The notes under the pieces are model-generated. The model had not been told where the DNA came from. It did not search any database and saw only the letters and a list, made by a program, of their open reading frames with translations. From contig NW_026570226.1 of the NCBI RefSeq assembly GCF_019649055.1, forward strand, positions 2,976,001 to 3,040,000: a stretch of DNA of 64,000 nt. The letters run 5' to 3'. How positions within the stretch are numbered: the first letter of the stretch is position 1; every line of letters begins with the position of its first letter. The stretch is from Paramacrobiotus metropolitanus (lineage: Eukaryota > Tardigrada > Eutardigrada > Parachela > Macrobiotidae). The position numbers and the translations under genes are program-made. Shown here piece by piece: positions 1-64,000 of the stretch.

Positions 1-290
1 CATATTATTATTATACAAATATTATCGGCTTATGCAGGAATAAAACCATTTAATTGATCTTTACCGTTACTACATGTTTATTAGACAAAAATAGTTGAAA
101 TTAAAAAGATATAAACTGCACAGAAAAAATCGTTCAGTTAAATAGAACACGTTTTAGGGTGAACGACTCGTTACGGCATATTGCATAAGAATAATGCCGG
201 CACACTTTATCCAGTTCACGGTTTTGAGATATTTACTAGAAAAAGTTAAAAAAAAAACAGAAAAAATATCCTAAAAAATTGGCAGTCGGT

Positions 291-3200
291 TTAGTATGAA
301 CTGGAGCGCACCGGACAGTTCCCAGCCTGATCCCACAATTCACTCCCGACACACTGATTACACACCAAAAATCCACTGGGATCCATACTTTTCTTAATCC
401 CCAGTAACCTATTATAATTCTCCCCCCAAAACGCTTGCTGCCAATTCGGCTCCTGGATGAACGCCTCATTAGCGTACGCTCCCGAATCCGGGTAGGCGTC
501 CCTCAGCACCTGGATCCCGGAGTTAATCCCGGCGGTGGCGCCGGCGATGATATCATCCGTGGAGTTAAACAGCCAGCCGCTGTATAAAACGATGTGCCAG
601 GCGGACTTCCGCCAGGCCGGGGTCACGGAGGTACTGTTGGCCTGGGGGTTGTTGCGCACCCCGGTGCCGGAGACCAGGTGCCCGAGGAGGCCGAAGGGGA
701 AGCCGTTCTTGTTCATGGCGGCGAGGAGGGTTTGGGCGACGGCGCGGGAGTTGCTGAGGGCCGACTGGGGGATCAGGCGCGAGCCGGGGAGGAGCCGGCT
801 GCCCGAGTTGTAGATGCCGGTCACCAGGGTGGAGTCCAGCCAGTTGCGCCAATCCTATTAAATATATTTTTTAGAATGACTTTTTGTTATTAAAATAATT
901 TTCAGCTTCCATGACAATCTTTTGCATAATTGTAATTAATTTTGGGTCATTTTTAGGCATTTTCAGAAAATTATTAAACTAAGATACATGTAGACAGATT
1001 TTAGGCATCTCTAGGCTATGCTAAAAAACTTACCTACCGTGAAAAATAATTTTTTAAAAAAACATTTTGGTTAATTTTAAATAAATTCAATTTCGATTTT
1101 TCTGGTAACTTATTAAATAATTTTCTCCAAATAATTTCATTATGTTTTTAAGTATTTTCAAATGTTCATAAAAATAAAATCACTCAATACTTTGTGAAGT
1201 ATAAATCACCACAGATTTAACATTTAGTCACGATTGAATATGCAATTTAGCCAGTCAACTGAATATATGAAAAACGATAAAAAGCCTCGTACCTGAAATT
1301 TGGTGTAGTTCTGGGCGAAAGTCGTATTGGGAAACGGATTAATGACCACGCCCCACTGGCTTCCCATACTAGCGATCTCATTCTTAATCCCATCCATGGC
1401 CGGCAGCGCATTCGCTCGATCAGCCGGAATCAGAAAGGTCAAACTGATCCCGAACGCCGGCTGGAAATAAAAGTAACCGCCCCACCCGACGGCGTCCAGA
1501 TCCGCCGTCCTCCGCGCCATGACCTCCAGGATATTTTCCACCTGCGTTGCATTTAATGACCCTGACCCGTCTGTGTTGGTGATCAAGCCGGAGTATGCCG
1601 TATAACCTGCGTTGATTTTGTGCAGTTTGTATGTCACGGAGATTAAAACGCCGAAGGTCCCGCCACCGCCCCCGCGCAGCGCCCAGAAGAGGTCCTTGTT
1701 CTGGCAGGCATTGGCGGTGAGCAGCACCCCGTCGATGGTGACGATCTGGAATTCCAAGGCGTTGTCGACGGCCAGGCCGAATGAGGGTGAGAGGATGCTG
1801 TGGCCGCCGCCGAGAACGTAGCCGCCGGCCGCGCCCACGGTGGTGCAGTGACCGGCGACTAAGATGTAGCCGCTGTTGAAATCATCCTCCACCTGCCGAA
1901 AAAAATTCATGTATTTTAAATTGCTGCGTCAGCTTCAGAAATTGGTAAAAACGGAAAACAAACATAATTAAAGGAATTAAAGCCGCTAAAATAAAATTAG
2001 ATTAATCTGCATTTGATTCATAATTCAATATCGATTAAATATTGACTACATTCAATAATAATTAAACTGACAATTACTACAGAAATAAATTTAAAAACAG
2101 AAAAAAATAATGTGATATTTTTTCTATTTTTCATAAATGTGTAGTATTTGTCAATTTAAAATTTTTATTAAACCACTATAAAGTTCATTACGATCGAAAT
2201 TACGATTTCTTAAATAAAATAATTCTGATCAGCCAGAAATAATAGAACGACCATTAAACAAGAGATGATAAATTTATAAAGGTTAGGTGACCTTTTTGTA
2301 CACTTCGCTCCAGACTTTTCCGCCGGTCACCGTCACGACGGGCACATCGGATGCCTGACTGGCATCGCAGCCGTTGGGCGTGAACGCTGTCTTCGTCTCG
2401 ATATTGGCCAGTTTATGCATCCAGATCAATAAAGACCCGGGTGCGGCGCTGCGGCCCTGGTAGTCGTGTCCGGTGGACTTGATGACCACGCGGAGATTGT
2501 ACTGGTGGGCGAAGGCGATGGCGTTCTGGATATCGGCGACGGAGCTGGCCACCACCCCGTAGGAAGACACGCGACCGGCCTGGCAGACGGCACTGGGTGA
2601 GGAAGCTTCCTGGAAGGTGCAGCGCGCCTGCCCGATCTCCTCCCAATTGGTGGCCTGCATGCTGCCGGCATTATTGACCACGAAGGATGGGTTGGCGAAA
2701 TTCTGTTGGACTGCTTGACAGGCGGTGGCGTTGAAACCGGCTCCAGCATAACACGGATATCCTAATTAAAGATACACTGTAATTTCTACTGACATTGTAA
2801 TTTCAGCATTCTTATTTACAGAGTACAGTATGCCCAAAATAAGCAGTTCAATAATTTAAATCTAAAAATTTGGTACGAAATAATACACATTAATTTCTTG
2901 TTAAATATATTTTTATCGTTTTAGTAGTAATAAAAACCTAAATATTAAAATTTATTTGCAATTCATTTTTATTCAAGTCAAGTGTTATAAATTTTCATAT
3001 TCATAATCTACAGCTAATTCTTACATAGAATAAAAAACGTATGTATATAAAAGAGAAATATAAAAGATCGGTATATGAAATTAATTAGTTAAAACTAATA
3101 ATGTACAAGTATCGGTCGCGCTAGCGCGCGACCAGTTGTGTTTGAGGTATGGAAGAATGAAAGAAATACAAAATATACTTCCTTCCGCATTAAAAAAATT

Positions 3201-5913
3201 TTGAGAAATATTTCAAATATAACACCCAGCGAGGCCAGCTACGCAAATATTTTGAACATGTAGAAATGCGGAATTTTTTCAAGCTCGCGTTTTTAATGTA
3301 ACTTATCGCGTAACGTTTTTAATGTAACTTTATATTACCGATCTAACGAACTGAAAACTTGAATTTTTTGGTACCACAGATTAAGATAATATTTTAACGG
3401 TGATAAAATGGATTGAGTGGGGTCATATATCTGTACACGATGCCTATAAAATACCATTTTTTCAGCGCAGAATTAATGGAAACTTGCGGGAACCGTTAAC
3501 GGTCGCCCAAGGTGTCCTTGCAGGCTGCATCTTTAGATACTAATTGTAAGATCTTTTAACCATCAGTCAAGCTCTTCAGTATTTATTAAAATAAAATTAA
3601 TACATGTTTATTAGATTTCGAGGTTAGTGAATTCCCAAGCTACCACCAGTATCACAGAGCCGCCATGTGAGTGAATACGGTAAACGGCCGCGGGCCGGCT
3701 TTTAGATATTTAGGAATTACATATAAATTAGACAATTAAAGGATTTGGCCCGGCACACATTTGTAGTACCAAATTCGGGTACATACATGGGAACTTTCGC
3801 TGTCGCGCAATCCTAAACACTTTTTTGCATGGCTAGGTATGTACAGTACCTAATATTCATAACGGCTCTCATACTCATACTCATAATCCTAATTCCGAAT
3901 TCATACTCATAACGGCCCTCATAATCATAATCATACTTTGGTCCTACCGGTTATCATATTAATTTCTTCATAATTATAGCTCATATCTTAACCATTACTC
4001 ATGCTGGTGTGTCAAAAATGTAATATTCAATTACAACCAAGTGTTCATGTAAGTCTACTCAACCGCCCGCTTTCGTCCACTCGTAAAAATTATTTCATCT
4101 GAATCAGTAGCGAAAAAATATTTATTAGAAAATGGCTTCGTTATAAAATGACTTCAGTAAACTTGAACTGAGTTACGAAAGCTAAGTAATTTAATCTACA
4201 TATAAAAACTGAGCAAGAAAATTTACCATTGTCCATTTTCGTCCATTTTTTAAACCAGTGCTAATGATAAAAAAACCGGAAATGGTAATGGGCTTACTAC
4301 GTAGCTTCCACCAAACAAAAAGTGAACGGGCCGTTAACTTTGCATTCCACAAAACTAAATTTCGACAAAAGCATCGTGTACACCGTACAGCAATGGAACA
4401 CAGGAACAGTAATAACGCAGTTTATATAATCGCTGCTAGCCAGGACAAAAGCAGATATCAAAGAAAATTTTTTTAAAAAATTCAAGAACGGTGCACAACT
4501 TGCGCAACAGCTATTACTACTTGTGTCAATAATACGGTTTTTACGATTAATAAATAATATAATGCTTTTACTAATAACATTAAGCGCAGTAGCGCACTGG
4601 TATGAGTAGCGGTAAAGGTTTGAGTTATGATTATGAACAAAAATATGATAACCGGTAGGATTAAAGTATGATTATGATTATGAAAGCCGTTTTGAGTAAG
4701 AATTCTGAATTAGGAAAAGGGTGATAAGTATGAGGACCGTTATGAGAATAAGGGTTTGGGAGCGCGCGACAGCGGAAGTTGCCGTGGATATATACAAATT
4801 TGGTGCTATGTACCGGGCCAAATCCTTTAAGACCGCGAGATATTGAGGTACTCAGACATTTCTAGACATTTTTTAAAATTTCGAAACTTTGGAGGCTCAA
4901 AAAATTAGAGGTAACGGCCCCGCTGCGCGGGGCCGAGTCGAAATATTTAGAAATTCTGGAAATGTAAAAGCTTTGGAGCCGACTTGGAAAAATTAATAGT
5001 TATTTTGGAAAAATTAATAGTTATTTTGAGGTATTCGAACATGTTTTAAAAACATCTTAAAGATTTCAAGAATTTGAAAAAGTTATAATTTTGATGGAAT
5101 TGACAATTTAAATAACATACACAGATCTGTAGTTTAGGTTGCTAAGCTGCTAAACTTTTATTTGCTCATTCGAAACGTTTCCAGAATTTACTGGAAATTT
5201 CTATGAAGTTTAAACGCTAAGTACAGAAAGTTTGAAAGGGTTTCTGAAAACGTTCCGGAAACCACAAATTTTTTTCCGAGCTGCAGGTAGGAAGCTTTCG
5301 AAGATGCTTTATTTTATAAAATTAACAACTTAGTGGAAAAATCAATGTTGATTTAGTAGATAATTTCCAAAACTAGCAACCGTTAAGTACTAACAACCCT
5401 TAAGTACTACAACCTTCAAAAATTTTTTTAGACTTTCTCCAAAACTTAAGATTTTTCTAAAGATAAAGGTAGGAATGTTTGTGCGATGCTTTATTTTATA
5501 AAATTATCACCTTATTGAAAAAATCAATCTTGATTTAGGAGATAATTTCAAAAAATAAGGACGTAAGGATATATGAATCTATTGATAAATAATATAAAAT
5601 CTCTTACACTGTACATGTACTACTGCAAGAAACTTGAAAACACACTGAAATACTTGCAGAAGTCAAACAAAATGACTGGTCTGTAAAGTAAATTTAAAAA
5701 AATTAAATAAAATGCAAGATTTTGACAAATTTTACCGGTGGGTCTTGGAACGATAAGCTGACCATACAGCGTCGCATTGAGCCGATCCCAATCGGCCTCT
5801 GCCGGCCAGCAGCTATTTCCGGGCAAGCATCGACACTGACCACTAATTACATCGATCACGGTACTTAATACCGCGATCACCGCAGTGATCACCCGCAACC
5901 GGAAGCCGTACAT
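291..5913 (-). CDS. Secreted berberine-bridge-type FAD-linked oxidase, paralogue A (4 exons)
   Basis: Exons on the minus strand: 5913-5736, 2761-2292, 1892-1293 and 854-291, with phases 1, 0 and 0 at the joins; 1812 coding bases, about 603 aa. The start is the ATG at 5913, because the longer open frame begins with GTG. It opens with a hydrophobic signal peptide and then a CRCLPG..CWP segment typical of fungal BBE-like enzymes. The FAD_binding_4 domain shows KSTGHDYQGR, whose His (about residue 158) matches the 8-alpha-histidyl FAD site. VAGHCTTVGAAGGY, with Cys about 232, matches the 6-S-cysteinyl site, so bicovalent flavin is predicted. The BBE C-terminal domain ends in NYNRLLGIKKSMDP. Such enzymes oxidise alcohols, sugars or alkaloids with O2; the substrate is unknown. 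Intron 2 uses a weak gtcacc donor. Intron 1 is about 3 kb and holds a fold-back element. A candidate polyadenylation signal lies at 78-83 (minus). Confidence 0.88.
3114..3133. repeat. GC-rich perfect palindrome in intron
   Basis: Eight bases (ggtcgcgc) pair perfectly with gcgcgacc across a 4-base centre, in otherwise AT-rich intron sequence. It could form a strong hairpin or be the remnant of a mobile element end. Confidence 0.6.
3685..4935. mobile_element. Fold-back / long-TIR non-autonomous element inside intron 1
   Basis: The left arm (about 3735-4015) and the reverse complement of the right arm (about 4575-4840) share many blocks in the same order: aaggatttggcccgg, a ccgctgtcgcgc-like block, cataacgg..ctcat, tcataatcataatcatactt and cctaccggttatcatat. 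The arms are imperfect, so the element is old. GC-rich blocks just outside (cggccgcgggccgg and ggccccgctgcgcggggcc) may extend it. No coding capacity was seen, and borders and target duplication could not be fixed by eye. Confidence 0.6.
4983..5026. repeat. Short tandem duplication
   Basis: A unit reading ggaaaaattaatagttatttt occurs twice back to back. It looks like a recent slippage or tandem duplication within the intron. Confidence 0.6.
5270..5560. repeat. Diverged direct repeat of about 105 bp
   Basis: Two copies (about 5270-5376 and 5452-5560) share gatgctttattttataaaatta, then aaaatcaat.ttgattta and gataatttc in the same order and spacing. They are roughly three-quarters identical by eye, and the sequence between them looks unrelated. 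Confidence 0.55.
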
Positions 5914-8441
5914 GTCACCGGAAGTCACCACGTTTGAGTAGGATGATTAGCGTTACTGTCAGTCTAAAGTAGCCGTTGCTTGGGGATCGACAAAGAACGT
6001 GCAAAAAATTGTTTCTTTGTCGGTTCCGAATATCTTAGGTTCTTTCGAAACTGTCGTACCCAGCCGATCATTATTTACCCTGCGTTATAGAAAACGAACA
6101 AGGGTTGCGCCATTGCAGACAAACGGACCCCATATATCATCATATAAATCACTGACCGCTAAATTTTTTCTACATATGTTTTGTCGTCTAACAGTCTGTT
6201 TGCTCAAGTCATAATTACAGAAGCTGCAACATTTTTGCCAGCGTCATTAGAATGTTTATTCGCCGTATATAATGCCGTACATTACAGCTTTTTATGCCAG
6301 TGTGAACGAGCGGCATTGCGATTCTTCGGCTGCATTCGGCAATAAACATACAGCTACAGTATACCATGATACCGTATGCATCATCTTTTGAAATCTGTTT
6401 TCCACTCTCAACCGGCTAATGTTTATTCACCAATCGCCAGCCCACGGTGGCTGACGCCACTTATGCAAGTGTATAGAAAAATTTTACCTTATAATAATAT
6501 TGACACCATGTACAAATCTGCAGGCATTTCGCTCGAGAAATTCATCACAATTGCCGATAGCAATATAGCAAACAAGCTGTCATTATTAACTGGTGTAAAT
6601 CTTTTCTCGGCGCACATTTTGTATTCTATCACAGTTGGTATGAATTATGGAATTCGGAAAAATGTGCTTTGAAACTTCCATGTTTACAATTGTCCCTACA
6701 TGCATAATAATTTTTAATGATATTTTAAAATTTTAAGGTTGCTGCCAAAATCACCGGTAATTAGCTACTTCGCGTATAATATCTGATTAATAATTTATCG
6801 GAAGCCATTGGACTACCGGTTCGTCGAATTGGGCAGATGATTTCATACGGGTGAGAGCCGTATTTTTTATGTATGTGACCCACGGTCAGCATTTTTTGTT
6901 AAGGTTTTTAGGCAGTCTTAATTATGGGAAAGATTTTAGAGTGGGAGTAATACAAACGAAACAAATACAGTACAGAAGGAGCAATATACATAGACCGTTT
7001 TGTAACGTTTTTAGTTCTATTTGCCTGTTGCATCGGAAAGGAACACCAAGAATGACAAAATGTATGCTGTAGAACGAAGCATGCTTTCTAAGGCCACGGA
7101 TAACGATTTTATGTTTTTTTTTTCAGTGAATACTTTCTGCACCATTTTAATTACTGTCCAGTGCAATTATTTTTGTACTTGTATCGCCTTTTGCTGAATA
7201 ATGGATTCAAATATGCATAGGAAATGATTTCACGTATTTCGGTACCTTCGTTTGCTATAACGGTTCGCCTGCGTACTTACGTTCCTTAAAATCAATGCAA
7301 ACATGAACGATGGGCCAGATTCAACCTGCTGCCGACGATAACCGCGGTTTATCAATTATCCGTATAGGGCTTAAAGCTACGGGCTTAGAACGGATTCGTT
7401 AGCTAAGATACTCAGGATGAAAATTCCGATCCGAAAGTTCACCCAGAATATTTAAGCAAACGGTCGATCCGCTGGACGGGTGAGAAAGTCGTTGATCATC
7501 AATAATCTAGCGGATCACAGTGTTGAGATGTGGTGGTCACATAAAAATGGCCAGGGTATACCAACCGGACCATTTTAAGGTGATAACCACGTCAAAACCG
7601 ATGTAGACACACGTCTCGAAATTAAATGGACAACTCCCGGCTTCCTAGTTATATGCATCCCCCACCTATTCTTCTTCTACCGAAGGGGAAGGGGAGAGCA
7701 GCTTTAGCCAGTATGAAAAGGTCACAACCTAACCCACCGTTCGTGAAGGCAAGGCGGCTTTGAACGAAATAAAACAGGGGACGTTTAAAGTGTCGATGGG
7801 CCGCTCGCAACTGATCGGCAGAATAATGTGTGCTATACCGTTAAAGCATTTACAGAAAACAAGTAGACTCAGAAGGATATCGGATCGAATGATCAACTAA
7901 CCCGACATAACAATCAATCAACGCAGGTATCTAACATGAAAATCTTCCTGTATCAGTACGTGGCATACGTTGCCCACTGCTGTGCCATCAGCGGCAGGAG
8001 TATTTCAGAAGTACGGCCGTAGATGCGGTAGGTAGTTGGAACGGTGGTTTGACACTGCATTTAATGATTTTAGACAACAGGCTACAAGGGACAGCAGTGG
8101 TAGCACCGCAATGGACTTTTAACTAATGCCCATCATCGCTATCGCTCATCGCTACATTTAATGGCAGAGTAATCAGACAATCGGTTGCCAATAAACTAAT
8201 ACCATCTAGCCCAACAGAAATACAAACTGCATAATTTATTAGACATCCAGAAAGAATTCTATGGACAACTACAGCGGCATGGAGGCATCGGTCTGCGAGA
8301 ACTTTCGTAACCATTCTTACAAAATTTTAACAATACTTGCTGGATTTTTATGTGCTGCGGCAGACTTGAGTTCAGGTCATACAACATTCTCAGGGCGCAC
8401 ACAATACATAATAAATACAGCCTTAAATAAAGAAACGGCAG
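5914..8441. other. Intergenic region, no supported gene
   Basis: About 2.5 kb between the first exon of oxidase A and the last exon of oxidase B. The longest open frames (60-98 codons) show no domain, splice partner or coding-like composition that I can support. A minus-strand AATAAA at 8235-8240 is a candidate poly(A) signal for oxidase B. Confidence 0.6.
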
Positions 8442-10958
8442 TTAGTAAGGATACATTGACAGTGGACAGTTTCCCGATGTATCCCACAGTTCACTGCCTA
8501 CGCACCTATTACACACGAAAAACCCACCAGGATCCATGCTTTTCTTAATACTCAGCAAACGGTCGTAATTCGCTCCCCAAAATGTCTGCTGCCAATTCGG
8601 CTCCTCACTGTACCCTTCATTCCCATACGTCCCGGAATCCGGAAAAGCGTCCCGTAGTACTTGCAACCCGGCATTCAGCCGCGATTTCCCGGCGGCAATT
8701 TCCTCGTTCGTAGCGTTAAAATCCCAGGCGGTGAAGATCACCGGCAGCCAGACGGATTTCCGCCAGGCTGGTGTGTACGAAGTATTGTTGGCTTCAGGAG
8801 TCTCCCGGACGCCCTTCCCTGATACCAGGTGACCGAGGACGCCGAAGGAGAAACCGTTGGCATTCATGGCAGCGACGACCGTCTGGGCAACCACCCGCGG
8901 GTTCGCGAAAGCCGATTGTGGGATAAGGCGGGAACCCGGGAGGAAGCGCCCGCCGGAGTTGTGGACTTGGGTGACAGCGGTGGTATCCATCCAACCTCGC
9001 CAATCCTGGAGATACATACAATTTAAACATTACTATCTTTCCCTCGCACCGCTTTTTCAGTAGACCAGCTGACAAAAGTTTCAAAAGACACACACGTCGG
9101 TCGCACAACAAAATATTCTCTTAGCTTTCGTTAAAAAAACGATTTTTACATATTATATAACATTTGTACGCTTCGTACGAGCAGAGAATCACTTGGTTAG
9201 GCTTCAAGGAAATTCTGCGTGACGGAGACAAAATATGTTTCTTTACCTGAAAACTGTTGTGATGCTGCGAGAAGTTCCTCCCGGGAAACGGCGTAATGGC
9301 CACGCCCTGCGCTCCCATCCCGGCAATTTCATTTTTAAATCCTTCCATGGCCGGAAGCGCGTTCGGCCGATCAGCTGGGATTAAAAACGCCCATCCGATC
9401 CCGAACGCCGGCTGGAAATAAAAGTATCCACCCCAACCGGCTTCATCCAGTTCCGCGGACCTCCGCGCCAAAACTTCCAGGATATTCTCCATCTGGGTGG
9501 CGTTGAGTGCTCCAGATCCGTTCGTTCTGGTGATGAACGCCGAATACGACGTATAACCGGCGTCGATCTTATGCAGTTTGTACGTCACAGAAATCATGAC
9601 CCCAAAGGTCCCCCCACCGCCTCCGCGCAACGCCCAAAAGAGGTCCTTGTTCTGGCAGGCGTTGGCCGTGAGTATCTCCCCGTCGACGGTGACGATCTGG
9701 AATTCGAGGGCGCTATCGGCGGCCAGACCGAAGGAGGGAGAGAGAATCCCGTGGCCGCCGTTGAGAACGTAACCGCCGGCTGCGCCAACCGTGTTGCAGA
9801 AACCGGCCACCACGATGTAGCCGTTATTAAAATCGTCTTCTACCTGATTCAGGGTAAAACGCAGTTCTTAACAAAAGTAACCAGTTGCAGTTTTTACAAA
9901 ATAGAACAAAAAGGCAGATTTACTTTGTTTAACCATAATTGGCGCAAACAAGAGTTTCTCTGTCCTATCCCAGTGCTGACAATTTATGCGCATTGGGCAA
10001 TGTTTGCTGATTTTATTAATAAATTTTTTGAACCTCGGACCGACTGGCTGATTTACACGTTTTTTAAGTTCCAAAATGTATTTAGCGTAACGCTTTGTGA
10101 CCTTTTTGATGACGTCCTTCCACACTTTTCCGCCGGTCACCGTCACCACCGGTCCGTTGGACGCCTGACCGCCATCGCATCCGGATGGAGTGAAGCTCGT
10201 CTTCGTCTCAATGTTCGCGAGTTTATGCATCCAGATTAATAAAGACCCGGGTGCGGAGCTCCTGCCTAAGTAATCGTGCCCGGTAGATTTGATGACCACG
10301 CGCAAATTGTACTGATGGGCGAAAGCAATGGCGTTCTGGATGTCGGCGATTGACGTGGCTGCCACCCCGTAGGAGGACACACGCCCGACCTGACAGACGG
10401 CGTTGGGGACGGCGGCTTCTTGGAAGGCGCAACGCATATCGCCCGCCTCCTCCCAGTTGGTGGCTTGTGTGCTGCCGGGGTTGTTCACCACGAAGAATGT
10501 GTTGGTGAAGTTCTGCTGAACGGTTTGGCAAGCAGCGGCATCGAAACTGGGTCCAGCGTAGCACGGATAACCTGACAAAAAGGACCAACACTGATGGTAA
10601 ATTAAGGTGGTTGCAGAAGTACCAGAATAAATGCAGCGCTAGTTAACATTTTCTCTTTTTCCAAGAAATTCTTGAAAATCCACTCAAAAGTATTTTGAAA
10701 AAACAGCCATTAATTTTTGTATCATTTTTTTTATATAAGGTGTTATTTTTGGAATGCGTAAATAATTATTTTCTTATTACCGGTGGGTCGGGGAATGATG
10801 AGCTGGCCATACAGCGTCGCGTTAAGCCGGTCCCAATCCGCCTGCGTCGGCCAACAGCTGTTTCCAGGCAGGCATCGACACTGGTCAGCGAAGATCTCAG
10901 ATGTACACAGTAATAGAGTTGCTGCCAGTGCAGCTAGCCGATCTACAGTTATGCACAT
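8442..10958 (-). CDS. Secreted berberine-bridge-type FAD-linked oxidase, paralogue B (4 exons)
   Basis: Exons on the minus strand: 10958-10781, 10571-10102, 9843-9247 and 9005-8442; 1809 coding bases, about 602 aa. Exon lengths 178, 470 and 564 equal those of paralogue A, and exon 3 is one codon shorter. The start ATG at 10958 opens a signal peptide (MCITVDRLAALAATLLLC), followed by QCRCLPGNSCWP. The flavin-binding domain carries KSTGHDYLGRS (His site) and VAGFCNTVGAAGGY (Cys site). The C-terminal BBE domain has NYDRLLSIKKSMDPGGFFVC. All acceptors are AG and the donors GT; the second donor is again gtcac. It is very close to paralogue A and on the same strand, so the pair arose by tandem duplication. 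A secreted flavin oxidase is well supported; the substrate is unknown. Confidence 0.9.
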
Positions 10959-12312
10959 ATCTGTACTTTTTTACTGTTTACTTCGGCTCAGATCCTCACC
11001 GACGGAAACAACATACTGTTTGTCCGTTCCAACTGTGGCTAACTGCGTTTTTTTTACTTTCGAACGGTATCTTTTCCGTCGAGGTGTGAAAGCGAACAGG
11101 CATTGCGTCACGGACAGACGTTTCGCGGACGTTTCATATCTCAAATTGTGTTCTTGCTGTATCCATTTCGATTTTATATCCGGGTGGAACGGTATGTTGG
11201 GAAATTGAACTTCCGTTCAAACAGCATCACCGGAAGCGTCAGTTATTATGTTCACCGTCACTCACTACTCAGTACTCAGCAAGAACACGTTGCAATTAGT
11301 AATTAGTTGTCTACATAAAGCCGCGAGCATTTCCATTGCCAGTGGAAACTGAAGTTGTTGAAATTTGGCAAGCTTTACGTACAGGTCTTCATGGTTACAG
11401 CAAATTTTGTGTACGCCAATTACGGCTTTATACATAATAGCATCTCGCTGCGCTTGGTTTAAAAAATAATTTTCTTCACCTTTTCTTGGACCTTGCTATT
11501 TTTATTTACGAATTGAGTGAAGGTCAATAAGTGCATGATAATCATTCTGTAAAAAGACGTTTACCGAGAACAGCCGGAGCGTTGTTGATTATTTATTAAC
11601 ACTGAGTGATCACTGACACGAGCACAAAACATCCATATCAGTGAACCGGAAACACACAGTGGGAGACCGTATCGGTTATTTTCCTACTACCCAGCATTTC
11701 CCCGATGAATTATGTTCCATGCTGGTATAGTAATTACGTGCCGGTCTTTTCACGATCCTCTCGAATGCACATCCAGCAGCGGTATGAGAAAAAGTCATTC
11801 CGGTTGACTGCGAGCCTGTACGCCGCAAACCACAACGGCATTTTGCTGCTGGATGAATAATAAATGAAAGCTGCGTGGGCGCTATGTATCCAGTAGCGGT
11901 GTCATCGCAGCGGATACTTTCGCTCCAGAACACAAATGAATGCCCGATGACACAATCACATGATCCTCTTGAAACCGACCAGCGACAGCGCGCAATACTC
12001 GGCTATCAACATGCCCGAAGATATGCTAACTCAGCCCAGTTACTGGCGGTCGTTATTGCTAACATTCTTGGCATCTGTGTCATTCCAGCGAATTTTTTTT
12101 TATTAACATGTCTTTTAGTTAAACGTGTTCCTGCCTGTACAGATAAATTTCCCCTGGTTTCGTGGATGTACAAGTATCGTGAAATCTTCCGAGGCAGCTT
12201 GGTGTTCATAAGCTGCGACCGTTGCAAATATATTTTGCCTTAAAGTCGCCGGATTTAATACCATTCTCTGACAGTTTCACCGGTCGAAATCACGTCAAAA
12301 TCGAGAGCAACG
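10959..12312. other. Intergenic region, no supported gene
   Basis: About 1.35 kb between the divergently arranged oxidase B and the GPCR. It must hold both promoters, but I see no clear TATA box or convincing regulatory motif. Short open frames here lack domains. Confidence 0.55.
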
Positions 12313-13745
12313 ATGCTGTTGAACAACACCACGTCCCAGGCCACCGCCCCGTTTTCCACACTCTGGACCTCCACGGACATCTTCTCCTTGATCAATCTGG
12401 TGGCCATTTTACTGACCAACGGCACCACGCTCTTCGTCTATGCCCGTTGCAGCCAATTACGCAGCAACACCTTCAGTCTATACTTGATTAATCTGCTGAT
12501 CAGCAACGTCTTCAAGGCCCTCACCGCCCCGGTGGAGATCATCCAGCATCTGGCCGTTCGGAAGGACCAGTCGGCCGCCTACTGCGCCACGCTCATCGCC
12601 CTGGGCTATACGTCCAACGCCGTGATGATGCATAATCACGTTCTGATCACCATGAACCGGGTGTGGGCTATAACGTTCCCGGTGGGCTATCGGAACTACC
12701 ATTCACGGCGGACGGCGGTGGTGTTGTGCGTGGCCATGTGGGTGTATGTGTTTGTGTGGCTACTGCCGGGGATTATTGTCGATGGAGTATGGTACGTTAA
12801 TTCCAGCGTATTGTGCTGCATTCAGTAACGAGCATCCCTTGAGAAAACGATTCATAATTCGCATCGATCGTCAGTTATGGTACAGAACAGCCTAGCGGTA
12901 AAACGAAGCATTATGCTCCTGAACAAGGAAGCACGATTCATAAAATAATAATTTATTATGCTCGTAACTCTTACTGTCGTTGAGTATTGTCCGGTCCTCT
13001 TTAACTTTTTTATACGTCAATTCTCATTAATGGCATAAAGCAGCTTAGCGGTAAAGCAAAGCGTAATACTCACAAACTCCAACTAACCGTGATTAATATT
13101 TATGCAGATATTTCGGCAAACTTGTCCTTATACGAGTAATTCGTTCTGCTTAAAAACTTTGCTGGAGCTAAATGCACATAAATACAATGTTCTGCCTTAA
13201 AATATTCTGAAAAAAGGTTTAATGGTAATTTTCGAAGGCAGTTAAGGTGATAGCAAAGCTATGATTTTGTTCATTGTTTTAGGTACCACGTAGCCACAGG
13301 CTCCAACTGCATGCTCAACAACGCCATCCCCGCCCAGCGTAACTGGAACATGGCCGCCCAAGTGATCGTCTACACCCTCCCCATCTTCGTGGTGATCCTG
13401 GCCTACCCGCTCATCTGGTACAAACGCCAGCGACAGCGCCGTCTCCGCCCAACGGAAAGCATCATCTCCCAGAAGGAACCAACGTCCCTTCCATCAGACA
13501 AAGACGAACGCCGACAGCACTCTCACTCCTTCAAAGTCCTGACACTGTTAACCATCAGCGTGTTAGTGTGCTGGACACCGTTGACCGTATACTACGACCT
13601 CCTGGTTTTCGGCGAAGTGGATGTGGGCGGGCTGTATGAAGGAGGCTGGGTGTTGTGGGAAATTGAGCCGGTTTTTGATCCGTTGCTGTTTGCCGTGGCG
13701 CTAAAAACGTTGCGGGAGGAACTCAAGCGGTTATTGTGCTGGTAA
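12313..13745 (+). CDS. Rhodopsin-family GPCR, divergent (2 exons)
   Basis: Exons 12313-12791 and 13283-13745 (phase 2; TG|gtacgt donor, ttttag|GT acceptor), 942 coding bases, about 313 aa. It starts at the ATG before LLNNTTSQ, which offers an N-glycosylation site. Seven hydrophobic segments can be traced. The end of helix 3 reads MNRVWAITFP in place of the usual DRY. Extracellular loop 2 has a Cys that can pair with the one before helix 3. Helix 6 has LVCWTPLTVYY, and helix 7 has DPLLF, a variant of NPxxY. Loop 3 is short and basic. It is a plasma-membrane receptor for an unknown ligand, related to the single-exon receptor at 46877. A possible poly(A) signal (aataaa) lies at 13953-13958. Confidence 0.85.
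12792..13282 (+). other. Intron of the GPCR gene
   Basis: A 491 bp intron with a gtacgt donor and a tttttag-like acceptor (attgttttag), interrupting the loop between helices 4 and 5. Splicing restores the reading frame through a Trp codon. The single-exon paralogue at 46877 has no intron at this place. Confidence 0.8.
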
Positions 13746-14188
13746 CCGTTATCAAACATTTTGAGTGTATATTGTCGCCGTGTTAGGCAAAGGTTGGTCG
13801 AGTGTTATCGGGCGCTGAAATCGATTAATTCCGCGTAAATAGAACTGCTGTTGCTGCAAAAGCCATTGAAGGGTGTTGCTTGTAATTAATCGATGGTCCA
13901 CTGTCGGATGAAGACGGAAACTGTTTTTGTATACAATTTTAACCACGTTCGAAATAAATTAAAACCACTGCCAACGTACTGTATACTCTATGGTATGGTT
14001 CACGTACATTAATATTTGGAAGTTTCCAGCACTTGCATGCCGGCGGCGATACATATACTTCAAATGTACACGGTTGTGAAATTTGTACCGTGTTTATCGA
14101 TCACATCAACTACGACGACAAAATTAACGCATAGACCGTTTCACAATCATTTTAAAAGTGGTAGGAAAAAGATCAGTGAGTCGGAATA
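13746..14188. other. Intergenic: 3' end of GPCR and upstream region of oxidase C
   Basis: About 440 bp. AATAAA at 13953-13958 could end the GPCR transcript. A tttaaaag box at 14151-14158 sits about 22 bases before a TCAGT initiator-like site at 14173-14177, close to the start codon of oxidase C. Both are suggestive only. Confidence 0.35.
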
Positions 14189-16245
14189 ATGGAACTCCGC
14201 AAAACAATCTGGATTATTATTGCTGCGGTTTTTGTCGGTATTGTGGGAGGAAGCCCACGATGTCGCTGTTTACCGGGACATAAATGTTGGCCATCCGCGC
14301 AGGAATGGGAAGAGTTCAATGCCACAGTTAAGGGCCGGCTCATCCTTCCGCGACCCACGGGTTCGTTGCATATTAAATCATAATTTGCTGAAAATTTGGA
14401 ATAAACATAGCACGGTCTAATTGCGTAAACTAAAGCCAAAAATAACGTCCAAGAAACCTCAGAAACATTTGCACGTTTGGAAGCGAGAACCTAACTGAAT
14501 TTTATTGCAGCGTATCCATGCTATGCGGGTCCTGATTTCAACGAGCCCGATTGCCAGACCATTCGCGTAAACTTCTCGCGTCCATCATTTCTCCTGGATC
14601 GCGCAGGAAGTATGCAGAATTTTAACTGGGAAGATCTGGATGGAAAACGATGCTCTTTGGAAGCCGCAGACAGTCCGGATGCAGTGTGCGAAACCGGAAG
14701 CGTTTCCGTGTTCGGTGTCGCGGTTCACTCGGTTGCGGATATTCGGAAGACCGTGAGTTTTGCCCGTCGGCATAATTTACGTCTGGTGGTCAAATCGACC
14801 GGTCACGATTACCTGGGACGCAGTGCCGCACCGGGATCGCTGCTTCTGCGGATGCACACGTTGTCCGATGTGGAGACCCGCACGTCATTTTACCCCGATG
14901 GCTGCTCAACGGATCACGACGTAAACACGCCGGTGGTAATAGTCTCCGGAGGGAAAACTTGGGACGACGTGTACAAAAAGGTCACGAATATATTCAGCAA
15001 TATTTGTACGTTAAAAGCTCACTTTTTTGTATTAGACCCAGTTTATTGCACATTTCTTTTCTTTTCCTATTTAATTATATTTTATTTAATTATGCATTTT
15101 AGGTGGATGAAGACTTCAACAGCAACTACGTCGCCGTCGGTGGCATCTGTCACGCCATCAGCGCCGCGGGGGGCTACACCCTGGGTGGTGGGCATAGCGT
15201 TCTTGGCCCCTCTTTCGGCTTAGCTGTCGACAACGTCCTGCAAATCCAGCTGGTGACCGCCGACGGCAAATTCGTAACGGCGAACCCCTGCCAAAACCAG
15301 GACCTGTTCTGGGCGTTGCGCGGTGGCGGTGGAGGGACCTTCGGGGTGGTTGTATCCGTCGCCTACCAGCTGCATCCAGTTCCTAATGGTTTCACTGATT
15401 TTGCTCTACAGATAACTAATACCAACAACTCTGGCGTGTTGACGCAGCAACAAGTGGAAGTTATCCCGGAAGTGCTGGCGCGACGGTCACCGGAACTGGA
15501 TGAGAAGGATTGGGGCGGTCTCTTCTACTACAACCCGGCGTATGGATTCAGTTTGAACTATATTACTCCTCATAAAGTGTATCGCTCACCGATGGACGGT
15601 TTAAAAGACGAATTAATCGCGATGCAGTCAACCTCCGGATTTCTCGTTAGCACGTTCTCTGACCGACCATTTTTGCAGCACTTCCGGAAATTTCAAAACT
15701 GGCATCGGTGGATTGCGTCGGATGTGTACGCCATGCACTACAACGCCGGGACCCGGGTGGTCGGCGGATCCCGCTTAATCCCCAACGCCGCTTTATCTGA
15801 CCCGCGACAGGTCGCAAAGACCTTGGTCGCCGGGATGCAGCGTAACGGTTTTGAGTGGGGCATTCTCGGACACGCGGTCCTGGGCGACGGAGTACGAAAC
15901 AACCCCGAAGCGAATATGACGTCGGTTACGCCGGCGTGGAGACAGGCTGCTTGGCACCCGGTCTTATTTACGGTGTGGGAGCACAACGCCTCCCAGGAGA
16001 CGGTGACGCGTTTGTTGGATGCGTTGAATGCCGGGACGGAGGTGTGGCGCCAGGCTTACCCGGATTCCGGGGCGTATTTTAATGAAGCGTTTACGGAGGA
16101 ACCGAGCTGGCAGGAAGCGTTCTGGGGCGCGAATTATGCACGGTTGTTGGATGTGAAGAAGCGGGTGGATCCTGAAGGATTGTTCGTGTGCCGGCAGTGT
16201 GTGGGTAGTGAAATGTGGGACCGGTCGGGGAATTGTCGAGTGTAG
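14189..16245 (+). CDS. Secreted berberine-bridge-type FAD-linked oxidase, paralogue C (3 exons)
   Basis: Exons 14189-14360, 14511-14980 and 15103-16245; 1785 coding bases, about 594 aa. A signal peptide (MELRKTIWIIIAAVF) precedes RCRCLPGHKCWP. Exon 2 is 470 bases, as in paralogues A and B, and carries KSTGHDYLGRS (flavin His). Exon 3 carries VGGICHAISAAGGY (flavin Cys) and the C-terminal BBE domain ending NYARLLDVKKRVDPEG. What is split into exons 3 and 4 in A and B is one exon here: the sequence runs through KFQ|NW without an intron. The exon 3 acceptor is cattttag at 15102. The exon 2 donor is the same unusual gtcac. It is more divergent than A is from B. A candidate poly(A) signal is at 16350-16355. 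Confidence 0.9.
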
Positions 16246-16349
16246 GAGAACGAAGAAAACGTAATCTTGGGACTGCCACATGGCAATAGTTGCCTTCGTC
16301 CGACACAAGGCCACTCACGGCACGCTAATTATAAATTTCGGGAATCATT

Positions 16350-16355
16350 AATAAA
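16350..16355 (+). terminator. Candidate poly(A) signal of oxidase C
   Basis: AATAAA about 105 bases after the stop codon of oxidase C, within AT-rich sequence. Position and orientation fit a eukaryotic polyadenylation signal. Confidence 0.5.
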
Positions 16356-16893
16356 AATAACAGCATCGAGCTTGTTTTGTTATACATTTTGCACATATCT
16401 TCAACAATAATTCTAAACTCCGACGACTGCCAAACTGAGGGATGAGAGGACACTGATTATTGTACGTGGATGCCAATTGCCAAAGTAGGGCCACTAACGG
16501 ACTTCTACAGGCGCAAAGCGTATCCAAATAGCAAAGCGTATCCAAAAAGAAAACCAAAATTCCGCCCAGAATCACAGAGAACATTCTAAAAAGTTCAAGG
16601 AAATAATAGCAAGTACCAGTAATGAGTACAGTACGTACTTAACGGACAACACTGATAGATCACAGCGAACATCACATGCTCGAGACATCGCTGCCACTAA
16701 CAACACCACAAAAAGGTTGGTTAAGCCTGATCGGAGCACGGTTTAACCGACAATTGATAACGGTAATCCGAATTTCAGGCAACAGTTCTACACTTCAGCA
16801 GTTGCGTTAACTCAGTGACCTTAATCTGATCTCCAGTGTCGATAGTCAGTCATCAATAAAACGATCGCAAAACGTTTGAAGGAGGACAACGTT
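16356..16893. other. Intergenic gap between convergent genes
   Basis: About 540 bp between the 3' ends of oxidase C (+) and the kinase-kelch locus (-). I see no gene; a short direct repeat, aaagcgtatccaaa, occurs at about 16516 and 16533. Confidence 0.5.
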
Positions 16894-19310
16894 ATCAGCA
16901 GCAGAGAATTCCCGCCAATGCATAGCGAAAGTCTTTCGATGTCTTCTCCGTCAAACAATCTGCAGGTACGACCAGGCTAACCGTGGACCATTCGGTGTCC
17001 CGCTCGATATCGTACATTTCCATTATCCCTGCATCCATGGCATCGGTCTCTCCGCCATACACAAATTAATATCTTGTTGGCGACACAGCAAGCCGCGTGA
17101 CGATGTCTCGATTGTCGTAAAGGTGGAATCTCCTTCCAAACTGCAGTTGCGCAGTTGAGCTTGTGGCACCGTGCTGTTAACTTTCGGGTCTCCCCTTCCG
17201 GGCCAGTGGTTCCTCCCAGTACATAGACGCACTTGTCTACCACAACCATGGCAAAGTCCCTTGTTGTCAGTGGAAGATCGGGAAACGATTCCCATTCCTC
17301 TCGCGCAGTATCATAGCAGAGAACGGAAGTCGATGAGGATGATACGGATCCGGCATAAAATATCTTGTCTCCCGAGTTGGCCGCTGCGATATAGTTAAGT
17401 GGATCAACTCTGCAAAACAATTTAGGTGCTTACCGTGCTTTCCGCTTTTTCGAAGCACAAATCTACATAATAGCATTAGTACATTTGCGTGAGTAATAGT
17501 CTTATCGTCACCATGTTATGACTATGTAACGTGATCTAATAAACTTATTTTGAGCGTAGCATTCGGCTGAGAATTTTTTGGAACCTGGTTTCTTAGTTTT
17601 TTAGCGTTCTTAGATTTATTAGCGTTCTTAGTTCTTAGGTTTAGTTTTCTTAGCTTTTTCTAAGTTTTCTTGACTGTTTTCGAAGTCGATCAAAATATTT
17701 GCTTCATAAACGAGATGTATCGGCGTAAAGTTACACGCAGACTCGAACCTAATAGTTGACCTCGACGAAATATCGAATTTAGACCGCTTTGAGGTGCACT
17801 TACCGTATAGGAGCCGCCAGTTTCTTAGGTACGGCGTCACTGACAAAGGGACCATAGTCCTCCATTATCAGTTGGAAATAAGTGTTGTCGGTCATATCGC
17901 TTCCCACGCTGACTATCGCCCTGCCTTTCTGGAAACGCTTCTCGTTGTTGTCCAGAAAACATTCAGCGATCTCCAGCAAAATACACCCCAGACTCCAAAT
18001 ATCGGTCTTTCGCCCCGGCGATTTGCAGGGCAGCTGAGTAAACTTTCTCAGCATCTCCGGGGACATGTAACGCAAAGTGCCTCGCAGATGCGACAGATCA
18101 GCCGAGCAGGTATTATTCTCCGTGCACGAGATCGTCCAAGTCGCCGATCAGCAGTCTCTCGTCGGTACCTGACAAACTCTCCACGAGTATATTGGCCGGC
18201 TTTAAATCTCCGTGAATAATCTTGTTTCGATGCAAAAACATCAGCCCGCGCGCCATATCCGTGGCATAGCAAATAATTTTGGCATAATTACCGGCAAGGA
18301 GCTTGTTCTCTTTGGCTTCGCTCAAGAGGGTGGCAAGGTCGCCTACGGAATAAGGTTACAATACAGATACAGCCCGTGGTTATTTTAGCGGTTATTGTCT
18401 ATTACAAAATTTTTAATTTTTTTAAAGTACAAGATAATTTTTAAATCAAACAGTCTAAGGATAATTTACACCATCCATAGATTGTAGGCATAAACATGAT
18501 ATAATGGTTATTTACTGTAGAAAAAATAATCAATATACTCGATAATCTACTATACTTTCGCGATAGTGTCTGTGCATGAATGGACTCGGCAGAAACGCTC
18601 TCCTGCAAAGATTCGACACGGCGCAAGAGAAATCGCGGGCTTCTCTCTGTTTAGTGCCGGTACAATATGCTTACATGCTTATGGTTAGCTTGTTAGGCGC
18701 CTGTATGTGTATATGATGCAGCCAAGACAGTGCTATTGCAGGCTTGCGCTCAATAAATGTATCAAATTTCACTTTGCGCCGGTTCGGCTGATATATTGGA
18801 GTTCCCATAGGCAATGCATAGGGTCGGGTCGGCAGAAATGTGGGCGCAGTTCGGCAGAATTACGGGAGGAAAACCACTTTCCTGCCGGGCTCGCCAATAG
18901 GAAACAGGCCAATATATCTGCCGCGGCTACATGTGTTCATTATATATGTACATACCGTCGTGGTAATCCATCATTAGCTCGATGGTACGGCAACCCGTGG
19001 GGGCGTCGCTGATGCTGATCTTGTGGTACGACACCAGATGGTCATGCCGCAGTTCGATAAGACTCTTCAGTCTGTCACAGCATTTAACTCAGTTTTCCGG
19101 GGAACCGGCAGTGCCGTCCTTCTGACAATGCACATGCACGACTTTAATCGCGACAGTTTTCTTCCCGGTAAAATCACCTCGTGCGATAATTGCCGCTTCA
19201 TTAACCACACCATACTGTCCATGGCCAAGATAATCCGCGTTAGTATAGTGGTACTGGCAGTTGCTACCAATTACATCGGTGCCAGTAGGTTTCTCGATCG
19301 TGTTCCCCAT
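16894..19310 (-). pseudogene. Protein kinase-kelch fusion gene, probably decayed
   Basis: Minus-strand exons of about 19310-18956, 18342-17804 and 17409-16894 with good GT-AG sites. Exon 1 begins MGNTIEKPTG (possible N-myristoylation) and has a glycine loop (GHGQYGVV) and VAIKVV lysine. Exon 2 has the catalytic loop IIHGDLKPANI, where HGD replaces HRD, then GDLDDL in place of DFG, then YMSPEML and TDIWSLGCILLEIAE. Exon 3 encodes kelch-type repeats (VYVLGGTTG). Three lesions break the frame: an in-frame TGA at 19089-19091, a frameshift near 18115 before the activation segment, and a frameshift near 17060 in the kelch part; downstream frames resume correctly after each. Kinase and kelch being one gene is inferred from order, strand and a matching splice pair. 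Sequencing errors cannot be excluded. Confidence 0.65.
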
Positions 19311-19319
19311 CTATAAACG

Positions 19320-21011
19320 TCCAAACCAAAAAAAAGGGTATATTTTTCCGCCTGCTTAAAACCGGATATATTCGCACGATTTATCGCAACAATTTCGACA
19401 AGTGTTTTAATAAGCAGCAAAGTGCTACCCTCGTCAGAATTGTGATATAGTTTATTGGTAGCTTTTGAATCAAATGTAGATGTTATAGGTAATGTAATAA
19501 TACTTAGATTTATACCAAAATGACCGATTTCGATATGAGTACTAGATGTAAAATATATTTATTCAGGTATATACCAGCGAGCTTGTCTAAAGCACAGCGA
19601 TGATGCCATTTGCAATGAAAGCACGATCCGTTACACATTTATCACACAAAACCAGATAGTGTATGAATAAAAAAGCTTTAGCAGCTCAGCGTGAGACCCT
19701 GAAAAAGGTAGCACTAGGCATTTTGCATTCAAATTTGGATGTCGACATCCATGCATTTCACGGCAAATCTGCTTTTGGGAAGCCGACGCAATCATCCATC
19801 GATCATGCAAAATATTTAATCAGCGCATTTATACTACTGATAGATCAAATGGTTCTGGAAATACTTAGAGTGCGCTCAGGTGCCACGAAAAGTTTCCCTA
19901 TACTGCACCAAATTATTTAGGTTTGCTTTGTGCACCGCATGCATGTTGACATGCAATTGCATTATGAAAAATACAAAATAAAAATCACTGCTGCAATTAA
20001 AAAGCAAATAAAAATAAATAGATTATTTTAAGATTAAAAGCATTTTATTTTTAAAGTTGTTTGAAGAGGAAGATTTCTACGGCATTCAAGTTATTGTCAG
20101 CCAAAATGCTGACAACAAATCTATACGATTCTGTGGTTTAATTTTTTAAAACAAAATTACAGAAATGGCAGCTTAACCTCAGAAACATATAAAATTTTAT
20201 ATATCATTATAACTTTACATTCAAACTTTCAGTTATTAAGCGCTTGCATGTCGACATGCACCAATACAAAATAAGATTTCTGCGGACAATTCGTCTTAAG
20301 CAATTTAAAGCAGCGCTTGAAGGTTTTATTGGCGATTCAATCAGCTATAATTTTTTTGGGACATAATCCCATCCTAAATAAAACTGCTACTAAATGCGGG
20401 TTGTTTACGATGATCTATGAGACGCGCACCTGCTGTCCTACTGCACGTCGTCATGCAAAGTTATCCCGTTGGGCAACATTTTCCGAAATCCTACAAACAA
20501 AATCATCGACACAAAATCAGAATAATTTTTCTACTTATCTGGTGTTTGACATTTGAGGCTGCTAGTGGAAATCTCACCGAAGGATCAGCGCAAAACTCCT
20601 TGAGGTCTTCACAGCATTGCAGACAAGCCCAGGTCTTGCGCGCATTTCCATAAAAGTGCTGCGCTTGGCCGCTTCAAGGCACAAAATGCGAACAGTTTCA
20701 GTGTTCGCGGTAATGCTGAAGATCGATCTGGCTGTCGACAGCCATATAATTAAAAACTCGAGATGTTGATACAAAATTTAAATTAAAAAACGTGAATTTT
20801 AGAAAGTCAAAGACTGTTTGTTTTTGCAGTCAGTTTTCAGAAGCCAAAAAGGCACAACGGCGCTGAACGTGAGCGTGCTGTGAACGCTGAAATTGCGGCT
20901 GAGCCAATCAGAAGAGGCGCAACAGCAGCTTTTACTGACTTAGCTCAGCAGCGAAAGTTTTATTGCGCGCTTAAACTTTTTTGAATAGCTGCATCTGGAA
21001 GTAAACAGTTA
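19320..21011. other. Intergenic region, no supported gene
   Basis: About 1.7 kb upstream of the kinase-like gene. Two palindromic gcatgt(t/c)gacatgc motifs occur near 19941 and 20246. Short open frames carry no recognisable domain. Confidence 0.5.
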
Positions 21012-21152
21012 CTGGAGCCGCCCGCACAAGTTGCTCCACTGGCAGATCCGGCCGTTGCCTTCTCCCTGTACACACGGCGCTGAACAGCGAGCAATGTGGG
21101 TGCAAATATCCGAATACCTCTCTCTGTGGGCAACTTGCGCGGACGGCTACAG
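21012..21152. mobile_element. Small MITE with 23 bp TIRs and TA target duplication
   Basis: Ends read ctggagccgcccgcacaag.. and, in reverse complement, ctgtagccgtccgcgcaag..; 20 of 23 terminal bases match. TA flanks both ends (21010-21011 and 21153-21154), as in Tc1/mariner-type insertions. At 141 bp it has no coding capacity. It lies about 200 bp left of the giant LTR element. Confidence 0.55.
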
Positions 21153-21345
21153 TATCAGTCTTTAAAAAATTGCAATTGTATACGATTATTTCGCAATGTT
21201 TGGTAATTTATGTCGGTTGACCGACAGTTTTGTTTTTGCACCAAAACTATATTTTTGTTACTCAATGAATCGCAAGGCTATACAATGCGAGTACTGGACG
21301 AACGTTTGCGCGTGGTGATAGCGATTTAAAAATTGAATAAATATC

Positions 21346-21349
21346 CTGG
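21346..21349. repeat. Target site duplication, left copy
   Basis: The 4 bases ctgg precede the TG of the 5' LTR and recur right after the 3' LTR at 45058-45061. A 4 bp duplication is within the 4-6 bp range made by retroviral and gypsy integrases. Confidence 0.85.
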
Positions 21350-21718
21350 TGTGAGGCGATGGCTCCCTTGCGTCCACCTGCGCGACGCTACTGGCGCTAT
21401 AGGAGTGCTTCGTTGCACTACTCCGTGGGGAATTGCCGTCTGTGACGCAGCGCCTCTCTGATTGGTCGGCTACTGCCGTTCATTGTGTTCACTGCTGCGC
21501 AGTGCTTTAGAGTTGTCGAGAGCAGGTGGAATTTGGCTCTCTGAGTTGACTGAACGTCAGTGTGTTGGTTTTCATGATAGAGAACGTTAATAAAGTGTAC
21601 TACGTAGACTGGATATCGTGCGTTGTGCATTTCTTCCCTAAAACGTCACGTATTACACTCCACGGAGTCCTGTCAGTCTGGGCTACCGTCCTGGACTCTT
21701 TCACAGTCCACGGTGATA
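21350..21718 (+). repeat. 5' LTR
   Basis: 369 bp, beginning TGTGAGG and ending GGTGATA, so the termini are TG..TA rather than the usual TG..CA. Identical by eye to the 3' LTR over the whole length. It contains an inverted CCAAT box (attgg, about 21461), a TCAGT initiator-like site (21557-21561) and AATAAA (21589-21594), an arrangement that could set a short R region. Confidence 0.95.
21589..21594 (+). terminator. Poly(A) signal in 5' LTR
   Basis: AATAAA at offset 239 of the LTR; the same motif is at 44928-44933 in the 3' LTR, where it would end the genomic transcript. Confidence 0.5.
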
Positions 21719-21734
21719 TGGTAGCAGAGCCGTG
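21719..21734 (+). promoter_or_regulatory. Primer-binding site, probably for initiator tRNA-Met
   Basis: tggtagcagagccgtg starts on the first base after the LTR. Its first 11 bases (tggtagcagag) are complementary to the 3' end CTCTGCTACCA of eukaryotic initiator tRNA-Met, the primer used by Ty3 and many other elements. The match then stops. The zero-base gap fixes the LTR end independently of the repeat alignment. Confidence 0.75.
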
Positions 21735-22997
21735 AACAGACGGTTTCTGAGTAATCTGCTGGCGAACGGCCATAGTCATCTGTTTGGCGAACGGCCACGA
21801 TCATCTGTTTGGCGAACGGCCACATCGATCTGGATCATATCGATCTTATTACACCAGTAAGGCAGTGGTTTTTCTCATCTGAAGCAAGGCGCGCTCATCG
21901 ATCGGATTGCCAGCATCAACGGCTGCACTGACTAGAGAGTCTCCTGTAGGAGAACTCGTCGTGCATTTCCAATCAGACGGCAGAAGGCTGCGGTGCAAGA
22001 TCTCTCCTGTCGGAGAACTTGTGCTGTTTCCTCTGCTAGGCAGCGAGCACCTCTTGTTGGGGTCAAGGCTGTCGGGCACAAGAGCCGAGAAGCCACGAGT
22101 TGGCAGCACCGAATGAGGTGCCAAGAGATCAGTTAACGCGCTCCATCAAATTGGTTGTAGAGCGACCTGCTGGTAGGCTTGACAAGCCCAGCAGAAGGCT
22201 GAATAGGTCGGACAGGAAGGCGCCACAACCGTGCGGAATACGGCTGCGCGGGATCGGACTGTGGAGAAGATCATCTGGATCATCTTCGTAATCTGGATCA
22301 TCTTTTCGTGGGATCGGAACGGTAGACAGGTAAAAACCCGTTATTAATTATCGGATTGGTTGAGGTGTAAAATACGCAATTCTTATTGGTCGGTACTGAG
22401 CTGAGCTAGACGTAGGCGTAGTTTTTGCACGCGGCGCGCAAGTCTGGCCGTCGATCTGTGACGTCAGGCCGGTCAGAAAATTTTAACAGGCACACGTGAT
22501 TGGTCAGTTAAACGAGCTCTGATTGGTCAAAATTTTTAACGGTAAAGTCGATCTAAAACGATCTCCTAACGATCTCCCAGCAGTGAGATCGATCTCTTTT
22601 CATCGGAAACGATCTAAAATTAGCTAAAGGAGGTTAGTTTTAATTGAATTGAAGTGACCAAAAAAAGTGACCATCTCGGAGATCGATCATCTCGAGATCG
22701 TCAGTGACCTTTGAGATCAGATCAGATCAGAGAGTGACCTTTACAGATGAGCTGAGATCATCTATTTCAACCGAATACGAACTCTAAAACGATCTTTCCA
22801 GCAGTTTTATTGATATTAGCAGTTGAACGAGATCATTTTGAGGCAAACCTCTCGATCTTTTTATCGAAAAAGTGACCTTTAAAATCGAACTCGATCAAAG
22901 TAGATCAGCTAAAAAGTGATCTCAGGGACTTAAACCGATCTCATAATAACGTGTGTGTGAGCAAAACCAACAGGTGCGTCACAGTTATCCGATCACA
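21735..22997 (+). promoter_or_regulatory. Long 5' leader of the giant element, with repeats
   Basis: About 1.26 kb of probably untranslated sequence. It has three tandem copies of a 24-25 base unit around ggcgaacggcca (from 21754, 21778 and 21803); two self-complementary tctcctgt(a/c)ggaga hairpins near 21948 and 22007; a tandem atctggatcatctt repeat near 22270-22305; and many gatc/gatct motifs from 22550 to 22920. A consensus splice donor cag|gtaaaa lies at 22327-22332. Packaging, dimerisation or translation control are possible roles; none is shown. Confidence 0.6.
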
Positions 22998-25037
22998 ATG
23001 GACAAAGAGATCATCGAACCGACATCGAATAGTAGTCAGGGGAGCCGTAGCTCTCACGGGTCACAGCAAAGTGCACATAACCCGTATAAGAAGGACTTAT
23101 ACCCGTTCTCACGCCCAGTTGAACACGGGCGAAATACTCGAGCACCAAAAGTCCCCGTGAAGAAGAATTCACGTGGGTCGGACGCAACGTACCAGAAGGC
23201 ACTCGAAGCAGTGTCAGCTCAGGAGAGCTCAAGCGACGACCTGAAACGATTTCCCGCGCCTGCGGCGGGAAGTAGCGAGGTGAACCAGGAGGTCACCAAA
23301 GAAGGAACGAAATCGGAAAAAGTCGCGGAGATGGATCAGACATCGCAAAAGGATATATCAGACCAGGATAAGAAGGAGAACCTGGTCAAAACCGATCTCA
23401 CGGAGCAGCCAAAGATCACATCAGATGATCTCAATGAACTCAGGCTAGACGATCTCACACTTGGAGATGAAACTGGAACCGAGGATCTCTTCATGAGTCC
23501 GATGGCATCTGATGAGATGATGTCTAATCGCGGAAATGAAGAATCGTACTTCACTGAGGATGAGATGACATTGAATATGTCATTCAAAACCGCAATGAAG
23601 GAAGCTGATCGAGCTCAGGGATTGACACCTTTTGAGGACATCCCCGAGAGTCTGATCGAAAGGAATCAGACAGGGAAGATCGTCAACGTACGATCTCCAT
23701 CTCCGAACAGCCCTACCTCAAACTTGAAACGACGAGTCCGAGAGCTGGAAACCTTATTGGAAGAAAAAGAGGCCCAGGTTATCAAGAAAAAACAGGAATA
23801 TCGAACTCAACTGGGATCTCTGCAGTCGCGCATCTACGACTTGGAACAGCAACAAGGTGCTCTTGAGAGCTCAGCAGATGAATGGAAAGTTCGATATGAA
23901 CGACAAAAACAGATCGCTGAAGAATCGATGAAAGTCGCTGATGACAGAGAGATGGAAGGCTACATAGCCGTAAATGAACTTAACGAGAGAATGTCCGAAG
24001 AGACAGCTGAAAGGTCACGGCACATAGCCGAATTGAAGGATCAGTGCGATGAACTTCGCAAAAAGGCAGATGAAGCTGAAGCGAAGCGAGACGAATACGC
24101 AACCAAATTAGCGGAAGCAACCAAACGATTAACAGCGGTGAATAAGGATATATTTAAGCTCAGAGAGGACCTGAAGCTGAAAGATGGGAATATTCAAACT
24201 CTCCAAAGGGAATCGGAAGATCACCAGAAACGAGCTGATGATGCTCTTAAAGTGGCACAAGACCTGAGAGAGCTCCTAGCTACTGAAGGGGGACGACTTA
24301 AAGATGAAATCAGGCAAGTCACTGAGGAGAACGCACAGCTCAAAGAAGCTGGTCAGAAAGCGGCCGAATGGGGCCAAAGATGGGAAGATGAAGCACGACG
24401 ACTAGATACGAAGGTGACAAAAGTCGAAGTGGAAAGCAAAGAACATCAGAAAAAGATCCGTGAGCTGACAGATGAGAATATAAAGCTCAATACGGAAATA
24501 GTCGACATGACACAAACAGTGATGACTCACCAAGACGAAGTCACCCGATCGAGAACTCATCTGAAATCGGCAGCTGATGCGTATGCTCAACTGGAACAGC
24601 AAATGAATCAGCTAATCGACCAGATCAAAGCGAGAGAGACAGACGAAAAGGAGTTAAACGCGGAGACGATTCAGCGGCAGAATTTCGCCCATATGCTCAA
24701 GCAGGAGCGAGATCAGCTGCAAACGGAAAACGAGCAGCTCAACATCAGAATCAAACGTCTCGAAGACGAGAACAAGGGCCTGAAAGTGACAAATAAACAC
24801 AGGGAAGAGCTAATTCTGCAAGCAGGAAGTGGAAAAAGGGATACGGCTGATACGCCCCCGCCTAGCAACAGTAAGGCACAAGAAGCGGGCGGGAGCTTCC
24901 ATTTCGAGATGCCGCTGCGAACGGGCGGCGGCACAGGGGGGCTGAAAATGGAAGAAAATGGAGAAACCACGGACAATAAGAAACCGTCAGGTAGTCACCA
25001 AACATATATGAGCTTGGGTGACCCTTCACAGTTCTAA
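22998..25037 (+). CDS. ORF1: coiled-coil protein, probable N-terminal part of Gag
   Basis: 679 aa from the first ATG at 22998; an upstream in-frame stretch starts only with GTG. The first 240 residues are polar and low-complexity, rich in S, D, E and K. Residues about 243-610 form a long coiled coil with heptads of E, K, Q and L (for example RRVRELETLLEEKEAQ). The tail has a Gly-rich patch near FHFEMPLRTGGGTGG. I recognise no family. Position before the capsid ORF, and the same reading frame as that ORF across one TAA at 25035-25037, suggest a matrix-like or scaffolding Gag segment, with full Gag made by stop readthrough. It could instead be a separate protein. Confidence 0.85.
   Translation: MDKEIIEPTSNSSQGSRSSHGSQQSAHNPYKKDLYPFSRPVEHGRNTRAPKVPVKKNSRGSDATYQKALEAVSAQESSSDDLKRFPAPAAGSSEVNQEVTKEGTKSEKVAEMDQTSQKDISDQDKKENLVKTDLTEQPKITSDDLNELRLDDLTLGDETGTEDLFMSPMASDEMMSNRGNEESYFTEDEMTLNMSFKTAMKEADRAQGLTPFEDIPESLIERNQTGKIVNVRSPSPNSPTSNLKRRVRELETLLEEKEAQVIKKKQEYRTQLGSLQSRIYDLEQQQGALESSADEWKVRYERQKQIAEESMKVADDREMEGYIAVNELNERMSEETAERSRHIAELKDQCDELRKKADEAEAKRDEYATKLAEATKRLTAVNKDIFKLREDLKLKDGNIQTLQRESEDHQKRADDALKVAQDLRELLATEGGRLKDEIRQVTEENAQLKEAGQKAAEWGQRWEDEARRLDTKVTKVEVESKEHQKKIRELTDENIKLNTEIVDMTQTVMTHQDEVTRSRTHLKSAADAYAQLEQQMNQLIDQIKARETDEKELNAETIQRQNFAHMLKQERDQLQTENEQLNIRIKRLEDENKGLKVTNKHREELILQAGSGKRDTADTPPPSNSKAQEAGGSFHFEMPLRTGGGTGGLKMEENGETTDNKKPSGSHQTYMSLGDPSQF
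25035..25037 (+). promoter_or_regulatory. In-frame TAA between Gag parts, possible readthrough site
   Basis: Context cag ttc TAA cgg ccc. After the stop the same frame stays open with coding-like charged codons (D, R, N, Q rich) for 55 codons before the first ATG (25203), and then through the capsid domain. CGG directly after the stop resembles the stop-CGG class of viral readthrough contexts, known mainly with UGA. An element that regularly reads this stop would yield a 1214-residue Gag. Reinitiation at 25203 is the alternative. Confidence 0.45.
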
Positions 25038-26642
25038 CGGCCCATCGAAACAGCAGTCAAAGACGGCGCAAATCAAGATGCACGTTCCCCGCGGCACGAA
25101 CATGACGGAAGATACTTCCGCGAATATCAGAACGAACGTAATCAACGGGATGATCGAAATGAAAATCGAGGACAACGGGAATTCAACAGATCCATCAGGA
25201 ACATGGGCCGTAAAACCGATCTTACGACCTTTGATGGTAACCGAGATGCGGTAGGCGGATGGATCCGGCTGGTTAAAGAAACACAGCGAACATATGATTT
25301 AACTGATGATCAGATACTCATCGATATTGCCAGCGCCGTTAGAGGACCAGCGAAGATCTGGTTCGATAGCGAGAGAGACATCGAAGAGGCCGAAGAGGAA
25401 GCTTATACAGTAACGGAATGGTTAAACAAATTCAGAGATGAATTTGGAGATCGAAACGAGGAAGTCCTTGGTTTACGTGAAGCCATGAACAGGAAATTCA
25501 GACCTGGAAAAGAGACGCTTGAGCAGTTTTACCAAGCGATCATGAAGTTCAAAGCTAAGAAAGCTATCACCGAATTGCAAGCGGTTGCATTCCTTATCGA
25601 CGGATGCAGAGTTGATAACGATCTCTATAAGGCGCTGAAAACGAAGGGGTTCAGAACGCCAACAGAGATTAAGGACTTCTTCCGATCTTGGGCAGCTGGC
25701 GAGGATAAATACAAGGTGGTCGAAGGTCAACGTAATCAACCGGATTACGTGACCATCCGCTCGGGACAGGTCGAGATGGCACAGAGGCAATATGCAGCCA
25801 CACCGTCCCCAGTGGATTATCAGGCGAGATCACCATCCCCAACTCATAAGGAGATGACATTTATCGACAGCCAAACTGGACAGCCGATCTCATACGCCAT
25901 GGTCGCCGCGATACAAGCGCAGGCGCAGGCAAGGCCAATGGCCCCGGCAAATGTGATGCCAAGTCCCCTGAAGGGAGGGGTGCCCCAACAACAAGGAAGG
26001 TCCAATTATGGAAACGGAAACGGAAATGGAAACTGGAATGGTGGCCAACGAAATGGCAACTTCAGTCGAAACCAGGGGCAGGGCAACTATCAGCCCAATA
26101 ACCGACAAGGGAACTACCAACAGAACCGAGGCAACTATCAGCCACAACAGGGTTTCCGTACAGAATGGAAATTTGGTCAAATCGATGGATGGATCGCTCA
26201 GGGCGTGCAGCTGTGCCAGAATTGTGGATTCGGTAACCACGATGCACAGAACTGCATGTTCGCTGGTATGCTACCGAACCGGAACCCGAACTTGTTCGCC
26301 ACCCGAGAATGGGAACGGCTGCGAGCCCAAGGCGGCTGGCGACAAGCAGTAGCGAACGGCTACGATCTGGTTGCCCGATGGGCCGCGTTCAAACAGGGGA
26401 ACGGCGGCGGCGCCGGCCAGGGAAATGGAAACGGTGGCGGCGGCGGATATAACGGCGGAGGAAGAGGTGGCTTCCGCGGGCGAGGTCGCGGCAATGGACG
26501 CGGCGGCTACGGCAACCGGAACGGCGGCGGTAACGGACGCGCCGATAATAACGACGGTGGCGGCGCGAACGGCGCTGACCGGGGAAATGAACAAGTCCAG
26601 CAACAGCGGGTGTTGGACCAGGGAAACGGCCAAGATCAGTAG
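25038..26642 (+). CDS. ORF2: Gag capsid plus CCHC zinc knuckle and RGG tail
   Basis: Open from the codon after the ORF1 stop; the first ATG is at 25203 (479 aa from there, 534 from 25038). From that ATG, residues about 8-180 resemble the retrotransposon Gag/capsid fold, with a WFDSERD-like segment and RKFRPGKETLEQFYQAIMKF, matching the helix before the major homology region of gypsy Gags. Then come a Q/N/G-rich linker and one canonical zinc knuckle CQNCGFGNHDAQNC (CX2CX4HX4C, Cys near residue 338). A Gly/Asn/Arg-rich RGG tail follows, suited to RNA binding. The stop TAG at 26640-26642 lies inside a frameshift-stimulating structure. Confidence 0.88.
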   Translation, partial: RPIETAVKDGANQDARSPRHEHDGRYFREYQNERNQRDDRNENRGQREFNRSIRNMGRKTDLTTFDGNRDAVGGWIRLVKETQRTYDLTDDQILIDIASAVRGPAKIWFDSERDIEEAEEEAYTVTEWLNKFRDEFGDRNEEVLGLREAMNRKFRPGKETLEQFYQAIMKFKAKKAITELQAVAFLIDGCRVDNDLYKALKTKGFRTPTEIKDFFRSWAAGEDKYKVVEGQRNQPDYVTIRSGQVEMAQRQYAATPSPVDYQARSPSPTHKEMTFIDSQTGQPISYAMVAAIQAQAQARPMAPANVMPSPLKGGVPQQQGRSNYGNGNGNGNWNGGQRNGNFSRNQGQGNYQPNNRQGNYQQNRGNYQPQQGFRTEWKFGQIDGWIAQGVQLCQNCGFGNHDAQNCMFAGMLPNRNPNLFATREWERLRAQGGWRQAVANGYDLVARWAAFKQGNGGGAGQGNGNGGGGGYNGGGRGGFRGRGRGNGRGGYGNRNGGGNGRADNNDGGGANGADRGNEQVQQQRVLDQGNGQDQ

Positions 26643-26684
26643 GCGCCGGTGAGCCTGCTGATCTCCCTGAACCAAAACCACCGG
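26621..26684 (+). promoter_or_regulatory. -1 ribosomal frameshift signal (slippery heptamer plus H-type pseudoknot)
   Basis: G GGA AAC at 26621-26627 is in the ORF2 frame and is a known retroviral slippery heptamer. After a 5-base spacer, 26633-26644 pairs with 26653-26664 as a 12 bp stem with one G-U. Loop bases 26646-26651 (ccggtg) pair with 26679-26684 (caccgg), giving a 6 bp second stem: loop 1 has 1 base, loop 2 has 14. Slippage moves reading from ORF2 to ORF3, exactly the frame needed, 13 bases before the ORF2 stop. Pairings were checked base by base. Confidence 0.9.
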
Positions 26685-29600
26685 ATAAAAGGGAAACGCA
26701 GAATCGGACTGCGAAGGAGATGGCTAATAAGATGCCATCATCAGTGGGCAAAGCACCACAGCCACAGAATCGGACTGTAGGCGAAACGGCTAATAAGATG
26801 CCGTCATATCAGCTGAAAGAGATGGTTCATAAGATGCCATCACAAATGGACAAAAGGCCGCTTCCGCAGAATGTTACTGCGAAGTCACCACAGAATGGTA
26901 CTGTGAGTGAGATGGCTCAAAAGATGCCATCACAGGTGAAGAAAGGACCACCTGCGCAGAATGGAACTGCGAAACCACAGCAGAATAGTACTGCTGATGA
27001 TCAGTTGATAAATAAAGGAAAATGTAGTGCCGAAAAGCTAAAAGAACGGCGCGCTCAACGTAACGAGATCATTCGAAAGGCGAACTTGAAGAAGAAACTG
27101 GAAGAAAAAGAGACGAATGATCAACATTCCAGATTCCGAGAATTCCTACTTAAACAGAATGCGGAGACGAAAACGACGTTTGGGAATTGTTCGGAAGATG
27201 AAGATGACACAGTACTAAAACAAAAGTGGTTAGAACAGAACGCCACAGTGGGCAGCAAAGATGAAAAACCACTTCCTATAAGGAAAGCACCAGTGGGAGA
27301 TCGTGGAGCAAGTGCTAACGCTAAAAGCGACGACCAAAAGATCGTTGCAACAGGTCAGGCAAAGGAACTGACGCTGCGAAAAGTGCAGCTTAAAGAGGGC
27401 GAACAAGCACAACAGATCTCCGATGACTCATTGGATGATGCAGAGATGCTGCAGCGGAAGCAAGACTGGCAAAAGGTGACATATCGACCTCATGGGAACC
27501 ACGGCATGTGGATACCTGTTTCGCCGAAAGCATCTCAGAAAGCGAGGATGTCAAAAGAAGATTACTGGGACATGCAGCAGCTGCGAACGCAATTCCAGAG
27601 AAAACGTCTCGATGAGTTGGTTACCGGGAAACCAGCTCAAGGATTAATGAACCCTGTCCCAGTGTTCAACGAGATCGAATATAAAAAGACACTCGTTGAC
27701 CAAAACCGAAATGCTCCTCCAGCTGACAAACCGCCGAATTATGGAGAAAAAGTTCCGTTACAAAAATTGCCAAGCGGCGGATTCGCTATCAAACCGACTG
27801 AAAGGTCACGGGACTTTACCGAAGCATTGCAGAAAGATCCCAATGACAAGTCACCAGTTCGAACAGATGGGATGTCTTCACAAACCGATCCGACGAAAAC
27901 GAACAGTGAGGTATCGGCGAAAGTGATCGACTGGATGACCCAAAACGGATATGAGATGGTCACATATGAAAGATCACCAGATCAACCGGACAGCGAAGAA
28001 GATGAGCTAAAACGAGTTCACCAGATCACAGATGAGATCGCTGAGCATCTGCGTGACAAATCAGATGATGTCACATTGCATCAGACCATCTCTGAGGTGA
28101 TCAAAGATCACTCAGAAGTTGCGAAGGGGCAACCAAACGAAACCGAAAAGATCATCAACGATGAAAAAGCTGCAAAGAAAAAGGGGTGTGAGATGATAAA
28201 AAGTTCAAAAGATGAAAAGAAGAGACAATTTTACGATATCCGAACCGATGTCCCACATAGGATCGATCATCTGAGTTCGATACTGAGGAGGAACAACACC
28301 TTAGCGAAGGGGCAGGTGTCTTCTTCAGCAGTTGATATGGACCCGGGATCTGTATCGCTCATCCCAGTCAAGTGTACTGTTCGTACGCTTAAAGTGCAAA
28401 ATGGATCGAAGCATAATCTGCCGAAAAGGATCGAAGCGTATACACATGAGGTGAAAATCGGCGACATAAAGGTCTTAGCGATGTTGGATACTGGTGCAGA
28501 AACATCGTTAATCAGCCGACCGTTTTGCGAAAAGAACGGACTTCACGTCTTACCGCTGCCACCAGATCGATTGGTGCGAATTAATGGAATCAGCGGAACA
28601 TCAGGCTTCAACGTGACGCATTATTGCGTAGCACCAGTGACATTGCGGAAACGGACCAGTCAACACTCCTTCTATGTCCGACCCAAAACGGATGATGTAC
28701 AAGTTCTACTGGGACATGATTTTCTGGCGACAAAGTTCGTCCTGATCGATAATCATGGGGAGGAGGAAGTTGAAGATGAGCCGAAATCAGCTGTCAAAGT
28801 ACAAGCTGGAAAGGTCACTGGACTCGGAGCAGCTAAATCGGATCTCAAGGCTATCCCAGTACCAGAGGCACCGGGAAAGCAGATGATGAACCAACGAAGG
28901 GGAGGTTCACCTGCTCAGCTGTCGATAATTGAACAGATGGCAGCCATCCAAAAAGAGATCGCGACCCGATTAGGGAGGTCATCAGTTAAACCGAAAGAAC
29001 GGGCAAACGTCGTTCTCCCAGTACCAGAGGCACAGGGAACGACGAAAGATGACCAAAAAGTAACGGATAAAGATGTTATCCCAGTACCAGAGGCACTGGG
29101 AATGAACGATGAAACGCTGTTAACAATGGAGCAGATCGCAGCCATACAAAAGGAAGCAGCTGCTGAATCGAAACGATCTCTCGTACCGGGAATGGAGTGG
29201 GCAAAGTCTATCCCAGTACCAGAGGCACTGGGAATAAAAGTTGCCAAAGTATGGGACGATAAGAAGTTCGAAAAGGAACTAGACGCTCCGAAAAAGATGA
29301 CACAAGATGAGCAGATACTCTTAAGCGAGATACGAGATGGAGCGATCGAACAGCTGAGAGATCATCGAACCGAAAAACAACCGGAGATCATCGAAATCTC
29401 ATCTGACGAGATTAAACGGACATCGAATCATGGGTTTTCGAATAAGGAAATCGACGATACCAGTAACCCGTTCGCTTGCCTCGATAAAATGACACTGGAA
29501 GAACGTATCAGCAGTTGTCATCACGGTTATAATGAGAACCCGTGTCGAGTGCAACCTCAAGAGAGATGTGAGGAATGTCGTCGAGATGCTTGTCAGGATG

Positions 29601-30769
29601 ATCTCAGAGATTGGCCAAGCTGCAATGCAGCAATTGAAGAGATGAAAAACCATGTCCAAAAGGAAGTTAAAAGCATTAGCAGGACAAACTCAATGTGGAA
29701 TCAGCATATCGAGCGCTATCATTGGCAGCGATATAAGGAATGGCTATCCTGCGTTCGAAACTTCATCCTAACAAGGGGAAGATCCTTACTTCATTGGGAT
29801 AACACGGTTGATAGCTCGATTGCGAACTTAGGGAGATCAGACCCGAAAGTTAAGCAGCTCCAATTGAAACTAAATCGAGAAATAGTCGAGGTGTTCGATG
29901 AAGGAATCATGTGGGAAAAGGCCAGAGAGGATCTCTTCTGGGACTTCCGCGTTAATCACCTCTATAAGGGAGAAGGAACAACGATCATCTTCCCAACCGG
30001 ACTTGGTAAACCAGTATATGAGCTGTTCGAAATGTTCTATAAGGCGCTGGAGAGAGGAAATGAAAAATCCTTTGAAAAGTATTGGAAAAAGTTGGAAGCC
30101 GAATTCCCTCCACTGCCAGATACCGATATACTTGAACTGAAAGTATATCGAAAACGCAGAGAAGTTGAACCAGCTGGTTACCCGGTCAAAAACAAGGTGA
30201 CCTTCGCACCAGTCACAGATGGAGATGAGTACCCGCAACGAGGAGATGATAAATGGTGCATATATGAGATGAACCCTAAAAATGAACTCCTCGCCGAAAA
30301 CTTAAATGCGAACTGTGTCTTCATTGGGAATAAGAGACCCATCGGATACGAGGAGGATACAGATGAGGAGATGATCGTAACAGATGAAGAGAGATCACCA
30401 ACAGCATTCGAGATCTCGCAGATGATCTCAGAAAAGGGAGCGATGTGGAAAAAGTTCCAAGAGGAGCTCGAAAGGATCTCAGCAGGGCAACAAAACCCAG
30501 TAACAGAAGCAAAAGAAGATGGAAATGTACTCGATACTGGTGAGGAAGGTCCACCGGTCGAGAATAACAGATTGATGAGTTTGGAAGAGATCGATCAGCT
30601 CGAAGGGACAGTTCCAGATGATCGGAGATCGAACTCCGATGAAAAAAGGTCATCACCGAAAGTGCGAGTAACGCGCAGTCATCCGAGAATCGCAACGAAA
30701 TATGGAATCAAGGCAAAAGAAACGGGCAAACCCCTGCTCAAAAATCCGAAAACGAAAAAACTACAGTGA
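26627..30769 (+). CDS. ORF3: Pro polyprotein with retroviral aspartic protease
   Basis: The frame is open from 26591, and the first ATG is at 26720 (1349 aa from there). Sequence before that ATG already fits the repeat QN(R/G)T..E(M/T)A(N/Q)KMPS that continues four times after it, so translation probably enters by -1 frameshift at 26627. Middle: an aspartic protease with LDTGAETSLI (Asp about residue 590 from 26720) and VLLGHDFL, the flap-side motif of gypsy proteases. Next come four PVPEA(L/P/Q)G repeats, a Cys-rich patch (CEECRRDAC), and an 850-1350 region with Trp-rich helical sequence (WNQHIERYHWQRYKEWL) of no known family. It ends at TGA 30767-30769 with no RT attached, unlike ordinary gypsy elements, where protease runs into RT. 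Confidence 0.87.
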   Translation, partial: RPRSVGAGEPADLPEPKPPDKRETQNRTAKEMANKMPSSVGKAPQPQNRTVGETANKMPSYQLKEMVHKMPSQMDKRPLPQNVTAKSPQNGTVSEMAQKMPSQVKKGPPAQNGTAKPQQNSTADDQLINKGKCSAEKLKERRAQRNEIIRKANLKKKLEEKETNDQHSRFREFLLKQNAETKTTFGNCSEDEDDTVLKQKWLEQNATVGSKDEKPLPIRKAPVGDRGASANAKSDDQKIVATGQAKELTLRKVQLKEGEQAQQISDDSLDDAEMLQRKQDWQKVTYRPHGNHGMWIPVSPKASQKARMSKEDYWDMQQLRTQFQRKRLDELVTGKPAQGLMNPVPVFNEIEYKKTLVDQNRNAPPADKPPNYGEKVPLQKLPSGGFAIKPTERSRDFTEALQKDPNDKSPVRTDGMSSQTDPTKTNSEVSAKVIDWMTQNGYEMVTYERSPDQPDSEEDELKRVHQITDEIAEHLRDKSDDVTLHQTISEVIKDHSEVAKGQPNETEKIINDEKAAKKKGCEMIKSSKDEKKRQFYDIRTDVPHRIDHLSSILRRNNTLAKGQVSSSAVDMDPGSVSLIPVKCTVRTLKVQNGSKHNLPKRIEAYTHEVKIGDIKVLAMLDTGAETSLISRPFCEKNGLHVLPLPPDRLVRINGISGTSGFNVTHYCVAPVTLRKRTSQHSFYVRPKTDDVQVLLGHDFLATKFVLIDNHGEEEVEDEPKSAVKVQAGKVTGLGAAKSDLKAIPVPEAPGKQMMNQRRGGSPAQLSIIEQMAAIQKEIATRLGRSSVKPKERANVVLPVPEAQGTTKDDQKVTDKDVIPVPEALGMNDETLLTMEQIAAIQKEAAAESKRSLVPGMEWAKSIPVPEALGIKVAKVWDDKKFEKELDAPKKMTQDEQILLSEIRDGAIEQLRDHRTEKQPEIIEISSDEIKRTSNHGFSNKEIDDTSNPFACLDKMTLEERISSCHHGYNENPCRVQPQERCEECRRDACQDDLRDWPSCNAAIEEMKNHVQKEVKSISRTNSMWNQHIERYHWQRYKEWLSCVRNFILTRGRSLLHWDNTVDSSIANLGRSDPKVKQLQLKLNREIVEVFDEGIMWEKAREDLFWDFRVNHLYKGEGTTIIFPTGLGKPVYELFEMFYKALERGNEKSFEKYWKKLEAEFPPLPDTDILELKVYRKRREVEPAGYPVKNKVTFAPVTDGDEYPQRGDDKWCIYEMNPKNELLAENLNANCVFIGNKRPIGYEEDTDEEMIVTDEERSPTAFEISQMISEKGAMWKKFQEELERISAGQQNPVTEAKEDGNVLDTGEEGPPVENNRLMSLEEIDQLEGTVPDDRRSNSDEKRSSPKVRVTRSHPRIATKYGIKAKETGKPLLKNPKTKKLQ

Positions 30770-30797
30770 GTCTACAGTGATCAAGAGTCTACAGTGA
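30761..30797 (+). repeat. Three ctacagtga repeats giving a stop in all three frames
   Basis: tctacagtga-type units recur three times; their TGA codons at 30767, 30778 and 30795 fall in three different frames. Ribosomes leaving ORF3 in any frame must end here, so RT cannot be reached by simple readthrough or frameshift from ORF3. Confidence 0.8.
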
Positions 30798-30846
30798 TCA
30801 ACGGACCCTTTTAAAACCATCTGTTTGTACCCGTGTAAAAGTTAGA

Positions 30847-33800
30847 ATGGGGAAATTCGTACCAGCTAAAGAGAAGCTGATGTTCACACCCGTCTTCCAA
30901 GTGGAAACTGATGTTCAACCGTTAGCGGGAGTGACCGATCATAGAGGAAGGCACTTTGATCTGGTCATCGCTAACCACAGCAATAAACGGCAAGTTGTTA
31001 AGAAGGGTCAGTTCCTTGGATATGTTGAGCCATACGATCATATGGAGAACGTCCAGATCAATAGTGGCACAGTAAAGAACGTGCTTTTTGATCCCGAAGT
31101 GGATGACACAACGAAAGCCGAGCTGACAAAAATCATCGGAAATTTGAAACTCGGACCTGATCTCACACAAGCTCAGAAAAACGATGTGTATAATGCATTC
31201 TGGGAGTTCTGGAAGGTGCTTCCCACATCGAAAAAACCGTATGGCGATGTAAAAGGGATCACCCATGTAATTGACACGGGAGATGCGAAACCAGTAAAAT
31301 GCAATCCCGCCAGAACGAGCTGGACAGGTCGCGAGTTCATAACAAAGCACATCGAAGAGATGTTGGCGCAGGACGTCATCGAGCCATCAGATGCCGATTG
31401 GAGTTTCCCAGTCGTGCTGGCTGCGAAAAAGAACGGTGACGGGACAATGGGCACAAGATTCTGCGTCAACTACATCATGCTGAATAAACTAACGAAGAAA
31501 AATAACTACCCGCTACCGAATCCGGATGAGTTGCTAGATGCATGTGCAGGCAACAAATACTACGGAAAGATGGATCTACAAAGTGGATTCTGGCAGATAC
31601 CGATGGATCCAGAATCGATTAATAAAACGACTTTCGTAACGCAAGACGGCATGTATCGATTTAAGAGGATGCCATTTGGAGTATGCAATGGACCTGCAAC
31701 ATTTCAACTGTGTATGGACAAAGTCCTATCCAAGGCAAAGCGAAAGGGCTGCGTCTTTGGATACATCGATGATGTCATTTTTGCTGGAAAGACTTGGGAG
31801 ATTTTCCTGCAGAACATGAGGAATGTCCTTCAGAGTTTGGTCGAAGCAGGTTTCACCATTAAACCGACGAAGTGTGAATTCGGAATGCGGGAGATGGGAT
31901 TTTTAGGCCATATACTCAGCGAAGATGGAGTTCGCATGGATCCCGAAAAGATCACCGCAGTATCCGAGTTCAAACGACCTCAGACTGAACGGCAGCTGAG
32001 ATCGTTTCTGGGACTTGCGAACTATTATCGAAAATTCATAGCTGGATATGCGCAGCAGACCTGTCACTTATATGAGCTGCTGAGAAACGATAAACACGTG
32101 CGAAAAGACTGGACAGAAGTTCATACGAAGGAGTTTGATAATTTGAAAAAGCTGTTATGCGAAGGTCCAGTTTTAGCGAAATTCGATCCAGCTAAGCCAA
32201 CGGTAATCGAATGCGACGCGAGCAAAGAAGGAATTGGAGCAGTACTATCACAAGAAGGTCATCCAATTGCCTATGCGAGCCGCGTCTTACACGGAGCTGA
32301 ACGGAATTACGGTGTAACTGAATGGGAGTGTCTGGCGGTCGTGTTCGCCGTCAGAAAGTTCAAATCGTACATCGATTACTCCGAGTTCACCGTACGAACG
32401 GATCATCAGGCATTAGCGAATTTGCTGAGATCAGAAACGAATAAAGTCGGCATGAATCCGCGACTCACGAGATGGGCGATGGCGTTACAAGGTCATCAGT
32501 TCAAAATCGAGTACAAACCGGGAAAGTACTGCGACAACGCGGATGCACTATCGAGGGCACCAATCGAAGGTCCGACATGCCACGATGAAGAATTCGATGA
32601 GATTCCGAACTTCGAAGATATAAAGAAAGAGTATGACATAAAAGAACCGGCAGTTGAAGTGTGGCAGCTGTTCGTACAGATGGCCGAAGAGCGAGAGAAG
32701 CGAGTAAAAGATGATCCGGCTACGGCGAATGAGCCGGCGGAATCAATGATCAATGCTAACCGTGTACGGGCTTTAAATGAATGCCCGATTAAGCTGCTGA
32801 GATTTCCTAAAAAGAAGGATAACCGACATAAACCGTTACCGCGATGCAAAGTCATCACGGACTGGAACGATCTCAGCACCGCAACTGTTCGCATCGTCAA
32901 CCTGCAAGGAGATGGGGAAGAAGAAGATGACTCGAACTTGCAGCTTCGAAATAAGCAGCTGAAAGATCCTCACCTTGCAATGATCATCGATGAACTCGAA
33001 CATTTAGCAGACGCCCAAACGAGATCGAAGTTCGAAGTTCATTACCAGTTGTGGAATGGAATCTTGTACCGAATAAAAGATAACAAAGGGAGATTAGAAA
33101 GGTCATATGTCGTACCACTGTCCATGAGACGAGCGATCATCCATGCGCTGCATGATGAGAAAGCAGCAGGTCATCTTGGATATGAAAAGACGCTAGCAGC
33201 AATAAGACTGCGCTATTACTGGGACAGAATGAGTACGGACGTTAAGAATTATATACTCGCATGTCAAGGATGTCAGTTTACGAAGACACCAAGGAAATGC
33301 CCACCTGGAAAGCTGCAAGAGATCAAAGTGGAACATCCTTTCTTCAGAGTATATGCCGATCTGAAAGGACCTTTATTACCGACAAAAAAACGAGGATATA
33401 AGTATATAGCGGTGTTCATCGATCAGCTGACGAAATATGTGATAGCAGTACCGATGAAAACGGCAACAGCGAAGGAGTTTGCCAAAGTCTTCGTAAAACA
33501 CGTGATATTGGTACATGGAGCACCGCATATTTTACGTACGGATCGCGGAAGGCACTTCACAGCGGAAGTCTTATCGAAAGTCACCAACGTGTTCAAAATC
33601 AAACACACGTTCGGAACGGCATACCACCCTGAAGGTCAAGGCCAAGTGGAACGGCAGATGCAGATCATCGGAGATGGTCTTGCACAGTATATGAAAGCGG
33701 GAAACGAACGGAAATTTAACAAGTACCTCCCGTACGTGGTCTCAGGCATGAACAGAGTGGTACATGCCACAACCGGCTATTCAGCATACTACATGCTACA

Positions 33801-34974
33801 TGGAAGAGAGATGACTATGCCGGAGGATGCGGTGACAAAAACGAACTTACCAGATGATTATGGTACTCCAGACGAATGGGTGGAGACCATGAAAAAGAAT
33901 CTGATATTCGCTGAAGAAGTTGCCAGATGCAATATAAAGGACGCATATGAAAAGAACGCCGAGATCTATAACAAGAAGAAATCGGAACCGAACTTCAAAA
34001 TCGGCGACTTCGTACTTATTCGACTCCCCAAAGATACGAAACAAGGGAAAAAGGAAGTTCAATCGGATTTCAAGAAGAAGTACGATAAGGTCTGGAAAAT
34101 TCTCAGCTTTCCGCGACCGAATGAGGTCGAAGTCATCGAAATGAACCCGATAAAGGAAGCCGACCTGAAAGTCGTTTCCATCGATCGATTAAAGCCATGG
34201 CATCCACCTTTAACGGAAGAACGAGAGGACAATGAAGGAGTATCAGAGCGTGAACCACGATCTGCTACCGGAGTAGATGAGATGGAGACCGAGGCAGACC
34301 GCGGTCCAAAAGAAGCTTTTGAACCACGATCCGCTACCGATGGTGTTAACAACGCAGAGCGCGCTCCTTTCAAACCACGCTCAACGATACCTCAATCATC
34401 AGAAGATATAGCAGAGACGAAGAAAAAGAAACGAGGAAGATCGAAGAAACAGGATAAGGACTTTGAAACAGCAGTAACTATCAAGTTGAGCGAACAAGCT
34501 GGCAACTTAGTGGAAGCCGCCGAACCGGCAAACAACGATGGTGATGTCACCGTAGCAGATCGTACTTTGAAACAGTTTTTCAAACCACGCACTGCTACCA
34601 ACGTTAATAATCAGCAGAAAGATGCTGAACTAGCAGATCGTGCTTCTCCAGAAGACTTGACTCAACAGTCTTCTTTCAAACCACGCACTGCTACTGATCA
34701 GCAGAAGGGGGCTGACATGGCAGTTGATAACGATGAAGTAGCAGATCGTTTCAAACCTGCTGCTGCTGATAGGCAACAGCAGCTCGAAGCAGTGAGAGCA
34801 ACAGCTGCACAGCTGGCAAGCGATATCGCCGCTGCCATCGAGAAAAGGAAGGTCAAAAAGACCAAGTCGAAACCCACTCCTACGGAATTCCTAACGCGAC
34901 AAGGAGCTGATGAAGATGCCGCCGATACGGGACTCCTTGATCGGATAACTAAAGGGCGCAAAAACACAAAATAA
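30847..34974 (+). CDS. ORF4: Pol (reverse transcriptase, RNase H, integrase)
   Basis: 1375 aa from ATG 30847, which follows taaaagttaga. A pre-RT linker (NHSNKRQVVKKGQFLGYVEP) is of the gypsy kind. RT: Asp243 in GKMDLQSGFWQI and the YIDD box at 306-309. RNase H: Asp457 (ECDAS), Glu in WECLAVVFA, RTDHQAL and NADALSR. Integrase: HHCC zinc domain (H..GHLGYEKT..CQGCQ), then catalytic Asp838, Asp899, Glu935 with exact D-x60-D-x35-E spacing. The C-terminal part has KIGDFVLIRLPKD and a WKILSFPRPNEVEV module. A 240-residue tail repeats (F/E)(K/E)PR(S/T)AT about five times. No chromodomain seen. All catalytic residues are present. As no protease is included, ORF4 needs its own translation start. Confidence 0.95.
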   Translation: MGKFVPAKEKLMFTPVFQVETDVQPLAGVTDHRGRHFDLVIANHSNKRQVVKKGQFLGYVEPYDHMENVQINSGTVKNVLFDPEVDDTTKAELTKIIGNLKLGPDLTQAQKNDVYNAFWEFWKVLPTSKKPYGDVKGITHVIDTGDAKPVKCNPARTSWTGREFITKHIEEMLAQDVIEPSDADWSFPVVLAAKKNGDGTMGTRFCVNYIMLNKLTKKNNYPLPNPDELLDACAGNKYYGKMDLQSGFWQIPMDPESINKTTFVTQDGMYRFKRMPFGVCNGPATFQLCMDKVLSKAKRKGCVFGYIDDVIFAGKTWEIFLQNMRNVLQSLVEAGFTIKPTKCEFGMREMGFLGHILSEDGVRMDPEKITAVSEFKRPQTERQLRSFLGLANYYRKFIAGYAQQTCHLYELLRNDKHVRKDWTEVHTKEFDNLKKLLCEGPVLAKFDPAKPTVIECDASKEGIGAVLSQEGHPIAYASRVLHGAERNYGVTEWECLAVVFAVRKFKSYIDYSEFTVRTDHQALANLLRSETNKVGMNPRLTRWAMALQGHQFKIEYKPGKYCDNADALSRAPIEGPTCHDEEFDEIPNFEDIKKEYDIKEPAVEVWQLFVQMAEEREKRVKDDPATANEPAESMINANRVRALNECPIKLLRFPKKKDNRHKPLPRCKVITDWNDLSTATVRIVNLQGDGEEEDDSNLQLRNKQLKDPHLAMIIDELEHLADAQTRSKFEVHYQLWNGILYRIKDNKGRLERSYVVPLSMRRAIIHALHDEKAAGHLGYEKTLAAIRLRYYWDRMSTDVKNYILACQGCQFTKTPRKCPPGKLQEIKVEHPFFRVYADLKGPLLPTKKRGYKYIAVFIDQLTKYVIAVPMKTATAKEFAKVFVKHVILVHGAPHILRTDRGRHFTAEVLSKVTNVFKIKHTFGTAYHPEGQGQVERQMQIIGDGLAQYMKAGNERKFNKYLPYVVSGMNRVVHATTGYSAYYMLHGREMTMPEDAVTKTNLPDDYGTPDEWVETMKKNLIFAEEVARCNIKDAYEKNAEIYNKKKSEPNFKIGDFVLIRLPKDTKQGKKEVQSDFKKKYDKVWKILSFPRPNEVEVIEMNPIKEADLKVVSIDRLKPWHPPLTEEREDNEGVSEREPRSATGVDEMETEADRGPKEAFEPRSATDGVNNAERAPFKPRSTIPQSSEDIAETKKKKRGRSKKQDKDFETAVTIKLSEQAGNLVEAAEPANNDGDVTVADRTLKQFFKPRTATNVNNQQKDAELADRASPEDLTQQSSFKPRTATDQQKGADMAVDNDEVADRFKPAAADRQQQLEAVRATAAQLASDIAAAIEKRKVKKTKSKPTPTEFLTRQGADEDAADTGLLDRITKGRKNTK

Positions 34975-35086
34975 TACTAAAAAGGGCGTTATGATGCATG
35001 CACAGGAGTTGGGGAGGTGTAAAAGTTAACCGTTATAAACTGGCTAACGGATATTGTTTCATTGTTATAGCAGGTAATAAAAGTTA
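34975..35086 (+). other. Spacer before ORF5 with acceptor-like and TAAAAGTTA motifs
   Basis: gtgtaaaagtta recurs at 35017-35028, copying the sequence just before the pol ATG (30834-30845). tttcattgttatag at 35057-35070 could be a 3' splice site, and taaaagtta at 35078-35086 touches the ORF5 ATG. The repeat suggests a shared expression signal for the downstream ORFs. Confidence 0.45.
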
Positions 35087-37378
35087 ATGGAAAGGTTGGA
35101 ACGGCAAAATTCAGAGAATTCCGACTCGGAAAGCATTGGAAATCCGTTAAAAGCATCGACGCCGATAAGAATGGAAGGCGATCGTAGCCAAGGCACTTAT
35201 TACGGAAACGAGTCCACATCGTCTGCAGGAATGGCGCAGAACGAACCGGGACAGGGAGATCAAACGGTCTACGCGGCCGGCGTCCAGGCATACTATCCGT
35301 ATCAGGACCCTACGAATTATCAGAGTACACAGAATTGGTTGACCTACGGCCATCCGGCCGGACCAACTCAATATCCGGTACAAAACGACCCATTTCAACT
35401 GTTTCCCGGAACACAGACTCCACCGATGTATGGATCTGTGCAAATGCCGATGGGACCATCGCCAGTACCCAATTTTCCGACGGGACATGGCGGATTTGGC
35501 CGGATGCCGTCCACACCTGTCCGGCACGGGGGACTTGGCGGAATGTCCGCGTCGCCTATCCGACATCACGGATTCGGAGGCCCAATGTCAGCACCAGTGC
35601 GACATGGCGGAGCAATCGGCGGATCGCCACCAGGATCGGTGCGCGGCGGAAGGGCGCCAGCACCATCTTTCCCATCACTGTTTCCTGAACAGAGTGAGAC
35701 ACCACCTATGAGGGGGAATCAACCGTCTAACAGATTCAACAGACGATCTCCGAACCAAAGAGGCGGAAGATCGCGACATGGAAATCGTAATTCACCTCGA
35801 CCACGAGGAATGTTGCCCCCATTAGGCCCACAGTTGGAGACGATGACAATAAGTCCTCCAGGTTCACCCTCCAGATATGTACCACGATTGGCGGTGAACG
35901 TGAGTGAAGATGACGATCGGCTCAACATGATTATAGGAGCGGAGGAAGAGCTCACCGCAGATGATCGGAGGGCTATCCATAATTTTAACCGTCTGTGTCG
36001 GGACTTCTATCGGATGCACGAAAGGGTGAACGATGAGCAACTCCTATACGGATACATGATAGAGCAGATGGCCGTAACCGATTCGGGACACATTGTGCTT
36101 AAGGATCGGAAAAAGAAAGTTCAGGAAGCACGGACAGACCTCGGAATCAGAGTTGCCACGATGAAAACATATCACCAGGCGTTAATAAACAGGCCGTGGC
36201 CAGAGATGATTGAAAAGATTCTGAGATGGATCGAAAAATTTCCCGAAGAAGTTGCACAGCCCGAGCCTATTGTAGCCGGCCCATCACAGATGCAACCTGC
36301 GACGAGCGGCGCACCTAAACCTGGTACATCAACTGCGAAGCCAGTTGAAGAGATGACAGATGCGGACTTAAAAGAACAGAAGAAACGAATTGACGAAGCT
36401 ATCGAGCAAAGAGCGAGATCACGTGAAAGCTCAACGGCAGATTCATCTCGCGGTAGCGTCAAACGGAATAGATCGCAGACGACAAGTCCTAAATCAACGG
36501 AGAAGGGACATCAGACTAAAAAGTCGACGGCGAGTAAGGAACCGCCGAAAGAAAAAGAGACGCCGGTACCAGTGAAGCCCACGGCGAGTAAGGAACCGCC
36601 GAAGGTGCAGGAAAAGTCTGTGGTACCAGTGAAGTCCACGGCGAGCAAGGAACCGCCGAAGACACAAGAGACATCGGTAGTTCCGGTGAAACCCTCGATG
36701 AGTAAGAAACCATCGAAGGAGCAGCAAATTGCTGTACCGGCAGGGAAGAGCTTGACTCAACTGCCACCACCACCAGCAAGAACTCCGATGATCATACCAC
36801 AAGTTAGGGCATATATGGTGACATACTCGAGATCAGAAGAAGTTCCGAATAGAGTTACTGCCCAGATCATCGATCAAGTTACGAACGAGGAGATTCCCTC
36901 ATACCATCCGAGTACACCGACAGAAATCAGAAACCAAATTACCAAACAGTCGAGAGATGAGGTGCAGGGGGCGCTACTTAAGATCAGACGCGAGGAAGAT
37001 CGCGCGGATCCACGAATCCTCATTCAGATGTTAAGACAACTGATCACGCCAATAGCCGTGAAAGAGAAAGCTTGGATCTGTATACGAGTGGGAACGCATG
37101 ACGACCACTTCGCGTACATGTACGCAACCGATGGAGAGATGCTGGCAGTTGAACGAAATCGGCTGAAAGAGGGGATCGAGTCACATGGTCAGAGGATGCC
37201 GAAAGAGGCATATGACACGACTTACTTGTACCAGGACATGACCTGTCGAGTCTTCAAATTGGGACTCCACTGTACGGTCGGATTGCCCATCGTGATGATC
37301 GCCGAAATTGTCGATCCTATATCAGGAGATCCCGTCCCATTTGCGCCTTGGTTCATATCGAAGGAAGAAAGGGAATAG
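35087..37378 (+). CDS. ORF5: large unknown protein of the giant element
   Basis: 763 aa from the ATG after taaaagtta. Residues 1-90 are polar and Tyr-rich. Residues 90-250 are Pro/Gly/Arg-rich with repeated (T/A)PVRHGG and SPIRHHGFGG units and an RGG patch, likely to bind RNA or be disordered. A compact helical region follows at about 290-390 (DDRRAIHNFNRLCRDFYRMH). Then come at least three S(T/M)(A/S)K(E/K)PPK..PVKP repeats, and a mixed alpha/beta C-terminal domain from about 560 to the end (AYMVTYSRSEEVPNRVTAQI). I recognise no family, and there is no signal peptide or membrane segment, so it is not a classical envelope. It ends in TAG, with ORF6 continuing in frame two codons later. Confidence 0.82.
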   Translation: MERLERQNSENSDSESIGNPLKASTPIRMEGDRSQGTYYGNESTSSAGMAQNEPGQGDQTVYAAGVQAYYPYQDPTNYQSTQNWLTYGHPAGPTQYPVQNDPFQLFPGTQTPPMYGSVQMPMGPSPVPNFPTGHGGFGRMPSTPVRHGGLGGMSASPIRHHGFGGPMSAPVRHGGAIGGSPPGSVRGGRAPAPSFPSLFPEQSETPPMRGNQPSNRFNRRSPNQRGGRSRHGNRNSPRPRGMLPPLGPQLETMTISPPGSPSRYVPRLAVNVSEDDDRLNMIIGAEEELTADDRRAIHNFNRLCRDFYRMHERVNDEQLLYGYMIEQMAVTDSGHIVLKDRKKKVQEARTDLGIRVATMKTYHQALINRPWPEMIEKILRWIEKFPEEVAQPEPIVAGPSQMQPATSGAPKPGTSTAKPVEEMTDADLKEQKKRIDEAIEQRARSRESSTADSSRGSVKRNRSQTTSPKSTEKGHQTKKSTASKEPPKEKETPVPVKPTASKEPPKVQEKSVVPVKSTASKEPPKTQETSVVPVKPSMSKKPSKEQQIAVPAGKSLTQLPPPPARTPMIIPQVRAYMVTYSRSEEVPNRVTAQIIDQVTNEEIPSYHPSTPTEIRNQITKQSRDEVQGALLKIRREEDRADPRILIQMLRQLITPIAVKEKAWICIRVGTHDDHFAYMYATDGEMLAVERNRLKEGIESHGQRMPKEAYDTTYLYQDMTCRVFKLGLHCTVGLPIVMIAEIVDPISGDPVPFAPWFISKEERE

Positions 37379-37387
37379 GCTAAAATG
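37376..37387 (+). promoter_or_regulatory. Stop-start junction: ORF5 TAG and ORF6 ATG in the same frame
   Basis: TAG gct aaa ATG: ORF5 stops and ORF6 starts two codons later in the same frame. The tight junction suits either TAG readthrough (giving an 1823-residue fusion) or termination-reinitiation. Confidence 0.45.
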
Positions 37388-40300
37388 GAGAACGAAAAGG
37401 CACTGGCGAATCTGTATAACATGTTACCTGAGGACAAGAAAAAAGATGTTGAAGCTAACAGAAATGGAATTCTGAATATTATGAGTCATCGAGCTGTTGA
37501 AGATGAAGCCTATGTCAGGGTGACAGTTACATATACTGAAGATGGCCAACTTCGCACGAGAGTCTACACACCACATTACCAGTTGGTTTACGAGATGGAG
37601 ACTCCGAAGAAGCATCTAACAGCAGCAGCCGAAATCCACGAAACTTATGTCCAATCAAAACAGGCAGAGGAGGAAGGTCTTGCCGGTGAAGGTGAAGATG
37701 AAGATGAACAGATGGAAGCCGAAGATGCTCCATCAGGCGAAAATGCTCCCCAGGTGGAAGGTGAACCAGTTGATGAAAATAACCCGAGACGATCGATGCA
37801 ACGGGCGATCGCGATCATCCAAGGAGCAGATCACAAGGCATGTAACGACGTGAACTGTGATCGATGTCACCCACCTGAGGAGTCCGAAACCGACGGAGAC
37901 GAAGACGATGAGGAGGATACAGTTCAGGAAGACTCAGAAGACGATGATCCAGCGCCAGGATCGTCCAAAGACGAATCCAAATCGAAATCGTCTAAAGAGG
38001 AGTCGAAACCAAGCTCATCTAAAACTGACACAAAATCAAAGAAGTCGGAGAAATCAGACAAAGGGACTGATAAACCCGGAAAGACGGGAACGGAAAAGTC
38101 CAAAGGGAAATCTCAGAAAGATCAGAAACAAAAAGGGGGAAAAAGGAAGGACCAATTCCCATCTGATGATGAAGAGATTGTGAGCGAGGAATCAGACGAG
38201 GATGATGAAGTCCTCGAAATCGACGAGAGTTTGAAGTCATCGACGACCACACCGAAAAAGGGTGTTATACAATCAGCAACATCACCAGAAGAAAAGAAAC
38301 CGAAATCGGTCGCGATAAAAAGAGCGATCAATATGGGAGAGATTATGGCAGCGTCGACTCAAAAGGAACGTAGAGAGAAAGTACAGAAGGAAAAAGGGAA
38401 ACGCGATACATCTCGCGAGTCGACAGCATCAGAGGCAAGCCGTCCGAGTACATCGACAGTTGCTTCGAAGTCGAAACCCAGCATCCCAGTTCGCGCTACG
38501 AGGAGTATGACAACGGAGCCGAAGGTGGCCCCGAACAGTCTTGAAGCGACCTTGGAAAAACAGAAACAGGCAGCATTGGAGAAACAGAAGAAAAGTGCAA
38601 AGAAGAGGAGTACTAAGAAGAAGTCTAAACCCGCGGCAGTCCGACGTGTTGATGAAGTCGGATTGGCAAATTACACCAGAAGACAGGGGAATAGCGATTT
38701 GGAATATTCGGAACCGGAAGATGAGGAACCCTTTCCCGACTTCGAGGAATTAGGGGATGATGACGACACCTTATCAGAGAATGATCTGATTGAGGCTACA
38801 AATTTCGCAATGGCTACATTTCGCACGCGAGGTGATACCTCGGTGACAGTAAGGTTCCGAATACGCGTTAAAGAATGGTTGAATAAACGAAAGCGACGTT
38901 TGACTCCATCGAAGTTGGACACGATCATCGATTTTGCCTTGAATTCTGGTAGACTGATTAAAAAACATCTCGATTGGTGCTGTAAGTCAAAGCTGATTCG
39001 AACCGGTGGAATCGACAAAAAGTTATTTGAAAAGTCCGCTGATAAGAAACGACAGATCGAATCGGCCATCTCAGGCCTACGAAGTCCGGTAGGGTCTACC
39101 AAACACCGTATTAGCCAATATATGAATGGAGTATGGCAAGGCGGAATGGGTAGAATCGCTGAGATCGAAGCGGGTAACGAGACAATGCTAACGCAGATGC
39201 TCCAAGAGGGTAAACTTCTCACCACCAACGCTTATGAAGGATCTCCGATCAGATATACCATGTTGGGATTTATACCGGAAGACATACATGATTATTGCAA
39301 CTTTTCGTCTAGCGAAGTCATGGAAAAGCTCCCAATTCCTCAACGAAATGATCCGGAAACTCCCATGCTGAATGTGCTCTTACAGAAAGGAGATCAGAAA
39401 CGGGCTGCCAAGGAAAAGATCCAGGCAGACAAGTTGAAGGAATCATTAACACCGAAGGGTATAATGGAACTTGCTTATGGATCGGATGAGGAACATGACG
39501 CACCTCCGACATCTGGCGAGGTAGCTACGACGAGCCAACAGTCACATGGTGAGAAAACGAAGGCCGTGACTCCCATGGAAAAGCTGACGGCACAAACCGA
39601 AGCGGAACTGGAAGAAATGCGCCGTCGTCGACAACAGGCATCGCTGTTGCCAACATCGAAGCAGGCAAAAACTAGTGGCGGCAAATCGAAAGCTGATTTA
39701 ACTTCCCAAGAAGAGGGAGCGGCAGCCGAAGAAGCATCGAAAGATGATGAGACGGACTCAGCTCCCACCCAGAAAAGCGAACCGAAATCGACTAAGTCGT
39801 CCTCAAGTTCAATCCCGAAACTCTCGATCGATGAAAAGGAATCAGCGTCAGAAGATCGCGACTACATGCTTGGGATTCCACTGGATAATCAGAACCACGC
39901 TTGGTGCGAACTGAAACGCATCTTAGCGAGAGAGCCATTCCAGACGATGACTCAAAAAGATCTTAGAGCGACAATCTGCGCCAACCGAGTCTTGAAATTA
40001 TCTGGTGTGAGCTTTGACAGGATGACCAAGAGGGCCTACAAAGAAGGAAAGTTGGGCTTTTGTTACTCGGACTCTAACAGATGGTCATATTACCTGCCAC
40101 AACCAACACTTCATCCACGACTGAAGATGGAACTGAAGTTTTGGAAAATCGCCATTACTGACGCGGCAATGCCGAGACTTGGTGGATCGATGGGAGTTAC
40201 ATGGGACGATCTATCGAACTTCTTTGCCGTGAACTATGAGCTGGGAATCTATAACATCGAGAGAGATCGCGCTGTGATCAAACAAGCGGTGGAAAGTCTC

Positions 40301-40558
40301 CTCGACGATAGCCTTCTTGAGATTAAGAACAAGCGTATCTTCTCAAAACCCGTGGAGCTTCCAGAAGATACTCCTGAGAAGGAGATCGTGGATTCAGCGA
40401 ACATCCCGGCATCTCAGGAAGTTGTCTTGGAATCGCAACAACCAGCATCGGCCGAGCCCGTAGCCGGCGATGCTCAAATGAAACCAGCAGAAACTGGAGA
40501 TGCGGTGTCAGCAGCGACTGAGGCATTGGAGTCGGCTGACACATCGGCAAAAGAGTGA
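37385..40558 (+). CDS. ORF6: large acidic/lysine-rich unknown protein, possible winged-helix C-part
   Basis: 1057 aa. Residues 1-80 are compact. Residues 95-340 are strongly acidic and Ser/Lys-rich, with a HKACNDVNCDRCH Cys cluster and many KKSK patches, resembling nuclear or chromatin proteins. Residues about 480-640 form a basic helical domain (RVKEWLNKRKRRLTPSKLD). The C-terminal part has two similar helical units; residues about 910-990 (HPRLKMELKFWKIAITDA, ending DSLLEIKNKRIF) follow the helix-helix-helix-wing pattern of linker-histone/winged-helix domains. That likeness is my reading only and is weak. No signal peptide or transmembrane segment. It may bind DNA or chromatin, but no function is established. 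Confidence 0.8.
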   Translation: MENEKALANLYNMLPEDKKKDVEANRNGILNIMSHRAVEDEAYVRVTVTYTEDGQLRTRVYTPHYQLVYEMETPKKHLTAAAEIHETYVQSKQAEEEGLAGEGEDEDEQMEAEDAPSGENAPQVEGEPVDENNPRRSMQRAIAIIQGADHKACNDVNCDRCHPPEESETDGDEDDEEDTVQEDSEDDDPAPGSSKDESKSKSSKEESKPSSSKTDTKSKKSEKSDKGTDKPGKTGTEKSKGKSQKDQKQKGGKRKDQFPSDDEEIVSEESDEDDEVLEIDESLKSSTTTPKKGVIQSATSPEEKKPKSVAIKRAINMGEIMAASTQKERREKVQKEKGKRDTSRESTASEASRPSTSTVASKSKPSIPVRATRSMTTEPKVAPNSLEATLEKQKQAALEKQKKSAKKRSTKKKSKPAAVRRVDEVGLANYTRRQGNSDLEYSEPEDEEPFPDFEELGDDDDTLSENDLIEATNFAMATFRTRGDTSVTVRFRIRVKEWLNKRKRRLTPSKLDTIIDFALNSGRLIKKHLDWCCKSKLIRTGGIDKKLFEKSADKKRQIESAISGLRSPVGSTKHRISQYMNGVWQGGMGRIAEIEAGNETMLTQMLQEGKLLTTNAYEGSPIRYTMLGFIPEDIHDYCNFSSSEVMEKLPIPQRNDPETPMLNVLLQKGDQKRAAKEKIQADKLKESLTPKGIMELAYGSDEEHDAPPTSGEVATTSQQSHGEKTKAVTPMEKLTAQTEAELEEMRRRRQQASLLPTSKQAKTSGGKSKADLTSQEEGAAAEEASKDDETDSAPTQKSEPKSTKSSSSSIPKLSIDEKESASEDRDYMLGIPLDNQNHAWCELKRILAREPFQTMTQKDLRATICANRVLKLSGVSFDRMTKRAYKEGKLGFCYSDSNRWSYYLPQPTLHPRLKMELKFWKIAITDAAMPRLGGSMGVTWDDLSNFFAVNYELGIYNIERDRAVIKQAVESLLDDSLLEIKNKRIFSKPVELPEDTPEKEIVDSANIPASQEVVLESQQPASAEPVAGDAQMKPAETGDAVSAATEALESADTSAKE

Positions 40559-40928
40559 ACACGAGATGCGTGAAATGCGGTCAGGAAGGTCCACCGCATA
40601 CCACAGAGGAAACAGCATCATATCAGTTTAACGAAAGCGAAAAAGTTGGAAAAAAACGTTGAAACAGATGGTTGAGATGGCTTAGCGAATGTGCTACATG
40701 AGATGAGAAGATGAGATAATCACATCAGTCAAATAGGCGAATGAGCTTAGAACTGATAACATGGAAAGGTCACCATGTTACAGTGTTAAAAATGTCGTCA
40801 TGAGCTAGGAAGGTCTCAGCTCAGTACGGAAATAGCCTAAAATAGGCGTAAAAGATGATAAGAATGATCGGGAGATGGCTACGAAATGATAATTTGACAT
40901 GCCTTAACATTGCAGATTAAAACCGAAG
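40559..40928 (+). other. Spacer between ORF6 and ORF7
   Basis: 370 bases, rich in gatgag/agatgag motifs, with stops in every frame. It ends with cttaacattgcag at 40903-40915, a good 3' splice site with a branch-like ttaac, 13 bases before the ORF7 ATG. This favours expression of ORF7 from a spliced RNA. Confidence 0.5.
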
Positions 40929-43898
40929 ATGTCGGAAAAAGGTCCGACCAAGTCGAACACTCAAGCGGCGGCACCGGCGGCGAGAAGTCAAGCAGCACCA
41001 GCAGCAGCCGCGAGTAACCAAGCCCGATCTACAACCGGAAAAAACCAAGCAGCACCGACATCCACGCGAAGTCAGGTAGCGCCATCCACAAGTCAGGCGG
41101 CACCTGTGCCACAAGGTAGTCAACCGATAGCTGCGAAGAATCAAGCCGCACCTACGAATGTGCGAAGTCAACCGGCACCCCCGCGATCTCAACTTGCGAC
41201 CGCACCTGCCGCGAACCAGCCAAAACCGTGGATTGATCCGTTTACGGGCTATAATTCTAAATGTCCGGACTGTATCAGAAACAACAAGGTTGAAAAAGGA
41301 GATTACCCTTGCTGGTTCTGCATCTTCAAAGAACCGAATCGAACTCTGGTGGCATATACTGAAGCTATTCGCGGGAATAAAGACGTTTTCCGAGCCATAA
41401 CATCAGCAGAGGCATGGAAGACAGTTCCACCAAGAGAAAAGATGCTGATTGAAGATCGATATCGTCAGGCGATCAAGAACGGTGAGATCGGCTGGGACGC
41501 GACGTACGAACCTCCACAAGACGACTTATGCGATGCTTTCCGCAAAAAGTTTGAGGCGGATCAAGCAAAGATGATGGAGGAGAAACGACAGAAGGATCTG
41601 GAAGACAGTAGAAAACGTGCCGAACAACGGGCAGCCCAGGATTACCGAGAAAGATCGGTGCAGGGCAAAGTTCCTATTCCTGTGGCTCAACTGAATACAG
41701 CCGAAGCGGAGGTAAGAGTGAAGGCCATTCTCCTCCAGATCGATGAATTAATTAAGGAACCGTCAAAGATCCGCGCAAGTACATTCGAACTCCTCCTACG
41801 AGAGAAAATGAGATTGGAAAGAGGCGAACCACTTAAACCTGATGCGAAGATGCTCATCGAAAAGATGACCGAGGAGGTTCGAAAGACACACGAAATGGAG
41901 CGCGATGTTATGAAAGCCTTTCAAAGTTTTCGGCGTGATGAAGGTTTTCAACGGCCTCGATCACCAGTGCGAAGGGAACATCAACGATCACGAGAGTATT
42001 CACATGAACGCAACTATGACTCTCGCAATGAAAGATCAAGAGAACGTTCCCGCGAAAGGACTCGTGACTATCATAACGAAAGAGATGATAGATCACGCTC
42101 GCGAGATCACGATTACCGAGGCGGCAGATCATGGGTGCGACACGGAGATCAAGTGATTGAGACCAGTGCCCATCGTCGCCATGTACCAGATAACCGACGA
42201 CGAGATGAACCTCGTCAAGATGAAACGCGCAGGGATGAACCACGTCAACAGATACCGATGGGAGTTGGTTTTTGCCACCCAAAGGTCAGAGGGTTCACAC
42301 CAGAACGACGAGAAGGAACTTTAGCGGGACCTGCCCGAAGCCGCAGCCCATATGATAAGGGATGGCAGGATGATATGAATTACTTTGCCAGTTTCCCGAT
42401 CAACCATAAACGAACTTCGAGTGGAGAACGCGACGATACTCCGCCGAAACAGCCGAAAGTGAAATCCGTGGTTCACATGGTAGAACCATTGATCGTGACG
42501 ATGGATGAAGATGAACCGATGGAGACATCGTCGGTTGATAACGTCGTTCATAAACGGAACGTAGTATTAGATCGCGATCTCGAACCATCGACATCGTCGC
42601 GACGTGAGCAGGAAGGTCCTCACGAATCGCAGAAGGAACCGGATAAACGATATCAGCCCGAACGTCAACGTCAACAGGAACGACCTGATCGACGACGCGA
42701 AGATGGTCGCCGGAGAGATCAGTCTCGCTTTGATAACTCACGTCGGAGGCTGATCAGTAAAATGTATGATATGGACGATATTGAAACCCAAAGAGCGGAA
42801 ATCTGTCGCTACTTTGGACTGGAAATTGAATCGGAGCAGTCAGTGATGATACATGCGCAGCTCCATAACCTTCGCCAGTTTCTACGGGATTCTAATTACG
42901 AAACGGATCTCAGAGAGAGCAACCTCGGTCGCCTGGAGATCACCACTGAATCTGCGATGGCGTGTTACACACCCATCCGACAATGTGGCTTACCGAGTCT
43001 CCTCGACTTGAGCTTATGGGAAGTCCCACTGGATACAATCGACAATACGGGACTTACACAGTTCCGCTACCAAGAAATTAAGGAGCGAAGTCTATACGTG
43101 GCACAATTCGTGCTACGTAACGTGAATCCGGCATTCAAGGTACTTGCGGCACGAGCAGCCATTGGACTGACGGTTGACCCTACCGACTACAAATCACGAG
43201 TTTTCGGTCAGAAGGTCTTTGCTGCGAGATTGGGCCATTTTCCTACACAGAATCAGTTGTTTTCGAACTTTACGAAGGGGGAAGTTCCGCCTGTGTACCG
43301 GGAAAAGGTTGCTAAACTAGGGATGCCAGCGCGACATCAGGCGATCGCACGTAAAGCAAACGACGAATTGGCGATCTGCAAAAAGCGATTTGATGATTGT
43401 AACCTCCATGAAATACACGAAGCACAGTACCAGGAAAGAATCAATCGAATCCGAGATACTATGGACACGCCGTATATCGAGCCGCAAGATCGAGTCCATG
43501 AGTACGTCGAAGATCACCTGGTATGGAAGGGATCGAAACAGCCGACAACTTCCAAAGTTCCGAATACACCGGGCAGACGAGCTGCTCGAAACCAGAATAT
43601 CCGGAACCAATATGAGGACGCCAGACAACGGTTGGCAGAAGATCCTCAAGATCGAAACTTGCAACGCGAAGAGAACGATGCACGACATCGTTTGGACGCG
43701 ATCAAACGCTCACGACAAGGGAAAGGTCGCGGTCCACGACACATCGTCTTACGTGTTCAAGCGGATGAGGACGCACCGGCTGAATCAGCTGCACCAGTTG
43801 ATCGGACTTCTGATCGAAATCAGCCGGGCTCAACGCGCAAACGTCCACCGCGAGACAAGGACGATGGAGATGAGTCGAACGAGATGATGGATCAGTAA
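40929..43898 (+). CDS. ORF7: unknown protein with four-Cys zinc motif and RS-like region
   Basis: 989 aa. Residues 1-95 are a repetitive Ala/Gln/Pro/Ser region (N/SQA(A)P.. repeats). Cys112-x2-Cys115-x12-Cys128-x2-Cys131 (CPDC..CWFC) forms a plausible zinc ribbon. Residues 200-330 are a charged helix. Residues about 340-430 are Arg/Ser/Glu/Asp-rich (RSRERSRERTRDYH), like SR-type RNA-binding regions. Residues about 610-830 look like a folded helical domain (LSLWEVPLDTIDNTG). The tail is basic. I know no family with this combination. The frame differs from ORF6, with a 370-base gap between them, so it has an independent start. RNA binding is the best guess. Confidence 0.82.
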   Translation: MSEKGPTKSNTQAAAPAARSQAAPAAAASNQARSTTGKNQAAPTSTRSQVAPSTSQAAPVPQGSQPIAAKNQAAPTNVRSQPAPPRSQLATAPAANQPKPWIDPFTGYNSKCPDCIRNNKVEKGDYPCWFCIFKEPNRTLVAYTEAIRGNKDVFRAITSAEAWKTVPPREKMLIEDRYRQAIKNGEIGWDATYEPPQDDLCDAFRKKFEADQAKMMEEKRQKDLEDSRKRAEQRAAQDYRERSVQGKVPIPVAQLNTAEAEVRVKAILLQIDELIKEPSKIRASTFELLLREKMRLERGEPLKPDAKMLIEKMTEEVRKTHEMERDVMKAFQSFRRDEGFQRPRSPVRREHQRSREYSHERNYDSRNERSRERSRERTRDYHNERDDRSRSRDHDYRGGRSWVRHGDQVIETSAHRRHVPDNRRRDEPRQDETRRDEPRQQIPMGVGFCHPKVRGFTPERREGTLAGPARSRSPYDKGWQDDMNYFASFPINHKRTSSGERDDTPPKQPKVKSVVHMVEPLIVTMDEDEPMETSSVDNVVHKRNVVLDRDLEPSTSSRREQEGPHESQKEPDKRYQPERQRQQERPDRRREDGRRRDQSRFDNSRRRLISKMYDMDDIETQRAEICRYFGLEIESEQSVMIHAQLHNLRQFLRDSNYETDLRESNLGRLEITTESAMACYTPIRQCGLPSLLDLSLWEVPLDTIDNTGLTQFRYQEIKERSLYVAQFVLRNVNPAFKVLAARAAIGLTVDPTDYKSRVFGQKVFAARLGHFPTQNQLFSNFTKGEVPPVYREKVAKLGMPARHQAIARKANDELAICKKRFDDCNLHEIHEAQYQERINRIRDTMDTPYIEPQDRVHEYVEDHLVWKGSKQPTTSKVPNTPGRRAARNQNIRNQYEDARQRLAEDPQDRNLQREENDARHRLDAIKRSRQGKGRGPRHIVLRVQADEDAPAESAAPVDRTSDRNQPGSTRKRPPRDKDDGDESNEMMDQ

Positions 43899-44688
43899 AA
43901 CTGATTAATAGGAGTTGTTACGGCTTATGTCGGCATCCCTATTTATCGACTCATCTTAGTTAAGAGTAGCTACGGTACATTTGGCCGGCTCTCTAAATAA
44001 GGCAGAAGAGATGGATTGTGCGACGAGATGAACTTTACCAGGGAGGCAAGCTGAGATGAGCTTGAAAGCCGATGAAAAATGGCTAAGTTTCTCCATGACC
44101 TATGCTGAATGAACCGTACCAGACGACGTCGCACATCCACGATCAGAAAGATGATCTTACCAGGGAGGAAGCGAACTTCGCTTGTCTATATGACGTCCCT
44201 CCATGACTTAACCGGATCTCATTATAAAGTCGTACAATTGATACGCACCTATTCCAAAGCTGAAGCAGTATTCCTAAGTCGTACATTCGATACGCACCCT
44301 ATTCCTAAAAGCGGATGTGATGAAAGTCGCACGAAGATGCGCAAAGATGCTCAAGCGGAGCGACGTTGCTCAAGATGGAGCGGAATGGGCCAAAGAGATG
44401 TGGAAAACGGTGGACAGGACCAGTGACCTACGCGAGTCAATGGAGGATCCTAGTCTACATGTTTCATTTAACTGCATCTGTTGATCTGTTATAACTGTTG
44501 ATCTGTTTATATGGAATAGTATTTTTATACAGATCTCTTTATTTCACATTGTGCATTTGGAATCATGTGATAAGAAGGAATAAGAGATTTGATGTTTTTT
44601 TTTTTTACGAGAGCGCGCACAGACCACCGATCGGAGCGGAATGGAATGGATCGAGCTTCGACGGAGCTCAGCCTCCCACCCAGAGGCA
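43899..44688 (+). promoter_or_regulatory. 3' untranslated region of the giant element with paired repeats
   Basis: Two similar blocks, each ttaccagggagg followed by a short hairpin (aagct..agctt near 44048; aagcga..tcgctt near 44171) and then ctccatgac. A second pair, cgtaca(a/t)t(t/c)gatacgcacc(c)tattcc, occurs near 44230 and 44280. A run of 14 T is at about 44591-44604. No clear polypurine tract touches the 3' LTR: the last bases are ctcccacccagaggca. The nearest purine-rich stretch is ggagcggaatggaatgga near 44634-44651. Confidence 0.55.
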
Positions 44689-45057
44689 TGTGAGGCGATG
44701 GCTCCCTTGCGTCCACCTGCGCGACGCTACTGGCGCTATAGGAGTGCTTCGTTGCACTACTCCGTGGGGAATTGCCGTCTGTGACGCAGCGCCTCTCTGA
44801 TTGGTCGGCTACTGCCGTTCATTGTGTTCACTGCTGCGCAGTGCTTTAGAGTTGTCGAGAGCAGGTGGAATTTGGCTCTCTGAGTTGACTGAACGTCAGT
44901 GTGTTGGTTTTCATGATAGAGAACGTTAATAAAGTGTACTACGTAGACTGGATATCGTGCGTTGTGCATTTCTTCCCTAAAACGTCACGTATTACACTCC
45001 ACGGAGTCCTGTCAGTCTGGGCTACCGTCCTGGACTCTTTCACAGTCCACGGTGATA
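44689..45057 (+). repeat. 3' LTR
   Basis: 369 bp, identical by eye to the 5' LTR, again starting TGTGAGG and ending GGTGATA. The poly(A) signal aataaa is at 44928-44933. The ctgg target duplication follows at 45058-45061. Confidence 0.95.
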
Positions 45058-45061
45058 CTGG

Positions 45062-46876
45062 CATTACTATTATGTTAAGGCATTCTATTAAATTTATGTC
45101 AAGCGACCAGCAAAGCCGTATACTTGCCAGTTAAATGTATTAAACATTTTGTAACAACACAGAGTGCACTGCCAACGTATAAATTGGTTTTTACAAAAGT
45201 TTCGCCTTTGCCAACAAAAGGATGTAATTTCGATACAAATTTGTGCTGATATAAAACCTGGTTTCTAATCGGCTGCCCAAATCTTGCCGTCGATTTATGT
45301 TGTGAGAAACTACCGATATGATGTAGTATTTTGATATAATTTAGAAAATACTTTTTGACGTGGGAGCTACCTGCTCAGGTTGCCGCTGGATTTTGGCTTG
45401 TATGTTAAACATTTAAAGGTTGTTGTGCAATAGTGAAGCCGCACCCATTTATTACAGTACGAGTACCTTGATAAAAATGTTTAATGTACAACCGCTTTCC
45501 CAGCGAGGTTTTGCGGCTGCGGCGTCAGTGAACTTACCTATATGTATTTACTCAGCGATATGGTTTGCCAGTAGAGTGTTAGCAATTGCGGTTAGAAATC
45601 AGTAAAGTAAAGAAAAAACGATAAGATTTGTAAACATCTGCTCCTCTAATTTATAAAAGAAAGGAGCACGGACGAAATGCCGGTATAACTCTCATAACAA
45701 ACGGTACGGTTCGTGGCTTCACGTACATTAGACCGTACAAGTACTAGAGTATACTTACTCGCATTTCAAGGCTACTACAAGTTTTACATCAGAAATTCAT
45801 TCAAGTATGCCTGCAGCTATGACACAGCGCAGTTTGTTGACTGGGGTTGATATTGCGTACATGGGTCAAATAATGCCGTTTCCTCAATCATTTCGCTTTT
45901 CTAGGCCGTTTAATTTGACATGATAACGCATTCTGAGAGTTCCATGCAGCGGCTTTGTAGCGACAGCTGTTCCCCGCTGTATAAGGCATGGGTATTTTCT
46001 ATCCCCGATAATAAATTTTAAAAAAAATCTGCTTTGCGGCTAGCGCAGCCAAAAATATCGCAAAGTACTGACGGATCCCATTTCATTTTCCTTACATTTT
46101 AACTAGTGCTAGCGTCTAGCGTATGATCGCCAAAATTAGTACTTAACACAGACGGACATAATATTACCATACACATTACACACGGTGACAGCTAATGGTT
46201 CACAACAAGGCACTTCCTTTTCTTTGGTGTGTTTTCACTGCCTTCCCTTTCAGCCCCTGAACTGGCGCTGGCACGCCCTAGCGCGTTTATTAACGAGTCA
46301 CTTTTGGTAACAACGAGTTCATCGCTGAATTGTAGCAGCGCTAATGCGACAAGCACGTGCTGCATTATCGGATCGAAAACTTTTCAACGAAAGTGTAATG
46401 CAAATTGTGTACATACCGGCAAAGCAAATGACCGCTCCTTGATGAAACGAAAGTGCCAAGAGGCACCGTAGTGGAATTGCATTTTAAAACAATCCGCATT
46501 TTAAAACAATCCGCTCCTGGTTAGCTTTTAATGTGGAACACACGAATGGCGAACAACAATGGTTAAGCGCTAAAAGGTCGAATTCATTATGGATAGTATG
46601 ACAACCCATTACGAAAATTGCCATCTCGTGGTTGTTGTTGTTCCAGCTTCTGTTCGTACCACCAGCACCCACTCTAACGCACCGTGACTTATTGACGTAG
46701 TCAGCCGCCGGTGCTGCTTTTCTTTATAAATTTCCCAGTAACCTGCATCGTCATAACGTGGGATGAAGCGCGTGTGTAACATCTTTTCGACATTTAAGCC
46801 CACATCATCTCCGTTCGCCGGCTAATCGTTGGATAAAGAAAATTGTTCCGCTCGACTTTTTCTAACAAGCACAAAA
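45062..46876. other. Intergenic region, no supported gene
   Basis: About 1.8 kb between the LTR element and the next GPCR. Open frames of up to about 80 codons show no domain. A short tandem duplication, cattttaaaacaatccg, sits at about 46480-46512. A ttcgacatttaagcccacatca block at 46787-46808 is conserved before a broken GPCR copy (see 48321) and may be promoter sequence. Confidence 0.5.
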
Positions 46877-47839
46877 ATGCCCAACACGACGAACATTACA
46901 ATTCGCCCGTATCTCGTCGCATCCAACTGGGACACGCTGCAATCATGGACAGCCGGTTTCTGTACGGCGGCTATCCTCGCCAACGCTTTTCTTCTGTACA
47001 TCCTCATCGCAAAAATCCGCCCGTGGACGCCGTTCACCATCTACGTGGTGCTACTGACGATTGCTAATATCCTCAACGGAATATTACAAAACCCGGCATC
47101 GTTGTTGATCAAAGACGCGCTACCCTTTCCGCTGATTCGCCCATTCTGCATCGTCCACTTGTTCCTCCGCATTCCTATTGGACTGTTGCTGCCCATCGGC
47201 CACATGCTGATCTGCGTCAACCGCATCTTCGCCATCGTCACACCCATTTTATATAAACGATACCATACTAAAAAACTAGCGTACTGGATTTCCGGATTGC
47301 TGATTCTTGCGGCTGTTTTTATCACCGTTCCCGGCGTATTAATGGACGCGCAGTTATACCGTACTGCGATGGCGGATAACCGCTGCTCCATGATGTTCGC
47401 ATCCTCATTGATGCAGCTGTGGTCAACAGTGTATGGAGCCCTGTTCTACAATGTGCCGGTCATGGTGATTACGCTGAGTTATCCGTTGTTCATTTGGAAG
47501 AAATTTTGCCAGAGGAAGCGTAATGTCCGTCCCACGGAGTATAACAGCCGCAGCGTTGTGAGTACCAATAAGGCGACCAGCACCTCGGCGGTCAAGACTA
47601 GGAAAGCGTCGGGACGGTCTTTCGCCATTCTGACGGTGATGACGGTCAGTGTGACCGTGTGCTGGACACCGTCCAATGTTTATTTCTGGATCCATTCGCA
47701 GGATTTTTATTTCTTTGCCGTGGTGAATCTGTTGAAGCTGTTGCAGTCGGCTATCGATCCGTTGCTGTTCCTGGCTACGATGGTGGAGCTGCGGATCGCC
47801 AGTGCACAAATTCTGCTGTTAGGTCGACGAAAAGCCTAA
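46877..47839 (+). CDS. Rhodopsin-family GPCR, divergent, single exon
   Basis: 320 aa from ATG 46877 (MPNTTNITIRP, two N-glycosylation sites); a longer frame begins only with TTG. Seven hydrophobic segments are clear. Cys before helix 3 (IRPFCIVHLF) can pair with DNRCSMMF in loop 2. The end of helix 3 reads ICVNRIFAIVTP, so NRI replaces DRY. Helix 6 has TVCWTPSNVYFW, and helix 7 has SAIDPLLFLATM. Basic residues in loop 3 fit G-protein contact. It is related to the two-exon receptor at 12313. Two broken partial copies of this gene lie at 48.4 and 63.4 kb. The ligand is unknown. Confidence 0.87.
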   Translation: MPNTTNITIRPYLVASNWDTLQSWTAGFCTAAILANAFLLYILIAKIRPWTPFTIYVVLLTIANILNGILQNPASLLIKDALPFPLIRPFCIVHLFLRIPIGLLLPIGHMLICVNRIFAIVTPILYKRYHTKKLAYWISGLLILAAVFITVPGVLMDAQLYRTAMADNRCSMMFASSLMQLWSTVYGALFYNVPVMVITLSYPLFIWKKFCQRKRNVRPTEYNSRSVVSTNKATSTSAVKTRKASGRSFAILTVMTVSVTVCWTPSNVYFWIHSQDFYFFAVVNLLKLLQSAIDPLLFLATMVELRIASAQILLLGRRKA

Positions 47840-48320
47840 CCGTAAACATGGGCGTCTACTCCAGTTCGAGATAACAAGTGCCGTAGTCTGTTACAGCATG
47901 CAGAACGAATTTGTGCTTACCGCTAACCGCTAAGCAGTTGGATCAACAGGACTACAAGTATCTTTTTTAATATCCTGCTCTGCTTAATGGACGACGGTGT
48001 TAACATTGTCGCACCAACACCTTAAATCGTAAAAATAATATGTATTTGCAGCACAATGGCAATTTTTGTGTAGTACAATAACAACATCCTGTAAAACTAA
48101 TTCTTTCCGATTTCGTGGTAATGTATAGATATGCACGTGGTTTCTCTATTATTATTATAATATTATTATAATTCTGAGTTTATCTAGTTTTGCCGCCTCC
48201 ATCGGTTTACTTCAACACAGTGTGCATACCACATATGTTTGGAGAACATTATGTACTGTACATATTTTTAAAAGTATGTAGCATAAACATGAAGTACATG
48301 CATGGCTACAACGCACGGAT
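47840..48320. other. Intergenic region, no supported gene
   Basis: About 480 bp of AT-rich sequence between the GPCR and its broken copy, with an attattattataatattattata simple stretch near 48150. No gene seen. Confidence 0.55.
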
Positions 48321-48625
48321 GGCATCTTCTCGATATTTAAGCCCACATCACCTTCCTTCGCAGGGCAGTCGTTGCAAGGAATCATCAAAGTAATTGTTAT
48401 GCTCGACTTTTTTTAGCAAGCACAAAATGCCCAACACGACGAACACCACAATTCGAATACCACAATTCGACCGTATTCCGTCGCATCCACCTGGGACACG
48501 CTGCAATCATGGACAGCCGGATTCTGCACGGCGGCCATCCTTGCCAACGCTTTTCTCCTGTACATGCTCACTGCAAAAATCCGCCCGTGGATGCCGTTCA
48601 TCATGTACGTAGTGCTGTCCATGCC
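48321..48625 (+). pseudogene. 5' fragment of a GPCR gene (copy of the 46877 gene)
   Basis: Matches the 5' flank and first helix of the intact receptor, including the upstream atttaagcccacatca block and gctcgactttttt before atgcccaacacgacgaac. A 14-base tandem duplication (accacaattcg aat accacaattcg) shifts the frame soon after the ATG. Similarity ends after the region of helix 2 start (atcatgtacgtagtgctg). The copied flank shows duplication by DNA and not by retroposition. Confidence 0.8.
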
Positions 48626-49652
48626 AATCACAATCCAACACAGCACACCGAGACTACTGTACTCATTTCCGTATCAATCAAGCTGGTCAAAGCAGAATGC
48701 TGTTACTTACTTCGCTTGTTTCTTCAGGAACAATATTTTTTGGCTTGCACAGTGCTAAGCGATTTTTCGTTGATTGAATTCTCTCAGTTTTTCACAATAT
48801 GCTAAGCACATTATATCATGTTTGCCGACAGTTTGCGCCGTGTCAGCTCTGATAGGTGGTTTTGTGCATTTTTCATTTTCGCTGACCAATGGTCACCTTG
48901 CTGACCATTTGAATTGCTGAACTAAATAGCGCTCGTCAAGGCGTTCTGCTTAAACTAGACTAAGTTCTTGTACGATTTTTTAATCAATTGTTACTTGAGT
49001 AAAACTAGACGATGCCAATTGCCTTAGTTCACATGCGTGCCATTCTGGCATCGTGATGTCCTGCTTGACCTATGGTCAAGAGAATTTCACAGAAAATAAT
49101 TTTTCTTAATTGAATTTTTTCGTCGAGGAATACCAGTTTTCAAATCAGTATTCCTATCCCTTCTAGTACCCGGCGTTGGTAGGTTAAGTGAGTATCGAAG
49201 TGAGTATTAAGTGACTGTGTAAGAAATGTATGTTTAAGATTAAAAACGGTGATGCAGAAAATGTGTCATTTACATAATAGACAATTTGGGCATGCTTCGA
49301 CCGTAGCAATAGCAATAGCCGTATCCTTTGGTCTTGGACCGAATGACGGTCCGAATCGTCATCAGCTACGGTTTCAAAGCTACGGCACGGTCACTGCAGA
49401 GCTGGCATTGACCGTAGAAAAGACAAGATACGGTCATCCTCTTTTTTCCATCTGCCTTCGCAGAAGGGAACAGCTACCTACGGGGAGACTAAACCAAAAA
49501 TGTTCGGAAAACAGTGGAGGTTTTTTTGGATTATATACGAATTGTTACTTGATTATTTTGTATTTTTAAAATGATTTCTAAGTAAACCACCTGGTGATCA
49601 AGCCAACCACCATTCACAGCGCATCAAGTCACTACTCTGTACAAATCACGTC
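48626..49652. other. Intergenic region, no supported gene
   Basis: About 1 kb. A gcaatagcaatagcc stretch near 49304 resembles sequence near 53390 and 53480 in inverted orientation, but the match is too short and repetitive to call terminal repeats. Confidence 0.5.
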
Positions 49653-51057
49653 GTGCCTCGTTTCCGGTTTGACACGGAAAAACTAAAATTACAAACTCTA
49701 CATCTCGACTGTTCGTATGAGCACACAGTACTTAGTACTTACATATTTTTAAGCATTGTATTAAGTACAGTTTATGCTAAAATGGGGAAATTTTTTGAAC
49801 GATTGATTTTACTTCATCATTTGGGACGCTTATCTAATCGTAAATGTGCTCTTCTCTACCTTAATCATCGCCTTCAGCAAAAAGCTTTTTATCATTCTAA
49901 ATACCAGGACGGACTGCGGTTCCGTAAGCGATTTAACTTCCACCGTTTAACAAATAGGGAGCGCTGGTACTTTTTTTGGTTCCGCAAGATTGATCTAGAG
50001 CGATTGAGAGCGGCACTAAAAATCCCGGACAAATTAGTTACAAAACGGCGTGAGAATGTTGGTGGACTGGAGGCTTTGTGTATCACTTCGCGTCGACTGG
50101 CGTACCCAGGTCGGTGGTGGGATTTGCGACGACCATTCTGCCGTTCTCCGGCGAGCATGTCCCGAATATTTTATCTCGTTCTGCGCCATATTGACCACAA
50201 TTTCAGCCAGTTATTACATTCGTTGGATCGTCCCTGGTTAAATGAAGAAAGCCTCACGACGTACGCCGCGGCAATCGAGAAAAAAGGAGGAACGGTTAAG
50301 AATTGTTTTGGATTTATTGATGGGACTGCACGGCCAATATGTCGACCAAAACGATTACAACGGGACTGCTTCGGTGGTCATAAGCGCTTTCATTGTCTGA
50401 AATGGGCAGTCGGTGGTATCACCGAACGCTAAGAAAGACTTGAATTTAAAATTGTTCTTAAAATTTAATGAAAGATATTTAGTGTGAATAGTTTTCTGTT
50501 TCTTGATAATTTTAGAAAATTACTGTATCACTGTAGTAAGTACTGTATTTAACACAATCGCACATAAAAAGTGTTTTCAAGCGGACAGAAATAGTTTCCA
50601 TTTCAACAGGACTGATCCGCAACTTGTTCGGAGGAGTGAGAAGCACCATGCATGACGCGAGGATGCTGAACGAAAGCGGCTTGCTTGAAAGTCTTCGAAC
50701 TCAGTTTGCAAATTTTGACGAAAAACTTGTGCTGTACGGAGACAGTGGGTATGGAAAGAAGGATATACTAATTACCCCACATTCCTGAGCCAAGTGTCTC
50801 CTGAACGTGCAGAAAGAAGACGACAATTACTTCATGTCTCAAATTCGACAATCTGTTGAATGGAATTTCAAAGATGTGGGCAGTTTGTGGGCCTTTTCAG
50901 ACTTCAAAAACAGATGAAGTTATTACATGTGCCTGTGGGCCTGTTTTACCGCGTTGGAGTCGTGTTAGCAAACTGTCGTAATTGCTTGTACCCGAACCAA
51001 ACTGGTAATTATTTCGGCGTGTCCCCGCCTGAACTCAAAGACTATTTACAAACCTGA
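49653..51057 (+). pseudogene. PIF/Harbinger-type DDE transposase, decayed
   Basis: The first part, to about 50412, includes the N-terminal helical region (RLTNRERWYFFWFRK) and CFGFIDGTARPICRP with the first catalytic Asp, then FHCLKW. A likely intron (50413-50594, g|gtggta donor, atag acceptor) joins to STGLIRNLFGGVRSTMHDAR. LYGDSGYG (second Asp) and VEWNFK (catalytic Glu) follow, then, in another frame, FYRVGVVLANCRNCLYPNQT, the conserved DDE_Tnp_4 tail. An in-frame TGA after LITPHS and a frameshift near 50910 inactivate it. The first ATG may lie further in. Confidence 0.75.
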
Positions 51058-51287
51058 ATTTAAAAAAATCAGGTAAAAACTCGACAATTTCAACAGAATA
51101 CTAAAACATGAACTATGTACAAAAATTCTGCAATTTAAACGAGAAAAGCAAAAAATCACCGAAAACAAAATTTCACCGTGACAGTTACCACCTGCTGCGT
51201 AGGCTATTTTTCAAATGATTTTTGCAGTGAAAGAAGAATTAAATCAAATTTTTTGCTATCAGCCAGTTTCGCCTCTTTATCGGCATC

Positions 51288-52455
51288 TCATGGTTTTCCC
51301 TCCAGCTCAATACGATATCGCTCCAATTCTAGTTCCTGCTGACGTGACTTAAAGTTGTTATCGATTTTTTTTTCCTTCAGCTCTTTTTGATTCTGCAGTT
51401 CAAGTTCCTTCAGATCTCGTTCGTTTTTCAACTCCCGTTCACGGATCTTCTGCTTCTCCACATCGCTCGCTTTCAAATACTGGACCAAACTGTCCGACTC
51501 ATCAGTTCGCCCTCGCTTTACTTTTTTGGTCGCCCCACGTTTTCCTCCTTCACTGTCGCTTTCCCAGCCGTCATCCACAAAAGCAAGTACCGTATTCCGT
51601 ACAAAGATTTCTAGATTTCGATTTATTAAATTAAAATAAAATATGGCACACACCGATGGAGTATGCTATAAATTGAGATTTTATACTTCATTATATAACA
51701 TTACGCCATTTTCTGCGAAGAAAATACCTGAGTGTCGTGCCAGCTCGGAGGGATCCAAGGCGCCAGTTTTTACAAGTTCTTCATCCGTAGGCAACGCTCT
51801 GTCGCTGTTGCCCGCGAACGTGGAGCCACTTTCTTTGGCGATTTCTGCGTCCACCATTTTCAGCGCAGCCTCTTTTCGCTTTTTCTATTCTGCTTTCTTC
51901 TGTACCTTTTCGCGGGTTTTATCTTGCGCACTGTCGATGGCCTGAACTATTTTCGTCAACGGCTCTTGAATGGTACCGTATTCTTCTTCCGAACCGGATT
52001 TAACAATTTGCAGCCAATTTTCTTTTCGAAATTCAATAACCAACAAATCCAAACGCTTCTTACATGCGCGAACATCCAAAGGACTTGGAAAAATCTGAAA
52101 ACGCAGACAGTAGCAGCAATTTGTACACACAATATTAACTCGAATTATACATGCGCTAAATCGTAAATGCTGATTACTGGCTAATAAAAAATGAAATAGT
52201 CAAAAAATATTTAGTTCTGAAAAACATACAGTAAGCACAACACAGTCATCTACAGAATACTCGTATTCTTCTACTGTATTCGTCACTTACGGGCACTTTG
52301 TTCAGCGTTTCCACGATCTCAGCCCACACCGCTCCTTCGTTTTCTGAAAAAAAGGGATTTTCGTTGTTTACTTCGTCCAGTAGTAAGAGATCTTGTTTGG
52401 CGTGGAAGATGCGACGGGCTTGAGGGAGGTCTCCAATTTGGCGGGGAGTAGGCAC
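51288..52455 (-). pseudogene. Myb/SANT-like partner gene of the PIF/Harbinger element
   Basis: Minus-strand exons of about 52455-52291, 52094-51728 and 51610-51288, with GT-AG junctions and matching phases. Exon 1: FHAKQDLLLLDEVNNENPFF and WAEIVETLN; exon 2: RACKKRLDLLV and SGSEEEYGTI. This pattern is typical of the Myb/SANT-like DNA-binding proteins encoded beside Harbinger transposases. Exon 3 is a Lys/Glu coiled coil. One in-frame TAG (51885-51887) interrupts exon 2. The start is unclear because the open frame begins with GTG. It lies tail to tail with the transposase, as in intact Harbinger elements. Confidence 0.7.
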
Positions 52456-53820
52456 GGTGCAGAGGAATGAGAGGATACAAAATTACGGAAACAAAAGGCT
52501 CAGATGAAGAGTATACACTACTAATAAACACTACTAATACTGAAGCGTATTTTCAAGTCCCCAAGTTTGAAAAGTGTAAGTTTTATGCGCAATTTGTTGT
52601 TTTGACTTTATTGCCAAAGTAGACACTGGGCAGTTTTCAATAAGTATTATAACGGATGAATCATGGATGACAAATAAACTGACTAATTATCTGATTTACT
52701 TATGATTCATGTACTCGTATAAAAACCTATGTTACGTTATTGTAATCTAACATTCTACGAGCTAACGACTTACGAGCTATCGACTGTACGAGCTGACGTT
52801 ACTTACGAGCTGTTAGAGGCTTTGAGCAGAAAACACCATAACCATACCTTAACCATCCCTTATCGTGTAGTTGGACGACCGCCATCGAGGTAGCAGTGTA
52901 CAAAGTACTCAGCGAAGGCGCATAGCTGACTCTGGGTCCCTTCAGATTTAATTTGTTTTCTCGCACTGCGTGAAACGATCTCTTTCGAAAAAATTACATT
53001 TACATTCAAAAATGTTTTCTCTATTTAAAAAGTGTATATCTGGGGAAGTTAAATTGGGCAGGTGTTAAGGGGATCCTTTGAAAGTCCATCACCATACGAC
53101 ACGTTTGTATGGTATTCACACTTACCATACGCTCGCACTTAACCATATAGTATGGTTAAGTGTATGGCTATGGTTAAGTGGAGCAGTTGCTCAAAGCTTC
53201 TATTCTAATTACTTACGAGCTGTGCTAATAAATTACCTACGAAACGTCCGTGGCCTTTTCTCTTGTTCTACAATAACCACCATCTTAACGTAAACCAATA
53301 AGCTTCCTGGAGCGGCACATCGCCAACCCAGTTTGAGTTAGTCAACCTAACGTTATAGTATTATAATTTGTGCAACAGAGTTGCACGATACTGCTATTGC
53401 TATTGCATTTTCCAGCACTGGAGATGGGCAGCCAAGTAACCGGGCTGCAGTGCGTTTGACCATAGCCGTGAGGACTGCTATTGCTAATGCTACTGCCATT
53501 GCTGGCGCTTGCCCAAATTCGCTAATATGTATATCCAATGTTTTCTCGGCCCTTACTGTTGATTACGCTGCTACATGTTTTCTTGTTTTGTTTGAACTGT
53601 CAATGGATCTTGAAAGGGAGCGATTCCTTGTATCCGTAGACATTAAGCAACTAAAAACCTTTGAAAGTAAGGTTCTTAAGTCTTAATAATAAAATTCAGT
53701 GCCAGAAAAGGTTGAATAATCTCGAAGGGCAGCGGAGAGTCGTAGCCCCTAGAAGACGTTTCTCGAGTTTCTTGAAAAACATTAGCGGAAAACGAGGTGT
53801 GAAAATTCGAGGGATAATAT
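52456..53820. repeat. Repeat-rich gap
   Basis: (t/g)acgagct units recur at 52756-52812 and again near 53213. A palindromic cluster of accatac/gtatggt at 53088-53180 contains aaccatatagtatggtt. No gene is supported. A gctattgctattgc stretch is at 53391. Confidence 0.5.
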
Positions 53821-53828
53821 AAGGCTAA

Positions 53829-53999
53829 GGCTATTTTGCCGCAGTTTTCTGCAGTGCGTCAAAATAGCCTTTTGCTATTTTGCCGCACACTGCGTTAAAA
53901 TAGCCTTTAGCTATTTTGCCGCAGTATGGTAGGCAAAATAGCCATTTGCTATTTTGCCGCACACTGCGTTTAAACAGCCTTTTGCTATTTTGCCGCACC
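53829..53999. repeat. Cluster of gctattttgccgca repeats, left copy
   Basis: Five gctattttgccgca units alternate with inverted tgcg..aaaatagcc halves, giving many small palindromes. The order resembles, in reverse complement, the cluster at 59911-60076. The core includes cacactgcgtt between units in both. Confidence 0.75.
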
Positions 54000-54273
54000 A
54001 TGATCGTAGCTACATAATTTGCGACGGAAAACGGTGCGGACCGTACTGCCATCTAGAGCTACATTTTCTCCTGGATTTTACGTATTGCCGTAAGCCGACT
54101 TCCAATTGTCTCGCAGGAATTCGTTAAAAAAAGCACATCCTTGGGAAGGCTCTTTTACAACTGGGACAGAATATAGTGCTCGAATCTAGTTGAGAGCGGA
54201 CGGCTTTCACTGAGTGTATATTCGGAAACGGTTTCTTATGTTTTGTTTTCGTTTTCTTGTGAAGACTATTCAG

Positions 54274-54960
54274 GTATGAAGTAGAGATGGCAACGGCTTA
54301 GCCGAGGCCGGCTTAGCCGGCTATTGGCCAGCCGGCTGACGGTTTTTGCAAGCCGTAGCCGACGTCAGGCCGGCTGCTTAAGTCGGCTGAGACTTCAGCC
54401 AGCCGCGGCTTAGCCGGCGGCCGACTCGGCTGAAGCGGCTTGAACGGCGGCATCGTTGTGCAGTTTGTGGCGGTAAAGATGGCGCCACCAAGTCACTTTG
54501 CGTCACATTTTCTTCGGTTTGCGCCTAATTTCTGTCGCTTTCGCTCGTGATATTGTTAAACGCGGCCGTCATGATGTCATTTCACTAGCAATGACGCCAT
54601 TAACTGTACAAAATTATGGAATTTTAACTCTTTCAGACTCGGAATTCCCGATAACCGCTAATTTTTTGCTAAAAAGTTTTCGAAAACCGTGCTTTTACAA
54701 CATAAACGGAACAACTTCTAATTTTTGGTGATTTAACTGCACTTTGCAACGTTATTTTCAAAATTTTGCGAATTTTTTCCGAATGGAGAATATAAACGGC
54801 TTAGCCGGCCGCCAGCCGGCTAAGCTGGCTGGAAAATTTGGTCAGCCGCTCTAGCCGGCTTAGACTTCCAGCCGCGTTGAGTTAGCCGTCTAAGGGCTTC
54901 AGCCGGCCGTCAGCCGAAAGGTCAGCCGTTTAGCCTGCCGTTGCCATCTCTAGTCTGAAG
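54274..54960. mobile_element. hAT-type MITE with 16 bp TIRs
   Basis: The element itself is 54282-54952 (671 bp). Both ends read tagagatggcaacggc in inverted orientation, a perfect 16 bases. Flanks are gtatgaag (54274-54281) and gtctgaag (54953-54960), an 8 bp target duplication with one change, as made by hAT transposases. Inside each end are arrays of agccggct palindromes (54296-54450 and 54800-54930). No transposase is encoded. Confidence 0.82.
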
Positions 54961-55399
54961 ATTTTCATTTCTTATGTTTTTTTATGTGTGATACGGTTAG
55001 GTTCTCAGTACTCAATTGTGACAGTGACTTCTTGTCATTAAAAGAGAAACATTATGGTTACAGTAACACTACAAAAACTGCTTAAACAGATTTGCGTGCA
55101 AAATGAACTAAATCAATCAAAATTTGCGTATAACGAGAACTTAGATTACACGGGGCACATTAAAAGTTTCGGCAAACCCTAATTTCCGCACAAAGATACG
55201 TGGGCCGAAGTGAATTGCTGGCGAAATGAATGACGGCCGAAGTGAATCGCGGCCGAAGTGATCGGTAGCCACGATGGCAGCTTCATGTGCCAACGTCAAA
55301 CTTCATCAGCACAGCTTTCCATGAAATAACGTCCCACATAGTCTGCTTCTGCCGCTCAACGTGGCGCTTTTTTTTGACTTTCGGAATTTCCCCGGCGTC
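54961..55399. other. Gap without a supported gene
   Basis: About 440 bp. Three tandem-like ggccgaagtgaat(c/t)g(c) units sit at about 55202-55262. Nothing else is supported. Confidence 0.5.
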
Positions 55400-55930
55400 C
55401 GCAAACGATGCGACTTGCTGTGCTTACGCTTCAGACAGGTGACACAGTACTTGTCAACCTGCGTCGAAACGTGGCCCCAGTAGCATCGCGTCCAGTGTCT
55501 TCTTCATTCCGACGCAGTTGGCCGTGTTCTCGTGCGCAGGAACTGGATAATGTTTTAGCGCATGAAATTTGGCTCGACAAACCGTCGCAGCAACTTGCAG
55601 CTGATCCAGTTTACGGCACAGGAGGCCCTCCCACATAACGTAGAGGTCCCGCAGCTTCAACGTCTTTTTCTTGGGCTCCAGGTGTTCCATCTGGTAGATG
55701 ATTCTCGCGGGTGTCGGGTCACGATAATGAATACTGGGATCGCGTGTCGTCGCGTCTTAGTCCGTGCCGTCCAAACATGTCGATTTCCAAAATTTCGGCG
55801 TGTCTGGACGGCGGCGGCGTATTTGGTTTGTAGAATCGACGGTCGGATACGCCAATTTCAAAATTTTCTGCGAGGCCGACACGTTGTTGACTCGCCCATT
55901 CACGGTGCCCATCTCGCGCCAGTCGGCGAT
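55400..55930 (-). pseudogene. Possible decayed retroelement integrase zinc-domain fragment
   Basis: Read on the minus strand, VMWEGLLCRKLDQLQV followed by VGMKKTLDAMLLGPRF resembles the segment before and within the HHCC domain of gypsy integrases (GLLCRK..GHLG.KKTL..RF). Stops and frame changes are present. The likeness is partial, and no catalytic core was found. Confidence 0.3.
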
Positions 55931-57330
55931 TGTAGCCGGCAGGATGGTGGACGGGTGGATGGTGGCTGTTCAGTGAAGGTCATCCACGTTTCTGCAAAGG
56001 TCACCCACCTTTCTCATCCACCTTTTTGTAAAGGTCATCCACCTTTTTTTAAAGGTCATGAACCTTTCTGGAAAGGTTATCCACCTTTCTTGTAAGGTCA
56101 TCCACCTTCTTGTCAAAGATGTTGAATCTCTGCTTTCTGATAATCTGTATAAAGCTTACTTACTGCAATTGATTTTCCAGTCATTTCTACCCTTTTTGGT
56201 AAATACTTGTAACTCTCGTACCAATATAATTTAATCTTTTTATTGATCGTATGCTCCTTTTCTGCCAAGCGGTTTATAGTATCCGCTGATGATTGAACCA
56301 GCGTCGGCGCCATGGTGCGCATTTGGAGTTATTCAGCCATATGTATAACAAATCCCGCAGTAATATGCTGGGAGCGGCCGTCAAGCGCCCAGAGGAGACA
56401 TTCGTCCCACTGCACAAGACAATAAAAACAAATAAATTAGAGTCTGTCTTGTATTATATACTGTGAATTATGTGTGTGAATGCGCAGAAATGTGAGTATT
56501 GCAGTGCTCTAATGCTGTTGCAATTCTTTCATTTATTGATAAAATCTTTAACAAGATACTGATTATTTTTGAAAATTATTAGCTTCTTCGCTGAATCAGA
56601 CATACGAGTATTCGTTAAAAAGGCGCCGAAATTTTTTTATACAAACCTGTTCAAGAAAAAGTGTTGGATGCGGTTTAATCAAACATGACGATAATTGCGT
56701 TACTGAGGTAACTGAAGGAAGAGCAGCAAAAAACACGAATTTGGCAATCATCAGTCAGTTCGAACAACAAAATCAGTTAAGAGAATATCATTAGTTTTTA
56801 GCTTTGCACAGGTTGCAAGAAGCGTTCCACCGCTTAGCCTTCCTGCTGGACTTCTTATACAAAGCTCTTAATTCTTGCAAAATTAACAGACATTTTTCAA
56901 AATATTTGGCGCTGTTATTAACGAAAATCGGTATCGTCTTTCATCAGTAAATAAACGGTTTGCAAAAGCGTTGCACGACTGCATTAAAAGCATCTCCGCG
57001 CATTAACCGCTTGATAGTCGCTGCTACAACTGGATGGAACTGGATCGAACGTAAATAACCGAAGACAGAAGAATTGATGACCTTTACAGAAAGTTGGATC
57101 ACCATCGGCAGAAAGGTGCCGCCGAAAGAAGAACGACCTTCGCAGAAACAAAGATGACTTTTATGCAGACGATTAGAAAGCAAAAGTTCGACATGTTTGA
57201 CAATCGACAGAAAGGTGGATGACTTTCGGCAGAAAGGAAGATAAGAAACGTGGATGGCCTTTGCAGAAAGGTGGATGACCTTCATTGAATATCCACCATC
57301 CACCCGTCCACCTTCCTGCTGGCTACAGGC
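55926..57330. mobile_element. Fold-back element with inverted arrays of aaggtcatccacctttct units
   Basis: Left arm 55926-56110 and right arm about 57068-57330 are inverted copies. Both start with tgtagcc(g/a)gcagga.ggtgg, then ggacgggtggatggtgg, then an array of about 20-base units around aaggtcatccacctttctgc (seven or more on the left). About 950 bp of AT-rich sequence without a supported gene lies between the arms. Confidence 0.65.
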
Positions 57331-59910
57331 GATGACGTTATCGCCGGGCAGCTGGCTTTGGTTTTGGATTCGGCGGGTTGACTTCGTCCTTTTAATCCTT
57401 GAAGTTTAGAACCTGATCCAGTACCTCCACCAGTTCGCCTTCTTGCCCGGGTACAGGCGTCCTCACCCATTTTGGCAGTGTTTCTGAGTCGCAGTTCTGA
57501 TCTCCCGGGGGTTCGGAGAGAACCAGATGATATTAATCTTGAGACAGTACCGGATGTTAAAAAGACTTGCCTTGTCACCAATTAGCTAAGAGATGATCTC
57601 GATTTTTAAACAAATTCTAGGTGCACGAAAGGCGACCACGGTAGACGGGTCGGGAGGTATTGTGTTGCAGGTGGCGTTCGAGTTTCCTGGTGTAGCTTGT
57701 CAATAAACGCTTACCTGTTGGCAGTCTAAGGTTAAAATGATGTAAGAGAGGAATTATGATCATGTAAACATAAAATAAAAAATCTGGGTTATGTCAAAAT
57801 TTTTATTAAATCCGTGTCCCGAGTGGTAGTCAGCACCAGCGCTCGGCCGAGCATGTCCATTTCAGTGACTTTTTGTCAGTTCCGGTTAGTGCCCGCTCGG
57901 TTGCTTGGCTGGGTTAGTGTCGACCGTGTTACTGCTCTCCATCAGCGTCGGCTCGGCAGTCTCGCCTATTGTTACGACGAACAGCATGTCTGGCGTTCCG
58001 GCGGTCATTGTTCCCCGACACGCTTTCTGCTGTATCCGGTGTGCTAATAATTCTGGCTTCCCACTCTCTCTCTCTCTCCTCACCTCGCGTTCACGGCTAG
58101 TTATGTTTTGTCGGCGGCGCGATCGCTCTTTGATCAATTCCCTTGAATCCGTTTCTCCTACGTCTTATCGAGGTCGGACCAATCTATATCGGCGGCTGCG
58201 GTCTTCCTCGATATAACTCGTCATGTTCATGACTGTGATTATCCGGTTGTCACAGCCTTTCGATCGTTCCTCCTGATTCTGTATCCGATCCCGCATTTGC
58301 ACTGGGGGTGGATGCCGCACCGTTCGTGTAAGTCGCCGTGGCACGTTTGTAGTTCCCGCACTGTCATTTCGGGTCGCCGGTATGTATCTTCGGCTTGTTG
58401 TGCAACCGCGGCCGACCAGTGGTCCCTGCCAGCTGGCCGCTGTGCCAGGTCGAGTCATAATCCAGCCAAAGCAAACTGTTTTCCCGTGGTGACGGATTTT
58501 TGCAACGCTACGTCAGGCTGCTGCATCATGATGGCCAGCTGATATATGGAGCCGATCGGCTGTCCGAGCAAATCCTGCTTAGCTGCAGCATCATGCCGGG
58601 CGCCTGCACGAATGCCACCAAATACCAGTTAGACGGGGTTTGGCAGCATTCCAGTCAAAAAGCCAGTAGGTGGCGTCCCAAGCTGGTATCCGAAACCGGG
58701 CCGGCGTGCCATACTGGACGGGTCGAAGTCGTCGCCCGGATCCGCTAAGTCGGTTGGATTCGTCGTGTCCGACGGACCGTTCCTCGGGACGATCCACCGC
58801 CCGGATGGATTTGCCCCCGCAGAGTCCTAAGCCGATCCATACCACTTCGCCACAAATTTTTCTGTCCTGCCCGGGTCGTCTTGTTAAAGGTCTTGCCGGT
58901 ATCATCGGTGTCGTCGTTGAAACATTAGTCCTAGACTTCCTGCAACATGCGACAATGAGCATCGCGGCAGGATCTGGAAGAAACTGGTCCTCAGCAGGTC
59001 GTTCGTACGGTTCCGTGTTAGGGTAATAAGACGAGAGTGAATCGCCTTCCCCGATTATAGACTGCAGCTGCTTCTGCTCGGCTTGGCCGTTGGTTGGCTG
59101 CCGTATAACCGTCGGCTCAACCCCTGAGCACAGCTGGGGAAGGGGGGGGGACAGAAAGTTCCTTCGCCGAGGCTGCCTTCTTTTCCGTCACCACCAGGCT
59201 TTTCACGGTGGCCTGTCGCCGATGTATCTCAGAGCTAGTTCTCCAGTCCGGATATCATGTGCCGGATTGTCAACAGGTCCGACTTTAAGCCAACCGCCCC
59301 TTTCGCTAACTGGAAAACCTGTATTTCCTGAATTGCAACACCTTGTCCGAATTAGTATGGACGGATACTAGATTTGATCAACGCGGCAGAGCCCGACAGG
59401 GAGCTCGGCCAACCTTCTGACGGACAATCCGACAAAACCATTACCGCTCGTCACTGTTCGCGCCGGGTTGCACCCGTTTCGCCGGTTGACGGAAGTGCGG
59501 AATCGATTTTTAAGGCAAAAGAACGACGACTCGACCCGACTGATCCGATTTTTCAAACCCCGGTCGGGCAGTATTTTCCAGTGACCAGGCCGGAGTACCC
59601 GGACTGTGTACTCCGGAGACCAAATGTGTGGTAATTGAACGCAAAAACCAGAACGCTCGGATGCGATTCTCAAAGAAAACCGACGATTCTTGATGAAAAA
59701 AGCAAAAAACATTGGGTGGGTAAAATTTACGCCAGACGGAACTTACTGGACGGATTAAAAACTTGATCGTCTAGCAGACGTGTGGATGCTATGAACGTTT
59801 GCACGCGTAAATGGAATCCCAGAGCACTGCAGCGCAAGCACTACGCTACCGATTTCTCCGTAGACGGATAGTTATCAACAGCTACTAAAATTATTCAATG
59901 TTAACCAGAA
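57331..59910. other. GC-richer unassigned stretch
   Basis: About 2.6 kb with higher GC than its surroundings and several open frames of 60-120 codons on both strands. None shows a domain I recognise or a consistent splice structure. A ctctctctctctc run is at 58063-58077 and gggggggg at 59144. It may be degraded mobile-element sequence. Confidence 0.4.
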
Positions 59911-60076
59911 ACTGCGGCAAAATAGTGAAAGGCTACTTTGCCACCCATACGGCGGCAAAATAGCTAACGACTATTGTAACGCAGTGTGCGGCAAAATAGC
60001 AAAAGGCTATTATACCGACCATAGTGCGGCAAAATAGCTAATGGCTATTTTGCCGCAAATACTGCGGCAAAATAAC
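59911..60076. repeat. Cluster of tgcggcaaaatagc repeats, right copy
   Basis: At least five gcggcaaaatag units alternating with inverted halves. Read in reverse complement it parallels the cluster at 53829-53999, including gctattttgccgcacactgcgtta. It ends about 15 bases before the stop codon of the tail-collar gene. Confidence 0.75.
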
Positions 60077-60089
60077 CACTTCGATAATT

Positions 60090-62516
60090 TTATAAATTCA
60101 TGTAATCTCCAGACGACTGTCTTGGACCACTAGCAACGCTCGGCGTGCGAAGTGTCGTATAATAATGGGAATGAGACGGTAGATGGTCTTCCAACAATCT
60201 GTGAGTATACGCGCCACCCTGATAGCCGAGATCAAAGGAATAATGGTAGCCGATACCGGGGATAGGATTTACAAGATCACCAACTCCAATTACATTGCGT
60301 CCCCGTAGGTCGGGCGTTGAAATGTTGACCTGGTTACTGTACGGGATGGTTCTCAGGACTTGGCACAATCGCCCGTAATTGCTACAGTTAATAGTGGTTC
60401 CGTTGCAAAGCAGCCAGCCCACTGGAACGTCATTCCCGGAGAACATTTGAATTGATCCAGTGGGAATAACGTTCGCGGCTGTTTGGACTGATTGCGCCAG
60501 CAGGTTGATGCGACTTGTTAGCTGCGCCGCCGACCGGGCAACACGTACCTGAACGCTGGTCACAGTGGCGGAGTTTGAAGACGAGCGATATTGGTGCGGA
60601 CGAGTTGCATCGGCTTAACGGTGAACCGTTCTCCGCTCCAGTGGCTTTTGCTGCTGGCTTCGACCATGGTGGCTATGAACTGCTCTTTCTCGTATTCGCT
60701 AGCGAACGAGTTGGAATCCGCAAAGGCCAAGTTCATTGATGCCGAGGTACCAACAACCAAAGGAATGCCGACGCTGACGCTTCCACCGCCGCTGGAACTA
60801 CTGCTTTGACTTTTGGCTAGCTCGTCCCTTATTTTTGCCTTCATCTGGTCATCCGATTTGTCATAGAATTCGTTCAGCGTGCTGGTGACTCGGTCGGGGC
60901 GGGTGTTCTCTTCTTGCCAAAAAACTGAGTTCCACATTTGCTCCTGTAACGGCAATGTCAAGTATTCCTGTCAAGTATAGTATCCCCGTGCTACCAAACG
61001 CATGGTATTTCTACAACATAAATATTGTGCGATACGAATTTTCTGGATTCTTGTGCCTGTAATCGTAGCCGCTTTGGTAACCTTGCTATCTTTATGGCAG
61101 CTTAATTGTGGGTGGAATTTCTGGGTAATGTATGAGCCTCCACTTGGAGAGTGACAGAATTTGACGTTTCGAAAGCGTTACCTGGAAAGATGCCGAAGAT
61201 TCTGGTTTCATTTGCATTAAACTTTCCAGGATGTTGGTGATGGTCAGTGACTGGTCTTGTCCGATGAACTCGTCATCCACAACCTCGGTCGCCATAACAT
61301 TGGTGGCAATTTCCAAGGTCATCTGAGTGAGGTCATCGGCCGTCATGTACACCACATCCGTATCGGGGACCTGCTTTTTAAGTTGGCTGAACAGTCTTCC
61401 GGCCTGCACATGCTCTGCTTTTACTTGGATAATTCGACACGCACTGCGAACGTTAATTAAACTATACGAAATCTCCAGGTCATAAACGAACAACTGTGGA
61501 TTTTCCTTGACTTGATCAGCTAGTCCATCGCATGTTTCTTTGTTTATGCAGCTGAATCGGAATTCAAAGGTCGACGGCTGTGCGGCATAGGACACCCAAT
61601 TGTTGACTATCTCGTATTTGCTCGGTGCAAAACCTAGAAAAATACAGTGAGTTGACATAACACCGTACAATAATTTGATAATGAATTGCAGGATTAGATA
61701 ACGGTACTATGTGTTTTTGTAGCATTGATTGTTAACAAGCAGAGCTATTATTTTGTTTGCACTTTGCACTTATGAAGCTAGCAGCGGTAAATGTTATCTC
61801 CAACAGAATTTTCCTGTCATCATGTGGTGCTCCTACAACTTACCTAGAGCGTCAATGCGGATTTGTTCGATGGGCAACACACGAACGCTCTCCTTTGGTA
61901 TCCAGTAGCCCAGTCTTTTGCTCACCGCCTCTCGAATGAACTCTTCATATTCGTCGTCCCACATAAGAACCGAGAAACTCATTTCCGCTCGGTTTTCTTG
62001 GAGAGTATTCGCGTAGCTCTTGGCGCTATTCGGGTCGATGAACAAGGCCGCTGGAAAAAAATACTGCGCTGCCCCCGTTGCGGTAGCATCCGCTGTCTTA
62101 TAGATATTAATTCGGTAGCCATGATATGTTGCTGACAAAAAGGCGTTGGGGTTAACCGCTACGTCCCCCCAGCCGGTAACCGCTTTATTCGATGCAAGCG
62201 CAGCTAAAAAGACAAATTACTAGTATTGTCCTTAAAGCGTCCGAAGGCTGAAGCTGAAGCACGGATAAGATTTCGACATAAAAATGTTTTTCTATGGCTT
62301 GACCTTTAAGCAGTAATCGCACAGTTATTTTGCATAATCATCAATTTTCATGTAAAATATTTTGCAGTCAGGTTTGACCTTTAGACAATAATCGTCCGGT
62401 TACGTGTTACCTCGTGCAACGCTCGATCTGACTCGTGGTGGCTCAACATGTCCCGCAAACACGAAAGACACCGGAATTAAACTAACACAGAGTGCCACGC
62501 ACAAACGTTTCGCCAT
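60090..62516 (-). CDS. Secreted protein with phage-type tail-collar domain (4 exons, apparent frameshift)
   Basis: Minus-strand exons: 62516-62411, 62203-61844, 61633-61182 and 60991-60090; phases 1, 1 and 0 agree. A signal peptide (MAKRLCVALCVSLIPVSFVF) opens it. Exons 2-3 encode a secreted region of no known family (SATYHGYRINIYKT; SLTITNILESLMQMKP). Exon 4 continues (KIRDELAKSQ, GGGSVSVGIPLVVG) but its frame stops at 60560. From about 60590 the next frame carries the tail-collar domain: PTGSIQMFSG, GWLLCNGTTI, TPDLRGRNVIGVG, LPSHSHYYT. Tail-collar (PF07484) is typical of phage tail fibres. The join needs a one-base shift near 60575, so this is a recent lesion, an assembly error or a missed splice. 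Acceptor tttggtag at 60992 was chosen to keep the frame. Confidence 0.7.
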
Positions 62517-63359
62517 GGTAGACAATTGGAGAGTTTAATTATATGCGTGAGCAGTAATGATAGTGTTATTATGGATCTAAAGCCCTTTATACAAGGTTAA
62601 CCCACTAAAGTTTATCGAAATGGATGCAAGATATTTCAAGGACAATTGTGCTCTTGTCGATGTACTTCCATGAATCATCAAACTGCAGGACAACGTTAAC
62701 GGGGAAAGGAGCGAAATGGATAATAGTAATATCTTCGCTGGGCAACATGGTAGCTCTTATCGACCTTAGCAGATACAACTGCTTGAATTTAATAACAAAG
62801 CGCTGGAGATAGTGGGTTAGCAGCATTTTTCAACCAACAATGACGCGAGATATGGGATTTTGCATTGTTGCCAATCTACGTTGTCCAAATATAATTACGG
62901 TTGACGTAACAGTGATAAACAGTAGCTGGCTAATGGCAGTCGTAGAAAAACCCGATTGTTCGGTTTTGCTGTGTACTGGCTTTGATAGGCAGTAGCCGAT
63001 AGAGAAACGGAAAGCAACTGTGGTCGTTTCCTGACTTCAGAACATCTTAAAGTTGCTTGGTATGTGCGGATGCATAACTCGATTGCCGATGCCGTTACCT
63101 ATTTTATGTCGATTGCATGTGAATAAGTTGGTGCGATGCATGCAGGTCTTCCCATAAGGAAATTGGCAGAAGTTATTTGCCAGAAAAGGAGATGCTTCTC
63201 CTGCTTTGACAGATACTTTTTATTTATGTTTGCTCAGCGACATAGCAGTCAGCCATTCCACTACGGCCAGCATTGCACAATCAATTGCTTTTATATCTTT
63301 TATATTCAACATTTAAACTTAGACTGTGCTTTAAAATGCGTGGAACACGTTGAGCGCAG
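62517..63359. other. Intergenic region, no supported gene
   Basis: About 840 bp upstream of the tail-collar gene, so it should hold its promoter; no clear TATA or initiator was picked out. Open frames here are short and domain-free. Confidence 0.5.
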
Positions 63360-63371
63360 TCGAGTCTATGC

Positions 63372-63655
63372 ATTCAGGACTTATCCATACCATCGGACAC
63401 ATGCTGATTTGCGTCAACCGCATCTTCGCCATCGTCACGCCGATTTTATATAAACGCTATCATACCAAAAAACTAGCGTACTGGATTTCCAGTTTACTCA
63501 TTCTTGCGGCGATTATAATCACCATTCCCGGTGTGGTGATGGACGCGCAGTTATACCGCACCCCAATGGCGGATAACCGCTGCTCCATGATGTTCGCATC
63601 CGCGTCAATGCAGCTGTGGTCCACGGTGTACGGAGCGTTGTTCTATAATAGACCA
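63372..63655 (+). pseudogene. Middle fragment of a GPCR gene (copy of the 46877 gene)
   Basis: Nearly identical to positions about 47195-47452 of the intact receptor: helix 3 end (MLICVNRIFAIVTP), helix 4 (YWISSLLILAAI) and loop 2 (DNRCSMMFAS). Similarity begins abruptly at atcggacacatgctg and ends at ttctataatag, where unrelated sequence follows. It lacks helices 1, 2, 6 and 7, so it cannot make a receptor. The open frame running through it is inherited, not evidence of function. Confidence 0.85.
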
Positions 63656-63737
63656 GATGCGCATAGGCGCTTCGGGGACTTACAACGTTTTTCACCCTTT
63701 ACATACAGACATCGAACGCAAAACCGGCCCGCGCTCA

Positions 63738-64000
63738 AGCTCTGACTCTGACTCAGACTCTGACCGCTCAAACTCTGACTCTGACTACTCAAGGTCTGGC
63801 TCTGACTCTGACTGAATAACCTAAGAATAACTTAGGAAACCTAAGAAACCTAAGAAACCTAAGAAACCTAAGAAACCTAAGAAAACCTAAGAAACCTAAG
63901 AAACCTAAGAAAACTAAGAAACCTGAGAAATCTAAGAAACCTATTAAGAAACCTAAGGAACCTTCAGAGTCAGAGTCAGACTTTGAGCGGTCAGAGTCAG
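63738..64000. repeat. Simple repeats in inverted arrangement at window end
   Basis: ctctgactctgac units (63738-63815) are followed by an aagaaacctaagaaacct array (63820-63960) and then cagagtcagagtcag units, the reverse complement of the first block. gactctgaccgctcaaa pairs with tttgagcggtcagagtc, so the whole could fold into a long hairpin. The right end is cut by the window. Confidence 0.8.

What the first reader, a model, noticed from the sequence alone, without database searches (positions are those of the whole stretch)
21350..45057. A 23.7 kb, apparently intact gypsy-type retrotransposon with a retrovirus-like multi-ORF plan
The sequence shows identical 369 bp LTRs, a 4 bp target duplication, a primer-binding site and seven unbroken ORFs totalling about 6,800 codons. 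Known giant elements (Ogre in plants, Burro in planarians) reach this size, but here the extra length is mostly coding. Intact RT, RNase H, integrase and protease motifs suggest it can move by itself. The gene order gagN-gagC-pro-pol-X-Y-Z is not one I know.
Basis: partly seen in the sequence, partly recalled or inferred. Interest (0 to 1): 0.92.

Follow-up and report, generated by a model that had tools for sequence, protein, structure and literature searches.

The report
Giant four-gene retrotransposon in a tardigrade
The window holds one recently inserted but damaged copy of a very long family of jumping genes in a water bear, whose relatives carry four large genes under selection and appear to use retrovirus-like tricks (ribosomal frameshifting and RNA splicing) to express them.

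Summary
The element is real: identical 369-bp LTRs, a 4-bp target duplication, a primer-binding site and seven ORFs at the stated places. The host is the tardigrade Paramacrobiotus metropolitanus. The "intact seven-ORF plan" is wrong. Comparison with nine other 23-24 kb copies shows the window copy broken in three genes: an in-frame stop in gag, a deletion of about 270 nt in pro-pol, an in-frame stop in ORF5/6. The family plan is four genes: gag, pro-pol, ORF5/6, ORF7. Gag and pro-pol overlap at a conserved G GGA AAC slippery site plus pseudoknot (-1 frameshift). ORF5/6 and ORF7 lie behind conserved splice-acceptor-like sites, with a donor-like site in the leader, so spliced mRNAs are likely (no RNA tested). 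All ORFs evolve under purifying selection. A sister subfamily copy with unrelated LTR sequence (24.7 kb, identical LTRs) keeps the plan although its ORF5, 6 and 7 are only 38-48% identical. Copies without ORF5-7 exist; those examined are deletion derivatives. Two of three more distant relatives sampled have an ORF7-like gene after pol and no detectable ORF5/6. No envelope protein is seen. It is a new giant lineage of Ty3/gypsy elements, near Burro in internal length.

The parts
21350..21718 (+). 5' LTR, 369 bp, TG...TA; AATAAA at about 21589
   Evidence: identical to 3' LTR; 40 further match rows, some partial, in the genome
21346..21349 (.). target-site duplication CTGG, 5' copy
45058..45061 (.). 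target-site duplication CTGG, 3' copy
21719..21729 (+). primer-binding site TGGTAGCAGAG
   Evidence: follows the LTR directly; same 11 bases in 8 of 8 other copies printed and in the subfamily B copy; tRNA assignment recalled
22326..22335 (+). candidate splice donor ACAG|GTAAAA (intron would begin at 22330)
   Evidence: in 9 of 10 copies as such, ACGG|GTAAAA in the tenth; TTG|GTAAAA at the matching distance in the subfamily B copy; position
   Evidence: no stop at that place in 9 of 9 other copies; stop-to-stop frame of 1,243 aa in C46 and 1,264 aa in the subfamily B copy
26621..26683 (+). -1 frameshift signal: slippery G GGA AAC 26621-26627, 6-nt spacer, stem 1 26634-26644/26653-26663, pseudoknot stem 26646-26651/26678-26683
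   Evidence: fold z -4.27, stem 1 in the predicted fold; stem 2 named by eye; 165 of 165 cells paired in 10 copies; kept in subfamily B; only such heptamer inside the gag/pro overlap 26591-26639
   Evidence: Pfam; 256-271 nt more in 9 of 9 other copies; frames of 2,982-3,141 aa without stop in the matches at 6 of 34 scored loci
35054..35077 (+). candidate splice acceptor TTGTTTCATTGTTATAGCAG (ends 35073) directly followed by donor-like GTAA
   Evidence: in 10 of 10 copies apart from T or C at the second base; TTGTTTCATTTTATAGAAG|GTAAGC in subfamily B; position
35087..40558 (+). accessory gene ORF5/6; interrupted here by an in-frame stop at 37376-37378
   Evidence: no stop there in 9 of 9 other copies; frames of 1,652-1,848 aa without stop in the matches at 4 of 43 scored candidates; dN/dS 0.10-0.23
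40559..40928 (+). conserved non-coding stretch with three hairpins (AAGGTC-like loops)
   Evidence: 83.9-93.0% identical in nine copies; 27 pairs, 97.6% of cells paired, five pairs with a change on both sides, 0 of 500 shuffles as high
40903..40915 (+). candidate splice acceptor CTTAACATTGCAG before ORF7
   Evidence: AG kept in 9 of 10 copies, not in C167; TTTTATAATTACAG in subfamily B; position
40929..43898 (+). accessory gene ORF7: CxxC...CxxC region (112-131), RS/RE-rich stretch (340-400), conserved C-terminal part
   Evidence: dN/dS 0.09-0.16; 10 protein clusters found, each named as this species; match rows of 49-100% identity in the genome, the window's own included
44677..44688 (+). CACCCAGAGGCA directly before 3' LTR (place of the plus-strand primer; not a classical polypurine tract)
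   Evidence: same 12 bases in 8 of 8 copies printed
44689..45057 (+). 3' LTR, 369 bp

Best explanation
This is one copy, recently inserted and damaged, of a multi-copy, recently active family of giant Ty3/gypsy (Metaviridae-type) LTR retrotransposons in Paramacrobiotus metropolitanus. The plan of the family is four genes. The full-length RNA is translated into Gag; a -1 frameshift at G GGA AAC before a pseudoknot yields Gag-Pro-Pol. The two genes after pol are most likely made from spliced mRNAs that join the leader donor to an acceptor before ORF5/6 or before ORF7. Their products have no clear membrane segment and are charged, largely disordered, ORF7 with a zinc-like motif and an RS/RE stretch; I infer that they act in trans on the element's own RNA (export, splicing balance or packaging), with the hairpin stretch before ORF7 as a possible binding site. 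Shown by sequence: copies, plan, selection, conservation of the frameshift signal and of splice-site-like motifs. Inferred: frameshifting, splicing and the role of ORF5-7.
For: Nine of nine fetched 23-24 kb copies carry parts of all seven ORFs in the same order. LTR pairs within the eight of them with two whole LTRs are 98.1-100% identical, although their LTRs differ from the window's by up to 18%, so several subfamilies moved recently. Of nine copies with two whole LTRs, window included, six have a 4/4 TSD, two 3/4 and one 1/4. dN/dS against nine copies: ORF5 0.12-0.18, ORF6 0.10-0.23, ORF7 0.09-0.16, ORF4 0.06-0.14. Frameshift signal. Splice-site motifs. Subfamily B copy at C1:842974-867641: LTRs identical over 364 bp and unrelated in sequence to those here, a 1,264-aa gag frame, a 3,077-aa pro-pol frame, ORF5/6 and ORF7, with ORF5/6/7 only 39/38/48% identical to the window's. 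Pol resembles Ty3 most among solved structures, E 1.9e-90. Two short copies at different loci share the deletion junction 39846|43935, with the same 63 unmatched bases between, so a form without ORF5-7 seems to have moved after the deletion, which fits supply in trans.
Against: No transcript or protein evidence was available. The ORF7 acceptor AG is missing in one of ten copies (C167). Predicted structures of ORF6 and ORF7 are of low confidence (mean pLDDT 38 and 43), so no fold supports a function. The frameshift stems show one-sided changes in two pairs and none on both sides in the ten copies, and shuffles do as well; in the predicted fold bases of the slippery site pair too. For the hairpin stretch the whole-region covariation term is slightly unfavourable (+0.41), and the three hairpins were picked from that same alignment. 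Many copies carry frameshifts or stops, partly perhaps assembly errors; the same could explain the window's private stops. One of three more distant relatives has a different ORF after pol.
Confidence: 0.8

Rival explanations
1. The seven ORFs are seven real genes of an intact element, and the stops and gap are programmed (stop read-through and re-initiation).
For: Each ORF is long and open in the window and the LTRs are identical.
Against: The two stops and the ORF3/ORF4 gap occur in none of nine other copies; long single frames exist elsewhere.
Confidence: 0.04
2. ORF5-7 are host or foreign sequence caught by one copy, or joined by misassembly.
For: Copies without ORF5-7 exist: C6:365922-380511 and C35; C265 lacks ORF5/6 and the first part of ORF7.
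Against: ORF5-7 are in 9 of 9 long copies fetched and in a diverged subfamily copy with its own LTRs; C6 and C35 keep an ORF6 relic between pol and the 3' end.
Confidence: 0.03
3. An endogenous retrovirus with an envelope gene among ORF5-7.
For: Position after pol and acceptor-like sites resemble env genes.
Against: No Pfam env or glycoprotein match; highest 19-residue hydropathy in ORF5, ORF6, ORF7 is 1.60, 0.65, 0.97 and no strongly hydrophobic N terminus. The 1.60 stretch near residue 725 of ORF5 is borderline.
Confidence: 0.05
4. ORF5/6 and ORF7 act on the host (chromatin, silencing or DNA damage response), not on the element's RNA.
For: Basic, RS-rich and acidic disordered-looking proteins would also fit nuclear host targets; they diverge much faster than RT (RT 94% against 38-48%).
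Against: No direct evidence either way; the conserved hairpins next to ORF7 suggest a target on the element's RNA.
Confidence: 0.35

Closest known systems
Burro giant gypsy-like elements of planarians (PMC6431247, passages seen)
   Same: Gypsy-type; internal region up to 25 kb, mostly coding; very many copies
   Different: Burro packs its domains, env-like part included, into one 4,873-aa polyprotein and exceeds 30 kb with LTRs; here four genes, 369-bp LTRs, no env-like or apoptosis domain found by Pfam
Ogre / Tat elements of plants (PMC6431247, PMC9289625, passages seen)
   Same: Total length up to 25 kb, extra ORFs, a putative intron
   Different: Ogre internal region is 11-13 kb with LTRs of 1.9-6.5 kb and a tRNA-Arg primer site; here internal region 22.97 kb (window) and about 23.9 kb (subfamily B copy), short LTRs, TGGTAGCAGAG
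Cer1 of C. elegans with its CERV protein (PMC10309623, passages seen)
   Same: Gypsy/Ty3-type, ecdysozoan host, non-env gene after pol made from a spliced mRNA; CERV is nuclear and needed for export of unspliced RNA
   Different: One such gene of 517 aa against about 1,800 plus 990 aa; sequence relation not tested
Retand and other plant elements with ORFs between pol and 3' LTR (PMC11963269, PMC7264820, abstracts seen)
   Same: Long stretch between pol and 3' LTR with extra ORFs, possible regulators
   Different: Retand's extra ORFs are antisense and its pol-3' LTR stretch is 2.9-6.6 kb
LTR elements of bdelloid rotifers with ORF3 (PMC5408684, abstract seen)
   Same: Non-env genes after pol in a microscopic invertebrate
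   Different: ORF3 there are enzymes (GDSL esterase, DEDDy exonuclease) or env-like; no such Pfam match here

Membership tests
Ty3/gypsy (Metaviridae) | order protease - RT - RNase H - integrase | tested here: met
   protease in ORF3, then RT, RNase H, H2C2 and rve in this order in ORF4; one frame in relatives
Ty3/gypsy (Metaviridae) | RT related to Ty3 | tested here: met
   Ty3 best, E 1.9e-90. A tree against named Metaviridae clades could not be built; in a tree of 33 rows the five rows of this species form one clade (100/100) on a long branch
Ty3/gypsy (Metaviridae) | LTRs, short target duplication and tRNA primer site | tested here: met
   the primer tRNA itself not looked for
Errantivirus / endogenous retrovirus | env gene with membrane anchor | tested here: not met
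Burro | single giant polyprotein with env-like and apoptosis or ubiquitin domains | tested here: not met
   four genes; no such Pfam domain. Sequence comparison with Burro not run
Ogre / Tat | tRNA-Arg primer site, kb-long LTRs | tested here: not met
   TGGTAGCAGAG, 369-bp LTR
Cer1/CERV-like elements | spliced accessory gene after pol needed for export of genomic RNA | not testable with these tools
   splice-site motifs only; no RNA or function data
-1 frameshift gag/pro-pol elements | in-phase slippery heptamer, short spacer, stem or pseudoknot, overlap of frames | tested here: met
   sequence features only:

The most novel reading that the evidence does not exclude
A complex-retrovirus-like control system without an envelope: the leader donor is joined first to the site before ORF5, where the acceptor AG is directly followed by GTAA in 11 of 11 copies compared (ten, subfamily B) and so rebuilds a donor (a ratchet or zero-length exon); a second step from that rebuilt donor reaches the ORF7 acceptor. 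ORF7 would then bind the hairpins that only unspliced and ORF5/6 RNAs keep, and lead the 23-kb RNA out of the nucleus. In this view ORF7 is the old accessory gene of a wider family in this animal and ORF5/6 was added later, which made the element a giant.
Probability: 0.2. Interest if true: 0.85.

Novelty: new variant of a known kind. Interest (0 to 1): 0.7.

Why it matters
It adds a lineage to the very few LTR retrotransposons with an internal region over 20 kb, outside plants and planarians, and in a small genome (170 Mb) where full copies, deletion derivatives and related families can be compared side by side. It goes well past the limit near 10 kb that a review names as traditional for retrotransposons (PMC6431247, passages), and offers a natural test of what very long elements need beyond gag and pol: two large accessory genes under purifying selection, one of which can be traced to simpler relatives.

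Tried and rejected
Fold predictions for ORF7 (10 sequences) and ORF6 (3 sequences) gave mean pLDDT 43 and 38, so no fold search was made. A winged-helix idea for the end of ORF6 rests on eye and a low-confidence model and is dropped. Rfam had no match up to E 1 in 21300-45100. Sequence search of solved structures found nothing for ORF6 and one weak match (E 0.34, a receptor construct) for ORF2. An RT tree against named elements was not possible: seven named hits were dropped because their matches spread over more than 600 residues, and only every fourth unnamed hit was taken, leaving 33 rows. A tRNA scan of the window found nothing; the primer tRNA was not looked for in the genome. Literature: 9 of 10 searches used; none of the listings showed this family; 'Paramacrobiotus' with 'retrotransposon' gave no paper; a tardigrade transposon paper covers two other species and has no 'metropolitanus' in its text (PMC11071193, passages). 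The planarian genome paper that named Burro was not held.
Full report
Where it is. The window is C6:2976001-3040000 of a genome of 169.8 Mb in 533 contigs. Protein records that match best are named Paramacrobiotus metropolitanus, two of them on a contig of 4,484,719 bases, the length of C1 here; the published assembly of this tardigrade is given as 170 Mbp with a longest scaffold of 4.48 M, built by Canu, with ONT reads of N50 about 17 kb (PMC11191345, passages).

The observation. LTRs, target duplication, primer site and ORFs are as described. The element is 23,708 bp, its internal part 22,970 bp. Pfam finds aspartic protease in ORF3 and RT, RNase H and integrase in ORF4, and nothing above its cut-offs in ORF1, 2, 5, 6, 7. 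ORF2 bears a CCHC knuckle and a capsid-like part, the latter judged by eye.

The family. The LTR search gave 42 match rows, two of them the window's own, with 40 of 80 candidates scored. Pairs 23.1-24.1 kb apart are seen at nine further loci (one with a partial 5' LTR), pairs 12-16 kb apart at four, one pair 41.6 kb apart. I fetched the nine long ones in pieces. All nine hold parts of all seven ORFs in the same order. Pol, ORF7 and ORF6 searches of the genome had 2,454, 949 and 1,468 first-look candidates, of which 34, 46 and 43 were scored, so the family is large but not counted. By reading together, 15 of the 34 pol loci have an ORF7 row downstream, 14 of them 5.4-6.5 kb away and one (C7) 1.8 kb; two lack it by deletion; the other 17 cannot be judged because most ORF7 candidates were not scored or the contig ends.

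Four genes, not seven. In 9 of 9 other long copies no stop stands where ORF1 meets ORF2 or ORF5 meets ORF6 in the window, and between two shared anchors around the ORF3/ORF4 gap they have 289-304 nt against 33 in the window, a deletion of about 270 nt. Long frames agree: gag 1,243 aa stop to stop in C46 and 1,264 aa in the subfamily B copy; pro-pol 2,982-3,141 aa without stop in the matched stretches at 6 of 34 loci (a seventh, C223, has one stop); ORF5/6 1,652-1,848 aa at C113, C97, C44 and C167, 4 of 43 candidates (C1:677570 reads 1,793 aa only with stops inside). The window copy is therefore damaged in gag, pro-pol and ORF5/6, or in part misread. The other copies have stops and shifts of their own; I did not look for, and do not name, an undamaged one.

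Frameshift. The gag stop is the same in 10 of 10 copies; in the window the pro frame overlaps gag by 49 nt in the -1 frame, in subfamily B by 70. Only one in-phase slippery heptamer, G GGA AAC, lies inside the overlap; three others in ORF2 lie before it. Six bases on starts an 11-bp stem whose loop can pair with CACCGG downstream. Fold z is -4.27 for 101 nt; the predicted fold has stem 1 and also pairs some slippery bases. In ten copies 165 of 165 cells pair; two pairs vary on one side and none on both, so conservation rather than covariation supports it (one row was cut short for five pairs of the second stem). The subfamily B copy keeps heptamer, phase, spacer and both stems (stems by eye).

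Splice signals. ACAG|GTAAAA lies 611 nt after the 5' LTR, in 9 of 10 copies in this form, and GTAAAA lies 617 nt after it in subfamily B. Before ORF5 a pyrimidine-rich TTGTTTCATTGTTATAGCAG (second base T or C) is followed by GTAA in all ten and, slightly changed, in B. Before ORF7 an acceptor-like CAG is in 9 of 10 and in B. A copy of a more distant family, C68, has TTTCCTTTCCTTAACAG just before its own extra ORF. These are motifs; no RNA was seen, and no splice-site score was computed. The leader before the donor holds one ATG at 22113 besides the one at the LTR end, so first-AUG initiation on spliced mRNAs is possible but not clean.

Selection. dN/dS (Nei-Gojobori, over tblastn matches, shifted frames included) between the window and nine copies is 0.12-0.18 for ORF5, 0.10-0.23 for ORF6, 0.09-0.16 for ORF7, 0.06-0.14 for ORF4, 0.16-0.31 for ORF3, 0.06-0.09 for ORF2 and 0.11-0.37 for ORF1. 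The accessory genes are thus kept about as strictly as the rest. The stretch between ORF6 and ORF7 is 83.9-93.0% identical in nine copies, with 30 invariant bases in ten. Three hairpins picked from the consensus fold have five pairs changed on both sides, each in one row, four of them in subfamily B and one in C1a by my reading; 0 of 500 shuffles reach that, but such shuffles ignore relatedness, and the covariation term of the whole region is slightly unfavourable (+0.41).

Sister subfamily. C1:842974-867641 (minus strand, about 24.7 kb) has LTRs identical over 364 bp with no significant similarity to the window's LTR; GGCA flanks both ends if the LTR starts at TGTGAGA. Identities to the window: ORF1 53%, ORF2 60%, ORF3 51-54%, ORF4 77% (RT 94%), ORF5 39%, ORF6 38%, ORF7 48%. 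Its ORF6 region holds one apparent frameshift. So the plan is old relative to the accessory proteins, and two lineages with it moved lately.

Short copies. C6:365922-380511 and C35:562755-578107 pass from the end of pol (window 34771 and 35030) to a relic of ORF6 (39674 or 39627 to 39846), 63 unmatched bases, and then 43935 to the 3' LTR; C265 passes from 33760 to 41815 and so keeps most of ORF7. C6 and C35 share the second junction, so a deleted form seems to have spread. That suggests the lost functions can be supplied by other copies. C17 was not examined.

Wider kin. A search with P0010 shows further families of pro-pol frames (up to 2,626 aa; 30 of 3,285 candidates scored). Just after pol, two of three sampled copies, C42 and C37, have an ORF7-like ORF (32-34% over 187-224 aa, E 1e-14 to 1e-17) and no detectable ORF5/6 in the stretches fetched (6.5 and 2.3 kb); the third, C68 (2.5 kb), has another ORF of at least 717 aa without convincing match to ORF5-7. 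My reading is that ORF7 is the older accessory gene and ORF5/6 a later gain; with three short samples this is a lead.

Function. ORF5-7 have no clear membrane segment and no Pfam match above cut-off; ORF6 has no solved relative by sequence (ORF5 and ORF7 not searched there), and ORF6 and ORF7 relatives were found only in this species. The nearest worked-out precedent is CERV of Cer1, a spliced non-env gene after pol that is needed for export of unspliced RNA (PMC10309623, passages). By analogy I put RNA handling first for ORF7, with about 0.4 probability, and leave ORF5/6 open.

Comparison of size. The review of giant transposons gives up to 25 kb internal for Burro and 11-13 kb for Ogre (PMC6431247, passages). 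Here it is 23.0 and about 23.9 kb. I know of no LTR element of this size from ecdysozoans; my searches listed none.

Noticed in passing
window 8442-10575 (-) and 14612-16242 (+); perhaps 1224-1907 (-): ORFs with FAD_binding_4 and berberine-bridge-like (BBE) domains on both strands: a small cluster of BBE-type oxidases beside the element, unusual to my knowledge in animals and perhaps of foreign origin.
   Followed up: no
window 46829-47836 (+): ORF with a rhodopsin-type receptor domain (7tm_1, E 5e-14), about 1.8 kb after the 3' LTR.
   Followed up: no
window 22540-22960: Leader very rich in GATC/CGATCT and GTGACC words by eye, a possible binding or packaging array.
   Followed up: no
window 26712-26993, 28852-29243, 36511-36735: Internal coding repeats in ORF3 (90-nt units; IPVPEA-type units after the protease) and ORF5 (57-nt units).
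   Followed up: no
C113:44363-85956: LTR pair 41.6 kb apart holding ORF6 and ORF7 matches: perhaps a nested insertion; not fetched.
   Followed up: no
L042, L043, L044 (C42, C68, C37): Related pro-pol families carry different ORFs after pol: ORF7-like in two, another ORF of at least 717 aa behind an acceptor-like site in one.
   Followed up: partly
window 35072-35077 and subfamily B copy (L037): Acceptor AG directly followed by donor-like GTAA in 11 of 11 copies compared, a possible ratchet splice site.
   Followed up: partly
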